A DNA stretch of 64,000 bases from Tolypeutes matacus (lineage: Eukaryota; Chordata; Mammalia; Cingulata; Chlamyphoridae), in NCBI GenBank assembly GCA_026826555.1, contig JAKSZT010053837.1:326770-390769 (forward strand). Direction: 5' to 3'. The first letter of the stretch is position 1; each line of letters begins with the position of its first letter. The notes below the pieces were generated by a model that was not told the DNA's origin, searched no databases, and worked only from the letters and a program-made list of their open reading frames with translations. The position numbers were made by a program, and so were the translations under genes. Below, one piece after another: positions 1 through 64,000 of this stretch.

Positions 1-194
1 TGAGTTTTCTGTAACAATATACTCTGAAATCTCTAATACTGTGGTTATTGAAAGAAAATAAAAAGAATGCTTGGCTCAGAACGTTAATATTTCATTCAAA
101 TGCCTTTTATAAGTTCTTTCATTTAATGAAAGAAACATTCCTCACCATTCACATTATCTTTCCCCATATTTTAACATTTTTTTCTTCATTACAG

Positions 195-315
195 ATTTCC
201 ATTCTCTCTAACTCCAAATAAAAAACTCTGCATATTGTATAAATCAATCAGAGAAGTTTTGGATGAAAACTGTGTGACAAAAAAACGTTATATCTGTAAA
301 CAACAGCCCTTATAA
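195..315 (+). CDS. Last coding exon of a KLRD1-like (CD94-like) gene, copy A; rest lies off the left edge
   Basis: A polypyrimidine tract and ATTACAG acceptor end at 194. The exon then reads open in the phase used by KLRD1 exon 6: one base completing a codon, 39 residues, then TAA at 313-315. The product has the end of a C-type lectin-like domain: Cys in KLC, Cys in DENC, and the terminal motif RYICKQQ before the stop (KQQPL). The intron before it and the 3' flank to about 760 align by eye with the same parts of the complete KLRD1 at 24530-25230, so this is a tandem paralogue and not a stray exon. It has no stop or frameshift, so it may belong to a working second CD94-like gene, but exons 1-5 are outside the window. 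The duplication looks old, since the two last exons differ at many residues. Confidence 0.8.
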
Positions 316-760
316 GTGTCATGTAAGTGTTTCATTGGGTAGGAGCAATGCAGGTCCAGATAAGCTGAGAATAATGCCTCTTACTTCCTGTTACTAATTA
401 TTTACTGGGATCTATAAAATTTGTATATATTTGAAATAATGTGTTTTAAAATTGATGAAATATCTGCCTATATCTGAACTTACAAAGAATCAAATAAAAA
501 TTTATGAAAATATTCTATTTATTTTGTTTTGATATTAAATATATTGCATTTTTATGTATCTTTTCTTGAAAACCTGAAAATCTCTGTGCACAAATTTAAA
601 TAAAACTGACCTAACACCAAGGAATATATAACAACATAATTTCAGTGCTTCATATGGAATATTAAATTTTGAAGTCCTTTCCTCACTTCTCTAAAAGTAA
701 AAATAATTTTAATACTTTTTGTTAGCTCTTCTTTCTGGAGAATTATATATATGAGGCCCT
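316..760 (+). other. 3' UTR and duplicated 3' flank of KLRD1-like copy A
   Basis: Collinear with the KLRD1 3' UTR and flank at 24829-25230. Shared blocks include the GGTCTATAAAAT-like stretch, TTTAAAATTGATGAAAT and ATTTCAGTGCTTC. An AATAAA polyadenylation signal is at 493-498. The stretch 1-194 is the matching part of the preceding intron. Confidence 0.7.
493..498 (+). terminator. Polyadenylation signal AATAAA of copy A
   Basis: AATAAA 178 bases after the stop codon, at the position equivalent to the AATAAA at 25004-25009 in the complete KLRD1. Confidence 0.5.
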
Positions 761-779
761 GAAGCTTTGGTCCTGTTGA

Positions 780-1060
780 AGAACAGAGCTGCCATGGTAG
801 GCTCTCCTGCTGGACAGTCACATGCAGAGAAAGGGCCAGGAAAATGAATGACCAAGAGGGGGAGAGCAAGAGGAGACAGACCCCAGCCTTCCAGTCATCC
901 CAGCTGATGGGCTGTCAGGGATGCTGTAATTCAAATGGTGGCTGAATGATGAGCCCAGAGGACATAACCTGGGACGGAATAAAAGCTATCCCAGCTATCC
1001 CAACAGAACCCTGCCCAGCCAACCTCCAGAAACACAAGCAATAAAACCTGAGTGTTTTTA
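780..1060 (+). repeat. Possible MLT1-like LTR 3' part
   Basis: The end of the stretch (AGCCAACCTCCAGAAACA, then CAATAAA at about 1040) resembles the 3' end of MLT1/MaLR LTRs. The 5' part is not recognised. The following 1060-1690 shows no feature I can name. Confidence 0.35.
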
Positions 1061-1689
1061 TGCCAGCCTCATATATTCATCAATTACCAATTTAGTCATG
1101 AGCCAATGAAAGTGAAAACTGAAATTTAATGTTGTGCTACTGACCATTGATGTTTAGTGTCAGAGGCAAAGGCAGTCTTATGTTCACAGACTGATGGATT
1201 CTGATTCCCTATAAGATTCAATTCAGTCAATCAAAAATGACTTATTTCACTTGACTGACTTGATGCAGATAGAAAATCAAGCAAAATCTGGACCTGGGAA
1301 GATGGCTCAGTTATCTCTACTAAATTGTGAGTAATGAACATCATAGATTTTGGATGTCAGAATGGATTTTTGATCACCTTGCTAAATGGTTTTCCATTTT
1401 TAAAGGTAGCAACCTTTGGGGCTTTCACAGGAAATGTAAGGAGAGGTAATTGGTAGGTTAGTGTTAAACATAATACCTCCGGATTTGCATTCTATTTGTT
1501 CACATCTCTGCCTAAGCTTATTTGAATAAAAGTTTTTTTTTTTTCTGCTTCAAAAAAGCTGAAAGGGTGAGAGAATAGGATTTGGAAGTTGAATTTGTGA
1601 TTTAGGAACTCAGTTTTGCCGTTAGTTGATTCTGGTAGCTTAAGCAAACAGCCTAATGAGATTTGGTTATTTCATGGTGGACGCCATGA

Positions 1690-2040
1690 CCTGAACTAAG
1701 TGCATTGTTGCTGCTACCAGCAGGAGGCTGACCTGGTAGAGAGAGCCACGGACCACACTGCTTGCATCACCCCACACACTCCCCAGCACGGCTCACCAAG
1801 GTGGACGACACTGTAACCACACTTTTGAAAGCGTGTATGTGCTTCAAGAGGCAGCTGGTGCCCAATCACAGGAGAGGAGCCACTCTTACCTTTGCCCCGG
1901 TGGCTCTTTGTTTCCACTGTAATCTAGCCCTGGAATTGGGGGCACTGGCCCAGCTCTTATCCTGTGCACAGCTTTCCCCCTGCTTTGCAGCCACTCTAAT
2001 GTTTCAGGGATTCTCTTTGGTGCTAAAATGGTGACTCTGG
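1690..2040. other. GC-richer unassigned sequence before the LINE-1 block
   Basis: Overlapping short open frames on both strands but no recognisable protein motif. It may be repeat-derived. I do not call a gene. Confidence 0.2.
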
Positions 2041-2826
2041 AGATTCAAGATGGCAGAGTAGGGAATGGCAGACTGCACTCCTCCAGAAACTGCGGGAAGG
2101 TGGGCAGGTTTACCTGGCAGAAGGGAAGCCACAGGACAGCGGGAGGCAATCAGAGAGGGCAGATAGAGAGAGGGGACCCAGATGCCCCGGGGAGAGGAAA
2201 ACCGTGGGAGATAGGGTCGACAAGCTAGCACACAGCTGGCTCAGAGGGAAAGGTAAACTGGGAAGTGATTTGGCTGGAAGAGCTCAGCTGGCACCAAGAG
2301 CCAGGAAAGCCACTGGGTGACCAGGGGTGCGTCTCAGTGCCCGGCAAGCTCTCGAAGTGGGGGAGCTGTGGGGCAAATAAATTTGGGGACAGGACCCAGC
2401 CAGCTCAGGGGGAGAGAGAAGTAGGGGGGGAGGGTTGATAGAATGGGCAGACCAGATCTCAGCCAGTTCGGGAACAGGAGAAATGCCAGCTGGCGCTGAA
2501 GTGGCTCCAGGGAGAGGGGAGTGGGGCGCTGATCAGGTGGGCGGGCACCTGCCGGCCCTGGGAGAGAGAGGGATTGGGTCAGTGAGGGGGGGTTGCCGAC
2601 AGACGCCCATCTGCCCGGCCGAGAGCGGAGCCAGAAGCAGCAGCAGCGAGCCATCAGGCGGGACAGGGGAGGGACAGAGGGCTGGGAGACAGCCGGCGAG
2701 CAGCCGGGGGCCCCACTGGCCGGGAAGAGAAGGGGCCAGAGCGCAATCCCGCGGTTGTCAGGTACCCAGCCAGCTCCCTGGGGGAGCCAAGGAACAAGCC
2801 AAGCAGCCTTGTGACAGGGAACTTAG
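2041..2826 (+). mobile_element. LINE-1 5' UTR fragment, forward
   Basis: Begins with AAGATGGCAGAGTAGGGA, the classic LINE-1 5' UTR start, and continues as GC-rich, CpG-bearing sequence. It stops abruptly at about 2826, where it meets LINE-1 ORF2 in the opposite orientation. Its sequence differs from the 5' UTR of the neighbouring reverse element (5100-6110), so the two come from different LINE-1 subfamilies. Confidence 0.7.
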
Positions 2827-3902
2827 ACTAAGAACCAGCTTTTGGTTTTGCTGATTTTCTCAATTGCTTTTCTGTTCTCATTTTCATTTATTTCCGCTCT
2901 AATCTTTATTATTTCTTTCCTTCTTTTTGCTTTGGGATTGGTTTGCTGTTCTTTCTCTAGTTTCTCAAGTTGTTCAGTTAAATCTTTGAGTTTAGCTCTT
3001 TCTTGTTTCTTAATATAGGCATTTAGGGCTATAAATTTCCCTCTCAAGACTGCCTTTGCTGTATCCCATAGGTTTTGATATGTTGTGTTCTCATTTTCAT
3101 TTGTCTCAATATATTTACTGATTTCACTTGCAATTTCTTCTGTGACCCACTGAATATTTAGGAGTGTGTTGTTCAGTCTCCAACATTTGCAAATTTCCTT
3201 TTTTCCTGTCTGTTATTGATTTCTAGTTTCATTCCATTATGATCTGAGAAGGTGCTTTGTATAATTTCAATCTTTTTATATTTATTGAGAGCTGTATTGT
3301 GACCTAACATGTGTTCTATCCTGGAGAAAGATGCATGGGCACTTGAGAAGAATGTATAACCTGCTGAGTTTGGATGCAGTGTTCTGTATATGTCTGTTAG
3401 GTCTAACTTGTTTATCATATATTTCAAGTTCTCCGTTTCCTTGTTGATCTTCTGTCTAGTTGTTCTATCTAATGATGTGAGAGGGGTGTTGAAGTCTCCG
3501 ACGATTATTGTAGAAATGTCTATTTCTCCCTTCCGTTTTGCCAGAGTTTGTCTCATATATTTTGGGGCACCCTGGTTAGGTGCGTAGATATTTATGACTG
3601 ATATCTTCCTGGAGAATCGTCCCTTTTATTTATATATAATGGCCTTCCACATCTCTTATCACTTTTTTGCATTTGAAGTCTGTTTTGTCTGATATTAGTA
3701 TAGCTACCCCTGCTCTTTTCTGTTTACTATTTGCGTGGAGTATCTTTTTCCAACCTTTTACTTTCAGCCGGCTTGTATCCTTGGGTCTGAGGTGAGTTTC
3801 TTGTAAGCAGCATATGGATGGCTCATGTTTTTTTATCCATTCTGTCAGCCTGTATCTTTTGATTGGGGAATTTATTCTATTCACATTCAATGATATTACC
3901 AA
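2827..3902 (-). pseudogene. LINE-1 ORF2, endonuclease part, interrupted and 3' truncated
   Basis: Starts at 3902 with MVISLNVNRINSPIK and shows endonuclease landmarks: CCLQETHL, then VGDFNTPLT, then TFSDHNGMKLEIN. An in-frame TAA at 3630-3632 follows EGHYI. A further stop follows NVGD near 3173, after which the frame shifts before [20 protein letters not shown] sequence resumes. The reverse transcriptase domain is absent because the element ends at about 2827. It cannot encode an active protein. Confidence 0.75.
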
Positions 3903-4052
3903 AATGCACTATTTATTTCCTCCATTTTATTCTTTGGTTTTCATATATCTTCTTATTTTTGTCTCTATTTTACTCTTTTGGTTATCCTTTCTGCTTTCCT
4001 TTCTTCTATACTCTCCTCCAAGCCTCTCTGTCCTGTCTTTTTCTTTCAGGTT

Positions 4053-4937
4053 CTAAGGCTTCCATAAATATTTCCTACAAAGGTGGATTCTTTTTTGCAA
4101 ACTTAGTTTCTGTTTGTTTGTGAATACTTTATATTCACCTTCATATTTGAAGGACAGTTTTGCTGGATAAAGAATTCTCGGCTTGCAGTTTTTCTCTTTC
4201 AGTTTCCTAATTGTATCATACCACTGTCTTGCCTCCATGGTTTCTGAAGAGAAATCTGCACTAAGTCTTACTGGACGTCCTTTGTACGTGATCGTTTGCT
4301 TCTCTCTTGCTGCTCTGAGAATTTTCTCTTTATCTTTTACATTTGACATTCTGAATAATATGTGTCTTGGTGTAGGTCTATTTGGATTTATTCTTATTGG
4401 AGTACGGTGTGCTTCTTGGACATGTAAGTTCATTTCTTTCGTGAGAGTTGGGAAATTTTCAGCTATTATTTCCTCAGAAACTCTTTCTGCTCCTTTTCCT
4501 TTCTCTTCTCCTTCTGGAACTCCCATGACATGTATGTTCTTGTGTTTTGTGTTGTCATTCAACTCTCTGAACCCCTGCTCAATTTTTTCCATTCTTTTCT
4601 CTCTCTGTTCTTTTCTCTCTTCAATTTTAGCTGCTCTGTCTTCAGTATCACTTATTCTTTCTTCTATCATTTCCATTCTGCTGTTGTATGCTTCAAATGT
4701 ATTTTTTACTTCACCTATTGTGTCTTTCATTCCCATGAACTCTGTTACTTTTCTGTTCAGGATTTCAAATTCTTCTTTGTGTTCGCGCAATGACTTCTTG
4801 ATGTCATTGATCTCTTTAACTATATTGTCTTTCATCTCATTAATTTGATTTTGGAAATGTGTGCTCATCTCACTGATTAGTTCTCTCAAATTCTGCATCT
4901 CTTCTGGGACTTTGCTGTATTCCTTTTCTTGGGCCAT
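4053..4937 (-). CDS. LINE-1 ORF1 protein, open frame of 294 codons
   Basis: This open frame encodes the LINE-1 RNA-binding chaperone that coats L1 RNA in the ribonucleoprotein used for retrotransposition. Residues about 10-125 are charged and coiled-coil-like (heptad-rich, many E/K/R). The middle holds the RRM-like domain (HVMGVPEGEE). The C-terminal domain carries the conserved AREKQTITYKGRPVRLSADF block at about 218-237. Human ORF1p is 338 residues, so this copy is shorter, mainly in its N-terminal part. It begins with an ATG in the expected place between 5' UTR and ORF2. It belongs to a truncated LINE-1 copy, so it is a transposon remnant, not a host gene. Whether it is transcribed cannot be seen. 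Confidence 0.8.
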   Translation of the reverse strand: MAQEKEYSKVPEEMQNLRELISEMSTHFQNQINEMKDNIVKEINDIKKSLREHKEEFEILNRKVTEFMGMKDTIGEVKNTFEAYNSRMEMIEERISDTEDRAAKIEERKEQREKRMEKIEQGFRELNDNTKHKNIHVMGVPEGEEKGKGAERVSEEIIAENFPTLTKEMNLHVQEAHRTPIRINPNRPTPRHILFRMSNVKDKEKILRAAREKQTITYKGRPVRLSADFSSETMEARQWYDTIRKLKEKNCKPRILYPAKLSFKYEGEYKVFTNKQKLSLQKRIHLCRKYLWKP

Positions 4938-6112
4938 GTCTCATATTTTCTTAGTATTGCTCATAAATTTTTGCTGGTGCTTAGGCATCTGGTTAGTTTG
5001 TATTTTACTTAGATGCTCTATCTCTTTCTCTTTTATGGGGTTTTAGTGGCAGGAGGCTGTGAGTTACCACCGCTCTTTGATTTTTGGCTCAACCTTGATT
5101 GTTAGGATTGTTCTGCTGGTTGCTCAAAACTGGGCACTGGACCCAGTAATTGGTTGCAGAGTCGCTTCCTAGGGCCTTGGGCAGGGAGGCTATAGAGGCC
5201 AGGAAAATCCTCTCATTAATTTTCTTATGTGCACTTCCTTGGTCTGCCAGGAGATGGCGCTTGTTGGCAGCTCTCAATTCAATATCTGATTGGAGCGTAT
5301 TTGTTGTGACACAGGCCAGATCAATGTGATAGAGCTTCCTGTCTGGGGGCTAAGAGCCCTGTGATTCAAACTTTCTGAGACAGTTCTCCAGACTTCTCTC
5401 CTAGCACCCCCCTTTTCCCAGCTAGGAAATATTTCCACTCCCTTCTGAATCCTCAACAATCAGTCCCTGTTCGTAGAGGAGGAGATTGGGAAGTTTGTAT
5501 ATCTTTAGCCCCTTGCAGGCTCCAAGGCAAACAATGGAGCAGCCCCACCCAGCCTGGAAGGGCTCTCGGAACAGGGCAGACCAAACCTGGGAGTCCAAAG
5601 CAGGGTCAGCCCCAGGCTCTCTCTCCCCTCTCCCATGGTGTCCTCAACAATTAGTCCAGGCTAGAAGAGAGGGAGGTTGCGAGGGTCGGATTTCTCCAGT
5701 CCTTTTAGGCTCCCAGGGCAAACTGCCATGTGGAAAGGTCTGTGGGGCTCCGCAGTTCAAATTTCAGGTCAGAACCTGAGTCAGCCTAAGGCTGTGTCCC
5801 TCTCTCTCTCCCCTTTCTGGGAGTGGTAGATCCCTGGAGCCCTCTTTGTCTGTGGTCGCAGGCCCAGAGTCCCGAGAATTCTGAAGAGTGTGGGGGAGGG
5901 TGCCGGCAGCAGCAGAAGCTGCTACTTGCAACTCACGTTTCTGTTGTTATGCTTTCCGTCTTCTGTCCCTCTCTCCTCTGATTGGTGTGCAGCCTTCACC
6001 TGCTGTCCGAAGCCCTAGAAGATCTTTTTTGGGGCTGTTTCAGCTTGTCCTCTAGCTATTTTTTCTGGAGAAGAGATTCCCGTGTCTTACTAGTCCGCCA
6101 TCTTCCCGGAAG

Positions 6113-7925
6113 TCCTGCCATAAATTCTTATATTAAAAAAGAAGAAAGCACTAAAATCAAGGATGTAACTGCACATATAGAGGAACTACAGACTAATCCT
6201 AAAGCAGAAATAAGGAAATAACAAAGATTAGAGCAAAACAAAATGAAATTGAACATTTAAAATAAAACACTAGAAAAAAATTAACCAAACTAAACACTGG
6301 TTCTTTGAGAAGATTAATAAAATTGACAAACCCTTAGCTAGACTAACAAAGAAAAAAAAAGAGAGAAAATGCAAATAAATAAAATGAAAAATGAGAAATG
6401 GGTATCACCACTGATCCTACAGAAATAAAGAGTATCATAAGAGGATACTTTGAAAAAATTGTATGCTAACAATGGATATCTTAGATGAAATAGACAAAAT
6501 TCTAGAAGCACACAGTCAACCTAATTGATGAAAGAAGAAATAGAAGAACTTGACAGACCAATTCCAAGTAGTGAGATTGAATTAGTCAACAAAATCCTCC
6601 CAACCAAGAAAAGCCTAGGACCAAATGGTTTCATGGGTGAATTCTTCCAATCATTCTGGAAATAACTAACACCAATCCCGCTTAAATTTTTCCAAAAAAT
6701 AGAAGTGGAGGGAGCATCACCTAACTAATTCTATGATGTCAACATCACCCTAATACCAAAGCCATATAAAGATGCCACAAGAAAAGAAAACAGCAGACCA
6801 ATCTCTCTAATGAACTTAGGTGCTAAAATTCTCAACAATATACTTGCTAATTATATCAAATGAATTATACACAATGATTAAATGGGTTTTATCCCAGGCA
6901 TGCAAGGATCAATCAGTGTAATACACCATATAAACATGCTGAAAGAAGAAAAATCACACGATCATCTCTATTGATGCAGAAAAGGTATTTGACAAGATAC
7001 AGCATCCTTTCTTGATAAAAACAGTTTGAAAGATAGAAATAAAAGGAAACTCCCTCATCATGATAAAGGGTACATATGAAAAACCTACAGCTAACATCAT
7101 ACTCAATGGTGAAAGGCTAAAGGCTTTCCCTCTAAACTCTGGAACAAGACAAGGATGCCCACTGTCACCTCTCTTATTTAACATTGTAATAGAAGTACTT
7201 CTTGAGCACTTAGGCAAGAAAAAGAAATAAAAGGAATCCAAATAGGAAAGGAAGAATTAAAACTTTCACTATTTGCAGATGACAAGATCCTAAATGTAGA
7301 AAGGCCCCCAAAATCAAAAAGCCAGTTGATCCCTGAATCTCAACAGAGTTGCAACCAACACCTAATCTCCAGTTTATTAGACTTGCCCAGGACAACAAAC
7401 AAAATGATTATGGACAACCCCCATCACCCCCCAAAATAGAGAGTATCTACAACTGCAAGCAAAAACAGTTCCTTCTATCTGTCCCATGAGATCTAAGGCC
7501 CCTCTCAATCTGAGGCAGGGCAGGCATCACCATCCCAACATCCTCAAGGTTGAGGAATGAACAAACATAAGGGAAGAATGCAACCATGGACAAAGTAAAC
7601 TTATTAATATTGCAGTATGGAAGAACATGTAACATTGTTATGAAGATAGTGGATACCAGAAGTTCTGAGGAGAGTGGGAGGGAATAATAGGTGAAATACA
7701 GGGCATTTTTAGGGCATTGGAATTAAGTGTAAACCACAATGTAAATTATAGACCTTGGTTAGTAGCAATGCTTCAATATTTATTCAGCTATAAGAAATGT
7801 ACCACACAATTATAAGGTGTTATTAATAGGGGAAGAATTGCGGGTTATATGGGAATCCTTTATATTTTTTATGTAACTTTTCTGTAATCTAAAACTTTTT
7901 AAAAAATAAATTTTATTATGTTAAA
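6113..7925 (+). mobile_element. LINE-1, forward, old: ORF2 remnant plus 3' UTR
   Basis: Forward ORF2 sequence begins at INSYIKKEESTKIKDV and decays through many stops. The reverse transcriptase region is recognisable (LGPNGF near 6620, SPLLFN near 7165, LFADD at about 7272-7286). After the FADD region it jumps directly to a 3' UTR (7320-7925) of the type also seen at 42590-43385, 49230-49945 (reverse) and 63620-63935, so an internal deletion is likely. It ends in an A-rich tail. Confidence 0.75.
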
Positions 7926-8430
7926 AAATGCTTTACTGTTCTTATAAGCAAGACTCCTGAGTGCAACTTTATCTTGATATTGGCTACTAATTTGTGCTCG
8001 TCATGGGGATATCTGTCTGTGCTGTTAGCTTAATACAAAGGAATAATTGAGAAGAGTTTAGAAATAGATCATCTGCAGGGCTTGTAATTAATCCCGTCAA
8101 TCATTCCTATTTATCGCTAGTAACTGGCATGTTGTTACTAGTGAAGTGCCAGAGAGCTGCTGGGAAGATTCCCCCTCAAGAAGCTTAAATGCAGATATTG
8201 GATATTTTTGATTAAAAGTAGATACATCTATTTTTGAAACTGAAAGAAAAGTCTATGTGACATTTCTAATGAATACAGGATAATTTAGGACTCATGACAG
8301 AATGCTTGTCATTCTGTATTTGTATATGTATATTTAGTATAAGGAAGTTCTTCTAGTATCAAATTATACATTTCTTGGGAGCAGAGTTCTATTTTTTTTA
8401 AAAATGTTCACACTAATAATTGTGACCTTA
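7926..8430. other. No feature recognised
   Basis: AT-rich sequence without convincing open frames, repeats or motifs. Confidence 0.3.
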
Positions 8431-8600
8431 TCTGTGGACACACCCTCTTCAGAGCTTTGCTGAAATTTCACTGCGAGGCTTTCCCTCACAACCTTATTTA
8501 AAATTGCATTACACCTCACACCTATCCCAGTTCTTCCAATCCCCCTTGTTTGTTTAATATTTCTCCCTGCCTCTTATTCCACCTGAGAAACTATTTACAC
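8430..8600 (-). repeat. L2-like LINE fragment
   Basis: Degenerate match to the common L2 3' segment in reverse (GAGGCTTTCCCTCACAACCT followed by a pyrimidine-rich stretch). The following 8600-10360 shows nothing I can name beyond a short (TA)n run near 10105-10122. Confidence 0.35.
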
Positions 8601-10359
8601 TTGCATATTCTTATTGTCAGACTCCTGCAATGGAATTAAAATAGCACAAAGGCAGCCTTCTCTGGTCTGTGTTGAGGAAGAGCTCCCAGTCCTGAGCAGG
8701 CAACCAGTAATCATTTCTAAAATGAAACTGTATTGTATTTTCAGCACGAGTATTGATGCTTGGGACCATAAAAGTACAGAGTATCTTAGCAATTTAGTTA
8801 TGAAATAACTTTAAAATAGTGATTTCATTTCAAAATACTGATTCTAATCCATCAAATACCAGCCACATTTTTCCACCTCATTTGTATCCATAAAAATCTT
8901 ATAATAATAAGGGGAAATATTATTCTGTTCTCTATAGAGTATTGAAGGAGAAGAGTGAAAATCATTCAGATTAACGAATGGCCATTTCAGAGCATTTAAC
9001 ATAATTTTAGAGACATGACCAAAAATAGAAAATATTTTCATATTCCTCTTGGATGCCCCCACATGTTGCTCAACAGTCTTTCTGTTTCCCACAGTGGAAT
9101 AATGACATCTAACACTCACTTCTTTTTCTGGTCAATCACTGGCAAGAATAAACTACATTTAGAAGAGCTGGGAGGAAAAAACTAAGTAGAATACAGACCA
9201 TTTCTGATTCTTTTTCAGTTTTCTGCACTTTGAAGCATTCTATAATTACAAAAAAACTCATATTAAACAAATAAATTTAAAAACTTAGTGTGTATTATAT
9301 AAAAATCATTTATTATCCAAAGATAACAAAATAAAATGAAATTATTTAGCATGGCAGAAAAATTTTTTCAAATAAGACGTTTTATTTCCTATTTCATCTC
9401 ATGAAACAGAATTATGGTACTCTATTGTCTCAGAGCATGTTGTATAAACTGCTGTTATATTATTTGTAATATTGTGTTATAATGCTTTTAACTTTTTCAC
9501 TAGACAAAGATCTTGAAGTAAGGTATCCCATTTATTCACACCATTCTATTCCTTAGTGTGTACCTAGAACATTGTAAACATGATATTCAAATGTAGTGAA
9601 AAGTAAATATCCTTCAACCGTTAAAGTCAAATTCTAATGCTTGCTTTGCACTAACATGTTTTAGGTAAACAATTTCTCATCTCTCCTTCCCTTACCTGCA
9701 TTTCCCATCCACGTACACATATGCCCCTTGTAATAGAAGGAGCAAGATATAATCTATCTTCAAGAAATGCAGAGAAATTCCATGAAGGACCCTCCACCTT
9801 CATGCCAATGTAAATTGTTTAATATTCTGAAGTATGACAAAATTCACAAGTAGATATAGATGTATATATAAACTGATACATATTTAAATTAAATTAGGCT
9901 TCTTAGAAGACAGAAGATATGGAAAGAGACAAAACAGGGAATAAAATATATATCTAAATCATGCCAAAGCTTTATAACACACTTCTGGGTTATACAAAAT
10001 AATAGTGGCCACAACATTTTAATTGTCTCCCTACACCTGGATTTTATCTCCATGAGAAAAATGAGACTGAACTTAGCCAAGTATATGTGCATAAATTTAT
10101 GTATGTATATATATATATATATGCAAAAATAGGCTATTATTATACAATAAATATGCATCCAATACAGTTGTGGATATTTATATATCTAAATTCAAACAGA
10201 GACTCAAAATCCCTAGATAATTGTGGCTAAGTAACGTACGAGATTCTTAAAATTATGCAAAATGACTCTACATTTTGATCTATCCTGAGTTAGACAAAAC
10301 TTAGTGAGATTCTTAACACAGCCATTGCTAGTGAGGGGATTTTGAGCATGTCTCCTTAA

Positions 10360-10490
10360 TAATACTCTGAGCCCACAACTGTGAAATTTAGGAAGTAATC
10401 TTGTCAATCTCATAGGTTCTGTGAAGATTAAATAAAGTAACGCATGCAAAATATTTAACACAAAGCCTGGCATATAGTAAACACAAAAAT
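10360..10490 (+). repeat. MIR SINE fragment
   Basis: 3' half of a MIR: GTGAAGATTAAATAAAGTAA, then the GCATATAGTAAACAC-type end. The stretch 10490-12340 is AT-rich with no gene or repeat I can support. Confidence 0.45.
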
Positions 10491-12362
10491 TATATAAAAT
10501 TTTATAGGAAATTATTCCATACAATCAATCACAGACCACTCCTCTATGAACAAATTATGAAAGAAATTATAAAATTTATCAGTAATCCATTATGTGACTA
10601 TTTTTCCTATTTATTTTAGCTTACTGGAGCTTGGAAAGATGTAAATTCATTGATACTCACTTGATATTTTGTCAGAAAGTTAAAAGATGAGTTATTTAAA
10701 CAAAATACCACTAATCTGGTAATTAATCTCCTTTTTGGGTACTTATGTTTCTTACTCTTCTGAGAGAATCCCCTTTTCCTTCCCTATTCTCTTTTCCTTT
10801 GAGATCATAGAGCTTTGCAACAAAGACATTTTCACCTAAAGGCCAAGAAAGAGTTTCAGTGATATTTTACCGATACTTATTAAACCTGCTTGTGATTTAG
10901 ACTTCAAGGAGTGATCACTTTGTCCATTTTGTTTGTTATTTCAGAATGAAAAACCTAAAGATCCACCCAACAGCTCACCACAGAGAAGCTGTTTCCAGCC
11001 ACACAGGAGTTGACAAGTTGTAGCTGCAGCCAAGCTCTTTGCAGCTTTCATGAGCTTTTAACACCTCCTTCAAGTCCCCTATGACACACCGACTTATTAA
11101 TTAGAAGATCTGTACATTAAGGACTGAAATGAAGAAATTTTGAAACAAGTTACATTTTTTCTCACTCTGACTTTTAAGCCTCTTCCTACCCTAAACAATT
11201 GGAAATTCCAGTGTTTTATCCAAAATGTATGTTATAATTCTACCACCATTATTTGAATATTTTTTAAATCTATACACATTTCACTTTATAAACTAAATAT
11301 TAGGCAGTCTCAAGTGCCCAGAAAGATCTAATGATACCCAGATCTTTACACTGTTCTGTTTCTTTCATTTGGGTCTGAGTAAACTATTCTTACCAGCCAG
11401 ATGCTGAATTTGTTGCTGCCTTGGTTTTCTTATTTGTTTAATTGCTTGTATCTTTTGGTGGAAAACAGTTCTCTTGGTACTTTTAACTTGAAGTAGTGTA
11501 AAAAGAGGAAACTTTCTTTTATTACTGTCCTTGGTCAATATCTCTGAGTGAATTTGTAACAATCAGTTAAAATAGCAACTGTTGAATGATATCATACTTG
11601 TAAAAACAAGATGGCATAAAAAACAAAACAAAATATAATTAAAGATTTTGACTAACATCAGAGATAAAATCAAAAGTGTGTTGAAAAGGAACTGAAAATC
11701 AGCATCTTTCCCATTGACCAATATTTCCTCACTTGAATTAAAGCTGCCAGGTGGTCATCTCTGTCCCTTAGTAATAACTAGGCAATTTGTTCCAAAGTCT
11801 ATCCAATGACCATGAACTAAACTCAGAGTGTTTAGCTTAATTTTCACATATTTTTCATTGTCTCCAAAAGGAAACTGTGGAAAATCTGGTTTAAGAAAAT
11901 ATTCATTAATCTCTATTCTCTAACAGAAATCTTGGAATTCTGAGAATCATAGATCCTTGACTTTCTATCAAAAGTTTTGCTTCATTTGAGACCAGGTCAC
12001 ACTTGCAACTGTTCCCAGTTGACTCCTCTGGATCACAACAGTGTCCAGAACATAAGAGGGGAAAAAAAAGGTTTTATGAACTTGCCTATATTCATGAAGT
12101 TTTACTGGTATTTACTCATTATTGGCATTTAGGCATTCAAAAAGTGTTTTATTCATTCCTCCATTTTCAACAAGCTTTCACTGAATAACTAGTTTTCAAC
12201 TGTGAATAACTCAGACATGATCCTTACCTGTGTGGAAATTCCATTCCAATGAGATAGAGAATATTTTAATTGCCCAATTTTTTAAACTGCAATTATCTGT
12301 ACTTGGGGTAAGCATGCAAAGAAGTGCAGAATGCTTGAGCAATTATGGAAAGAAGTTTTGAG

Positions 12363-12366
<4 letters not shown>

Positions 12367-12422
<56 letters not shown>
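12367..12422. repeat. Compound microsatellite (GT)n(GA)n
   Basis: About 13 GT units run directly into about 15 GA units. Confidence 0.95.
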
Positions 12423-12426
<4 letters not shown>

Positions 12427-12604
12427 AATTGACCTATATCCTGAGATCTGAAAAAGCAAGTAAAATTAAACAGTCTCAGGGTGTGAAATTTGAGACAAGA
12501 GAAGAAAGGAAACAAGTCAATAATTTTCTCCATCCAGTTGACCCTGGTGGGTTCAAAGGATGAAAGTGTTCCTGTGCCCACACAAATTTTAAAATCATGC
12601 TTTC

Positions 12605-12696
12605 TGGGGAGCAGGTATAGCTCAGTGGTTGAGCACCTTTATCGCTTTTACGAGGTCCCTGGTTCATTCCCCAGTACTTCCCTTAAAAAAAAAAAT
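12605..12696 (+). mobile_element. tRNA-derived (DAS-type) SINE
   Basis: Contains a pol III box A/box B-like pair (TATAGCTCAGTGGTTGAGCA and GGTTCATTCC) and an A-rich tail. It is flanked by an exact 10-bp target-site duplication, TCATGCTTTC, at 12595-12604 and 12697-12706. Confidence 0.85.
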
Positions 12697-12759
12697 TCAT
12701 GCTTTCGTCTCATTTGTACACACACAGGCACATGAACACGCACAAAAGCCACTTCTTTT

Positions 12760-13215
12760 TGATCAGCCCAGGCAGTCTCAAGGAAGTTGTGAAATCAAAA
12801 TCATTGTATTTGTAAGAAAAAGCTTAACTCTTTTTTTAATGAAAAATTCAGTCTACATGACTAAAAATAGAACTTCTTACTTTTTAACAAATTATATTTT
12901 TTCTCTCTCTTTCTAGATGGCTTTGAAATACATCAAGGTGTATTTTATCTCATTGTAAAATATAATTTAAATACGTTTAAAGTTTTTAATTACTAATGAT
13001 AGAATTTCTGTTTCTTCACCTGAAAATAGGAAGCATCAAGATAAATAAATTTATAAATATCCTTTTTAATGTATTTTATAAAAACTAAATGAAAAGTTCT
13101 TTTTCGCCATGTCTTGATTCCTTAAGATTCTTTGAACACAAATTTAAATAAAGCTTAATTAACATAAAATAATATTTATCAATAATATTTCAGGGTTGTC
13201 ATACTGTAACAAATT
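12760..13215 (+). pseudogene. Decayed KLRD1-like last exon and 3' UTR
   Basis: Near 12785-12825 the stretch ending AATCATTGTATTTGTAAG matches the KLRD1 exon 6 block encoding NHYICK, with a one-base deletion and other lesions. Downstream, 12960-13215 follows the KLRD1 3' UTR block by block: ATAGAATTTCTGT, GCATCAAGATAAATAA, CACAAATTTAAATAAA and ATATTTCAGG have counterparts in the same order at 24960-25150 and 465-640. I could not find its other exons upstream. This is the weakest of the four copies and rests on alignment by eye. Confidence 0.5.
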
Positions 13216-14089
13216 GACATGTCCTTTTTTCCTCCTTACTAATTAGAAATTGTTTCTGAATTTTTTGTCTAGCTCTCTTTGAACACTGCAGATTCTCCCC
13301 TTACATTAACCATTTTCAAAGGAAAGTGAAGTTGGGTTATCAATTCTAAATGGTCCTCAGTTGTGTTGAAAAGCAAAAGTACTTGGCCAATTGCTTGGAA
13401 ACCAGCAAAAAATCTGCTTTCAGATTTTCCCAAAAGAATAATAATCTGTGCCATGATCCCTTGAATTCTGTACCTTCTCATGGTTTTTTCTGGCTTATGT
13501 TTTTCAGTCAGTAAAGGAGTCACTTAGCTGTCCTTTTTTTCCTGATCGATGCACAAAACACTTTTCCTAAATATCAAGTCAAATATTGTACAACTCAATA
13601 ATGTTATGATGTTACACATATTTCTTAAGAAACACGATTGACATCCTTACTTCACATCTCATTTTATTATTCAAGCTCTAATAATATCATTAAACAAGTA
13701 TGACTTGATTTTATTATACAGTGTGCTATTGTAGAGAATATAAACTCCTTCATTTATTTCTTAATATATAAGCTTTGTAGGATGATCAAACTAGAACCAT
13801 TTCACTCTTGAGTAAGGGGAGAATTTAGAGAAATTAACTTCAGTAATATGGTGAGAGATGCCGATTAGATAATCTATCCTTTAAACACATGAATTCTAAC
13901 TAAAATAAGTTATGAATTATGCTTCTTGGAGATATAAAGTTGTTTTGCTTAATTTTCCATTTTTTAATCAAAGTGAAACATTCATATGCTTTAAAATGCC
14001 ATAGTACAGAAGAATTTATGATGAAAGTTAACAGTTCTCTGTTCTGCCTGTTATCATCCTTATCCTGCCCTAAGAGGGAAAGGATTCCT

Positions 14090-14093
<4 letters not shown>
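13216..14093. other. No feature recognised
   Basis: AT-rich intergenic sequence. Short open frames show no recognisable motif. Confidence 0.3.
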
Positions 14094-14120
<27 letters not shown>

Positions 14121-14121
14121 C
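14094..14121. repeat. (AC)n microsatellite
   Basis: About 14 uninterrupted AC units. Confidence 0.9.
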
Positions 14122-16258
14122 CCAAGCTTTTTATTGTAGTAACATATAGAGAACTCAGAATTTACCATTTAACCACTTTCAAGTATACAATTCAGAGGTA
14201 CTTAATTGAATTTACAATATTGTACTACCATTACCAACATCCATTACCCCAATTTTTCATTACCTCAAGCAGAAAATCTGCACATATTAAGCATTAACCT
14301 CCCCTTCTTCTCACACACCCCACCCCTATCCTGGTAACCTGTTATCTGCTATCTGTCTCTATGAATTTTATTTTAGGTGTTTCATGTAAATGAGATCATA
14401 CAGTATGTATATTTTTGTATTTGCTTATTTCACTCAATATGTCTTTAAGACTCATCCGTATTGTAACATGTATTAAAACTTCATTCCTTTTGGTGGCTGA
14501 ATAATATTTCATTGTATGTATCTGCCACATATTGTTTATCCATTTGCCTATTGATGAACACAGTTGCTTCCGTCGTTGGGCTCCTGTGAATAATGCTGCT
14601 ATGAACATTGATGCACAAATATCTGTTAGGTACCTGCTTTCGATTCTTTTGGATAAATACCAAGAAGTGGGACTGCCAGGTCGTGTGATCATTCTATGTT
14701 CTACTTTCTGAGGAACTGCCAAACTGATTTCCACAGTGGCTCCACCATTTTACAATGCCACCAATATTGTATATTGATTCCAATTTTTCTGCATGCTCAG
14801 CTACACTTATTATTTTCTGTTATGGTTTTTGTTTTTAATAATAGCCATCCAAGTGGATGTGAAGTGGTATCTCACTGTGATTTTCATTTGTATTTTCCTG
14901 GTGACCAATGATGTCAAGCATCTTTCCATGTGTATTTTGCTATTTGTGTATCTTCTTTGGAGAAATGTCTCTTTAAGTTGTTTGCCCAATTTTTTAATCA
15001 GGCTATTTTTTGTCTTTTCATTGTTGAGTTGTAGCAGTTCTTTATATATTTTAGATATTAAAGCCTTATCAGATATATGACTAGCCATTATTTTATCCCA
15101 TACTGTAGGTTATCTTTTCACTTTCTTGATAATGTGCTTGGACATACAAAAAAGTTAATTTTTATGAAGCCCATTTTATCTATTTTTCTTTTGTTGCTTG
15201 TCTTTTGGGAGTCATATATAGGAAATCACTTACAAATCCAAGGTTATAAAGTTTCCCCCTATATTTTTTCTTCTAAGATTTTTATGGTATTAACCCTTAA
15301 GTTTAGGTTCTTGATTCATTTAGAGTTAATTTTTGTATGTGAAATGAGGTAGGAGTTGACCTTTATTATTTTGTAAGTAGAAATACAGTTTTCCCAGCAT
15401 CATTTGTTGAAAAGACCAGTCTTTTCCCAATTAAGGTACTTGGCACCCTTGTAAAAACCAGCTGCCTGTAGTTGTATGGGCTTATTTCTTAACTCAATTC
15501 CTTTCCATTGATCTATATGTTTCTTTATGCCAGTATCACATGGTTTTGATTTCTGTGGTTTTGTAGTAAGTTTTTAAATGGAGAAGTATGAGAGCTCCAA
15601 CTTTTCTTGCAACACTAATTTGGCTATTAGGGGTCCTTTGTGATCCCATGTGACTCTGAACATCAGCTTTTCCATTTCTGCAAAAAGATTGCTGGGATTT
15701 TGATAGGATTGCCTTGAATCTGAAAATCGCTTTGGGTAGAATCAACATCTTAGCAATAGAAAGTATTCCTAAATTTGAAAACAGAATGTCTTACTATTTA
15801 TTTAGGTCTTCTCTAATTTCTTTCAGGAGAATATTCTAGTTTTCAGTGTACAAGCCTCTTCACCTCCTGGTTAAAATTATTCCTATTTATTTAAATTTTT
15901 AGAAGATATTGTGAATGCAATTATATTTTTTAATATCCATTTTGGAATGTTCTTTTCTAGTGTATGCAACAACAACTGATTTTTTATGCAGGTTAATCTT
16001 GTAACCTGCAGCTTGGTGAATTTGTTTATTAGCTGTGGTAGTTTTGATTCTTTGGGATTTTCTATATAAAGGAATGTGTCATCTGCAAATAAGGATAGTT
16101 TTACTTCTTCCTTTCCAATTTGTATGTCTTTTATTTCTATTTCTTGCCTAATTGCTATGGCTAGAATTTCCATAACAATGTTGAATAGTAGTGGTGAAAG
16201 TAGGCATTCTAGTCTGTTCCTAACCTTTGGAGGAAAGCTTTCAGTCTTTCACCACTGA
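14122..16258 (-). mobile_element. LINE-1 (L1M-type), reverse, 3' UTR and end of ORF2
   Basis: The 3' UTR is recognisable on the plus strand as the common reversed L1M segment (GGCTGAATAATATTTCATTG; CATTTGCCTATTGATGAACA). The minus strand then reads ORF2: ISKIYKELLQLNNEKTKNSL near 15000 and LSLFADDTFLYIENPKESK near 16080, the reverse transcriptase YADD-equivalent. Many stops. The ORF2 region is interrupted at 16259 by one arm of an inverted repeat. Confidence 0.8.
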
Positions 16259-16674
16259 GTATTCTAAGTTTTCAAGAACTGTGGCTGGTGAGAGTTAAAT
16301 AATTCACTGTTTTCGTTTTCATTTTAGTTCACTGACTCAGAAGTAGAAACTAGCAAAGCCATGTCCAATTCAAGAACTCTAGGATCAAGTCACTTTTAAA
16401 AGAGTTGAATCTATCTATCTATCTATCTATCTATTCATACTTGTGCACAAATATATTTTTTGCCTGCCCTTATTTATCAGAATATTTGATGAACTTTGGC
16501 AGACTAATATCTGTGTCTCTATGTCTTGGGACAATTTATTTTCTCCTAAAACTGCCTTGCTGCTCTCATATATGGCAGTCCAGAAGTACTGATGTGGCTT
16601 CAACCATTGAATTTGGATTTGGTGTAGTAGAGCAATCTCAGCCCTAAGGTGGGGAATTCTGGACCTCGTGTTTT
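16259..16674. repeat. Inverted repeat 1, left arm, with (TATC)n
   Basis: Near-identical, in reverse complement, to 18085-18537. Shared blocks include GCCATGTCCAATTCAAGAAC, TGGCAGTCCAGAAGTACTGA and GGGGAATTCTGGACCT. A short (TATC) tract lies at about 16411-16434. The arm sits between two pieces of reverse LINE-1 ORF2. Confidence 0.9.
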
Positions 16675-16684
16675 AATATAGGAA

Positions 16685-16925
16685 TCCATCATTATAAAAT
16701 TCCCTCTGAGCACTGCCTTTGCTGAATCCCGTAAGTTTTGGCATATTGTGTTTTTGTTTTCATTCACCTCAAGATATTTCTCAATTTCTTATATGATTCC
16801 TTCTTTGATCCACAGTTGCGAAAGAGACACATATTTGTAAGTTTTCTGGTTTTCCTTCTGTTATTGATTTCTAGCTTCATTCTGTTGCGCTCAGAGAAGG
16901 TGATTTGTATAATTTGGCTTGATAA
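16685..16925 (-). mobile_element. LINE-1 ORF2 fragment, reverse
   Basis: The minus strand reads sequence related to the LINE-1 ORF2 endonuclease end ([20 protein letters not shown]). This is an earlier part of ORF2 than that at 16080-16250, so a deletion or separate insertion lies between them. Confidence 0.6.
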
Positions 16926-18084
16926 ATCAGACTCACAAGTATCAGAGATTTCACTCAATATCTAGCTTTGCCAATAATTTCAATGATACAATAATCATAA
17001 AGCACAGGAAAAGGAGCATGAAGTCTGGTTCTGCCAATGCAGCTTCCCAAGTCTTTTCTTTCTACCTTAGGACACACTCTGGCCCAGATTAACTATTAAC
17101 ATATGAAGTCTCTAAATGATGCTTGTGTCTACATCACTTACTCAAAAGGAGATGGTTTGGTCATGACACGTCTCCATTTTACATTATATAACTTACACAA
17201 GATTTTCCAGGATGTCATGTCCCGTAAATCAATAACTTCTCATTTTTATTCCCATAAAAATCATAGACAGTCCAGTACATCTTGCTAAAAACATTCCACA
17301 GATAAGAATCCTGGCTAGTAAAAGCCACTGGTACTTGCTACTAGCTGTTATTGGCATGTACAAAGAGACTATACCAGATCACAGTCATTCTTTGTCTCTC
17401 CAAGACCTCTAACCTCCACAAAATCAAGATGATAATTTGTTAGCAATCTCTTCTTCACTTGGAAAAGACAAAAATTTTCAAAAACTGAAAAGAAAACAAT
17501 ATTTTTAATTGTGGTTATAGGAATGCATACTATGACTGCTTTCTGCAATATTTTGTTACACATTTCCAGGTAGTGAAAAGATATCAGACCTCATTGTCCA
17601 TATCTCAAGTGGATCTTAGTTTCTTTCTCACAGGCATTTGTTGAGGTTTGAATGACATTTTAGTTTTTGGAGTCATCACTTGCCTTGAATGAGGGCACTA
17701 CAGAAGCAGTAAATAACAGGAAATAGTGTGGCAGCCTGCGGTGGGCACCAAGGGAGAGCAGTTCCTGCATCTTTGGAAAGTTCCTGCAAAGAGAAATGAG
17801 GGCACAGTTCCTGCATCTTTGGAAAGGATATGTAATTTTCAGAAGCAAATTCATAGAAGTGAAAACTGAACATGAGCATAATTTCAATCTGGGTTTCCTT
17901 TAAAGCAGAATCGGAGAAAGATTTGGAATGCAAATAGTTTAATTGGTAAATGTATGGTACAAACCTAGGGAAGAGGGTATTTATATAGGGAAAAGAAGGC
18001 AGTCAATAAAGGTTGTGCTTTTATTCTAGAACCTAGAGTGGGAAATAGAGTGTAACAATGTCGAGTGACTCTGGGGAATGAGGC
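16926..18084. other. Spacer of inverted repeat 1
   Basis: Non-repetitive AT-rich sequence, apart from an exact 22-bp direct repeat, CAGTTCCTGCATCTTTGGAA plus AG, at 17759-17780 and 17805-17826. No gene recognised. Confidence 0.5.
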
Positions 18085-18329
18085 AAAACACAAGGTCCAG
18101 AATTCCCCACCTTAGAGCTGAGATTGCTTTACTACACCAAATCCAAATTCATTGGTTGAGGACACATCAGTACTTCTGGACTGCCATATATGAGAGCAGC
18201 AAGGCTTTTGGCAGTTCTAGGAGAAAAAATCATCCCAAGACACAAAGACACTGATACTAGTCTGCCAGAGTTCATCAAATATTCCGATAGATATGGACAG
18301 GCAAAAATTATGTTTGTGTACAAGTGTGA

Positions 18330-18383
<54 letters not shown>

Positions 18384-18537
18384 TGATTCAACTATTTTAA
18401 AAGTGGTTTGATCCTGGAGTTCTTGAATTGGACATGGCTTTGCAAGTTTTCACTTTTGACTCAGTGAACTAAAATGAAAAAGAAAACAATCAATTATTTA
18501 ATTCTCACCAACCATAGTTCTGAAAAGTTAGAATAAC
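18085..18537. repeat. Inverted repeat 1, right arm, with expanded (GATA)n
   Basis: Reverse complement of 16259-16674, roughly 85-90% alike by eye. The (GATA) tract at about 18331-18382 is about twice as long as its partner, which accounts for most of the length difference. Confidence 0.9.
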
Positions 18538-19402
18538 TTCCCAATAAAAGTGGCTCTGTCGGTGCTCAAAGTATAGTAATAATCCCTACTCCATATTCTG
18601 TCACAGTTCTTATAAATTTGCTATATCCCCTAAATAAATGAATTTAAATCCTAAATTCCTATGTTTACATGGGGCAACAATGGGCAACATCAGGCAGTTT
18701 TCTGCAGATTCAGTTTTGTCCAATACTAAAACCAAGACAGGAAAGACTTGAAATTAATCAAGTGATCATTTATGAATATCATGTTTCTCAACTTGGATTT
18801 CCACTAAAGCTGGATGGAAGAATTTTCACATTCGAATTCTCTAGTAAAGATCTAGACTTTAGCAAGTTTGATCATTGAGTAAAATCTACACTCATGATGT
18901 AGATAAGGTAACAAGATGGAAAACTTGACTCCTTGGAAATTGATGAATCAAACCACAAACTTTTGGGGTGGTGGTGAACATCCCATTTTACAAAAAGGCT
19001 CATCTAGGTTAATATGAGAATGCTTAAGAAGCTACAACACAAACCTTATTTTGCAGTTTGTTTTTGTATGAGGATGAAGGGTTGATTGTATTTCTAGATG
19101 CTAAATCATAGATCAAGCTCCCTACTGCAAAGACTCCTAGTCTATCTTTCCATTCCACATTTGAAATCTCCAATAATGTCATCTTCTGAATACAAAAAAG
19201 TATAAATTGAAATAATAGTATATTATCTGAATGAGATAACACAGTAAACAATTACAATTATTAACATCTTAATAAAAATAAGGTTTACCAGAGCAGTTGA
19301 AGTCATGTTCAAAAGACATTAAGGATATGGGATGTTGGAGGATAATGAGTTAAAAGAAGCTTTTAAGGCTAATGTGAATTCAGCAGTGAAATGTTGACTT
19401 AC
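18538..19402. other. No feature recognised
   Basis: AT-rich intergenic sequence without recognisable coding motifs. Confidence 0.3.
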
Positions 19403-19804
19403 TGTGGTAGATTGAAGTATGCATCCTAATTTAAACATGTTCTTGGTCTAGATCTGCATTTGCATTGTAAATAGATGTTAGTTAAGGTGTGGCCCAACTG
19501 AATGAGGTTGCCTTAGTCCCGATTATCATAGTCCTCTATTGGCAGGTGAAATTCAGACTTAGAGAGAGAAAACCACACGGAGGAGCTGAAAACCAGAAGT
19601 CAAGGGAACGTGGAAGAGAAATGAGATGACATCAACATGTGATAGAAAAAGCCGAGGCACCCAAGGATGGCCAGCCAGCCAGAGTGCTACCGACCCCAGG
19701 AGGAGCAAACCTTCTAGCCTCTGAAACTGTGAGCCAATAAATTCTTGACGGTTCAACCAAAACCAGTTCGTGGTATTTATCATACAGCCTGGAAAACTAA
19801 GACA
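19403..19804 (+). mobile_element. MaLR-type solo LTR
   Basis: Starts TGTGGTAGATTGAAG and ends AAAACTAAGACA (TG...CA). Inside are MaLR features: GTTAAGGTGTGGCCCAA, CCTCTGAAACTGTGAGCCAA and an AATAAA. The family is inferred from these features. Same type as the LTRs at 33958-34407 and 40934-41397. Confidence 0.65.
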
Positions 19805-20044
19805 GCTTATTTCAGCTTGATGTCGCATTAGAGCAAAGATTTGTGAGTTTTGATGCCTAATATAACAACAACCTGAAGACCCTCTGGTTCTACTTTTTGA
19901 CTTTTGCCTGCCCTGGATGGTGGTTAAATGAGGCAGGGATAGAAAACGGAGAAAAGATGGAGAGACCAACTGCTCTCTGCAAAAGAAAAGAAAATCTCCA
20001 TAAGATATAGGCACAGAGAGATGAGTTTTTTATGAATCATATTG

Positions 20045-20230
20045 CATGTGTGCTCTGGAGCAAGACTGACTGGCTTTCAAACTTCAGTGACTTAGCTGTA
20101 CTATTCCTCAGTTTTATCATTAGTAAAATGAGGGTGTTCATAATACATTCCTTATGAAGCCATTTTGAGAAAGAACTGAGTTAATATACGTGAAGCACTT
20201 AAAATTGTCTTTGGCACAGGAGAATTCTTT
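20045..20230 (+). repeat. MIR SINE
   Basis: MIR core and end: TTCCTCAGTTTTATCATTAG, AAAATGAGGGTG, ACTGAGTTAATATACGTGAA. Confidence 0.6.
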
Positions 20231-20658
20231 ATAGAGTTTTATTGTACTAAGTATATTTACCTTTTGTTTGTCCATTCTTTTTTTCATCTTTTCCAATATA
20301 GATTTTTAAAGACTACTTGATGTTCAAACATTAAAGAAACTCCCTCTAATCTTTTTTTTTTTTTGGTAATCAAAAGGCATTCAAAAGTACAGTGAGAATT
20401 TCCTGTATTGCAGTACCCAGAACATTTTAGAGCTAATTGATTGTACTGCTTCTTGCTCATATTATACATTTGTGGCTCACCAATACTTGATTCAAGAACA
20501 TTATTTAATTACACAATTTTTTCTCATTTATTTTAAATTTGTTCATGCGCAACTTTTGGATTCCTTAGCGTGCAACTCAACTCTGTCGTCCTGCCTTGCT
20601 CCTCTCCAACAAGCACACATCGTGCCTTTTCTGCATTGACCTTGGGACATCATTTCTC

Positions 20659-20665
20659 ATGGCAG
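20659..20665 (+). CDS. KLRD1: KLRD1 coding exon 1
   Basis: ATGGCAG followed by donor GTATGT. The short first coding exon (Met-Ala plus one base) is characteristic of CD94 and joins in phase with exon 2 to give MAAIQT. Confidence 0.85.
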
Positions 20666-23600
20666 GTATGTGTAACCCCGATCAGAAGTTTTAAAAATAA
20701 AGAAAAAAGACATCTCATGGGTTTGGATAATTTAAGGATAATGCTTTTTTCTTTCTTCTTTTTTTTTTTTTTAAAGTGGGGGACATGGATATTTTTAGGT
20801 TTGCCACATGCTGGTATTTTCAGCATTTATTTTAATTTCTTGATTCTTCTTTCAGTAACTTAGAAATTATTTTGTGCAGCTTTTCCAGCCAATTTAAAGA
20901 GTAGCTTCTGATATGGGCACCTCTAAATTCTGGATGAGAACCCAATTCACCTAGTTGTAATATGATCAATATAATTTTATCAAGGGAATGAGTAGAGATT
21001 GCCAAATGTATATGACACAATGAGTAAAAATGTTGATTTTTTTAAAAACTACTATTTGGGGTGTGACATCCAAAGATTACTGAGATTTACAAGTTGACAT
21101 ATTATACTGTTGTCACTGACAACATCACTTTTTGGTAGTATGCTCACTTTAATGCAGATTCTCTTCGGGTTGAATTGTTGTTGGAGAAAAGACTATAACC
21201 AGTTAATTTTGTACACGAGCAAATGGAATGCTCTTATTCTGTGAAAGCAGCCCTGTTGGCCAAGGTATTATTCATGCATTGGTTGTGGATCCTTTCATCC
21301 CATCAAGTCCAGAGTGTTCTCATCTTCTCTCTTTCCTTTAGCAGCTCTACAAAGCTAAGAGCAGCTAGACTTTCCTCTGAGCAGAGCCTGCATTGAGATT
21401 AGCAGAAGGGCTCACTCCCAAAGTGCCCTAATGTCAGTGTGTTTAAGGAAAGACTCTGGGCTTAGATGAACTCTAGTTTGGTTTCTGATTTGGGCATTTA
21501 ATAGCTTTGATACCTAGAGAAAATAACATGATTAGACCCTCAATTTTCTCATCTCTGCAATGTGAATCATAGTGGCTACCTTGTGATTCTGTTAAAAGAT
21601 TACGCAAGTACCTAAAACAGAACGTGGAGCTTGCTGCTCTCTTTTTGCACTAGATCTCTGAGCTTCTTTATAAGTTAAAAAATAAATAGTTAATCCTCTT
21701 CACTGTTTTAGAGACAGAGATGGTAGAGGAAAAAAAAATATATGGACAATCTCAGTGAAGACTAAATTACACCAAATACAATTTATGGTATCAACTGTAG
21801 CCCCTAATGGAATGTTTCCCTTTGCTAATGTTTCATTGGTTGCATGACTGTCTTATCAAATCAAAGACTTAATGACTAAAAGATTCTTTTATCTACCCAT
21901 ATGTCCATTATGTGGCTCATGAAGCTTTAGGATTCTCTCTCTCTGATTTCTGGTTTTAAAAACGTCAGCCTCTATGTTTGCTCTTTAAGTTTTTGCCCTA
22001 ACTATAACATTTTCTTTCTCTACAGCTATTCAGACTGTTCCATGGAGGTTGATTTCTGGGATCTTAGGAGCAATGTGCCTTTTGTTGGTGTCTACTTTGG
22101 GAATTTTGTTGAAACAATGTAAGTTTCTCTAGGCAAATCTTTTAAAAGATCAAAATTCTGATTAAAGAATTTGGTAATACATTTTATATTTTATTAGTAT
22201 ATAATATTTTATTAATTCACTGATACATTTAAACCTGTACCTAATTATATATATATATACTTATAATCATTTCTTATAGTATTAACTAAAGAAATTGATC
22301 CATCTACATTCTCTTCACATCCCACTATAGGACCCCAGGAAGGTAGGTTCTATTTTTTGGAAACCCTTAATGTTGGTAAAGTGTGAAAATAACAGGTTCT
22401 TGTTTTTCATACAGAAGGTCATGTTGGACTACTACAAACAATAATATAAGTTTTCATTTCTAATTGTAGGACAATCTCATTCTACTGTTCTCTACTGTAA
22501 GCATGATTAAATTACATTGGGTGTGCATCAATTATATGTAACATATAATGCTCCATTGCATGTAGTAGATTCCCAAAGACTATTTGTAGAAAGAAATGAA
22601 TAAATAACAAATGGCTTTAGAATGAGTGAAAATTCTATGAAATGTTCAATGAAATCAATCATGTTTCCCACCCCACCCCTGCCCCCCGTTAGGCTCTGGT
22701 TGTTGTTCTTGTCAGGAAAAGTGGATTGGGTACCGATGCAACTGTTACTTCTTTTCCACTGAAGAAAAATCTTGGGAAGAAAGTAGGGTTGCCTGTGCTT
22801 CTCAGAATTCCACTCTATTTCAGCTGGAAAGCAGAGATGAACTGGTATGTACTCACTTTTATTTCCCACATTTAAAAAAAAAATCAATTTCATTGGTATG
22901 TAGTAATAAAGCACACAATTCATTCAAAGTGTTCCATCAATGGTAAAACCCACATTAACTTTGATCTAAGAAAACATCATATCTAAGTAAACTGAATACT
23001 TTGATTCAAGTCCTTAATCAAAATTAGAGGAATATATTTTAAAATATATTATATTAATTTCCTGTACCTTGAAACAATTATTTTAAAACCCACATAAAGT
23101 TCTTCAAAGATTTACATCAGAGGGTTAAAAATTAAGATGCCAGAAAAAAATGCAAGAAACTTGTCAGGGAGACTTGAAAGAAGAAATAATAGGTTTTAAT
23201 AAAAGATCCAACTAAACAATTTAGTAATTTTTAATTCTTTAACTGAATTTACAATTTCTTTTGTAATTATGTAGCTGTTATCATCTGTCTGTGAACTGAT
23301 ATGTAGAACCGATATGGAAGATATAACCATAAAAGTGACCCAGTTCTTAGGAAAAAGTAAAAATTTCTCTGCTGTTTGTAGAACCTGGGCTGAGAATTGG
23401 TTGAGTAGATTACCCACGGGATTTATTCCTCAGTATAGTGTTGGGCTGGGAGATTTTGAGGCTGGTATTTCGGATCCCCTGTAAAGATGTGTTCAATGAA
23501 AATTTTAACTCCCTTTATAATTGTTTTCATCTACAATAGAGAGGTTCTGTCTTTTTTTTTTTCCTCCATAAATGAATGGGCTTGATGAATGAGAAACTTG

Positions 23601-24828
23601 AGCCTTAGGACTTCACTCTCTCAATGAAAAGTTAAACGTTATTTAAATTGTGTGATTGATAGGCTGAGTGTAATGCTGGGGCACTGATTTTCTCAAAAAT
23701 GCGCTATTCCCAGGGTAGATTCAAATTAGGTTAATGTGTTTACCTGTTTCCAATCAGGGTTTTCTGATCAACCATCAGTCTTTTTATTGGATTGGGCTCT
23801 CCTATAACAAAACCCGCGGCGCCTGGATGTGGGAGAATGGCTCTGCTCTCTCCCCTGATCTGTAAGTTTTTGGCACTCAGGTGCTTTCTTGGATGTATGT
23901 GAGTTTGTTCTTAGATCTCACTGGTGCCGTTAACATCCAGGAGCAAGGTGGCAAAGGGAACCTGTATAGGGCATGGAGTTACGGAGAAAGGAAGAGGTAC
24001 AATAGAATAACAATTTTAGCCCACGCAGAGCATCCAAGTGAAGTGAAAGTTATGTTCCTGTGCCTGTAAAGAACTTTTGACTATACTTTTTGGCATGTTG
24101 CCTTGGGATAAACACATGGATGTGTGTGTGTGTTTGCACATATGCTTAAATACATTATCTCTGATTCAGCAGTCCCAGCAATCCAAGTAAAGCTATATAT
24201 CCATTCTTTTCTTTTTTTGGCAGAACCCCAAAATCTCAGTGTGCTTCCAGTGTTTCAAATATTCTGGGCTTATCTTCTGCATATTTGTAAACTTTGAATC
24301 TCATTTTTATTCATAAACATGGACTTTACAATCTAATGCAATGATAAATTGCATACTCTGATTTGTTTTCCTAAACTAGATCAACCAGTAACTCTTTAAA
24401 CAAAATCAAAGTAAAGCATCTTATGCATCAAAACCATGAAGAAAACATCAAGAACAAAAATCTTTGTTGTCAAAAATATTGATTATTGAGGGAACAGCTG
24501 CGTTTCCTAAATAATGTACTATGAAACCTTGAAAACTGTGGTTATAGAATGAAGAAAAATGAATGACTCAATATACTTCATTCGAATGCCTTTAAAAGTT
24601 CTACATTTAATAAAAAACACTGTCTATCCCTGTATACTCTCATTTTCTTTTCCGTTATGTAAATATTTTCTTTTTCATTACAGATTATCAGGCTGTCAGC
24701 CTCTATCTCCCAAGGACTGCACAGTATATAAACCAAACAATTGTGTTATGAATGAAAACTGTGTGGAAAAAAATCATTATATCTGTAAGCAACAGCTGCA
24801 AATGTTTATGGGTTTGGGTAGGCGATGA
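20659..24828 (+). CDS. KLRD1: KLRD1 (CD94), NK lectin-like receptor, six coding exons
   Basis: Exons join as 20659-20665, 22026-22118, 22280-22342, 22693-22844, 23758-23861 and 24684-24828, all with GT/AG sites and matching phases, giving 187 codons. Type II membrane protein: tail MAAIQTVPWR, one membrane span (LISGILGAMCLLLVSTLGIL), stalk, then the C-type lectin-like domain with RCNCYFFS, FYWIGLSY and NHYICKQQ. Cysteines 58, 59, 61, 70, 72, 89, 152, 166 and 174 fall at the human CD94 numbers. In known CD94, Cys59 makes the link to NKG2 chains. The heterodimer reads MHC-E-type ligands on NK and T cells, and CD94 itself has no signalling tail. Odd: the normal stop is passed, adding eight residues (QMFMGLGRR in place of the usual I), and there are extra Cys at 144 and 160. 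Sequons at Asn93, 122 and 132. Expression not shown. Confidence 0.93.
21440..21640 (+). repeat. MIR SINE in KLRD1 intron 1, shared with the pseudogene copy
   Basis: Degenerate MIR with CCTCAATTTTCTCATCTCTG. A matching MIR occupies the equivalent place in the broken copy (27060-27260), so it was present before the duplication. Confidence 0.5.
22026..22118 (+). CDS. KLRD1: KLRD1 coding exon 2 (membrane span)
   Basis: Acceptor TTTCTCTACAG, donor GTAAGT. Encodes IQTVPWR and the hydrophobic span. A Trp-Arg pair marks the cytoplasmic side; there is no charged residue in the span. Confidence 0.93.
22280..22342 (+). CDS. KLRD1: KLRD1 coding exon 3 (stalk)
   Basis: Acceptor TTCTTATAG, donor GTAGGT, phase 1 at both ends. 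Encodes the stalk LTKEIDPSTFSSHPTIGPQE. Confidence 0.85.
22693..22844 (+). CDS. KLRD1: KLRD1 coding exon 4 (lectin domain, first part)
   Basis: Acceptor CCCCGTTAG, donor GTATGT. Encodes GCCSCQEKWIGYRCNC through QLESRDEL, with five of the framework cysteines plus Cys89. Confidence 0.95.
23758..23861 (+). CDS. KLRD1: KLRD1 coding exon 5 (lectin domain, middle)
   Basis: Acceptor CCAATCAG, donor GTAAGT. Encodes FYWIGLSYNKTRGAWMWENG, the WIGL core of the fold. Confidence 0.95.
24684..24828 (+). CDS. KLRD1: KLRD1 coding exon 6 (lectin domain, end) and stop
   Basis: Acceptor TTTTCATTACAG. Encodes the last three framework cysteines and KQQL, then eight extra residues past the human end before TGA at 24826-24828. 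Confidence 0.93.
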
Positions 24829-25030
24829 AGGTTCAGATTTACTAAGAAGAGCACTTTCACTTTGGTTGTTATTAATTATCTACTTCTGGGGTCTATAAAA
24901 TGCTACAATTTGTGTCTTGTCATATAATTTGTATGTATTTGAAATATGTGGTTTAAAATTGATGAAATTTCTGTGTCTACAATTGAACCAGTAAAAGCAT
25001 CAAAATAAATAATTTTATGAAGATTTAGAT
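24829..25030 (+). other. KLRD1: KLRD1 3' UTR
   Basis: AATAAA at 25004-25009 is the likely polyadenylation signal. The region is homologous to the 3' end of copy A. Confidence 0.65.
25004..25009 (+). terminator. KLRD1: Polyadenylation signal of KLRD1
   Basis: AATAAA 176 bases after the stop codon, at the position conserved in copy A. Confidence 0.6.
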
Positions 25031-25229
25031 TTTATTTTGTTTTTAATATTAAATGTATTGCCATTTTGTATATCTTTTCTTGTAATTCATCACTGCACAA
25101 ATGTAAAGAAAATTTACTTAAGACCAAATAGTATATATTATCATGATTTCAGTGCTTCTTATGGCAAACTAAATTGGGAAATTCTATCCTCACCTTTCTG
25201 AAAGAAAAAGTAATTTTAATGCTTTTTTA

Positions 25230-26200
25230 TTAAGTTTACATTTTTTTAGAAACTGCCAACCTGTTTTCCAATCAGAAGTTCCATCTTGCATTCCCATTTG
25301 CAGTTTTTAAGAGTTCTACTTCCTCCACATCTTCTCCAGACCTTGGACTGGTCGATCCTAAAGCCATTCTAATAAGGGTGTAGAGATGGCTCATTGTGGT
25401 TAAAATGTGCATTTCTTTAGTATATAATTACATTGATCATCTATCCATTTGTTCATTTGCCATAATTATATCTTTCCTGGTGGTGTGTATATTCAACTAT
25501 TTTGGCTAATTTTCTTGTTTACTTTGTTTTGTTTTATTTTCCTTTTGTTGAGTTTTGATAGCTGTTAAGTATTCTGAATATATGTCCTTTATTTGATTTA
25601 TACCTTGAAAACATTTTCTCCCAATCTGAGCCATGTCTTTTCATTCTCTTGACAGTGTTTTTCAAAGAGTTTTAGATTTGGGGCAAAGTACATTTTATCA
25701 ATTTGTTCTTTTATGAGCTGTGCCTTTTTTTGTCATTTCTAAGAAATATTTGCCTAACTTAAGGCAATATAAGACTTACCTCCATTGTTTTCTCTAGAAG
25801 CTTGATAGTTCTAGGTTTTACATTTAGGTCCATGATTCACTTTGAATTAATGTATATTTTTAGTGTAAAAGGTGAATCAAGGACTTGTATTTTCTTTCTG
25901 TGTATGTAAAGATACCTACTCCTCCAGGACAATTTGTAAAAAGATTATCCTTGTTCCACGTAACTACCTCTGCACAGTTGTCAAAAATAAATTTTGGAAG
26001 TATGTGCGAATCTATTTCTGTACCCTTTATTCTGTTAGATTTATCTATTTGAATATCTTTACTTTAATACTACACACTTTTTTGATTACTCTATAATAAG
26101 TCTTGAACTTAACAGCAGGTAACAGGCCTCCAATTTTGTTCTTTTTTAAAAATGTATCAATATGTGTCTGGGCTAATTTCAGAGCAGTGCTTTTATATCA
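25230..26200 (-). mobile_element. LINE-1, reverse, 3' part
   Basis: The plus strand shows the usual reversed LINE-1 3' sequence (GAAACTGCCAACCTGTTTTC; TTCATTCTCTTGACAGTGTT). It separates KLRD1 from the pseudogene copy and occupies the place where exon 1 of that copy would be expected. Confidence 0.7.
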
Positions 26201-26249
26201 CACAGTATCATTAACTACATAACTTACAGCTTGCATGCATGAGCATTTT

Positions 26250-29200
26250 CCTACTCATTTTAATTTCCCATTCTTCATTCTGTAACTTAGAAATCATTTT
26301 GAGCAACTTTTCGAGAGGGTTCGAAGAGTGGGTTGCATTTATTGTAACTCTGAATTATGAGTGAAAAACTAAATTCACCTGGTTAATTTACAAGGAACAA
26401 AATTCCAATGTAGACAAATACATATGAAACAAAATATAAAGGTGACAGTTCATAAAAGCCTTATTTTAAAATTTAGTATGTGTTCTGGGACATGAAAAGA
26501 TGAACTGGCACAAGTCTTACATATTTTGAAATGCTGTACTCTTTTTCTTTTTCCTTAGGGGGTACCTGGGATTGAACCTGGGACCTCGTGCATGTGAAGC
26601 AGGTGCTCAACCACTGAGCTACACCCTTCTGCAGTGCTGTACTCTTGTCACTACCAACACACCACACTTCATTCCCATGTGATTCTGCTAATGTTAATTC
26701 ATGTTCTAATGAACTTGGGTTGTTTTAGGGGAAAAGCCAATAGTAAATATTTTCAGTATGAGCAAATGAAGATGAAAAATAGAAAGTTCTGGTAAAGACA
26801 AATCGTTTATATAGCATAAGTCCATATTGTGTGAAATAAATGAAGTAAATGCAGCTCTCTACCCCCACCCCAATACCAACTCAGTACCCACAAGAATGAT
26901 TTGCCTATTTACCTATTTACCTCTGCAAATCTATACGGGCAATTAGAAATCACTCAGAGCAGAACCTTAACTGACATTAAGAGAAGGATATGTTTCTAAA
27001 GAGTGATACTAACTACAATGCTAAAGTACTTCAAATTTAAAGACTCAAGGCCTTAGACATATTGCAATTTGAATTCTTGTTTGGATCTCTACTATTTGTG
27101 AAGACTTGAGCAAGCAATGTTATTCTCAGAGCCTCAATTTTATCATCTATCTAATGGGAACCATAACATCTACCAAGCGAATTTGTTGAGAGGTAAAAAT
27201 AAATACCTGCAAAGTAATGACATAAACAGTAGTAGGAACATAGTAGGTGCACATTAAATCGAGACAATTGCATTCTTCTTACTACATATTTCTAAGCTTT
27301 TTTGCCACATTTACTGTTTTGTAGAGACAAAGGAGAAGATCTGAGAGGGGCAGAGGAAAAAAGGTAAGAATAATCTCCCTGAAGAGTTGAGTATAATACA
27401 TAAAAATTATGGAGTTAGAGGTACGACTGGAATGTCTTCCTTTTTCAATGTTTCGTTACTTGAATGACTACAGAGCAAATAAATGACAATATTGAAAATT
27501 CCAAGATTGTTAATAATATTTTATTTTTCACTCTTTAAGCTCTGGTTCTGTGGTTGTCCAGAAAAGGGAATTGTATACAGATGCAACTGTTACCTTTTTT
27601 GCTAATGAAGAAAAAAGAAAAAGTTGAACAGGGAGCTGGGTACTCTGTGCTTTTCAAAATTCCAGTATACTTAAGCTGGAAAGTAGGGATGATTTAGAAT
27701 ACACTTGACCCTGACTTCCCATTTTTCCCTTTGGCAAGCAGCTTGATATAAGAAAATATACTAGCTGTGTAAGCTGAGCATTTTGATCTGGCTTCTCATT
27801 CAGATATTAAGGAGATAGTTATATTTAAACACGACCTGTTAATTCCCTGTACCTCCAAATACTCATTACAAAAACTAATACAAAAGGCCTCAAAGATTTA
27901 CATGATAAGGATAAAAATAAAGGTGCCAGATAGAGCGTATGTAACATTTCAGGGAAATTCAATAAGCAATGATAAATCATCACTTATATGCATATAATAG
28001 ACTACTGTGATGCTATGAAAGTAAAATGGTTTCAGTAATATCAAAACATGTTTATTCAGTATTTGCTATCATTGATATGTCATTTATGGAACTTATTTTT
28101 CCATAAAATTTTCCCCTTAGATGATTGTAGATAAATGCACCATATAATTCTAAGTTTAAACACAAAATTATGATATCAGTGCCTTACCAGTTGTTTCATT
28201 CAAAGAACCAAATAAACTGCTTTGTAATATCTACTTCTTTCAATGGAATTTATCATTTGCTTTAACATCATGTAGCTTTTGTCATCACTTTGAGATACGA
28301 TGTAGAATAAATATGGAGGATACGGTTCTAAGAATCACTTCATGCTTAGGTGTGAGTAGAATCTATGCTAAGTGAGCTTCATTAGGGCAAACCCAGGATA
28401 TTTATCATTCAAGATATCACTGGAAGGGTGTGAGGCCAGGAGCTCTTGGATCCTGGAAACGAAGCTTCCCATAAGAGCTCTAACTACCTTCACAAAGTTC
28501 TACTATAATTTATCTACCTACAGCTCCCTGATGATTGAGATTTAGTGAGTCTGGTAATGAGAACTATAAGCCATGTGACTGTAACCTTTTTATTAGAAGT
28601 TAAAAATGTGCAATTGGCCAGCTGAGTCTGAAGCTGGTCTCCAGACTTTCCTAAAAGTGCCTGGTTTCCAGAGTGGATTAGAGTTATTTAATATGCTTGT
28701 CTCTGTTTCCAACCAGGATTTTATCAACTTTCTACCATCTATATACTGAATTGGGCTCCCTTGTAGTGAAGCCTGGTTATGGGAGGATGGTCTGCTCTCT
28801 CCCTGATCTGTAAGTTTCTGGCAATTGGATGTCTTTTCTGCTCTGTGTAAGTTTAGCCTTATCTGTAATATCCACTCACATCCAGTAGCTCTGCATTGAA
28901 AACAACATGTCAAGGGCCTGAGATTACAGAAAAGAGTGTATGCACAAAATTAAAAGTCTTTTAGTTTGACCCAGAACTTTCAAATTTATGCTCAAGTGTC
29001 ATGGTAGTTAGTTGTCCTCTGTCCATAAAAGAACTTTTGACAAATGATTTTATGTTAGAACTGTTATGATATCCTTTTGCTCTGCCACACACATGTCACA
29101 CCATCTCTGATTCATCTGATATTGCAATCAGGAGAAAGGGATCAAAGCCTTCTATTCATTGGTGGAGCCTATGAATAGCATCCTCATACTTTTTCAAAGA

Positions 29201-29700
29201 TTTTGAGCTCATCTTCCACATGTTATTAATCTTTGAATCTCAATTCCAATTATAACATGGATTATGCATGTTTAAATGAGCCCAAATTTTATTCTCTAAT
29301 TAGTTCTCCTAGCCTAGACAATTAGTTCTCTCATTCTTTCTTCTTAAAGAAAACAAAAATAAATCATATAAGGACTCAAGAACATGAACAACTCAATGGA
29401 AACAACAAATCTCTGGCCTGAATGAAGGGATTGAATTTTATTACTGGGGGAATAAATTAATCTTCTCTAACCAACTAAGAAATCTTGAAAGCTTTAGTTA
29501 TGCAATAAATGAATGAATAACTCAAGTGCTATTATCTCATTGAAATACTTTGTTTATCATATGATTAAAAACAGCATCATCCTTAAATCCTCAAATGTTA
29601 ACATTTGCCTTTTCATTGCAGATTATCATTCTCTGAGACTCCAAATCTAACTGCATGTATACATACCAAGAACTAACATTTTAAAAGAAAAATATAGCAG
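26250..29700 (+). pseudogene. KLRD1 pseudogene (copy C): intron 1 part plus wrecked exons 4, 5 and 6
   Basis: Intron 1 homology with KLRD1 begins near 26280 (GTAACTTAGAAATCATTTTG) and includes a shared MIR. The membrane-span and stalk exons are deleted: the sequence passes from intron 1 directly to the exon 4 relic at 27540-27698 (TACAGATGCAACTGTTACCT), which has frameshifts, stops and no donor. The exon 5 relic is 28717-28809: acceptor AACCAG and donor GTAAGT remain, but the WIGL Trp position is replaced by a stop and the frame is broken. The exon 6 relic starts at 29622 after TTTTCATTGCAG and loses homology by about 29700, before the terminal cysteines. It cannot make a receptor. A SINE (26543-26634) has inserted in intron 1. 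Confidence 0.88.
26543..26634 (-). mobile_element. DAS-type SINE, reverse
   Basis: Reverse-oriented tRNA-like body (GGGATTGAACCTGGGACCTC; CTCAACCACTGAGCTACACC). Exact 11-bp target-site duplication, TGCTGTACTCT, at 26532-26542 and 26635-26645. Confidence 0.88.
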
Positions 29701-29779
29701 TCAGTGCATGCGTACTTAAGTATACTTAGGTATAAACACCCTAACCATCTACATGGTACATAGCTTTAACTCCTATAAT

Positions 29780-30020
29780 ATTCATATTGGCTAAGAGCCA
29801 AGATTGAGGCCAGACTGAATGGGTTTGAATCCTGACTCACATATAATAGCTATTTAACCCTAGTCAAGTTACTCACGTTATGTCTTCGTTTCCTTATATG
29901 TAAAGTAGAGCTAATAAAAGGGCTAAATTCGTAGTATTCTTTTGTGGATTATGTGAATTTAAAAAGTTAAAGCAATGGAAAGAGTATCTTACACATAGTA
30001 AATACTCAATAAAATGTTTG
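29780..30020 (+). repeat. MIR SINE
   Basis: Near full-length MIR: GGGTTTGAATCCTGACTCAC, CAAGTTACTCACGTTATGTC, ACACATAGTAAATACTCAAT. Confidence 0.65.
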
Positions 30021-31124
30021 TGTGTCTGTATATACAGACACACACTCACACACACATATATATTCGTCCCCATGCTCTAGCTATTCTAATTTTCACTGAA
30101 GCCTGTTATTTATTTAATAACTTTGGGAAAATGTAACATTTTCACTAGGTTTATATTCTTATTTAAAAAAAAAAAAACCTATGTGCCTTTCCATTGTATA
30201 ACATACTTATTAAATTTCTTGAATCAAATATCCCAGATTCCTTTGATGTATCCTCATTTTGTTTCTTTCATGAATTTCTATACATAGTAAAAAATCTATT
30301 ATTTATAGATATCTTCACTTAAATTACCTAAATTTTGACATCTTTCAGTAATTACATCAAGTCTTCCATAAAACATCATCTTGATTACTACAATTTATAT
30401 ACAACTATTCAAACATTTAACCCTTATAAATGAATATCTTAATGTTTAATATAGAGTCTAATGATTTATATCCTAGCTAAAGCAAGTAATTTTCTAAGTA
30501 AAGAAGAGACTTAATTTGTATTTCTCTGAACTATAATTTTTTTATGCACTAAGACTCTTGGGGTGCCTGTAATATCAAAACTATTTTTATAATAATATCA
30601 AAATAATATGATATTATTTGATTTTTTTCTGTCTCACTCTCTCATGAGTGTATGATACAGTTTTCCTGACTCTTTGTGAAGTGTGATATTGCAAGAGACT
30701 AAATGCTGAAGTAGATTTGAGAATTTAGCTGTTTTCTATTAAGCCAAGCATGAAAGAGAATTGCAAAAATGTAAAACAATACCAGCGTTATCACTATTTT
30801 TTCATTTGAAAAATATAATTATCCCTATGTTAACATATAATAAATTGTTCTGTAGAAGTGAATGAATCTGACTTAGTTTCTCAATTTTACTTTCTAATAT
30901 GTAGCATGCAAATAAATAAATGGGAGTCTCAAAATCTGTAAGAGTTTAGAGACCAAAATTTTTAGAACTGTTCTTCTATATGATGTTCCAAACAAAATAT
31001 TAGTGTATAAAAGACAATTAGGACATTTATTAAAATAAATGCCAAAGATTACAGCATTGCCTGAGAACAGATAAACGACAATCATGACTGGAGTAATTTT
31101 TACCTGCCACATCCATTAACATAT
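30021..31124. other. No feature recognised
   Basis: AT-rich, with a short (CA)/(TA)-rich run at about 30035-30062 and a short A run near 30165. No coding motif. Confidence 0.3.
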
Positions 31125-32100
31125 TTTTTATCCAAAGAAGATTTCACCCAGCAAAGTCCTTTGCCCATTGATCTTTAATGGATTCATCAGCTTTTTGTTA
31201 CTGAGTTGTAAAAGTTCTTTATGTATTCTGGATACTAAACCCTTCTCAGATATAAGATCTGTGAATGTTGTTTCCCATTCTGTAGGTTTCAAAAAAAACT
31301 CTATTGATAGTGTTGTTTGATGCACAAAAGTGTTTAAATTTCATGAAATCCTATTTACCTATTTTTTTCTTTTGCTGCTTATGCTTTTGGTGTCATATCC
31401 AATAAACTATTGCTGTGAAGATTTACCCCCGTGTTCCCTTTTATATTTAGGTCTTTGAATCAAGTTAAGTTTTCTATATGATGTAAGGTTAGGGTCCAAA
31501 TTCATTCAGTTGCATACTGATTTCCACTTGCCCCAGCACCATTTGTTGAAGAAACTATTCTTTCCTCATTGAATGGCATTGCTCCCGTATTGCACATGAA
31601 TTTATTTCTGGACTTCCAATTCTATTTCATTGATCTATATGTCTATCCTTATGCCAGTACCATGCTGATTTATTACTATAACTTTGGAGTAAGTTTTGAA
31701 GTCATAAGTCATAAATTTTGCTCTTCCTCTTCTATATTGTTTCAGATATTTGGGACTCTTTGAAATTCCATGTGAATTCTAGAATTGACTTATCCATTTC
31801 TAGGAAAATGCTTGTTGATATTTCGGTAAGAATTGCATTACATATGTAGATAGCTTTGGGGAGTTTGCCACTTTTAGCAATATTAAATCTTCCAACTGAT
31901 AAATATGGGATGTCTTTCCATTTATTTAGGTCTCCCTTAGTTTCTTTCAATAATGTGTTGTAGTTTTCAGTGCACAAATCTTGCACCTCCTTGATTAAAT
32001 TATTCCTATATATTTTATTCTTTTAGATACTGTTGTAAATGGAATTGTTTTCTTAATTTCTTTTCAATTGCTATTTGCAGGTGTGTAGAAATACACACTC
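31125..32100 (-). mobile_element. LINE-1, reverse, 3' part
   Basis: The minus strand reads SEKGLVSRIHKELLQLSNKK and an ORF2 C-terminal segment (LKETKGDLNKWKDIPYLSVG), typical of LINE-1 ORF2. Frames are broken. Confidence 0.75.
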
Positions 32101-33289
32101 AGGGTTTGTTGTTGCTACTTGCTGTGGCTTGTAGTTTTTTTTATTTTTTAGTAACTTTCCTAAGCTATGTTTTAAAGACTGCCATCTTAGTCATATGTGG
32201 TCACTACAGTATCCGATAAGATAGCTTATGTTCAGCTATTTATTTAACAGAGGTATCTTTAAGTGCCTGGAGCCAAAAAAACGACACTCACACGCAAAAA
32301 CAAACAAAAACAAAGCAAAACAAAAGTCCAGTCTCTGCAGGTAGGCTCTGGATTGAATTATGGATCAATGCTCACAGGCCTATTCACACCTCTGCCTCAG
32401 CTTTCACTTCCTGCTTCTGTGGAGGCTAAATGTCAGCCACAGGTGAAGCCTCAGGTCTTTTAATGTTTGAGTGTGTGTCTAGCCTTGGACATACACATTT
32501 CTTCATTATACACTCTCCTAGTACTTATAGGCTTTTTACTAAATTCCAGAGTTCCTAGAAGTTGGTCTGAGAGTTTTTTTGCAAGCTTTATCATTGCTTT
32601 AGTGCCGGGACATTGCTTTGGAGTTCTCTAATTCCATGTTCCTCCCTTCACTTTTGAATGAAACAAGTATTCTGCATTATTTACGTATTAAGAAACCTGC
32701 CTAAGAAATGTTTGTTTCTTTACATTTTTAATAAATGCACAGTGGTATTTCTTTAATAGAATTGATGTATGAAGTAAATTTTCCTTTAAAATAGACATTC
32801 TTTTCCCTTCTAGCCTTCAATTAAAACATCCTAATACTGCCTGTAATACATGCAAATATGTATTTTAAATAGCCAGTTACTTGAAAGTGATTGCAAAGTA
32901 TGTGAGTCATTGCATATGTAAGAAGACAAAATATGGAGATTGAGTTTTTTTTTAGCATAAAGAAAAAAAAGAGGGAAAAAAACAATATTTTCCAAGATAA
33001 TTTTTAATTCATTTAAGATAAACATTTGTTTGCCTAAAAATGTTTCATTAAGATATTGAAACCCATATAATATTAATTGTAACAAATATGCCAACAATTA
33101 AATTTAAGTGTGGCCCAAATAGGACTAAAAGACATATTGATGTTGATGTACATGATTTGAAGAAATTAATAATGTGGCTATGAAATTAAGAACAGGAAAG
33201 AAGAAAGAAAACTTTGATATTTCTCTGGTGAATATCAAATCTTTCAAAACTCTTCAAATAAAACTGACCCATTGTGTGTGGCTTCATAC
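32101..33289. other. No gene recognised
   Basis: AT-rich intergenic sequence. Short open frames show no family motif. Confidence 0.3.
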
Positions 33290-33957
33290 TTAACCGTAGA
33301 TTTTGGTATTTTTCTGGGGCCTTTGCTTCATCATAGTGACTTATGATGGATAAGAGAAAGAGAATGAATTGGCAGGAAGAGTGCTGCCACCCCAGACTTC
33401 AGAGAGCATGGAGCAAATGCATGTTGTAGAGAGCCTGGCTGCCATCCTGATGCTTGAAGAGATTGGAGTCAGTAAAACTGACATTTGGACTCATGGTAAA
33501 GAGTAATGTGGAAGGAGCATTTGGACTTACCCCCCATACACACACTCCCATGTTCAGGGAGAGCATGGCCACTGTGCAAGCACTTGGACAGGATAAGGCT
33601 GCCACTCTCAGACCTTGCAATCTAATGGAGTATGCCTTGCAGGGTTTCAGAATTGTTTAAGGGACCAGTGACCCCTGTTTTCCTTCTAATTTCTCCCTAT
33701 GGGAATGGGAATTTTTATCCTATGGTTGTCCCTCCTTTGTATATTGGAAGCAGATAACTAGTTCTCTAGATTTCACAGGTCTACAGACTGAGAGAAGTTG
33801 TGCCCCAAGACAGACAATCTCTATAACGGATTTTGATGAGCCTGTGTACTTAGTATTTTACTGAAGTGACTTAAGGCTTTTTAGGATATTGTGTTGAATT
33901 ATTATATTTTTTTAATGTGGAAAGACCATGTCTTTTCTGTATCCAGATGGTAAAGTG
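33290..33957 (+). mobile_element. MaLR internal sequence
   Basis: Contains stretches typical of the non-coding internal part of MST/THE-type MaLR elements (AGGGACCAGTGACCCCTGTT; GGAAGCAGATAACTAG; GTTGTGCCCCAAGA) and runs directly into the LTR at 33958. It carries no open viral gene. Confidence 0.6.
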
Positions 33958-34407
33958 TGATGGTTTGGAACTGTATGTATCCAGAAAAACATGTTCCTAA
34001 ATTCAATGCATTCCTTTGGGTGTAAACCCTTTGTAAGTAGGACTTTCTGATGAGGCTACTTAAGTTAAGGTGTGACCCACCTCAATCAGTATGAGTCTTA
34101 ACCTATTACTGGAGTCCTTTATAAACAGAATGAATACAGAGAGAGAGAGAGAGAGAGAGAGAAAGCCGTGGACTCAAGAAGCTGACATCAAAGAAACCCA
34201 TAAGAGAAGGGAGGGAATAACAAATGCTGCCTTGTGCCTTGCCATGAAGCAACGGAGTCAAGGATTGCCAGCAGCCGATTGTCAGGAAGAAAGCATTGCC
34301 TTGATGATGCCTTGATTTGGACATTTCCCCAGTCTATAACTATACGCGAATAACTTCCCATTGTTTAAACTGAACAATTTCATGGAGCAGCCTATGAAAC
34401 TAAAACA
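33958..34407 (+). mobile_element. MaLR 3' LTR
   Basis: Begins TGATGGTTTGGAACTG and ends GAAACTAAAACA. Contains CATTCCTTTGGGTGTAAACC and GTTAAGGTGTGACCCACC, shared with the LTR at 40934-41397. A (GA)n tract lies at about 34139-34162. Confidence 0.7.
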
Positions 34408-35640
34408 AGGACTGAATGAAGAAATAATGTAAGTAAAGATAACATTGTCTTGCAGTTGGGATTGGGGTGGCAAGTGGAGAGAAGAGTCACACGTTTATAA
34501 ATGTGGTCTCTGCCATGTCTGGGCAAATGTTTTGTACAGACTTGATGTGTGGAGTGAACAATTTGGGATTGAGTCAGATGAATACAGGCTGGTCACAGGT
34601 TTATTGTTTTCTCATAGATTTCACTCTGAACAATGGACTTGGATATATTATTGGAGACTCTGAAGAATACAAATTCAAAATACAGGTCCATAGAGTTCAA
34701 GAAGTGAAATACATGTAGTGCCGACTTTTGTACTGAAAGCCTTGAAGGTCTAAATTATGAAGCCATCAGTACTATCACGAGGGACAGTCTTTCACTTGCT
34801 GTTGAGCTCCTGACAAGTCCATGGACTGAGTTCTTCATCGATAATACCAAGTTTTCATTTAGCATTTCCACTTTACTCTTAAAAAATTTTCATTTTTCTA
34901 CTGAAGTGCTCTATGTGTTCACAATGATTTTTGCCTTTCCCCATGGATGTTTTTTCCTATAAATCATAGTTATTTCAAGTTATCCTTCTAGGAATTACAA
35001 TGTCTGGCCCATCTCTGGGTCTGGTTTTCACTGTTTCATCTTTGGAAAATGTGTCTCACTCAGTGCCCAGTCTATCGCTCGGGCAGGCAGCTTTCCTGAC
35101 TCCCTCTGTGAACTCTGTCTTCTATTGGTAGAATGTTGTGTGTGAATGAGCTTCCAGCCCCTCCACAACCTGAAATCCTCTGCTTTGTATCACTTCCGAA
35201 TCCTGGGCATGAGCTGGTTTCTTCCCCTCTTCCAGAAGCAGATGGCTTTTGCCTATTGTCAGGGCAGTGTGCACGCAGACTGGCTTTCTACTTTCCCTTA
35301 GTAAGCAGCAGCTGACTTTTTCCTGGAATAGGGGTAGTAGCTTATCTTTGCTGGGTCCCAGAATCAGGACATCTAGGACACCAGGCTGGTTTTCCATCTG
35401 TCCCCCAGGAGTAGTCAATCCTTACCTTTTACGCAGGCAAGGCCTAGAGTGTGGAAGTTTCTCCTACCCACCACACCCTGAAACTTTGGCAGGCCCTATA
35501 GACCTGTGCTGTGCAAAGGGGGTCTCTCAATCTCCTACTCTCCCTGGATCTTTCCCATGAATGCCCATAGGTAAAACTTTGCAAGTGGGTGTGAACTCTC
35601 CCTTGGTCCACCGCTCCAAGGATTTTAAAATCTCAGGATA
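34408..35640. other. Unassigned, probably repeat-derived
   Basis: Contains GC-richer blocks with short open frames on both strands (35100-35560), but no recognisable protein domain and no spliced lectin-like exon. Confidence 0.25.
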
Positions 35641-35841
35641 GCCTGCCTTTGGCCTTGAAGAATTTATTAAAATTTCAGGGATTTTTTTTTTCCCTTACCT
35701 GCTTTTATGGCCACTTCCTTTTCTTCCTTTACCAAAGGAGAACCTGCGTATGCATGCTTTCTCTTCACAGAAGGCTTATTACCTCTTTGGAAGTCTGTAC
35801 ACCTGGTTGCCTATTGAATTCAGCTGATGATTGATAGATTA
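35641..35841. repeat. Inverted repeat 2, left arm
   Basis: Matches 36121-36372 in reverse complement: GGCCTTGAAGAATTTATTAA, AATTTCAGGGATTTTTTT, CCTGCTTTTATGGCC, CTCTTCACAGAAGGCTTAT, ACCTCTTTGGAA. This arm lacks about 50 bases present in the other. Confidence 0.75.
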
Positions 35842-35963
35842 TCTCACTTTCCCCCATTTTTAGGGCGCAAACCATGTTCTTTTGCAGCTTTCTACATCTA
35901 CAGAGAAGCAGAATTCTGAATAAACATTTAGAAATGGATATAACAATATTTATTTATATAGAT

Positions 35964-36042
35964 CTCCCTGCTCCACCTTTTGTGGAAATTCATTGCAGCA
36001 ATTCTCTGGATCATTTGCCTGATGCTTCTTTTGTCCGTTGGA
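35964..36042 (+). pseudogene. Lone NK-receptor-like membrane-span exon with a destroyed splice donor
   Basis: An ATATAG acceptor is followed by a frame reading HLLWKFIAAILWIICLMLLL then SVGILATK: a membrane span preceded by Trp-Lys, the pattern seen in Ly49/KLRA and related killer lectin receptors (known Ly49 proteins have HWKFIV at this place). It lines up with KLRD1 exon 2, including the end of the exon, but where KLRD1 has T/GTAAGT this copy has T/ATAAAT, so the donor is lost. No partner exons were found nearby on either strand. Which receptor it came from is not determined: the segment before the Trp is longer than in KLRD1, so it is probably not simply another CD94 copy. Confidence 0.5.
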
Positions 36043-36120
36043 ATCTTAGCTACAAAATATAAATCTTTCATTAAAAGGAAAATCTGCTTTTCTTCTACTC
36101 ACATAGTAGAATCTGATTAA

Positions 36121-36372
36121 GATCATACATTGATTTATCAGTTCAATTTCTTGACCAGGTATAATGTTCTGTATACAGAACAGACAACTGCTTCTCCGTA
36201 GAAATGAGTTCCAAAGAGGTGATAAGCCCTTCTGTGAAGAGAGGGCACACATCTTCACATTCTCCTTTTGCAAAGCACAGGAAAACGAGGAAGCAGCCAT
36301 AAAAGCAGGAGAGGAAAAAAATCCCTGAAATTTTGACAAATTTTTCAAGGCCAATTTATATAGGAAAGGCTG
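36121..36372. repeat. Inverted repeat 2, right arm
   Basis: Reverse complement partner of 35641-35841. The pair encloses the membrane-span exon relic. It is probably an older interspersed repeat present twice in opposite orientation; family not identified. Confidence 0.75.
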
Positions 36373-36540
36373 TAAGAGTGACATGTTGGAAAAAGATTAG
36401 TATTTCAGTTTTGAATGTTGTGTTTGATGAATGTATTCAGTATCCAAGTGGTGATGACACATCGGCATTGTATTTAGGACTCAAGTTCAGAAGGAAGATC
36501 TGAGCAGGAAAAAAGAAAATTGTCATTATATAGATGATAT

Positions 36541-36733
36541 CTTTTTTTTTTTTTTTTTTTAAAGATTTTATTTATTTATTCATTTATCCCCCCCTTGCTG
36601 CTTGTGCTCGCTGGGTCAGCTAACCACGCCGTGCGGGCGGGCTTGCCTTCACCAGGAGGCCCCAGGAACCGAACCCGGGGCCTCCCATATGGTAAATGGG
36701 AGCCCTACTGATTGAGCCACAGCCGCTTCCTTG
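36541..36733 (-). mobile_element. DAS-type SINE, reverse
   Basis: Poly(T), then AAGATTTTATTTATTTATT, a GC-rich middle and the tRNA-like head (AACCGAACCCGGGGCCTCCC; ATTGAGCCACAGCCGCTTCC). Exact target-site duplication TAGATGATATC at 36530-36540 and 36734-36744. Confidence 0.93.
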
Positions 36734-36999
36734 TAGATGATATCTTAAACGAGGAGAGTGTTATCAGTTCTCCAAAGGCAAGCAATGTTTAGAAGTGTTT
36801 TACAGCCCCAAAAGATGGTTTGATCATTATATTTTTTTTATTGATTTATATCTTAATTTAATTATTGTCCTGCATTTAAGCCTTTCTGTTTTAATTCAAC
36901 AAATTGTTATTGTTTTGTATAATTACTACTTTAGATTTACTCATATAATTAACGTTTGATTTGTTCTACATACCTTTTATACCCAGAACTTCATTGTGA

Positions 37000-37330
37000 T
37001 ATCTTTATCTTTCTTTTTTTATTTTTATTTTTTTACTTTATTTTGTACATTTAGTAAGTAAAAATATAAACAATTGAAAACTAAAAAGTAAACACAGATG
37101 AATAAATATATACATTTCTCAATTAAATGCAATGGATACATATACATTTTTTTTTAATCAAACAATATTTTACACAATATATTTGGTTCATAGTAACACA
37201 TTCATACAGTATTTGTCCTTTTGTGTCTGGCTTGCTTCTCTCAACATAATGTCCTCCAGGTTCATCCATGTTTCTTTATCTTTCAATCACAAACTTTTTC
37301 TTTAGAATTTCCTTTAACAGGGTTTCTAAT
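37000..37330 (-). mobile_element. LINE-1 3' UTR fragment, reverse
   Basis: Contains ATAATGTCCTCCAGGTTCAT CCATG-type sequence, the usual reversed LINE-1 3' UTR. The flanking 36745-37000 and 37330-38560 hold AT-rich sequence with no gene I can support. Confidence 0.5.
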
Positions 37331-38559
37331 ACAAATTATCATACTTTCATTTACAGAGTTCTTGTTATAGTTTATAATCTTTTATTCCTTGTTTATAAGT
37401 TCGTTGTTCTCTTTTATTAGGTTAAACATATATTGGTTTAAAATTTGTGCCTTAAATTACAATATCTGAATCTTTTTTTAGTCTCTTGTCTCTGCTGGCT
37501 TTAAATCATGGTGCCTTGTTTTGTGCTTTGTGATTTTTTTTACTCTGAGTTCCTAGTCTTAGGAAGTTTATTTGTCAAAATTCTTTGGGAACAGAGTAAA
37601 ACTTGCTTTCCTTCATTAGGCATTCATATTTTTAATGGGTTATTATAGACTATTAACCTACAACCATTTTAAATATATCTATGCCTGAAATTCTTTTGGA
37701 TTTCACTTTGGCTAGACTTTGGGATGCAAACTTTAACGATGGCTCATTTGTGGTTATAAATGCTCAATGGATATTTTTCTTTTCCAGTCCATCTCTTCAA
37801 AGGTCAAGGCTAGCAAGCAACCTTGCTGCTATTTCCTGTACTACGGATTGCATATGTTATTTCTTATATGAGTTTTCAGCCTTTGGAGATCCCCGTTTTA
37901 GAAAGATAAACTGTATTGAACCCTTCAGGTTAGTTGGTCCCTAGGCTTTCCTTTGTTTTCTTAGTGCCCCATGCCAACCATCAAACAGAAACTCAGGTTC
38001 CTTAAGTTTCATATAAACCCTCAGAATGAAAGCTAGTGCCAGTTGTTGCTTTTCTTTTGGGATTTTCATTTTCATTTAATTCTGAGTTTCTACCAATTTC
38101 TTACCCATTTTTCAGTTTAGCAATGTTTTGATAAATTGTAATATATTCTTTAACTTTCTTTTGTTATTTTCAGTGGAAAGAATTTTAAGCTATCTTCCCC
38201 ACCATAATTCCAGAAACAGAAGCAAATATGGCACAAGTTTTCTGAGTGCTTGTTAATATTTTTCTGTGTGCTTTTTTGCATTCTTTCTATATTTTAAATA
38301 TTTCCCAGTAAAATCCTAAAGCAAATTTGACTAAATGCTAAGTTTTGTTAATTCTGGATGGTGAACATTACTATTTTTCAAAATAATTTTAAAACTAGTT
38401 TGGGCTAACACATTTCTCTATCCTTGATTGACTACACTGAAAAATAAATAAATACTTTTCTCCATGGAATTTTCTACTAACTCTCCCCTAATCAGCTATT
38501 CATTCTGTATCTTCACTCTGTATGTATTACATAAAACCTACAAATTTCCAATTGCATTT

Positions 38560-38870
38560 AGAATAAAAATCCAAAATTACTACTAAGGTATACAAAGCTC
38601 ATTATGATTTAGCCTCTGCCTCCTTCTCCCTCACTTTTTTTATGCCTCACCCAGTCCACCATTCTGCTCCCTTTCAAACTAGCTTTCTTTGGAGTCACAG
38701 TATCTTCTTTTCTGCACATTTGCAAGTATCATCCCATTTGCCAGTAATTCTATTTGCCTAACAATTTGTCTAGATAATTTCTACTAATTCAACAGATTTC
38801 AACTCAAATGTAATTTCTTCCATAAGCATTATACAACCTCTTCAAACTCTGTTCTTTAGTTTCTATTCTT
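38560..38870 (-). repeat. L2-like LINE fragment, reverse
   Basis: CATTATGATTTAGCCTCTGC, CATTCTGCTCCCTTTCAAAC and TCAAATGTAATTTCTTCCAT follow the order of the reversed L2 3' region. Degenerate. Confidence 0.5.
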
Positions 38871-39239
38871 TGTGGCAAAAAAAATGCCATATTCTTATTG
38901 CACAGAGTAATTCAATTTCTGGATAACATGGCATTGGCTGTATTGAATTGCTAGTGGCATGTTGAAATTTTGAGGGTGTTTTGGTGGATTTTTCAAATTT
39001 TATTTGGAAACTTTTGAATATGGAAAATGCAATACAATGAACCCTCATCGTAAGTTTATTAATTTTCAAATGTTTGGAGGTCAAAAATTTCTAAAAGCAA
39101 AAGTTTCATATACATATATATTTAATATTATCATAGCCTCAAATTTATATCAACACTTGGTATCTTCAAAAGTTTAGAAATTTTTAAAAATGAATCTCTA
39201 TATTACTTAAAATTAAAAGCAAAATGAAACAAAAACAAC

Positions 39240-39439
39240 CCCACTTTGAAAGAAGAAAAGTTTATTAATTCTTTTCCATCTTTGCCTACAAAATTGCTTT
39301 TTTAGAGGATGACACATATGGGTAGATAATTTAATAAAAATTTGTGGAATTTTCTTTTTTTTTTTTTTCTTCATGGTCAACATTCAGAGAATGGCTTTGT
39401 GTCTTCTGTATCTTTTATAATCTCTAAATCATAAGCACC
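39240..39439 (-). other. KLRK1: KLRK1 3' UTR
   Basis: About 200 bases from the stop codon to just past a minus-strand AATAAA at 39261-39266. The true end was not determined. Confidence 0.5.
39261..39266 (-). terminator. KLRK1: Candidate polyadenylation signal of KLRK1
   Basis: AATAAA on the minus strand about 175 bases after the KLRK1 stop codon. Confidence 0.5.
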
Positions 39440-39557
39440 TTACAAATTCCTCTGCATGCAGATATATGTGTTTGAAGTTAGACAATTTTCGGTATAGCCT
39501 TTAAAGCTTGAGCCATAGACTGCACAGGTGTCATTCTGCATTTCAATCATTGTTAGT
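39440..39557 (-). CDS. KLRK1: KLRK1 coding exon 7 (lectin domain, end) and stop
   Basis: Acceptor CTCTCATCTAG. Encodes [25 protein letters not shown] and [10 protein letters not shown], then TAA at 39440-39442. Completes the fold with Cys189, 203 and 211. Confidence 0.95.
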
Positions 39558-42500
39558 CTAGATGAGAGAGAAGGACAAATTATATTCATGACTTTATTAA
39601 GGCAATAATGTCAAAATGAAAGAATATATATTGGACTTGCAATATAGGTAATTAATGATATAATTTCAGGAGATTTTAGGATCATGCCTGGATCTTCTTC
39701 ATCCTTATATATGCAAAATACAGCCAACTCAGTGTATAAAGGTATTCAATTCCATTATATTTTATATTATATTCAATTTTTTAGCAATAGGTCAGTTCAG
39801 AAAGACTAGAATCTCTTCATCTATATACCTGAGTGAAATGAAAGTTTTAAAACGCTTGTTTAGAACAAATAGATTAGAAATGAATTCAGGATGCAACTTA
39901 GAATACAACAGATGGCATGCTTTGTGCAAAAATGAACAATCTTCTTCATATATATGTCATTTCACTTTGTAAGGAAATTAAAAAACATGTAAAATCCTCA
40001 TATATATTTGAGGCACGTGTGTGTGTGTGTGTGTGTATAGGTATTCCACACAGGGATAGCTATTTCTATATCTGTATTTTATTCTGGGATCTTGATTAAA
40101 TTGGAGATTTATGATTAGGATAATGAAAAATGATTTGTTTTCTGCCAAGAACAGGTGGAAAGAGCCATATTCTGATGGTTTCTGTATTTTAAAATGTTAT
40201 ATAGAACCAAATGAACTCTATAGGGTGAAAAATACGAGATTTTTAGTACCTTCTTTTAGTGGGTCACAATCTAAGCACATCGGAGCCTCATCTTTTCTAA
40301 TCTCACTTTCCTCATGTGGTTCTTCACTTTCTGCGTCCATTGTCCCACACCACACTGATCACACTCCTGCCAGAGCACTGATAGATAACCTTGGATTATA
40401 CCTATTTGTTTATCTCTATATCTCTGACTGGGGTGTGAAACTCTTGAAGGAGTTATGTTTTAACTGTCTCTTAGCCATGACTGCCTAGGCACCTCTGCCT
40501 AGCTCCTGGAAGTTGAGTAATTCTCAATATATATTACATACATAACAGAAATTTAGTATGCTAGTTGCTTTGCTCTCAAAAGAAACGTTTGCATTTACAT
40601 AGGGGAAAACATTGAGAGACTACAATTCAAAAGTGTATTAGTGTTTCTAAAGAATAGACTTTTGTTTTTGTCAATCTAGGCAGAAATGAGGCCATCCCAG
40701 AACAATTCTAGGAGATACTGTGGCCTCCAAATTCCAAATGTATGATTAGTGAGAAGGTGTGCATTTTCTGTTCTAATGAATACAAGGGAGAANNNNNNNN
40801 NNTTAGTGAGAAGGTGTGCATTTTCTGTTCTAATGAATACAAGGGAGAAACGTCTTGATTACTGCAAATTAACCATTAAAGTGGCAAAGCCAATAAAAAT
40901 CAGTGAAAAAGTAAGAGTAATATTTAAATCATTTGTGGTGGTTTGGAGTGATGTACCCCAGAAAAAAACATGTTGTTAAACTTAATCCATTCCTTTGGGT
41001 GTGAACCCTTGTAAATAGGACATTTTCACGAGATTACCTCATATAAGGTGTGCCCCAGAATGGGATTTAGTTCTATTACTGAAAAACTTATAGAGAAAGT
41101 CACAGAGAGAGAAAGAATCCACAGAGGGAGCAGCCAGAAGGTAAAAGTCAGTGGAATCCAAAAGAGAAGGGAGAGGCCAGAAGAAGCCACCATGTGCAGT
41201 GCCATGTGACAGAGGAGCCCAGGACCAAGGATCCCCAGCAGACAGCACCAAAATGCCAGTCTTTGTGAAGAAAGCATGGCCTTGATGATGCCTTGATTTG
41301 GATTTCTCCTAGCCTCAAAACCTTGAGCCAATAAATTCCCAGTGTTTAAGCCAACCCATTGCATGGTATTTGCTTTAGCAACAAGGAAACTAAAACACCA
41401 TTGAATAGTTCTGGCTCTACAGTCAGAAAGACCAATATCTGAATCCCTGTTGCAAGTTACTAATTTTATGGCCATATGTGAGTTACTCTACTCTCTATGA
41501 CTCAGTCCCTTAACAGTAAAATTAGGCTGTAAGTAATACCAACCACCTAAAGTTTTTAAGGGTACAAAAGAGCTTAAAACTGCCTGAGAGATAGGAAACA
41601 CCTAATTAACCTAATATTAATAATGATGTTGTTGTAATTGCTGTATTTTATCACTTATTAAAGACTTTGAGACTCAAACAACTAAAATATACTTGATAAA
41701 AAGAAAAACATTCACAATATCACCTGTGATATTAAGAGACTGAAGGAAAAGGGAAAACGGCACTTAGGTTTTAATCTTGACCTTTGTGCTAGAATGGGGA
41801 AATTACTGAACAGTGTGGTAACAGGACAGCTCTTTCAAATGATAGAAATGACCTTTTTAGAGAGATGCTCTTGCATTCAAACCAATGATTAAGTTTACAT
41901 TCATAAACTGGTTACATTAAGTTACATTCATAAACTGTACATTCATAAACTGTACATTAAGTTACATTCATAAACTGGTTACCGAATTATTGCCATTTAG
42001 TCCTGGTGCTTGAAGGTGGGTTGTATAGTTAAGTGGTTAAAAGAGAAGATTATAGAAACCGAGTACATGGAATACCTGAGGTTCCAGAAAGACAAACGTG
42101 GCAAGATTTCTCAGAACAGAGTATTAGAGATAAGAGAGTTGAATAGAGAAAAAATCTGGAGATATACAGAAAGTCCCACTTGAGAATTCAGCAGAATGCT
42201 GATCAGTGCATGGGTGTGACGGAACCAGCCAAGGCTGGAGAAAGAACAATCCAAAAGGTTTAGAGGGTACAGCACCTGGTGTTTACACAGGCTATGGAAT
42301 CATGCCTGTTCTCTCCAGCCATACTGTAATACTTCGTAACTCACTAGACTAGGTAGATTATTGTGAAGGGTTCTTGCATCAGTAGTGAGGAAAAATTAAC
42401 CCTGGATTAAACATCCTGCTTAATAATACATAAAAGTAAAACCCAAACAGATCAACCTGTTTCTAAGTCACTTAGGAGCATACCAGAGAAAATTTCAAAA

Positions 42501-45500
42501 TTATTTTTTAAGAATAAACAATATGTAGTATCAGTGGGCCTTACTTTGTAATATAGATAACCTAACCCCCCAATGTATCAGAATATGACTCATTTATAAT
42601 TTTCCTATAATTAGTACTATACCCCTTAAATATGTGTCCCAGAGACTTAAATCCTCTGGCTGTTCATATGCTGGTTGAGCCCTGAATCTCAGCAGAGTTG
42701 CAGTCAATACCTATTCTCCAATTCATCGGACTCGCCCAGGACAACTAACAAAAGGGTGATAATGGACAACACCCGTCCCAAAAAAGCAGAGTATCTACAA
42801 CTGCAAGCAAGACAGGTCTATCCATTTGTCCCGTGGGATCTAAACCCACTCTCAACTGGAAGCAGAATGGACATCACCATTCCCAAATCTCAAGATAGAG
42901 GAATGAATAAACATAAGGGGGGAATGCAACTATGGACTAAAGTAGACTTATTATTATTCTAGTAATGGAAGAACTTGTAAGATTGATATAAAGACGGTGG
43001 TCACCAGAGGTTCTGAGTAGAGGGAGAGGGAAGAATAGGTGTAATAAAGGACAAGTTTGGGACATTGGAATTGTTTTGCAGGACATTGCAATGACAGATA
43101 TAGGCCATCATACATTTTGTCAAAACCTATAAAATTGTGCAGTGGAAAGTGTAAATCAGAATGTAAACTATAGACCATGGTTGGTAGCAATGCTTCAATA
43201 TGTGTTCATCAGTTGTGACAAATGTATCAGACTAATGAAAGGTATCGTTAATGGGGGAAGTGTGTGTGGGGGGGGAGGGTGGTATATAAGAATCGCCTGT
43301 ATTTTTGATGTAACATTTATGTGGTCTAAAGCTTATTTTAAAATAAAATTAAAATTAAAAATAAATAAAAAATAAAAATAAACAAATTTGTAGTACCAAA
43401 GAAGATAAAATTCATGATGTATGGAATTCAATAAAAACTACCAGGAAAGCGAAAAATCAAAATAATATGACCATAATGGGGAGGAAAATCAAAGCAAAAA
43501 AAATCAATCAAAACTGACACGGAGCTAGCACAGATGTTAGAACTAGCAGAAAGGGCATTAAACATGTTACTATGAATGTATTCTATACATTCAAAAATTA
43601 AATAAAGACAAGGTAAATATTTTAAAAAGCTAGCCAAATGAACTTACAGAAATGAAAACTACAACATCTGTGATGAAATATGCACTTGCTAGAATAATGG
43701 AAGATTATATATTGCAGAAGGAAATATTAGTGAACTTGAAGTCATGGCAATAGAAACCATCCAAAAAAGAAACATAACCAGAAAAGAAAAATGAACAGAA
43801 TATCAGTCAGCTCTGCCTCAATTTCAACGGGATTAATGTACCTATAATTAGAATCTCTGAAGAAAAAAAAAAAGGGAAGGGGAAAGAAAATATTTGAAGA
43901 AATAATGGCAGTAAGTTTTATAATTTTCTTCAAAATTATAAACTCACAGATTCAAGAGCCTCATCCAAAAGGCAAGTGCAAGAAAGACGAAGAAAACTGA
44001 ACCAAGACAAACTAAAAATGACTTTTCCAAATCCAGTGATAAAGAAAAATTATTAAAGCAGCCAGAAGAGAAAAAGACATGTTATATAGAGGAACAAAGA
44101 TAAGAAAATAAATAAGAATAAGAACAGAAATCAATGAAATAAAAATGAAAAACAAATGGTAAATAAGCACAAAAAAATATGTTCAACATCATTAGTCATT
44201 AGGGAGATTTAAATTAAAAGCACAATAAGATACCACAACACAACTATCAGAATGTCTAAAATTAAAGAGGATGACCATTCCAAGTGCTGGCTAAGAAGTG
44301 GAGAAATTAGAAATCTCGCATATTGGGAATGTAAAATGGTATAATAACTTTAGGTCACTGTTTGGCAGTTTCTTAGAAGTTTAACATAGACCTGTCATAT
44401 GATCCAGCCATTCTACTCCTAGGTATTTACACAAGAAAAATGAAAGCATATGTTCAAGCAAAGGCCTGTATACAAATGTTCAAAGCAAGCAGCTTGATTT
44501 GTAACAGTCAACAAATGTTAACCATGCAAATATCCATCAAAAGATGGAAATGTAAACAAATTGGGCTATATCAAAAAATGGAATGCTTCTCAGAAATAAA
44601 AGAAGTTAACTCTTTATACATTTTATAAGATGACTGAATCTCCAAATAATTATAGTGAGTCAAAGAAGCCAGACATAAAAATAAGGATATACTGACTCCA
44701 TTCATGTTAAAATTTTATAAATTGCAAAGTAATCGAAAATGATAGAAAGCAGATGAGTTGCCTGAGGACAGGAAGAAGTAGGCAGGGAGGGACATCAAAA
44801 AAGAATCTCAGAAAGGGCAAGAGGAAGTTTTGCAGGTGAAAGATATGTTAATTATCTTGATGACATTTTTTGGTTTTGTGGGTGTATACATACGTCAAAT
44901 TTAGCAAATTGCACATTTTATATCTGTACAATTTATTGTATGTTTATTATATCTCAATAAAGCTGTTAAAACTTAAAATAAAATAACTCATAAAATACTT
45001 AACCCCTCTGTTTAGGTGTCCTGATCTAGAGAGTGGGCATTATACCTTGCATAGTTCAGCAAATAATAAGCACTCAAAATTATACAACATTGTTGTTTGT
45101 TCTTCTGTATTCCTTGTTTTCTATATCTAGACCCTAAGTTTTTTGCTGAATTGGTTAGAATATAGGAATGTCTTGGGGTTGTGCAAAGGAAAATGTGATA
45201 GATGAATGATCAGATGGGACGGCTTAGGAACAAATCCACAAATGTAGACCGTATTGGGCCAGAGACTTACTGGTTGGGCAAGAGAATGGAGCCATCTTCC
45301 CACTGCCAGGACCCATTTGTTGGGATTTGCACTAGTCCCATCCAATGATATGACTTAATTAATTTGAAGAAATCCTGTTTAAAGACACAAATAAATGACC
45401 AATAATGTCAATGCTCAGAATTCTGAAAAGCACAAGGACACAATCATTTCATCATTTCTCCCAACACTTGGGGAAAATGTATTCTGTCCCCTAATTAGTA

Positions 45501-48500
45501 TAATTCCCACATAGCACATATATAATCCCTGCAATTTCTGTGCTTTCTTATTTTTAATGCAGAAAGATATTGATTTCGTATTAGAATATCTGAGTCTTAT
45601 TCCTGACTATTGCATACTACCCATTCGATATTACATAAATCACACAAAAAAACATTAAAAATAAAGAGATTGGAGGTTACAGTTCAATGATATTTCCCAA
45701 GATCACATGAGATATGTACATGTATTTTCAAATATATATCTTATATATACCCCCTTCCTTCCAACTTAATATGTGTTGAAATGACATTATTTAGTAAAAT
45801 GGCTGTTATGTTTTCAAGCACTCTAACTGTAACATCTTAATTATAATGATTAATTTTTATCCATTCCTTAAAACTCTAATGTTAATTCATCTGCTCACAT
45901 TTTGTAGGATAGATAGTTAGTGATGGTAAAACTATGAATAAATCAGATTTTGCCTTTGGATTAATTAATTAAATTAAATAAAGTAATATTTTAAAAAAAT
46001 GCATTGCATAGTATACTAAATACATATTGTGTTCAATTTCATACTGATAGAATTGTCTTACTCAATCTGACTTTATTTAATTAGCTATAGCTTCAATATC
46101 TTGCCTGAGATGACTCATTGAATTTGTAACTGAAGGAGAAAGAACATTTGTGTTCCAGGCTTATGTTCCAGTGAGTTGCCTCATATGTTAGGAGTTAAAT
46201 ATAGGAAGAGGAGTTAAAACTAATACTCAACCTGCTCCACTCTGTTGTATATCTTCAGGAGACTAGAATTTTGAGACTTACAAGAATCTCGACTCTGGTA
46301 CCAGTTTTTACTTTCATTAGAAAATTGGTAGCAGTTATTTCGAACACATATCCAGTTTTTAGGGCATGGACCACAGTAGCTTTCTAGAAAGGGAGAATAT
46401 AATATTAATTCTTCATATATCCAATATTATAGCATTTTCTGTTTAGTCAAGTTAAAAGCATTTTCCATTCCAACTCTAAAATTTCAAACAATTAAACCAT
46501 TATTGTTATAACCTATGACACATCTCTACACATTTACAAAGACATGCCAAAACTAAGTATCCTCTATTTTTTAAGAGAATTCCCTTATTTTATCTATCTA
46601 TCTGTATATATATTTATGAATATCTTATAGACATAAATGACAGGAAATTATGGACTAAAATTAATCATTTCCTTACTCCCTCATCAACTCCATTGGATAT
46701 ATATCTACATCCTAATATAAATATAGTTATAGACATCTGTACTGCAAAACAAGAAAACATTCACTTACCTTCAAAAGAAATAGGAGATTCTTCACTGGAT
46801 AATGCTATTAAAATAATGACATGATTAAAAAGTTTCATAATGTTACCAACTTAATTTTGTTTGGCAAAAAATAGCTTACAAGTTGAGACCAATAGCAAAA
46901 ATATTAGGACATTTGTTCACTATTGTTAGGCTATGTTTCTGTGAGTCTGAGTATTAATCAAAGTAATGCATTACAACTGTTAGATCAAAAATGCTGTGAT
47001 CCATATATTTGTCATCACTTACAATTTATGAATATGATACTGTATATGGTTACCATAACAATGAAACGGATCCCCATAGCTGCAGCAATAAAATGGCCAA
47101 GAAAAAATGGAGATGCTGTCAAAGAGAATAAAAAGAGAGATAATAAAAAGGATACAAGGCTCGGGTATCTTTTTTTTTTTTCATTAGAGACGTTGTAAGT
47201 TCACAAAACAATCATGCATGCCATACAGGGTTCCCATACATCATCCCACCACCAACACCTTTCATTGTTGTGGAACATTTCTTACAAATGATGAAATGAC
47301 ATCATCAAAATATTACTGCTAACTATAGGCCCTAGTTTACATTTGGAGTATTTGAGTGTTTTCCCCATAAACCACACCCATTATTAATGCCATGTATTAG
47401 TACTGCGTATTTGTTATAGTTTATGAGAGAACAGTCTCATATTGGTACTGTTAACCACGTCCATCATCCACCACGGGGTTCAATGCATTATATGGTTCCC
47501 TGCCTTATACAATCCATCCCAAATGGACGCTCAGTGGCTCTCAGTTTCACCACAGAATTGCGCTGTCATCATCTCAGTCAAAGAACGTTTTCATAGCTCT
47601 AAGAGGAAAACTCCCATACCCGCTTATACCTGCTTGTTGTTGACCCTCACATTGATATAGTATCAGGCATCTGTTTATTTAAGATAAAATTTAGGGTGTT
47701 TCTTTTGAGGGGTCAGTATTAGTTCTTTTTCTACTTTAATTATTTTTCTCAGATAGGTAAGTTTTTAAATAGGTAAATGTTTTTATATATAAGAATACAG
47801 AAATGAAAATGTTCTACTCCTCCTCACAAATCTTCCTAGAATGACTCAAAGTTATCATTTTTATTTTTCTATTCAGATACAATAACAAATATTGGCAGCC
47901 AGTTCCCTTCAACCACCATTTTAAACACATGTTTAAGAAACTATACAAAATATCTATGAATTTTTTTCATGTATGAAAATGTACCAGTGATCATTCCATA
48001 TCATGACTTATAAAGCTACCTCATTTTTATAAAATAGCTGGCTATATTGTATTCCATTGATAAATGGATTAAAATCTAATTATTGACAGACTTTTAATTT
48101 TTTCTTAATAGATAATTAAATCATTTCTAACTTTGTGCATGTTTTTGAGTACCTCTCTAAGAGAAATCTCCCCAAAGGTAATTAATGAGCCAAAGCCATG
48201 TGCTTTTGAAATTTTTGTGATGATTGAAAATTTCAGTCCAAAGAAGTTCAACCAATTTACACAGTACCAAGAATAAATGTAAATGCCTGTTCGCTCACAC
48301 TTTCCTCAGCACTGAATATTATTTGCATTTTAAAATTTACAAATCTGGTAGGCTGAAGTAGTTCTGTAAATAGCAATAGAGTCATCTCTTCTATAAAGTT
48401 TAAAAACATAACTCTAGAGGACATTTTTCTTTCTTTCCTCTTCTGTTTTCCATTTCTATTCTCTTTTCCTTAAAGATATTTGCTCCAGTGATTCTTTAGG

Positions 48501-51153
48501 AACCCTTGTCTCATTTGTCTTTGGTACTGGGGCCGGGGATTGAACCCGGGACCTCGTATGTGGGAAGCCAGTGCTCAACCACTGAGCCACATTGGCTCCT
48601 CTGAGTTGGTTTTCTTGTTTGTTTGCTTGTTATTTGTTTTTGCTTTTAGGAGGCACCAGAAACCCAACCTGGGACCTCCCAAGTGGGAAGCAGACTCTCA
48701 ACTGCTTGAGCCACATCCACTCCCTTCATTTATCTTTATTATGATAAAGACATTTTTTTACATCATTTTTTTCATGACATGAAAAGATCTGTAACCCAAT
48801 AGTTTCTGTTGGTTGTATCATATATTCCAGTATTATAGTGGAGTTATTTTCATTTCTGCTTTCCTGATGAAGGCAAAATAAACTGAATGTCACTGATTTA
48901 ATTAAATAGTTTCTAAGATTCACCTCAGGATACTGAGAGAAGACGATGTATGGAATATAGGACTCACGGTTTTCTCTGTCTCTGCTTGTGATTAGTGGAT
49001 ATCCCCGCTGTGGCCTTCGTGTAGAACTGTCATGCTTTGCCAGTTCAAAATTATAATTGTGATATTCACTCATCTCTGGAGAAAAACAATTCAGGCCAAT
49101 ATGAGTTATGGCCTTTCCACTACATGGGGCATACATTTTTAAAATTCAACTTGCCATTTCCACACATATACTTCCCATGAATATATTTTTAAAATTATAA
49201 TAACATGAATTTACTTTTGTTTTATATTACTCTTTTCTTATGATTTTTATTTATTTTATTTTAAAAGAAGTTTTAGATTACATAAATGTTACGTAAAAAA
49301 TGTAGGAGATTCCTATAGGCCCCACCCTCACCCCCTCCCACACTTTCCCCCATTAACACCACCTTTCATTAGTGCGGTACATTTGTTACAATTGATGAAC
49401 ACATACAGAAGCATTGCTACTAACCATGGACTACAGCTTACATTGTAGTTTACACTCTGCCCCACACAATTTTATAGGTTATGACAAAATGTACAATGGC
49501 CTGTATCTGTCATTGCAGTGTCATGCAGGCAATCCCAATGACCTGAAAATGCCATGTTACACCTATTCTTCCCTCTCCCTCCCCTCAGAACCTCTGGTGA
49601 CCACTGCTTTTATATCAATGATAAAAGTTCTTCTATTGTTAGAATAATAATAAGTCTATAATAGAATAATAATGTCTTAGTCCATTGTTCATTCCCCAAT
49701 CTTAAGGATTTTGGGATGGTGATGCCCACTCTGTTTCTAATTGAGAGGGGGCTTAGATCCCATGGAACAAATGGGTGGCACTATCTTGCTTAGAGTTCCT
49801 TGGGATGGGCATTGTCCATCATCCTCTTCTTGTTAGTTGTCCTGGGTGAGTCCAATGAACTGGAGAGTAGGTGTGGCAACTCTGCTGAGATTCAGGGCTC
49901 AACCAGCACATGAACAGACCGAAAATTTAAGTCTCCGGGACATATGTTTAACAAAAATAATGCTACTTATAGGTTTAAATAAAAGAAGCAGAAAAGCCAT
50001 GTGTAGGGAAACTATAAATGAGTCTAACTCTGTTATGATTTTTAAAGTTTACTATATGAATAAAATTATATTTATTCCATGACAAAATATCTTTAGCATT
50101 AATCCTGTGTATTATTAAAATAAGGTAATTCATAACAAATAATGATCTCTAACATAATAAGGAAATATAGTGAAAAAGAGGAATAATGAGATATGCTAAA
50201 TCATAGATTGATATTTACTAACTTCACACAAATAATTTCCTCATTTGCAATACAACATTGTTTCCTCATTTGCAATACAACATGGTATGCTATTTTAAGA
50301 ATAAAATGAAATACTATATGCATAGTATCAATAATGCCAAGCACATAGTAAGCACGAAGTAAATGCTAGTGTGTCTACTATTCTTTATAGTGAATAACAC
50401 ACAAAGACTAAAATAGTAGGGTTTGAAGTTTTGGGATAAAGACAAATAAGAAATCTTGGCTCTGAACAAAACAATAAAACATTTTGCTCTCATTTTGAAA
50501 TATTAATCACTTGCTGAATATTGAGAAACCTTTTATACATAACAATGAAAAAGTTGCCTTTTACATCTAAAAGTTAGATTTAAGCATTGTTTCACATAAG
50601 ATGTTTAATTATTAAACCTGTGAAGCAAAGATGATAGATATCATTTATGAATAAGATGAGGGAATCCTGGAGATGGCCAAAACCATATATTTTTTAAAAA
50701 TACAGTGTTGCCAACCATGAGTGATTTATAACACTTTCAGTTTAAGAAACACTTTCATATACATGTCACTTGATTTGAATCTCACAGAATCCACTCAAGT
50801 AGTTAAGGTGTGTTTCTTCTATCTCTAAGGATAGAAAAGGAAAATAAAGGGTATAGAAAATACAGATTGCCTCAGATTTCAAAGCTAAAATGTGGTAGAA
50901 GTTAGATCAAAATTTAATTCTTCAACACCATGAAATCAGCACCCTGTCCGTAGACCTTACTTTGGAATACATGATAACCTATTTCCCCAATGTAACAGAG
51001 TTAGGCTCATTTATAATTTCATTACTTTCTTATGGCTTATATGTTTGCATAAAATTCCGATTATCTTAATATAATACAAAAAAGAATTACACATTCATGT
51101 GGAAAATACATACCCAGGTTGTGATTAGGCCTCCGATCACGTATTAACCGCAT
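39440..51153 (-). CDS. KLRK1: KLRK1 (NKG2D), activating NK receptor, seven coding exons
   Basis: Minus-strand exons: 51153-51114, 49075-48968, 47115-47023, 46804-46769, 46383-46232, 45374-45271, 39557-39440. All have GT/AG sites and matching phases and give 216 codons, the human length. Tail [20 protein letters not shown] lacks an ITIM. The membrane span [18 protein letters not shown] has Arg66, the residue that in human NKG2D pairs with DAP10. Stalk, then lectin-like domain: [41 protein letters not shown]. Cys 96, 99, 105, 110, 127, 189, 203 and 211 fall at the human numbers, as do ligand-contact Tyr152 and Tyr199. Homodimer on NK and CD8 T cells that binds MIC/ULBP-type stress ligands. Sequons at 115, 131, 163 and 186; the human Asn202 sequon is lost (NCL). 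The last intron is 5.7 kb with a small assembly gap. It faces KLRD1 tail to tail, as in human. Confidence 0.96.
40310..40560 (-). repeat. L2-like fragment in KLRK1 intron 6
   Basis: TTATCTCTATATCTCTGACT, GAAACTCTTGAAGGAG and TGCCTAGGCACC follow the reversed L2 3' end. The overlapping open frame of about 125 codons is repeat-derived. Confidence 0.4.
40746..40849. other. Assembly gap of 10 N with identical 47-bp flanks
   Basis: N at 40793-40802. The 47 bases before the gap (40746-40792) are repeated exactly after it (40803-40849). This is the signature of contig ends that overlap but were not merged, so the second copy is probably not real. It lies in KLRK1 intron 6 and does not touch an exon. 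Confidence 0.9.
40934..41397 (+). mobile_element. MaLR-type LTR in KLRK1 intron 6
   Basis: Begins TGTGGTGGTTTGGAGTGA and ends GGAAACTAAAACA. Contains CATTCCTTTGGGTGTGAACC and GTTTAAGCCAACCCATTGCA. Antisense to KLRK1. Confidence 0.7.
41400..41640 (+). repeat. MIR SINE
   Basis: GTTCTGGCTCTACAGTCAG, TGAGTTACTCTACTCTCTAT and GCTGTAAGTAATACC follow the MIR order. Confidence 0.45.
41891..41980. repeat. Short tandem repeat, unit containing ACATTCATAAACTG
   Basis: Four copies of ACATTCATAAACTG in about 90 bases, with variable GTTACATTAAG spacers. Confidence 0.85.
42590..43385 (+). mobile_element. LINE-1 3' UTR, xenarthran-type, with A-rich tail
   Basis: Same sequence family as 7320-7925, 49230-49945 (reverse) and 63620-63935: GTTGAGCCCTGAATCTCAGC, CTCGCCCAGGACAACTAACA, GTGTAAATCAGAATGTAAAC, GCAATGCTTCAATATGTGTT. 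Ends in AAAATAAAATT repeats. Assigned to LINE-1 because the copy at 7320 is joined to ORF2. Confidence 0.65.
43386..44975 (+). mobile_element. Old LINE (L1M/HAL1-like)
   Basis: The 3' part has AGCCATTCTACTCCTAGGTA, then TATATCTGTACAATTTATTG and TATATCTCAATAAAGCTGTT, typical of old L1/HAL1 3' ends. The 5' part contains GCAGCCAGAAGAGAAAAAGA-type sequence. All frames are broken. Confidence 0.6.
45271..45374 (-). CDS. KLRK1: KLRK1 coding exon 6 (lectin domain, middle)
   Basis: Acceptor CTTTAAACAG, donor GTAAGT. Encodes [20 protein letters not shown], including the ligand-contact Tyr152. Confidence 0.96.
46232..46383 (-). CDS. KLRK1: KLRK1 coding exon 5 (lectin domain, first part)
   Basis: Acceptor CTTTCTAG, donor GTTGAG (non-consensus at +3). 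Encodes [20 protein letters not shown] through IYNRVEQ with five framework cysteines. Confidence 0.96.
46769..46804 (-). CDS. KLRK1: KLRK1 coding exon 4 (stalk)
   Basis: A 36-base exon. Acceptor TTTTAATAG, donor GTAAGT, phase 1 at both ends. Encodes [11 protein letters not shown], the place of the human stalk LFNQEVQIPLT. Confidence 0.88.
47023..47115 (-). CDS. KLRK1: KLRK1 coding exon 3 (membrane span)
   Basis: Acceptor CTTTGACAG, donor GTAAGT. Encodes [20 protein letters not shown] and the remaining span, with Arg66 inside the membrane. Confidence 0.95.
47168..47660 (-). mobile_element. LINE-1 3' end, reverse, in KLRK1 intron 2
   Basis: Poly(T) start followed by CACAAAACAATCATGCATGC and CTTTCATTGTTGTGGAACAT, a reversed LINE-1 3' UTR related to that at 49230-49945. 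It begins about 50 bases upstream of the membrane-span exon, in the same orientation as the gene. Confidence 0.6.
48523..48725 (-). mobile_element. Dimeric DAS-type SINE, reverse, in KLRK1 intron 2
   Basis: Two tRNA-like heads in tandem (GATTGAACCCGGGACCTCGT with CTCAACCACTGAGCCACATT, then AACCTGGGACCTCCCAAGTG with CTTGAGCCACATCCACTCCC). Target-site duplication TCATTTGTCTTT / TCATTTATCTTT at 48511-48522 and 48726-48737 (one mismatch). Confidence 0.88.
48968..49075 (-). CDS. KLRK1: KLRK1 coding exon 2 (cytoplasmic)
   Basis: Acceptor TTTTTCTCCAG, donor GTGAGT. Encodes [20 protein letters not shown] and the rest of the tail. Translation could alternatively start at the internal Met15, as proposed for short NKG2D forms. 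Confidence 0.93.
49230..49945 (-). mobile_element. LINE-1 3' UTR, reverse, in KLRK1 intron 1
   Basis: Reverse complement of the 42590-43385 family: CTGCTGAGATTCAGGGCTCA, CTTGTTAGTTGTCCTGGGTG, CTCAGAACCTCTGGTGACCA. A run of T-rich sequence at the left marks its tail. Confidence 0.7.
50236..50283. repeat. Direct tandem duplication of 23 bp
   Basis: TTTCCTCATTTGCAATACAA plus CAT occurs exactly twice, at 50236-50258 and 50261-50283. Confidence 0.9.
51114..51153 (-). CDS. KLRK1: KLRK1 coding exon 1
   Basis: ATG (51151-51153) through [13 protein letters not shown] plus one base, donor GTATGT. Aligns with the human start MGWIRGRRSRHSW, and the junction codon GAG with exon 2 gives the conserved Glu-Met-Ser. 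Confidence 0.88.
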
Positions 51154-53287
51154 TTTACTAATTATGACTGCACATGTAACCCAGCGACAAACCTTAATGA
51201 TTCATTCCACAAAGGATTCCTGAATAAAATAAAATTGAGTGTTTATTTTTTCTGTATTTTTTTTCCTTCTGGTGAGATGAAAGAATTTGATCGGAAAAGT
51301 GAGAATTTGGAAATATTTCCCTGATGCCTGACTGAAAAAGGGAATAATGAAAATGAAGACTCATAGAAAACTAGGTAAAATTAATTTTATAAGTTTCACT
51401 TGGTTATAAAATAATAACCAATTGCTTCAAAGTGCCATAAAGATAAAATTGGTGTTTTAAATTTATCTCCATTAAACTATTTTCCTCCAACTATATTTTA
51501 CATCCCTGATATTGAATGGCAACATGGATAGTTTTCTATTTATAGTTGATTCACTTGATTTGGTAATAATTGATTTCTCTGCTAGCCAAATTTGAGAAAG
51601 AAATGAATTTTGTTCTATGCTTTTTCCAAGTACTTTTGCTTCCAACTTTTGTCTATATTACCATCATTGTAATCCTTAACAATAGATCATCATCCTCATC
51701 ATCACTGGTAACAGCGTCAGCATTAACAAAAATGAGTTCACTTGTGCATAGTAAAGGTAGAAATCTTATGGTGTCTACAGAGTGCCCCCAAAATCATAGT
51801 ATTTGATAAAAATGAGTAGTGCTATTTTAAGTACTGTATTTTCATATATGATGATTACACTTGGAAGGAATAGATATAAATTGCTTCATTTTGCAAGTAA
51901 AATTGTGTATCACAGAAGGCAAGTGCCTTCAACAAAATCAGAAAACCCGTGTCAGAGTTGAAATTGAAATTCAATTATTCTAATCCCAAAAGTAAATATT
52001 TTTTCTTCTCGTTTTATTCAGAAGTGATAAGCATTCCCTGCCCTCACTTATTCTATTTCAACACTTAAGAAACAAATAACATTAACTTACAGTATAAACA
52101 TTTTTAGATAATTCTTGAGGTTGAAATACAGTTCTTCACTACTTGTATAATATTTGATAGAAATACATACCCTCGTATACACAGACCACACACACCTGTT
52201 CTGAGAAGGAAGATCTTGGTTGTTGTAGATAAAATGCTCCTCTACAACTGGGAACTTTAGATGTACTGAGTTCCAAATTTTTAATTGACGTTAGAGATCC
52301 CCAGTGATTTCCATTTATGATAAGGACATGGCAAATATTATTCAGCCCTAATCTTCCTGTTGAACAAACTTAGCTCAAACCACATTTCTTCTGCCTTATC
52401 AAGAGAGAAAAATTGGCAAATGGAGTGGGTGAGGTGTGACCCGGAGTTTGCTAAATGTTAACAACTTTTTATGATCAAAAAATGATCAGTTCAGTGTTAA
52501 GAAGCAGCCCAGGACTTTGAGAGACAAATGATGGGGCTATATAATGTCTTCATGAATCAAAAGTGAAAAATTATTGTAACATATGGATGTAAGAACTGTG
52601 TAGAAGTAAACAAAGAAGAAAATTAAACTTCGTAATCACCGTGGGCACAAGCTGTTTTACATTTGAGTGGTATCAAGTGTGATGCATCATGGGAGTTGGA
52701 ACCATAGGGTGATATCTTTTATATATACATATATAAATATAAACTTTTTACAAAATAGAAAATTGTATAATAGGCAATCATACACCTAGCTTCAAAAAAT
52801 TATCAACTCATTGCCAATACTATTTCATCTATGATATATGTGGTGTTTCAGATCCTTCTCTGCTTCAAAATAAGGTCTTTATCTCCTTTATCCCTGTGGA
52901 CATTGCTCCATTTTTATTCCTTCTTTATTACACATAACAATAGCACCTAACCATGTAAGAAGAGCAACATAATCAACTCATGTCTTAATGTTCTGATTTT
53001 TAGCTACTAATAATCTCTATTACATTTTAAAATTGTAACTAGACTGGCACAAAAAAGAGTAGCTTAAAAAGATGATGATGGGAATATTCTTGCTGCCCTG
53101 ATTTTGTGATAATCAGGGTAGGCTAAACATTCGCTCTATTAGAAACCATGCATGTGTCCCCAGACCTAGTTTTTCTCCCTAGATCTGGTTTATAGAATGC
53201 TGGTAATAAACCAAGACTGATTTATTATATGACCATCCTGTATGGGAAATGACTGTAACTCTAGGTATCTTTGGTCAACCTCAAGAG
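51154..53287. other. 5' flank of KLRK1; no gene recognised
   Basis: Should contain the KLRK1 promoter and any untranslated first exon, but I cannot place either from sequence alone. Otherwise AT-rich, with no recognisable coding motif. Confidence 0.3.
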
Positions 53288-53293
53288 GTATAG

Positions 53294-53843
53294 CGGGGAG
53301 GACGGATATGGCTCAAATGGTTGGGCGTCCGTCTCCCATATGGAGGGACCTCTCGGTAAAAATAAAGAAAAATATAGATGGCACGTGGGCCACGGGGACC
53401 CATGCACAGGTGTGCTTTCAGGCCCCGCAAGCAGGTAAGCCCCTCAGGTCACACGCGTGGGCATGGGGCCAGGGCGTGCAAGTGGGTGCACCCCCCCCCC
53501 CAGGCCCTGTGCGCGGGTACTCCGCTGGGCCCCGCCCCGCGAGCCATGCAGCAAGATGAAGACATAACAGGAGAGTGACACAAGGGAGAGCCAAGAGGAA
53601 AAACCAGTAACTACAGTTGCACAGGCAGGAGGACGCCTCTTTCCCACATCGGAGTTTCCGAGGATCGAATCCCAGTGAAGGCAGGAGGAGAAGGATGAGA
53701 AGAGAGGGCAGGAAACAGACACAGAGAGTTGCCCAGTGAATGGACACAGAAACAGTAAAAACGAGGGGTGGAGGGTGAGGGGGTGAGAGGGTGGGGTTTA
53801 AAGGTGGATAAAAGTAAATAAATAAATCCTAAAAAAAAAAAAA
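53294..53843 (+). mobile_element. Long DAS-type SINE, forward
   Basis: tRNA-like head (GGACGGATATGGCTCAAATG), a GC-rich middle with CpGs and a second box (GGATCGAATCCCAGTGAAGG), then a tail of AAATAAATAAATCC and a long A run. Flanked by GTATAG at 53288-53293 and 53844-53849. Open frames within it are non-genic. Confidence 0.88.
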
Positions 53844-53849
53844 GTATAG

Positions 53850-54062
53850 GGATGTAAGATATGGACTATAGTTAGTAGTAATACTTTGACGATGCTCTTT
53901 CATGCTTTGTTAACAAATGTTTCACAACAATGTAAAGTATTTGTGGTGGGGTAATGCGTGGGAGCCCTGTATGTTTGTTTTGTAAGTTCACAGTGTTTAC
54001 TGAACACTTATAGTTTATGTATGTTCATGTATGAATGATATACTTCAATAAATTGTTTAAAA
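53850..54062 (+). mobile_element. LINE-1-like 3' end split by the SINE
   Basis: GATATGGACTATAGTTAGTA, AACAAATGTTTCACAACAAT and an A-rich end resemble LINE-1 3' UTR ends seen elsewhere in the window. Confidence 0.45.
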
Positions 54063-54069
54063 AAAAAAG

Positions 54070-54340
54070 ACATGATGACTAACTGTAATGTGCTATCCAG
54101 GATGGGATCCTGAAACAGTCGAAGGACTAAGGAAATCTGAATAAACTATGGACTTTAGTTAATGATGATGTATCAGTATTGGTTAGTTCACTGTGAAAAA
54201 TTTACTATACTATTGTAAAATGTTAATAATAGGTGAAATTGGCCGTACGGTTTCTGAAAACTGTACTACCTTTGCAATTTTTTCTGTAAATGTAAAAGTA
54301 ACCTAAGATAAATGGTTTATTTAAAAATAAGTGACTAGGC
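54070..54340 (+). mobile_element. LINE-1 3' UTR fragment
   Basis: ACTATGGACTTTAGTTAATG, GTATCAGTATTGGTTAGTTC, TGTTAATAATAGGTGAAATT and TTTTTCTGTAAATGTAAAAG follow the order of L1M 3' ends. Confidence 0.6.
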
Positions 54341-54354
54341 ATTCTCTGGAGTGT

Positions 54355-54475
54355 TGGAAGAAGAAGGAGAAGGAGTAGAAGAAGAAGTAATAGTGGTAGT
54401 AAAAGGAGGAGAAGGAGAGGAAGAAGAAGAGGAAGAGGATGAAGAAGAGGAAGAAAAATAAAAAGAAGAAGGAGG
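54355..54475. repeat. Purine-rich (GAA/GGA)n tract
   Basis: About 120 bases almost wholly A and G on the plus strand, made of GAA, GGA and GAAGA units with few interruptions. The two open frames across it on the other strand are low-complexity artefacts. Confidence 0.9.
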
Positions 54476-55202
54476 ATATCTGGGGGCTTATAGAAGAAGA
54501 AAAAAAACAAAACTCTAGAGAGAAGCAGCTAAGACAGCTGGGGTCACTCATATTAATTCTCACTGAATACATGCTCATAAAATCAAAGCTTCAAACAAAT
54601 CCACAATCAGCAAATTCAATCAAAAAAGCATAATTAGACAATAATCTTCAGCTAATAGAACGATCAGACAATGTAAACATATACTATGAACAATATGTAC
54701 TAGAGAAAATTAAAATAAAATGTTGATTCTGTGAAAATTTAAGAAAATCAATAACCCAATGACAAGAGTGTTTAAGTGAACAAAAGAAAAAAATATGTGT
54801 GGGAGAAAAAGAAACAAATCCCATGAACAAATATTACCAGGATTTAAAATAAAAATGTATACCCATGTTATCAAGAAGTTTCTGTAGACTATGGCTTTGT
54901 ATCACTAGGCATGCACTCATATTGTGATAAAACTGTGTGCCATGATAAAAGCAAGGAATTGATAACTCCAAAATTCAGGATGGGGGTTACTTCTGTGTAG
55001 GAGGCAGTGAGATGGAATATGGTTGAATCACACAGGCAAATTCAACTGAACTGATAATATTTCTGCTTTCAATTTGATTGGTAGTTACATTAGTGTTTAT
55101 TTTACTGTTTTGATTTATACGATGTGATATATGCTACCTGAATCCTTAATCATAGTGAAATAACATATCACAGGACTCACAGGAAGGAACCATAGTGTAG
55201 AA

Positions 55203-55437
55203 CAGGGGTCAGCACACTCTTACTATAAAGGGGCAGATAGAAAATATTTTAGGCTTGCAAGCCATAGGGTCTCTGTTGCAATTTCTCAACGTTGCCCTTG
55301 TGTTTGAGAAAGCAGCCTTAGAAAACTGTAAATGAATGCACGTGGCAGTTGCTTTTACAACAAATACAAAAAACTGTATTTATAAAATAAGCCTGTGGGT
55401 CAGATTTGTTTCATGGGCCAAAATAGACTGACCCCTG
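55203..55437 (+). mobile_element. hAT-type non-autonomous DNA transposon (MER-like)
   Basis: Imperfect terminal inverted repeats: CAGGGGTCAGCACACTCTT at the left and GACTGACCCCTG at the right. Flanking 8-mers GTGTAGAA and GTGTGCAT look like a decayed hAT target duplication. Interior blocks (TTTTAGGCTTGCAAGCCATA; GGGTCAGATTTG) fit this common mammalian family. Confidence 0.75.
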
Positions 55438-57018
55438 GTGTGCATAAAAAAATAATAAGTGAAGACATGAGAGTCCAATAACAACAGTGGTTAAATATGC
55501 ATTTTATTTATTAATTTATTTAAAATATCATCAAGATGTGATAAGGTACAACAAGAATATAAAAGAAAGCATTATAAAATTTTAAGAAAAAACAAAATTA
55601 TCAAACTCAAAATTTGAAAAGATATACTAAGGAAGGAAAACACCTTTTATATGGTGGTATGTTTCAAGCTGGACAATACGTATATTTATCCAACACATTT
55701 TTTTAGTAACTACTATTCACTATACACTCTTTTAGGCTTAGGGAATATAAAAGTGAACATTCCAGACAAAATTTTTTGCCCTTGTGGCATTTACATTTTA
55801 GTTTAAGTGATAGAAAATGAACAAGTATAAAACAAGTTAAAAATAAACAATATAAGTGAGTATAAAACATGTTAAAGAGAAAAAGGAAATTGTTTCTCCT
55901 GACATTTTCATACCAATATTCTTTTCAGCTAGTCAACCTTTTCCATTGACTACTGAAGATAATAATATTAAATCTATATATGGGAACAGCAAACTGATGC
56001 TTCCTTGCAAACACATTTTTACCAATATTTGGCTTAAGAAAAGAAATGAATGGAGGCTTTTTATGGGGAAATCTGATTCACACTTGCCTGATAGTTTTAG
56101 ATTTAACTGGGATTATTTGTCCTTAAATATAAAATTGATTAAAAGACACAGGAATAGGTTATAAACAGAATCGAAATGTCCTATAAAATCTGTTTAGTTC
56201 AAATAACAGGTATGAAAAGTTCACTTCTTGCAGAGCACTGATTATAAACTTGTAACTTTACCTAAGCTGTAAGATTTTGCCTCATCATTTTACAATCTTT
56301 GATGGTCAGAGAAATGAAATATGTGAGAATTTTACACCAGTGAAATTCTAGCTTTTATTTGAACATTTCTAGTTATATAATAAGAAATATATAACAATTG
56401 CAGAAAAGAATGGAACAACATTGCTCCCATATTTATCTATAAATAAATATTTGTTAAGTGCTTACTCTGGACAATGTACTCATCTAGGCACTGGGGAAAA
56501 AAAAATTATGTGATATTATCCCTGCACCCAAAAAACTTACAGCCATTGTGGGGAAGCTACAAAAACATACCTACAAATATAATTCCTTGAACAAATTTTC
56601 ATAATAAAGCTAAGCACGGAAGCTATAGTGTCATAAATAAAAGGCCTAACCAAATTGAGAGAGTGAGGAAAAGATTCTTAAAGAGAAAAATTCTGAGGGT
56701 CCTAGAAGAGGAGTTTTTTTTAAAAGGTGAGTTAAAATCACATACTTAAAAAATGAAATATGTGCAAAAAAACACTCCCGTTTCTTTCTCAATGATCTGC
56801 ATATACTTACTCTGCAACTATCATGATGAAATATTTATTGAGGATTTGCTGTTATGTGGATTTGCCAAAGGATGTGAAATAACTTTCAAAAAACATCTTT
56901 TCTAATAAATGGAATATGACTTAAAAAATGAATTTATGCAGAAACAATAGTTTGAGTACAAAAATGCAAGTATTAGCTTCATATGGGCAAATGTATCTGA
57001 CTTCTCAAAGCTATTGGA
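55438..57018. other. No gene recognised
   Basis: AT-rich, with at least two stretches (about 55720-55840 and 56430-56650) that look like one ancient interspersed repeat family I cannot name. The open frame of 102 codons at 55856-56164 matches no family I recognise. Confidence 0.3.
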
Positions 57019-57381
57019 GAAAGAAAGCCACAGTGCCATTGCCACCAGCCCAGATTCAAGTCATTGGAGAACAACCACCAGGACAAACTCTTTAGAAATT
57101 ACATCTGTTAATTGAGAAGAAGCTCCGAGATCTGAACAACTGACCTTTTTGGCCAGTAAGCTACAGGCTGACTTGCACTGTTGAGCACGTATTAAGCCCT
57201 TCCTGTGTACCACAAGTGGAGGAGGTGCTGAGGCCACATTCCAGCTTTGTGGTAGGAAACAGTGCTCTGGACAGGATGCTCACTTCAAGCTGTGACACTA
57301 AAACTGGATGTGGTCAGAGGTGTTATCTGGACAATCATGAAAGCACGAGCTGTGTGGCTACCACCAAGTGAAAACTGCATC
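57019..57381 (+). pseudogene. Possible processed pseudogene fragment, parent unknown
   Basis: A GC-richer island in AT-rich surroundings. One frame stays open for about 120 codons, broken by only two stops (near 57091 and 57142), reading KATVPLPPAQIQVIGEQPPG and later EVLRPHSSFVVGNSALDRML before a terminal TGA. The composition looks coding-like, but I recognise no family and see no poly(A) tail. It could also be an unfamiliar repeat. Confidence 0.3.
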
Positions 57382-57399
57382 ACCTTGACTTTTCTGTAA

Positions 57400-57720
57400 A
57401 TGTGTTGGGCTGATTAGGGAGGTGTCAAAAAAATACTAAATTCAAAATTCACATGGACAATGAAGGAAATAATATTGTAAGTGTAATTTATATCACTGAA
57501 TTGTTCACTTGAAAGTGGTTAAAATAGGAAATTTTGAGTTGTGTACAAATTACTAAAGTAAAGTGTTCTTAAAAATTTACCCCAATACTGTGATGGAACT
57601 GTTCTATAACATAATTGTGGTGGTAGAGACACAGCTGCTAAATGTACACGTTTGTTAAAACGTATTGAATTGTACACTTAAAATGGGTGAATTTTATTAT
57701 ACCTCAATAAATTGTCAAAC
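57400..57720 (+). repeat. Probable LINE-1 3' UTR fragments
   Basis: TTGAATTGTACACTTAAAAT and TATACCTCAATAAATTG are typical endings of old LINE 3' UTRs. The following 57725-60890 holds no gene I recognise. An A run lies at 60648-60665. Confidence 0.45.
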
Positions 57721-60700
57721 ATTTTAATGAGAGGAAATAGTAGAAATAAAGCTGAATCTTTGGATATGCATGGGCATATTGAAGCAGAAGTGAAATGATA
57801 AGCAATATAAAAATGAAAACTGCAAACTTATTTGAAAAAATATTTATTAAGAACCTATTACGCATTCAACTAGGTATTATGCACTGGGCAAGGCATATAG
57901 AATGTCAACTAATACACTAAAATAGGATGAACACAAGGCAGAGATTTCATAAATCTTGAATGTAATTAATGCTTTGGGGGAAAGAAATACAAATTCCATC
58001 TTGGCAATTAACTGATATTTTTGGGGTTTCCTAGGCTGTAAATAAGGGGAATGATTAAATAATTTCTTGGCCTCATCTCAGTTGAAATGCTATAGTTCTG
58101 GGGGGAAAAATAATTTTTTTGGATATCTTTTTTGTTTTCACAAAGAACTCTTTTCATTATATTAACTTAGCCCATACAAAGACTCTTTGTTTTGTTTGTT
58201 TAATTGCAATTTATATGATGTAATGGAGCAGAAAAATTACTTTTCCCTGTGGTATTATCTTAGAAATTGTGAATAAATATCCATAAATATATAATTACTC
58301 TTTATAAAATAACTTTCAGTTGAAACATGTGCATGGCTTATGGACAGATGAATTCAAATTTCTATTAGAGTCCTGGTTGCTTTTGCTTGTTTGCTTGCTT
58401 GTTGATGATTTTCCATTTAACTCTACATTTCTGGCCACAGTGATAGTCTCCATATTCATGAAAGAAATAATGCCCTTAACAATTTCTGCATCTTGCGTGT
58501 TGTATTTACTAGAGTGTATAAAATTTCAAAAAATAAAAAAATTATGTGGATTTGAGAAAATTTGGACATTATTTATCCCAAGTGCCTAAGGAAACAAATT
58601 TAGTAATAAGATAACATCTCTCTAAAGGAAAATGGCTCAATAGTTATGGATCTGGGTGGAACCAATGTCTCTCAAGTCACAACTTTTTTTTCCTTTATGC
58701 ACCTAGGAATAGATGGTCAAATTCCAATAGATTTATCCTTCTTCCTTTATCCCTAGTAGATTCATTTATGAGCACAAGAATGAAAAAATGCATATGGTTT
58801 AAATTCTTCTCTTGGAGAGCATGAGAATAACCACTATCTCAATTCTCCTTCTGTGGTTTTAGCCTAAAAGCCCTAGATCCTTTCTATACTGCATTCAACT
58901 TTTCTCTATTAGTTCAACAGATTTGTCAGCACCAAAGGTCTAGAAAAAACAAACACATAATTAATAAAAGGAAATTACTGATAGTTTCACAAAAACTGTT
59001 CTCTATTTATTGGACTAGTATGTGGCAAGCATATTGTTTGACATTGAATATACAAAGTTTAATAAAGTAGAAAGTACAATCCCTGTCATCCAGTTGCTCA
59101 CAACCCATTGAGGGACAAGCAGGCATAGCATCTGATTTTAAATGAATATTTAATTTGCAGTGGTAGATATAATTATACAAGATAATATCATGGATGACAG
59201 TGTTCCAATAGGCTGCCAATATCAACTATGAGAAAAAGGTGTTGGGGAAGGTTTCCTGGATTAGGTGATTTTTGGACGAGTTTTTAACAAATATGTGAGA
59301 TATCAAGGTGAATGGGGTTAAACCATACCAAGCACAGGAAACAGAAATGTCAAATACACAGAATAAAGAGAGAGAATTTTTACCACAAGCGTGGCTATTT
59401 CCAATAGACGGGCCTGACCAATCCAGCGCCACAAAGGAGAAACATGTCTCTCAGTGAAGTGATTTAATGCAAGTATACAAGCAAGGAATCTTTCCCAAAC
59501 CAGTTCAAAGTGAAAATGGAACTAGGGTTTTATAGGCAAAGGAGAGGGGTAGGAAAGAAGGAAAACAAGTGATGCCAAGTAAGGAGGGTACATGCAAATT
59601 CTCAGTCCTGCATTGTCTCAAGCACATTAAACTTGTCCTTGGATGCAGCAGCTAAAATACCACAGTTTAGATATTGTTGTGCAAGTTCAAAGTCATGGCT
59701 CCTTCCTCAGCTGACCACTCAAGGATATTAAGCTTTTTGTCTCTAAGAAAATTACAGATTTACTGGGTCATACATAAAGTGCTCCTGACAGCAATCTGTC
59801 TGGTTTTGCTTTGAGACGTTTTCTTATTTCTGTAAGCAAAACTGAGAAGGTCTGGTTAATATCCTTCAGGGAACTAAATTCAAAGAGTAAACTCCTAAAG
59901 TTAGATTAATAGAAAATCAGCTCAGTTGGTTTTAGAATTTTCAGAGCTGAGTGAAGAAATTTTTAGTAAGCACATTTTCCAGCCATCAGATTGAATGAAT
60001 GGAGCTATATGCAGACCAGGATTGGTTTATTAAGAGGGGTTGTGAATAACTGGAGATGAAATGGAGCCTGGAACCACTCAGACCACAAGAAGTGGATATG
60101 AGCGAGAAGAAGAAAGTCTCATAAGCAAGCTAAGTTGCTTGAGTAGTACCACACAGTCAATAAAAAGCCTTTCAGGAGTTTTAATCGAGGGATTGACAAG
60201 GTCAGACTTGTGTACTTTAAGTAGACAATTTGACCTGCACAGAAGACAATGGATTTGATATGTAATGGGGATGAAAGAACAAAAAGGAATAGTTATTTAC
60301 TAGGTATAGTAAAAGTAAATGATGTTATTACCTAGAACTGTGAGATTGGGAATGGTAAGGCCAACACTAGTTAGAAGTTAAATTGACATCTGGGGCATGG
60401 AGAGCAGTAGGAAGTATAACAATGTTTTTCGAGGGTAGAAAGAAAAGAACTGTTAACTCAGTTGACATTGTATAACTCTATATTCAATGAAAATATTTTT
60501 CAGGATTAAAAATGAAGTCAATGTATTCTCAAATAAAGGAAAACTAATAAAATGTCACCACCAGAAGTATTTTAAAAGAATAGCTAAAGGGAATTCTCAA
60601 GCAGAAAGGAAACCCTAAAAGAAGGAATTTTGGAACATCAGGAAAGAAAAAAAAAAAAAAAAAAACCCCAAAATAAAAACATGGCTAAATACAATAAATA

Positions 60701-60889
60701 GACTTTCTTTTTATTTTTATATTTTCTAAATTTTGTTGGATGGTCAAAGCAAAATTATCATATTGCCTCATGTGGCTCACAATGTATGCAGAGGAAATAT
60801 TTAAGGTAATTATATTATAAAAAGAGCATGGTAAAGGGACATAAAGGGAGGTAAGTTTTCTTACATCACTCAATCTGATAAAATATCTA

Positions 60890-61490
60890 CAGCAGCAGTT
60901 TGTGATAATTTATGTATTTGTAATGTAATACCTACAGCAACCACAAAAAAAAAGAAAGGTATACAAAGAGATCCAATAAAAACATTATACATAAGTCAAA
61001 ATGGAATTCAAATAAATGTTCAAGTAGCCCAAGGAAAGAAAACATAGACAAAAAAAAACTAAAGGGAATAAGAAGAGGGAAAACATGGCAGACTTAATTA
61101 CACCAGAAAGAAGAAATAAAGGTGTGATTATTTATAGATAAAATATAGCTGTTTATGTAGAAAATCCAGAAAAATCTATATTTGAAATTATAGAGTTAAT
61201 ATAAAAATCAGTGGTAGCTGGATATAAGATCAACATCCAAACCTGGATTATATTTCTATTTACAGCAACAAAATTTACAGAAGGATATTTAAAAATCAGG
61301 ATGCCATTGTCAAAAGCATGAATATGACAGCTGTATTTCTGTAAGATTACAATACAGACTATAACAGAGAAATAAAAGAAAACCTAAATATATAAAGATA
61401 TATATCATGCTTTTGATCAGAGGAGTCAACACTGCAAAGATGACAAATCTTGACAAAAACTTTAAAGATTAAATGCAGTCCCATACCCTA
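60890..61490 (+). mobile_element. LINE-1 ORF2 fragment, forward
   Basis: GTGGTAGCTGGATATAAGAT CAACATCC-type sequence and CTATTTACAGCAACAAAATT correspond to LINE-1 ORF2 just after the reverse transcriptase domain. Frames are broken. Confidence 0.55.
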
Positions 61491-61499
61491 ACCCATACA

Positions 61500-61860
61500 A
61501 AATCACAGTAGATTTTTAAACAGCTTTACTGAGATGCCATTCACATAGCATGACATTCAACCATTAAAGTGTATAATTTAGTGGATCTTGGTATAGTCAC
61601 AGAGTTTACAACCACAATCATTATCTAATTTTAGAAAATTTTCATCACCCCAAAAGAAGGCCCTGAACCCATTAGTAGTCATTTCCCATTTCCATCTCTT
61701 GGCAACTACTTTTCCACTTTCTGCCTCTATGGAGTTATGTATTCTGGACATTTCATAAAAATAAAATCATACAACAAGTGCTTTTTTGGGATAGATGAAT
61801 GCAACAACTATTATAATATTGACCAAAAGAAGGCAGACCCAAAATAATTCCTACAGTATG
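61500..61860 (-). mobile_element. LINE-1 3' UTR, reverse
   Basis: ACAGCTTTACTGAGATGCCA, CATTCAACCATTAAAGTGTA, TTGGCAACTACTTTTCCACT and GGACATTTCATAAAAATAAA follow the order of the reversed L1MB/MC 3' end. Confidence 0.65.
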
Positions 61861-61926
61861 ATTTCTAACCCATATATACGTTTTTAAACAGACAATACTG
61901 AACTATGGTGTTAAAAACAAGTGACT

Positions 61927-62152
61927 GGGGGAACAGATGTGGCTCAAGTGGTTGAGCACCTACTTCCCACTTGGCAGGTCCAGGTCGGTCCTTGGTGCCT
62001 CCTGAAAACAAATATAGAAACAAGGAAACAAACAAAAAAAACAACTCAGGAGAACCAACGTGGCTCAGTGGTTGAGTGCCGGCTTCCCACATATAAGGTC
62101 CTGGGTTCAATCCCCAGACCCAGGACCTCGGAAAAAAAAACAAGAAAAGAAT
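61927..62152 (+). mobile_element. Dimeric DAS-type SINE, forward
   Basis: Two tRNA-like heads (GATGTGGCTCAAGTGGTTGA and ACGTGGCTCAGTGGTTGAGT with GGGTTCAATCCCC), each followed by A-rich sequence. Target-site duplication CAAGTGACT at 61918-61926 and 62153-62161. Confidence 0.88.
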
Positions 62153-62161
62153 CAAGTGACT

Positions 62162-63619
62162 GTTAGCTTTGGAAGAATGAAATTGGTACTGGTTTCAAAG
62201 CGTCAGGAGAGGGGCTTCTGACTTGCTACTTTTATTTTATTTTATAGGGTTATAGTGAAAGTACATTTGTGATAAATCATTGAGTGGTAAAGTAATGATT
62301 TCCATACTCTTTGGTGTGTATATTATATTTCAGTAAAGGCTTTTGAATACATTTTCATATTAGAACAAGTAATCTAATTCATATAAGACTTTTGTGATCA
62401 TATATTATTTTCATTTTGTGAACTCAGGTGTTTGAATTCTAAAGCTCATGCTTACAAATATATAATTTTGAAGATCCACAACTGTCTGATTGAAGACCAT
62501 CTATGAGTAGCATAGCACAGTTATAGTTTTCATTTTATGCAACTATTATCCTGTTATGGAGAAAAATGAATAATTCCATTATATTTTATGAGGGCAATTA
62601 ATGAATCAATGCCATTTTGCATGTAACAGTAATAGAGAATATTATAAAATGGGTAATTTCATTTTTCACATAATAATAGTAATAGTTGGTTATTTTGAGA
62701 AATGAGTACTCAATACTTAACATATTTATATGAATATACATTTCATTCATTTTCAGTATCTTTCTACAAAGCCTATAATGCAATTTAAACAAATGTATTA
62801 ATAGTCTTCTTCTGAATTTTTCTTTTTTGTATGCTTTCTTCTTCTATATAGCATCATTCAGAAAAACTCACATTTTGCTGAAATTTGAGCTGTGTGTCCA
62901 TAGCCATGGTTGATCACTGTGTTCACGGTAGAGTCCAATCCATGAGATAAATAATAGAGACTTCAGAAAATTCTATCAGAAAACAAAGGATTTTTATTTA
63001 AATGAACATTAAAATGATTTTATTATATTTTTAAATACAGGTAGTGTTTTCTTTCATGTGATCTTGAATTTTCAAAAGACTACTAGAAAGAGTACTAGAG
63101 TCTATTCTAACAATAAAAATACACTAAAGTTGAACCCCCCTTTTTATTTTGCCAAATATTTTCATGAATGTTTGTACTTTTGACTCAGAATTAACTATTG
63201 CAAAGTTTATAATTAATAGGATTATTCTTCCTGTGTTAATAAGGAAAATTTAGATTTATGTGATTTAATAATTGTTCCATTTCACAGAATCAACATAGTA
63301 GGAATTTAAAAGTTTCCAGATATATCCTTTTAAATCAATGTATTTTTCTACTGTTTCCCAGAGTTAGAGCTTTTTGAAGGAAATAAAGGGGCTGCTGTTG
63401 AGGAGATAAATGATATTGAAGCAAAAAAATTTGTTTTCTTGACCCCAAACTAGATTAGACACAATTTTATGTTTCCGTATTGTTGGAATACCAGTGGTCC
63501 AGACCAAGTGTCTCAGACCCATTTCTTTCTTATAATCCCCGCTAAGTGCAACTATAAACCATCCTGCTAGTCTCCACTCAGAGTAACTAAAAAGACACAG
63601 CAAAAGAGAACTCTGGAAT
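62162..63619. other. No gene recognised
   Basis: AT-rich intergenic sequence. No lectin-like exon on either strand. Confidence 0.3.
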
Positions 63620-63935
63620 GTGGAAAGAGAAAAGTGAAATGGTTTGGGAAAAACTAGAAGAACAGATGGATACAGGCCATCATATATTTCATCGTAACTT
63701 ACAAAATTGCACGGGACAGAGTGTAAACTATAATGTAAACCTTAGTCTACGGTTAGTGGCAATGCTTCAACACATGTTCATCAATTGTAACAAATGTACC
63801 ACACTAATGAAGGAGGTTGTTAATGTGGGAAAGTGTGTGTGTGGGGGGAGGGGCATATGGAAATCCCCTAAATTTTTTATGTAACACTTACGTAATCTAA
63901 AGTTTCTATAAAACAAATAAATTTTTTAAAAAAGA
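63620..63935 (+). mobile_element. LINE-1 3' UTR end
   Basis: Last 300 bases of the family at 42590-43385: GTGTAAACTATAATGTAAAC, GCAATGCTTCAACACATGTT, CACACTAATGAAGGAGGTTG, then an A-rich tail. Confidence 0.7.
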
Positions 63936-64000
63936 GCATCAGGGCATCATATACTCAACCCAACAGAAGAAGGTGACCTAGTTCTAGTGATTCCTGACCT

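Follow-up and report, generated by a model that had tools for sequence, protein, structure and literature searches.

Two divergent CD94 lineages that seem to predate the split of armadillos from sloths and anteaters, viewed from a natural killer complex locus of Tolypeutes matacus

The number of CD94 (KLRD1) genes has been described as stable in most mammals, and the same paper reports 54 KLRD genes in the platypus (PMC11484026). According to two primate studies, the mouse lemur carries three CD94 genes, the ruffed lemur an estimated three, the potto seven CD94 sequences and the tarsier nine, and heterodimers in lemurs are formed from all CD94/NKG2 combinations (PMC2757895, PMC4701786). Reports on ruminants describe KLRD as duplicated in cattle and goats (PMC5350243) and the cattle genes KLRD1 and KLRD2 as both transcribed in NK cells (PMC4543905). 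The initial annotation of the DNA studied here had named lemurs as the setting of CD94 expansion, which is correct for lemurs but leaves out the potto, tarsier, cattle, goat and platypus.

The window, a stretch of 64,000 nucleotides from the armadillo Tolypeutes matacus, carries several CD94 copies, labelled A to D from left to right, two of which (C and, probably, A) represent sequence types also present in sloths and anteaters. This xenarthran duplication is similar in kind to the known lemur and cattle expansions. As in the lemurs, potto and tarsier, a single species carries several divergent CD94 genes in its NK complex. The xenarthran case differs in that its two lineages span armadillo, sloth and anteater, and in that the xenarthran sequences form a group of their own in our trees, which suggests an origin independent of the lemur-type expansion. 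Cattle and goats likewise have two CD94 genes, and the position of the sampled ruminant sequences inside Artiodactyla indicates a separate duplication. The platypus family, as described, has been multiplied too, and to a far larger extent. The closest counterparts are CD94 and CD94-like proteins of Dasypus, Choloepus and Tamandua (P0001-P0005, P0023, P0041, P0056 and P0069), automatic predictions that we regard as orthologous or co-orthologous to C and A. No paper on xenarthran CD94 was found among the titles and abstract openings of the open-licence literature searched.

Copy C (20659-24828, plus strand) is a complete C-type CD94 gene, as first annotated. Its six coding exons (20659-20665, 22026-22118, 22280-22342, 22693-22844, 23758-23861 and 24684-24828; 7, 93, 63, 152, 104 and 145 bases) have AG/GT at all internal borders and join into a single frame of 187 amino acids. 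CD94 has six coding exons, of which the first is tiny, and encodes a type II membrane protein of about 180 amino acids, a layout that copy C matches in its exon number, 7-base first exon and length. The predicted protein contains a Lectin_C domain (E 3.4e-15), and its closest database proteins are CD94-like, from Dasypus novemcinctus (83% identity), Tamandua (75%) and Choloepus (73%). Among PDB chains, human CD94 matches at E 2.9e-48, single-domain NKG2D chains at 1.6e-27 or weaker and NKG2A at 4.5e-16; the two-domain chain 8tm0 reaches 8.2e-51 when summed, with a best domain of 4.1e-25. By these scores, the nearest proteins and the tree, the lectin-like domain of copy C resembles CD94 more closely than it does NKG2 or NKG2D. 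The lectin-fold cysteines expected in CD94, and the stalk cysteines that serve the link to NKG2, are all present (C58, C59, C61, C72, C89, C152, C166 and C174).

Lectin-domain exons of KLRK1 (NKG2D), identified by sequence match, lie downstream of the CD94 copies on the minus strand (39446-46384), which places the locus in the NK complex. The position of copy C beside KLRK1, the usual neighbour of KLRD1, fits the gene order of this complex. Two further stretches lie on either side of KLRK1: a lone stretch resembling a KLR transmembrane exon between D and KLRK1 (35977-36093, plus strand; LWKFIAAILWIICLMLLLSVGILATKYK), and a stretch resembling lectin exon 5 beyond it (62877-62972, minus strand; WIGLYREHSDQPWLW), perhaps from a KLRC or another KLR gene.

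Copy A is represented by an open exon 6, the last exon of the CD94 gene (195-315, plus strand), the window containing only this exon of A because exons 1-5 fall to its left. An AG acceptor precedes position 195, and 39 codons follow to a TAA stop at the usual CD94 end. It lies in a block (8-727, plus strand) that is collinear with 24505-25235 of copy C from the end of intron 5 through exon 6 into the 3' UTR and flank, with nhmmer E-values of 1.9e-60 (query C) and 3.8e-66 (query A) and 73% agreement over 685 aligned sites. Human CD94 is the best PDB match of exon A (E 4.4e-6 to 4.8e-6); among NKG2-D chains the two-domain 8tm0 reaches 4.9e-5 and the others 0.27-0.4. Its top matches among 151 fetched proteins are A-type CD94 proteins of Dasypus (67-69%). 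Exon A therefore falls with CD94 in protein matches, tree and PDB, as annotated, and not with another KLR gene, within a comparison set that lacked KLRE for A, B and the inverted piece described below, and also KLRI for exon A. Between A and B, open frames on the minus strand (3173-4937) resemble pieces of L1 ORF1 and ORF2 by eye.

The remaining CD94 pieces are decayed. Copy D (26243-29690, plus strand) is a pseudogene in which four blocks are collinear with C across its whole extent (nhmmer E 1.9e-12 to 1.4e-86). D has nothing corresponding to about 21871-22678 of C, where exons 2 and 3 lie, and its exons 4-6, read by eye, are interrupted by stops and frame breaks. Copy B (12793-13279, plus strand) retains a decayed exon 6 tail and 3' UTR. 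Its segment at about 12793-13235 matches C at E 7.6e-10 when B is the query but no better than 0.0014 when C is; against A, the match covers 12997-13279 (E 8.2e-7). An inverted relic of CD94 exon 4 with flanking intron (11824-12131, minus strand), also found with nhmmer, matches C at E 2.7e-11 and D at 7.1e-12. This relic sits between A and C and adjoins B, and the two may derive from one shared dead copy. Their sequences mark B, D and the inverted piece as dead copies.

Searches of the reversed window with C, A, D and B as queries gave no nhmmer match at E 0.01, and no Markov shuffle scored as high against C as the real sequence (50 trials each for A, B and the inverted piece, 20 for D). Default blastn also returned the A-C and C-D blocks. 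The tandem duplication of CD94 proposed in the initial annotation is thus upheld by nhmmer collinearity and by protein and PDB matches. Similarity extends beyond the exons, into the end of intron 5 and the 3' UTR for A and C and through the four blocks of D. The four traces that had been listed are all real, including a broken D and a decayed 3' end in B, but a fifth, the inverted exon-4 relic, had been missed.

Kimura distances were 0.34 between A and C over 685 sites and 0.45-0.57 between C and D in four blocks. The most diverged pieces are B and the inverted relic (A-B 0.77, C-B 0.67, C-inverted piece 0.70), although distances to relics come from noisy alignments of sequences that evolve free of constraint. 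The greater distances to C over the four long blocks of D had led us to consider an origin of D before A and C separated, but we dropped this idea. In the exon-6 stretch common to A, C and D (225-250 sites) the A-C and C-D distances are equal (0.42 and 0.43; A-D 0.49), so that a greater age of D is not evident. In AU tests relic D was compatible with a place among the C-types (p 0.399) or the A-types (p 0.636), neither being rejected, and the inverted relic, with an end branch of 3.55, cannot be placed in the tree.

The relationships of A and C were examined with proteins hand-picked for species spread. The careful tree has 45 rows (43 of the 151 fetched proteins, window C and exon A), and the quick tree 71 (70 of the 151 proteins, with exon A omitted). 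For the careful tree, the AU tests and the tree with relics, any row longer than 200 residues was trimmed to its C-terminal 185, except P0150, which was trimmed to its CD94 start. A C-type clade with support of 100/99 in the careful tree unites window C with two Dasypus proteins and one each from Choloepus and Tamandua, while an A-type clade (92/97) holds three Dasypus, one Choloepus and two Tamandua proteins along with exon A. The two clades join at 95/87, a sister relationship that, in trees lacking an outgroup, assumes a root outside Xenarthra. The quick tree gives 99 for the C-type, 92 for the A-type and 88 for their union. When two relic rows were added, the C-type (95/89) and A-type (96/97, again including exon A) were kept and the joint grouping was lost. 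Since armadillo, sloth and anteater occur in each clade, the A/C duplication seems to be older than the split between armadillos and sloths plus anteaters. The annotation had proposed that this lineage has its own history of CD94 duplication. The trees and AU tests support a xenarthran origin, but the history is not private to the lineage, as sloth and anteater share the A/C duplication. Four Dasypus proteins named CD94 or CD94-like (P0001, P0069, P0005 and P0056) are assigned to a contig of one and the same length (54,705,911 bases) and differ in sequence, which suggests that this genus has at least four CD94 loci, two per type.

We propose that a tandem duplication before the armadillo/sloth-anteater split gave rise to A-type and C-type CD94, that both lineages are present today in armadillos, sloths and anteaters, and that B, D and the inverted piece died, a course of events read from the sequences. 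Copy C, and A if its exons 1-5 are intact, would most likely encode membrane-anchored CD94 chains that pair with NKG2 (KLRC) through a stalk disulfide to form NK-cell receptors for MHC class I. By analogy with lemurs, a different CD94 chain would present a different ligand face, so that two lineages would multiply receptor types; wider CD94/NKG2 pairing through two CD94 types is plausible on this basis. We assign a probability of roughly 0.78 to this account as a whole, in which an ancient duplication left dead relics and C, with A if intact, as alternative NKG2 partners. Confidence is held to this level because A is seen as a single exon with equal dN and dS that can also be grouped with the C-type without rejection, because the joint grouping is lost with relics, and because window C retains few putative ligand contacts (see below).

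It is unlikely that only C works, A being a decaying gene with a last exon left open by chance, in which case pairing would not be widened. Exon 6 of A and C has dN = dS = 0.29 (28 aligned codons, 14 synonymous sites), so no constraint is visible there, and the sister copies B and D are both dead. Chance openness is not improbable either: with an assumed indel rate, a simulated neutral exon was still open in 9 to 6% of cases at 0.17-0.20 substitutions per site and in 23 to 2% over 0.1-0.3, and without indels in 65 to 38%. However, the splice acceptor of exon A is intact, its reading frame stops where CD94 normally stops, and C152, C166 and C174 are still encoded. The best argument for a living A is the prediction of full-length A-type proteins in three xenarthrans (Dasypus, Choloepus and Tamandua).

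The C-type has features of its own. Window C and Dasypus C-type P0001 are alone among 152 aligned rows in having extra cysteines at human positions 144 and 160, where 140 and 142 rows, respectively, have a residue. These positions probably lie in or beside the ligand-facing part, and the pair, apparently gained in the armadillo C-type, may form an extra disulfide; an AlphaFold2 model of P0001 was weak (pLDDT 65.7, pTM 0.51). All four C-type rows with a complete C-terminus (the fifth, P0069, being truncated) have a C-terminal tail, which is lacking from the six A-type rows that are complete there, the A-type P0005 ending differently, in a short form; at the DNA level the shifted stop was seen only for window C versus A. 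We also compared 13 HLA-E contact positions of human CD94, 8 of them in exon 6. Of the 13, window C shares 4 residues with human; the other C-types share 5 (Dasypus P0001), 5 (Choloepus) and 3 (Tamandua), and the A-types 9 (Dasypus P0005), 5 (Choloepus P0041) and 7 (Tamandua); within exon 6, window A keeps 5 of the 8 and window C 2. With 4 of 13 contacts kept, the ligand of copy C may differ.

These features bear on a second alternative, that C acts outside the CD94/NKG2-MHC-E system with another KLR partner or another ligand, which we judge improbable. The low count in window C compared with Dasypus P0005, the new cysteine pair and the C-terminal tail all point in this direction. Yet the stalk and fold cysteines are retained in C, and the sloth A-type P0041, with just 5 contacts, indicates that C is not alone in keeping few of them. 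The CD94 of lemurs, moreover, diverges and nevertheless pairs with NKG2 (PMC2757895).

That A and C were duplicated inside armadillos, independently of sloths and anteaters, is very hard to sustain: exon A alone, with its 39 residues, can be forced into the C-type without rejection (5.6 log-likelihood units, AU p 0.153), but holding the seven armadillo rows together costs 44.5 units (AU p 0.0046, a value that assumes a group named in advance), and the C-types of all three groups join firmly and share the C-terminal tail.

Several CD94-like proteins were also observed in Loxodonta (P0011, P0048, P0051, P0060 and P0062), Elephas (P0032, P0070 and P0076) and Trichechus (P0008, P0024, P0127 and P0138). 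In the quick tree these elephant and manatee proteins split into two groups, and an afrotherian CD94 expansion seems likely from these sequences.

Returning to the ancient A-type/C-type duplication, a bolder and doubtful extension would be that the two lineages have been a standing pair of NKG2 partners since before the xenarthran radiation, and that the MHC-facing edge of the armadillo C-type was rebuilt with a second disulfide and reads a ligand not of the MHC-E type. The cysteine pair of the armadillo C-type is a specific change, close to the ligand face, that can be tested. The literature searched says little about NK receptors in xenarthrans, and if two CD94 lineages have persisted in armadillos, sloths and anteaters, this would point to a long-lasting role for a second CD94.
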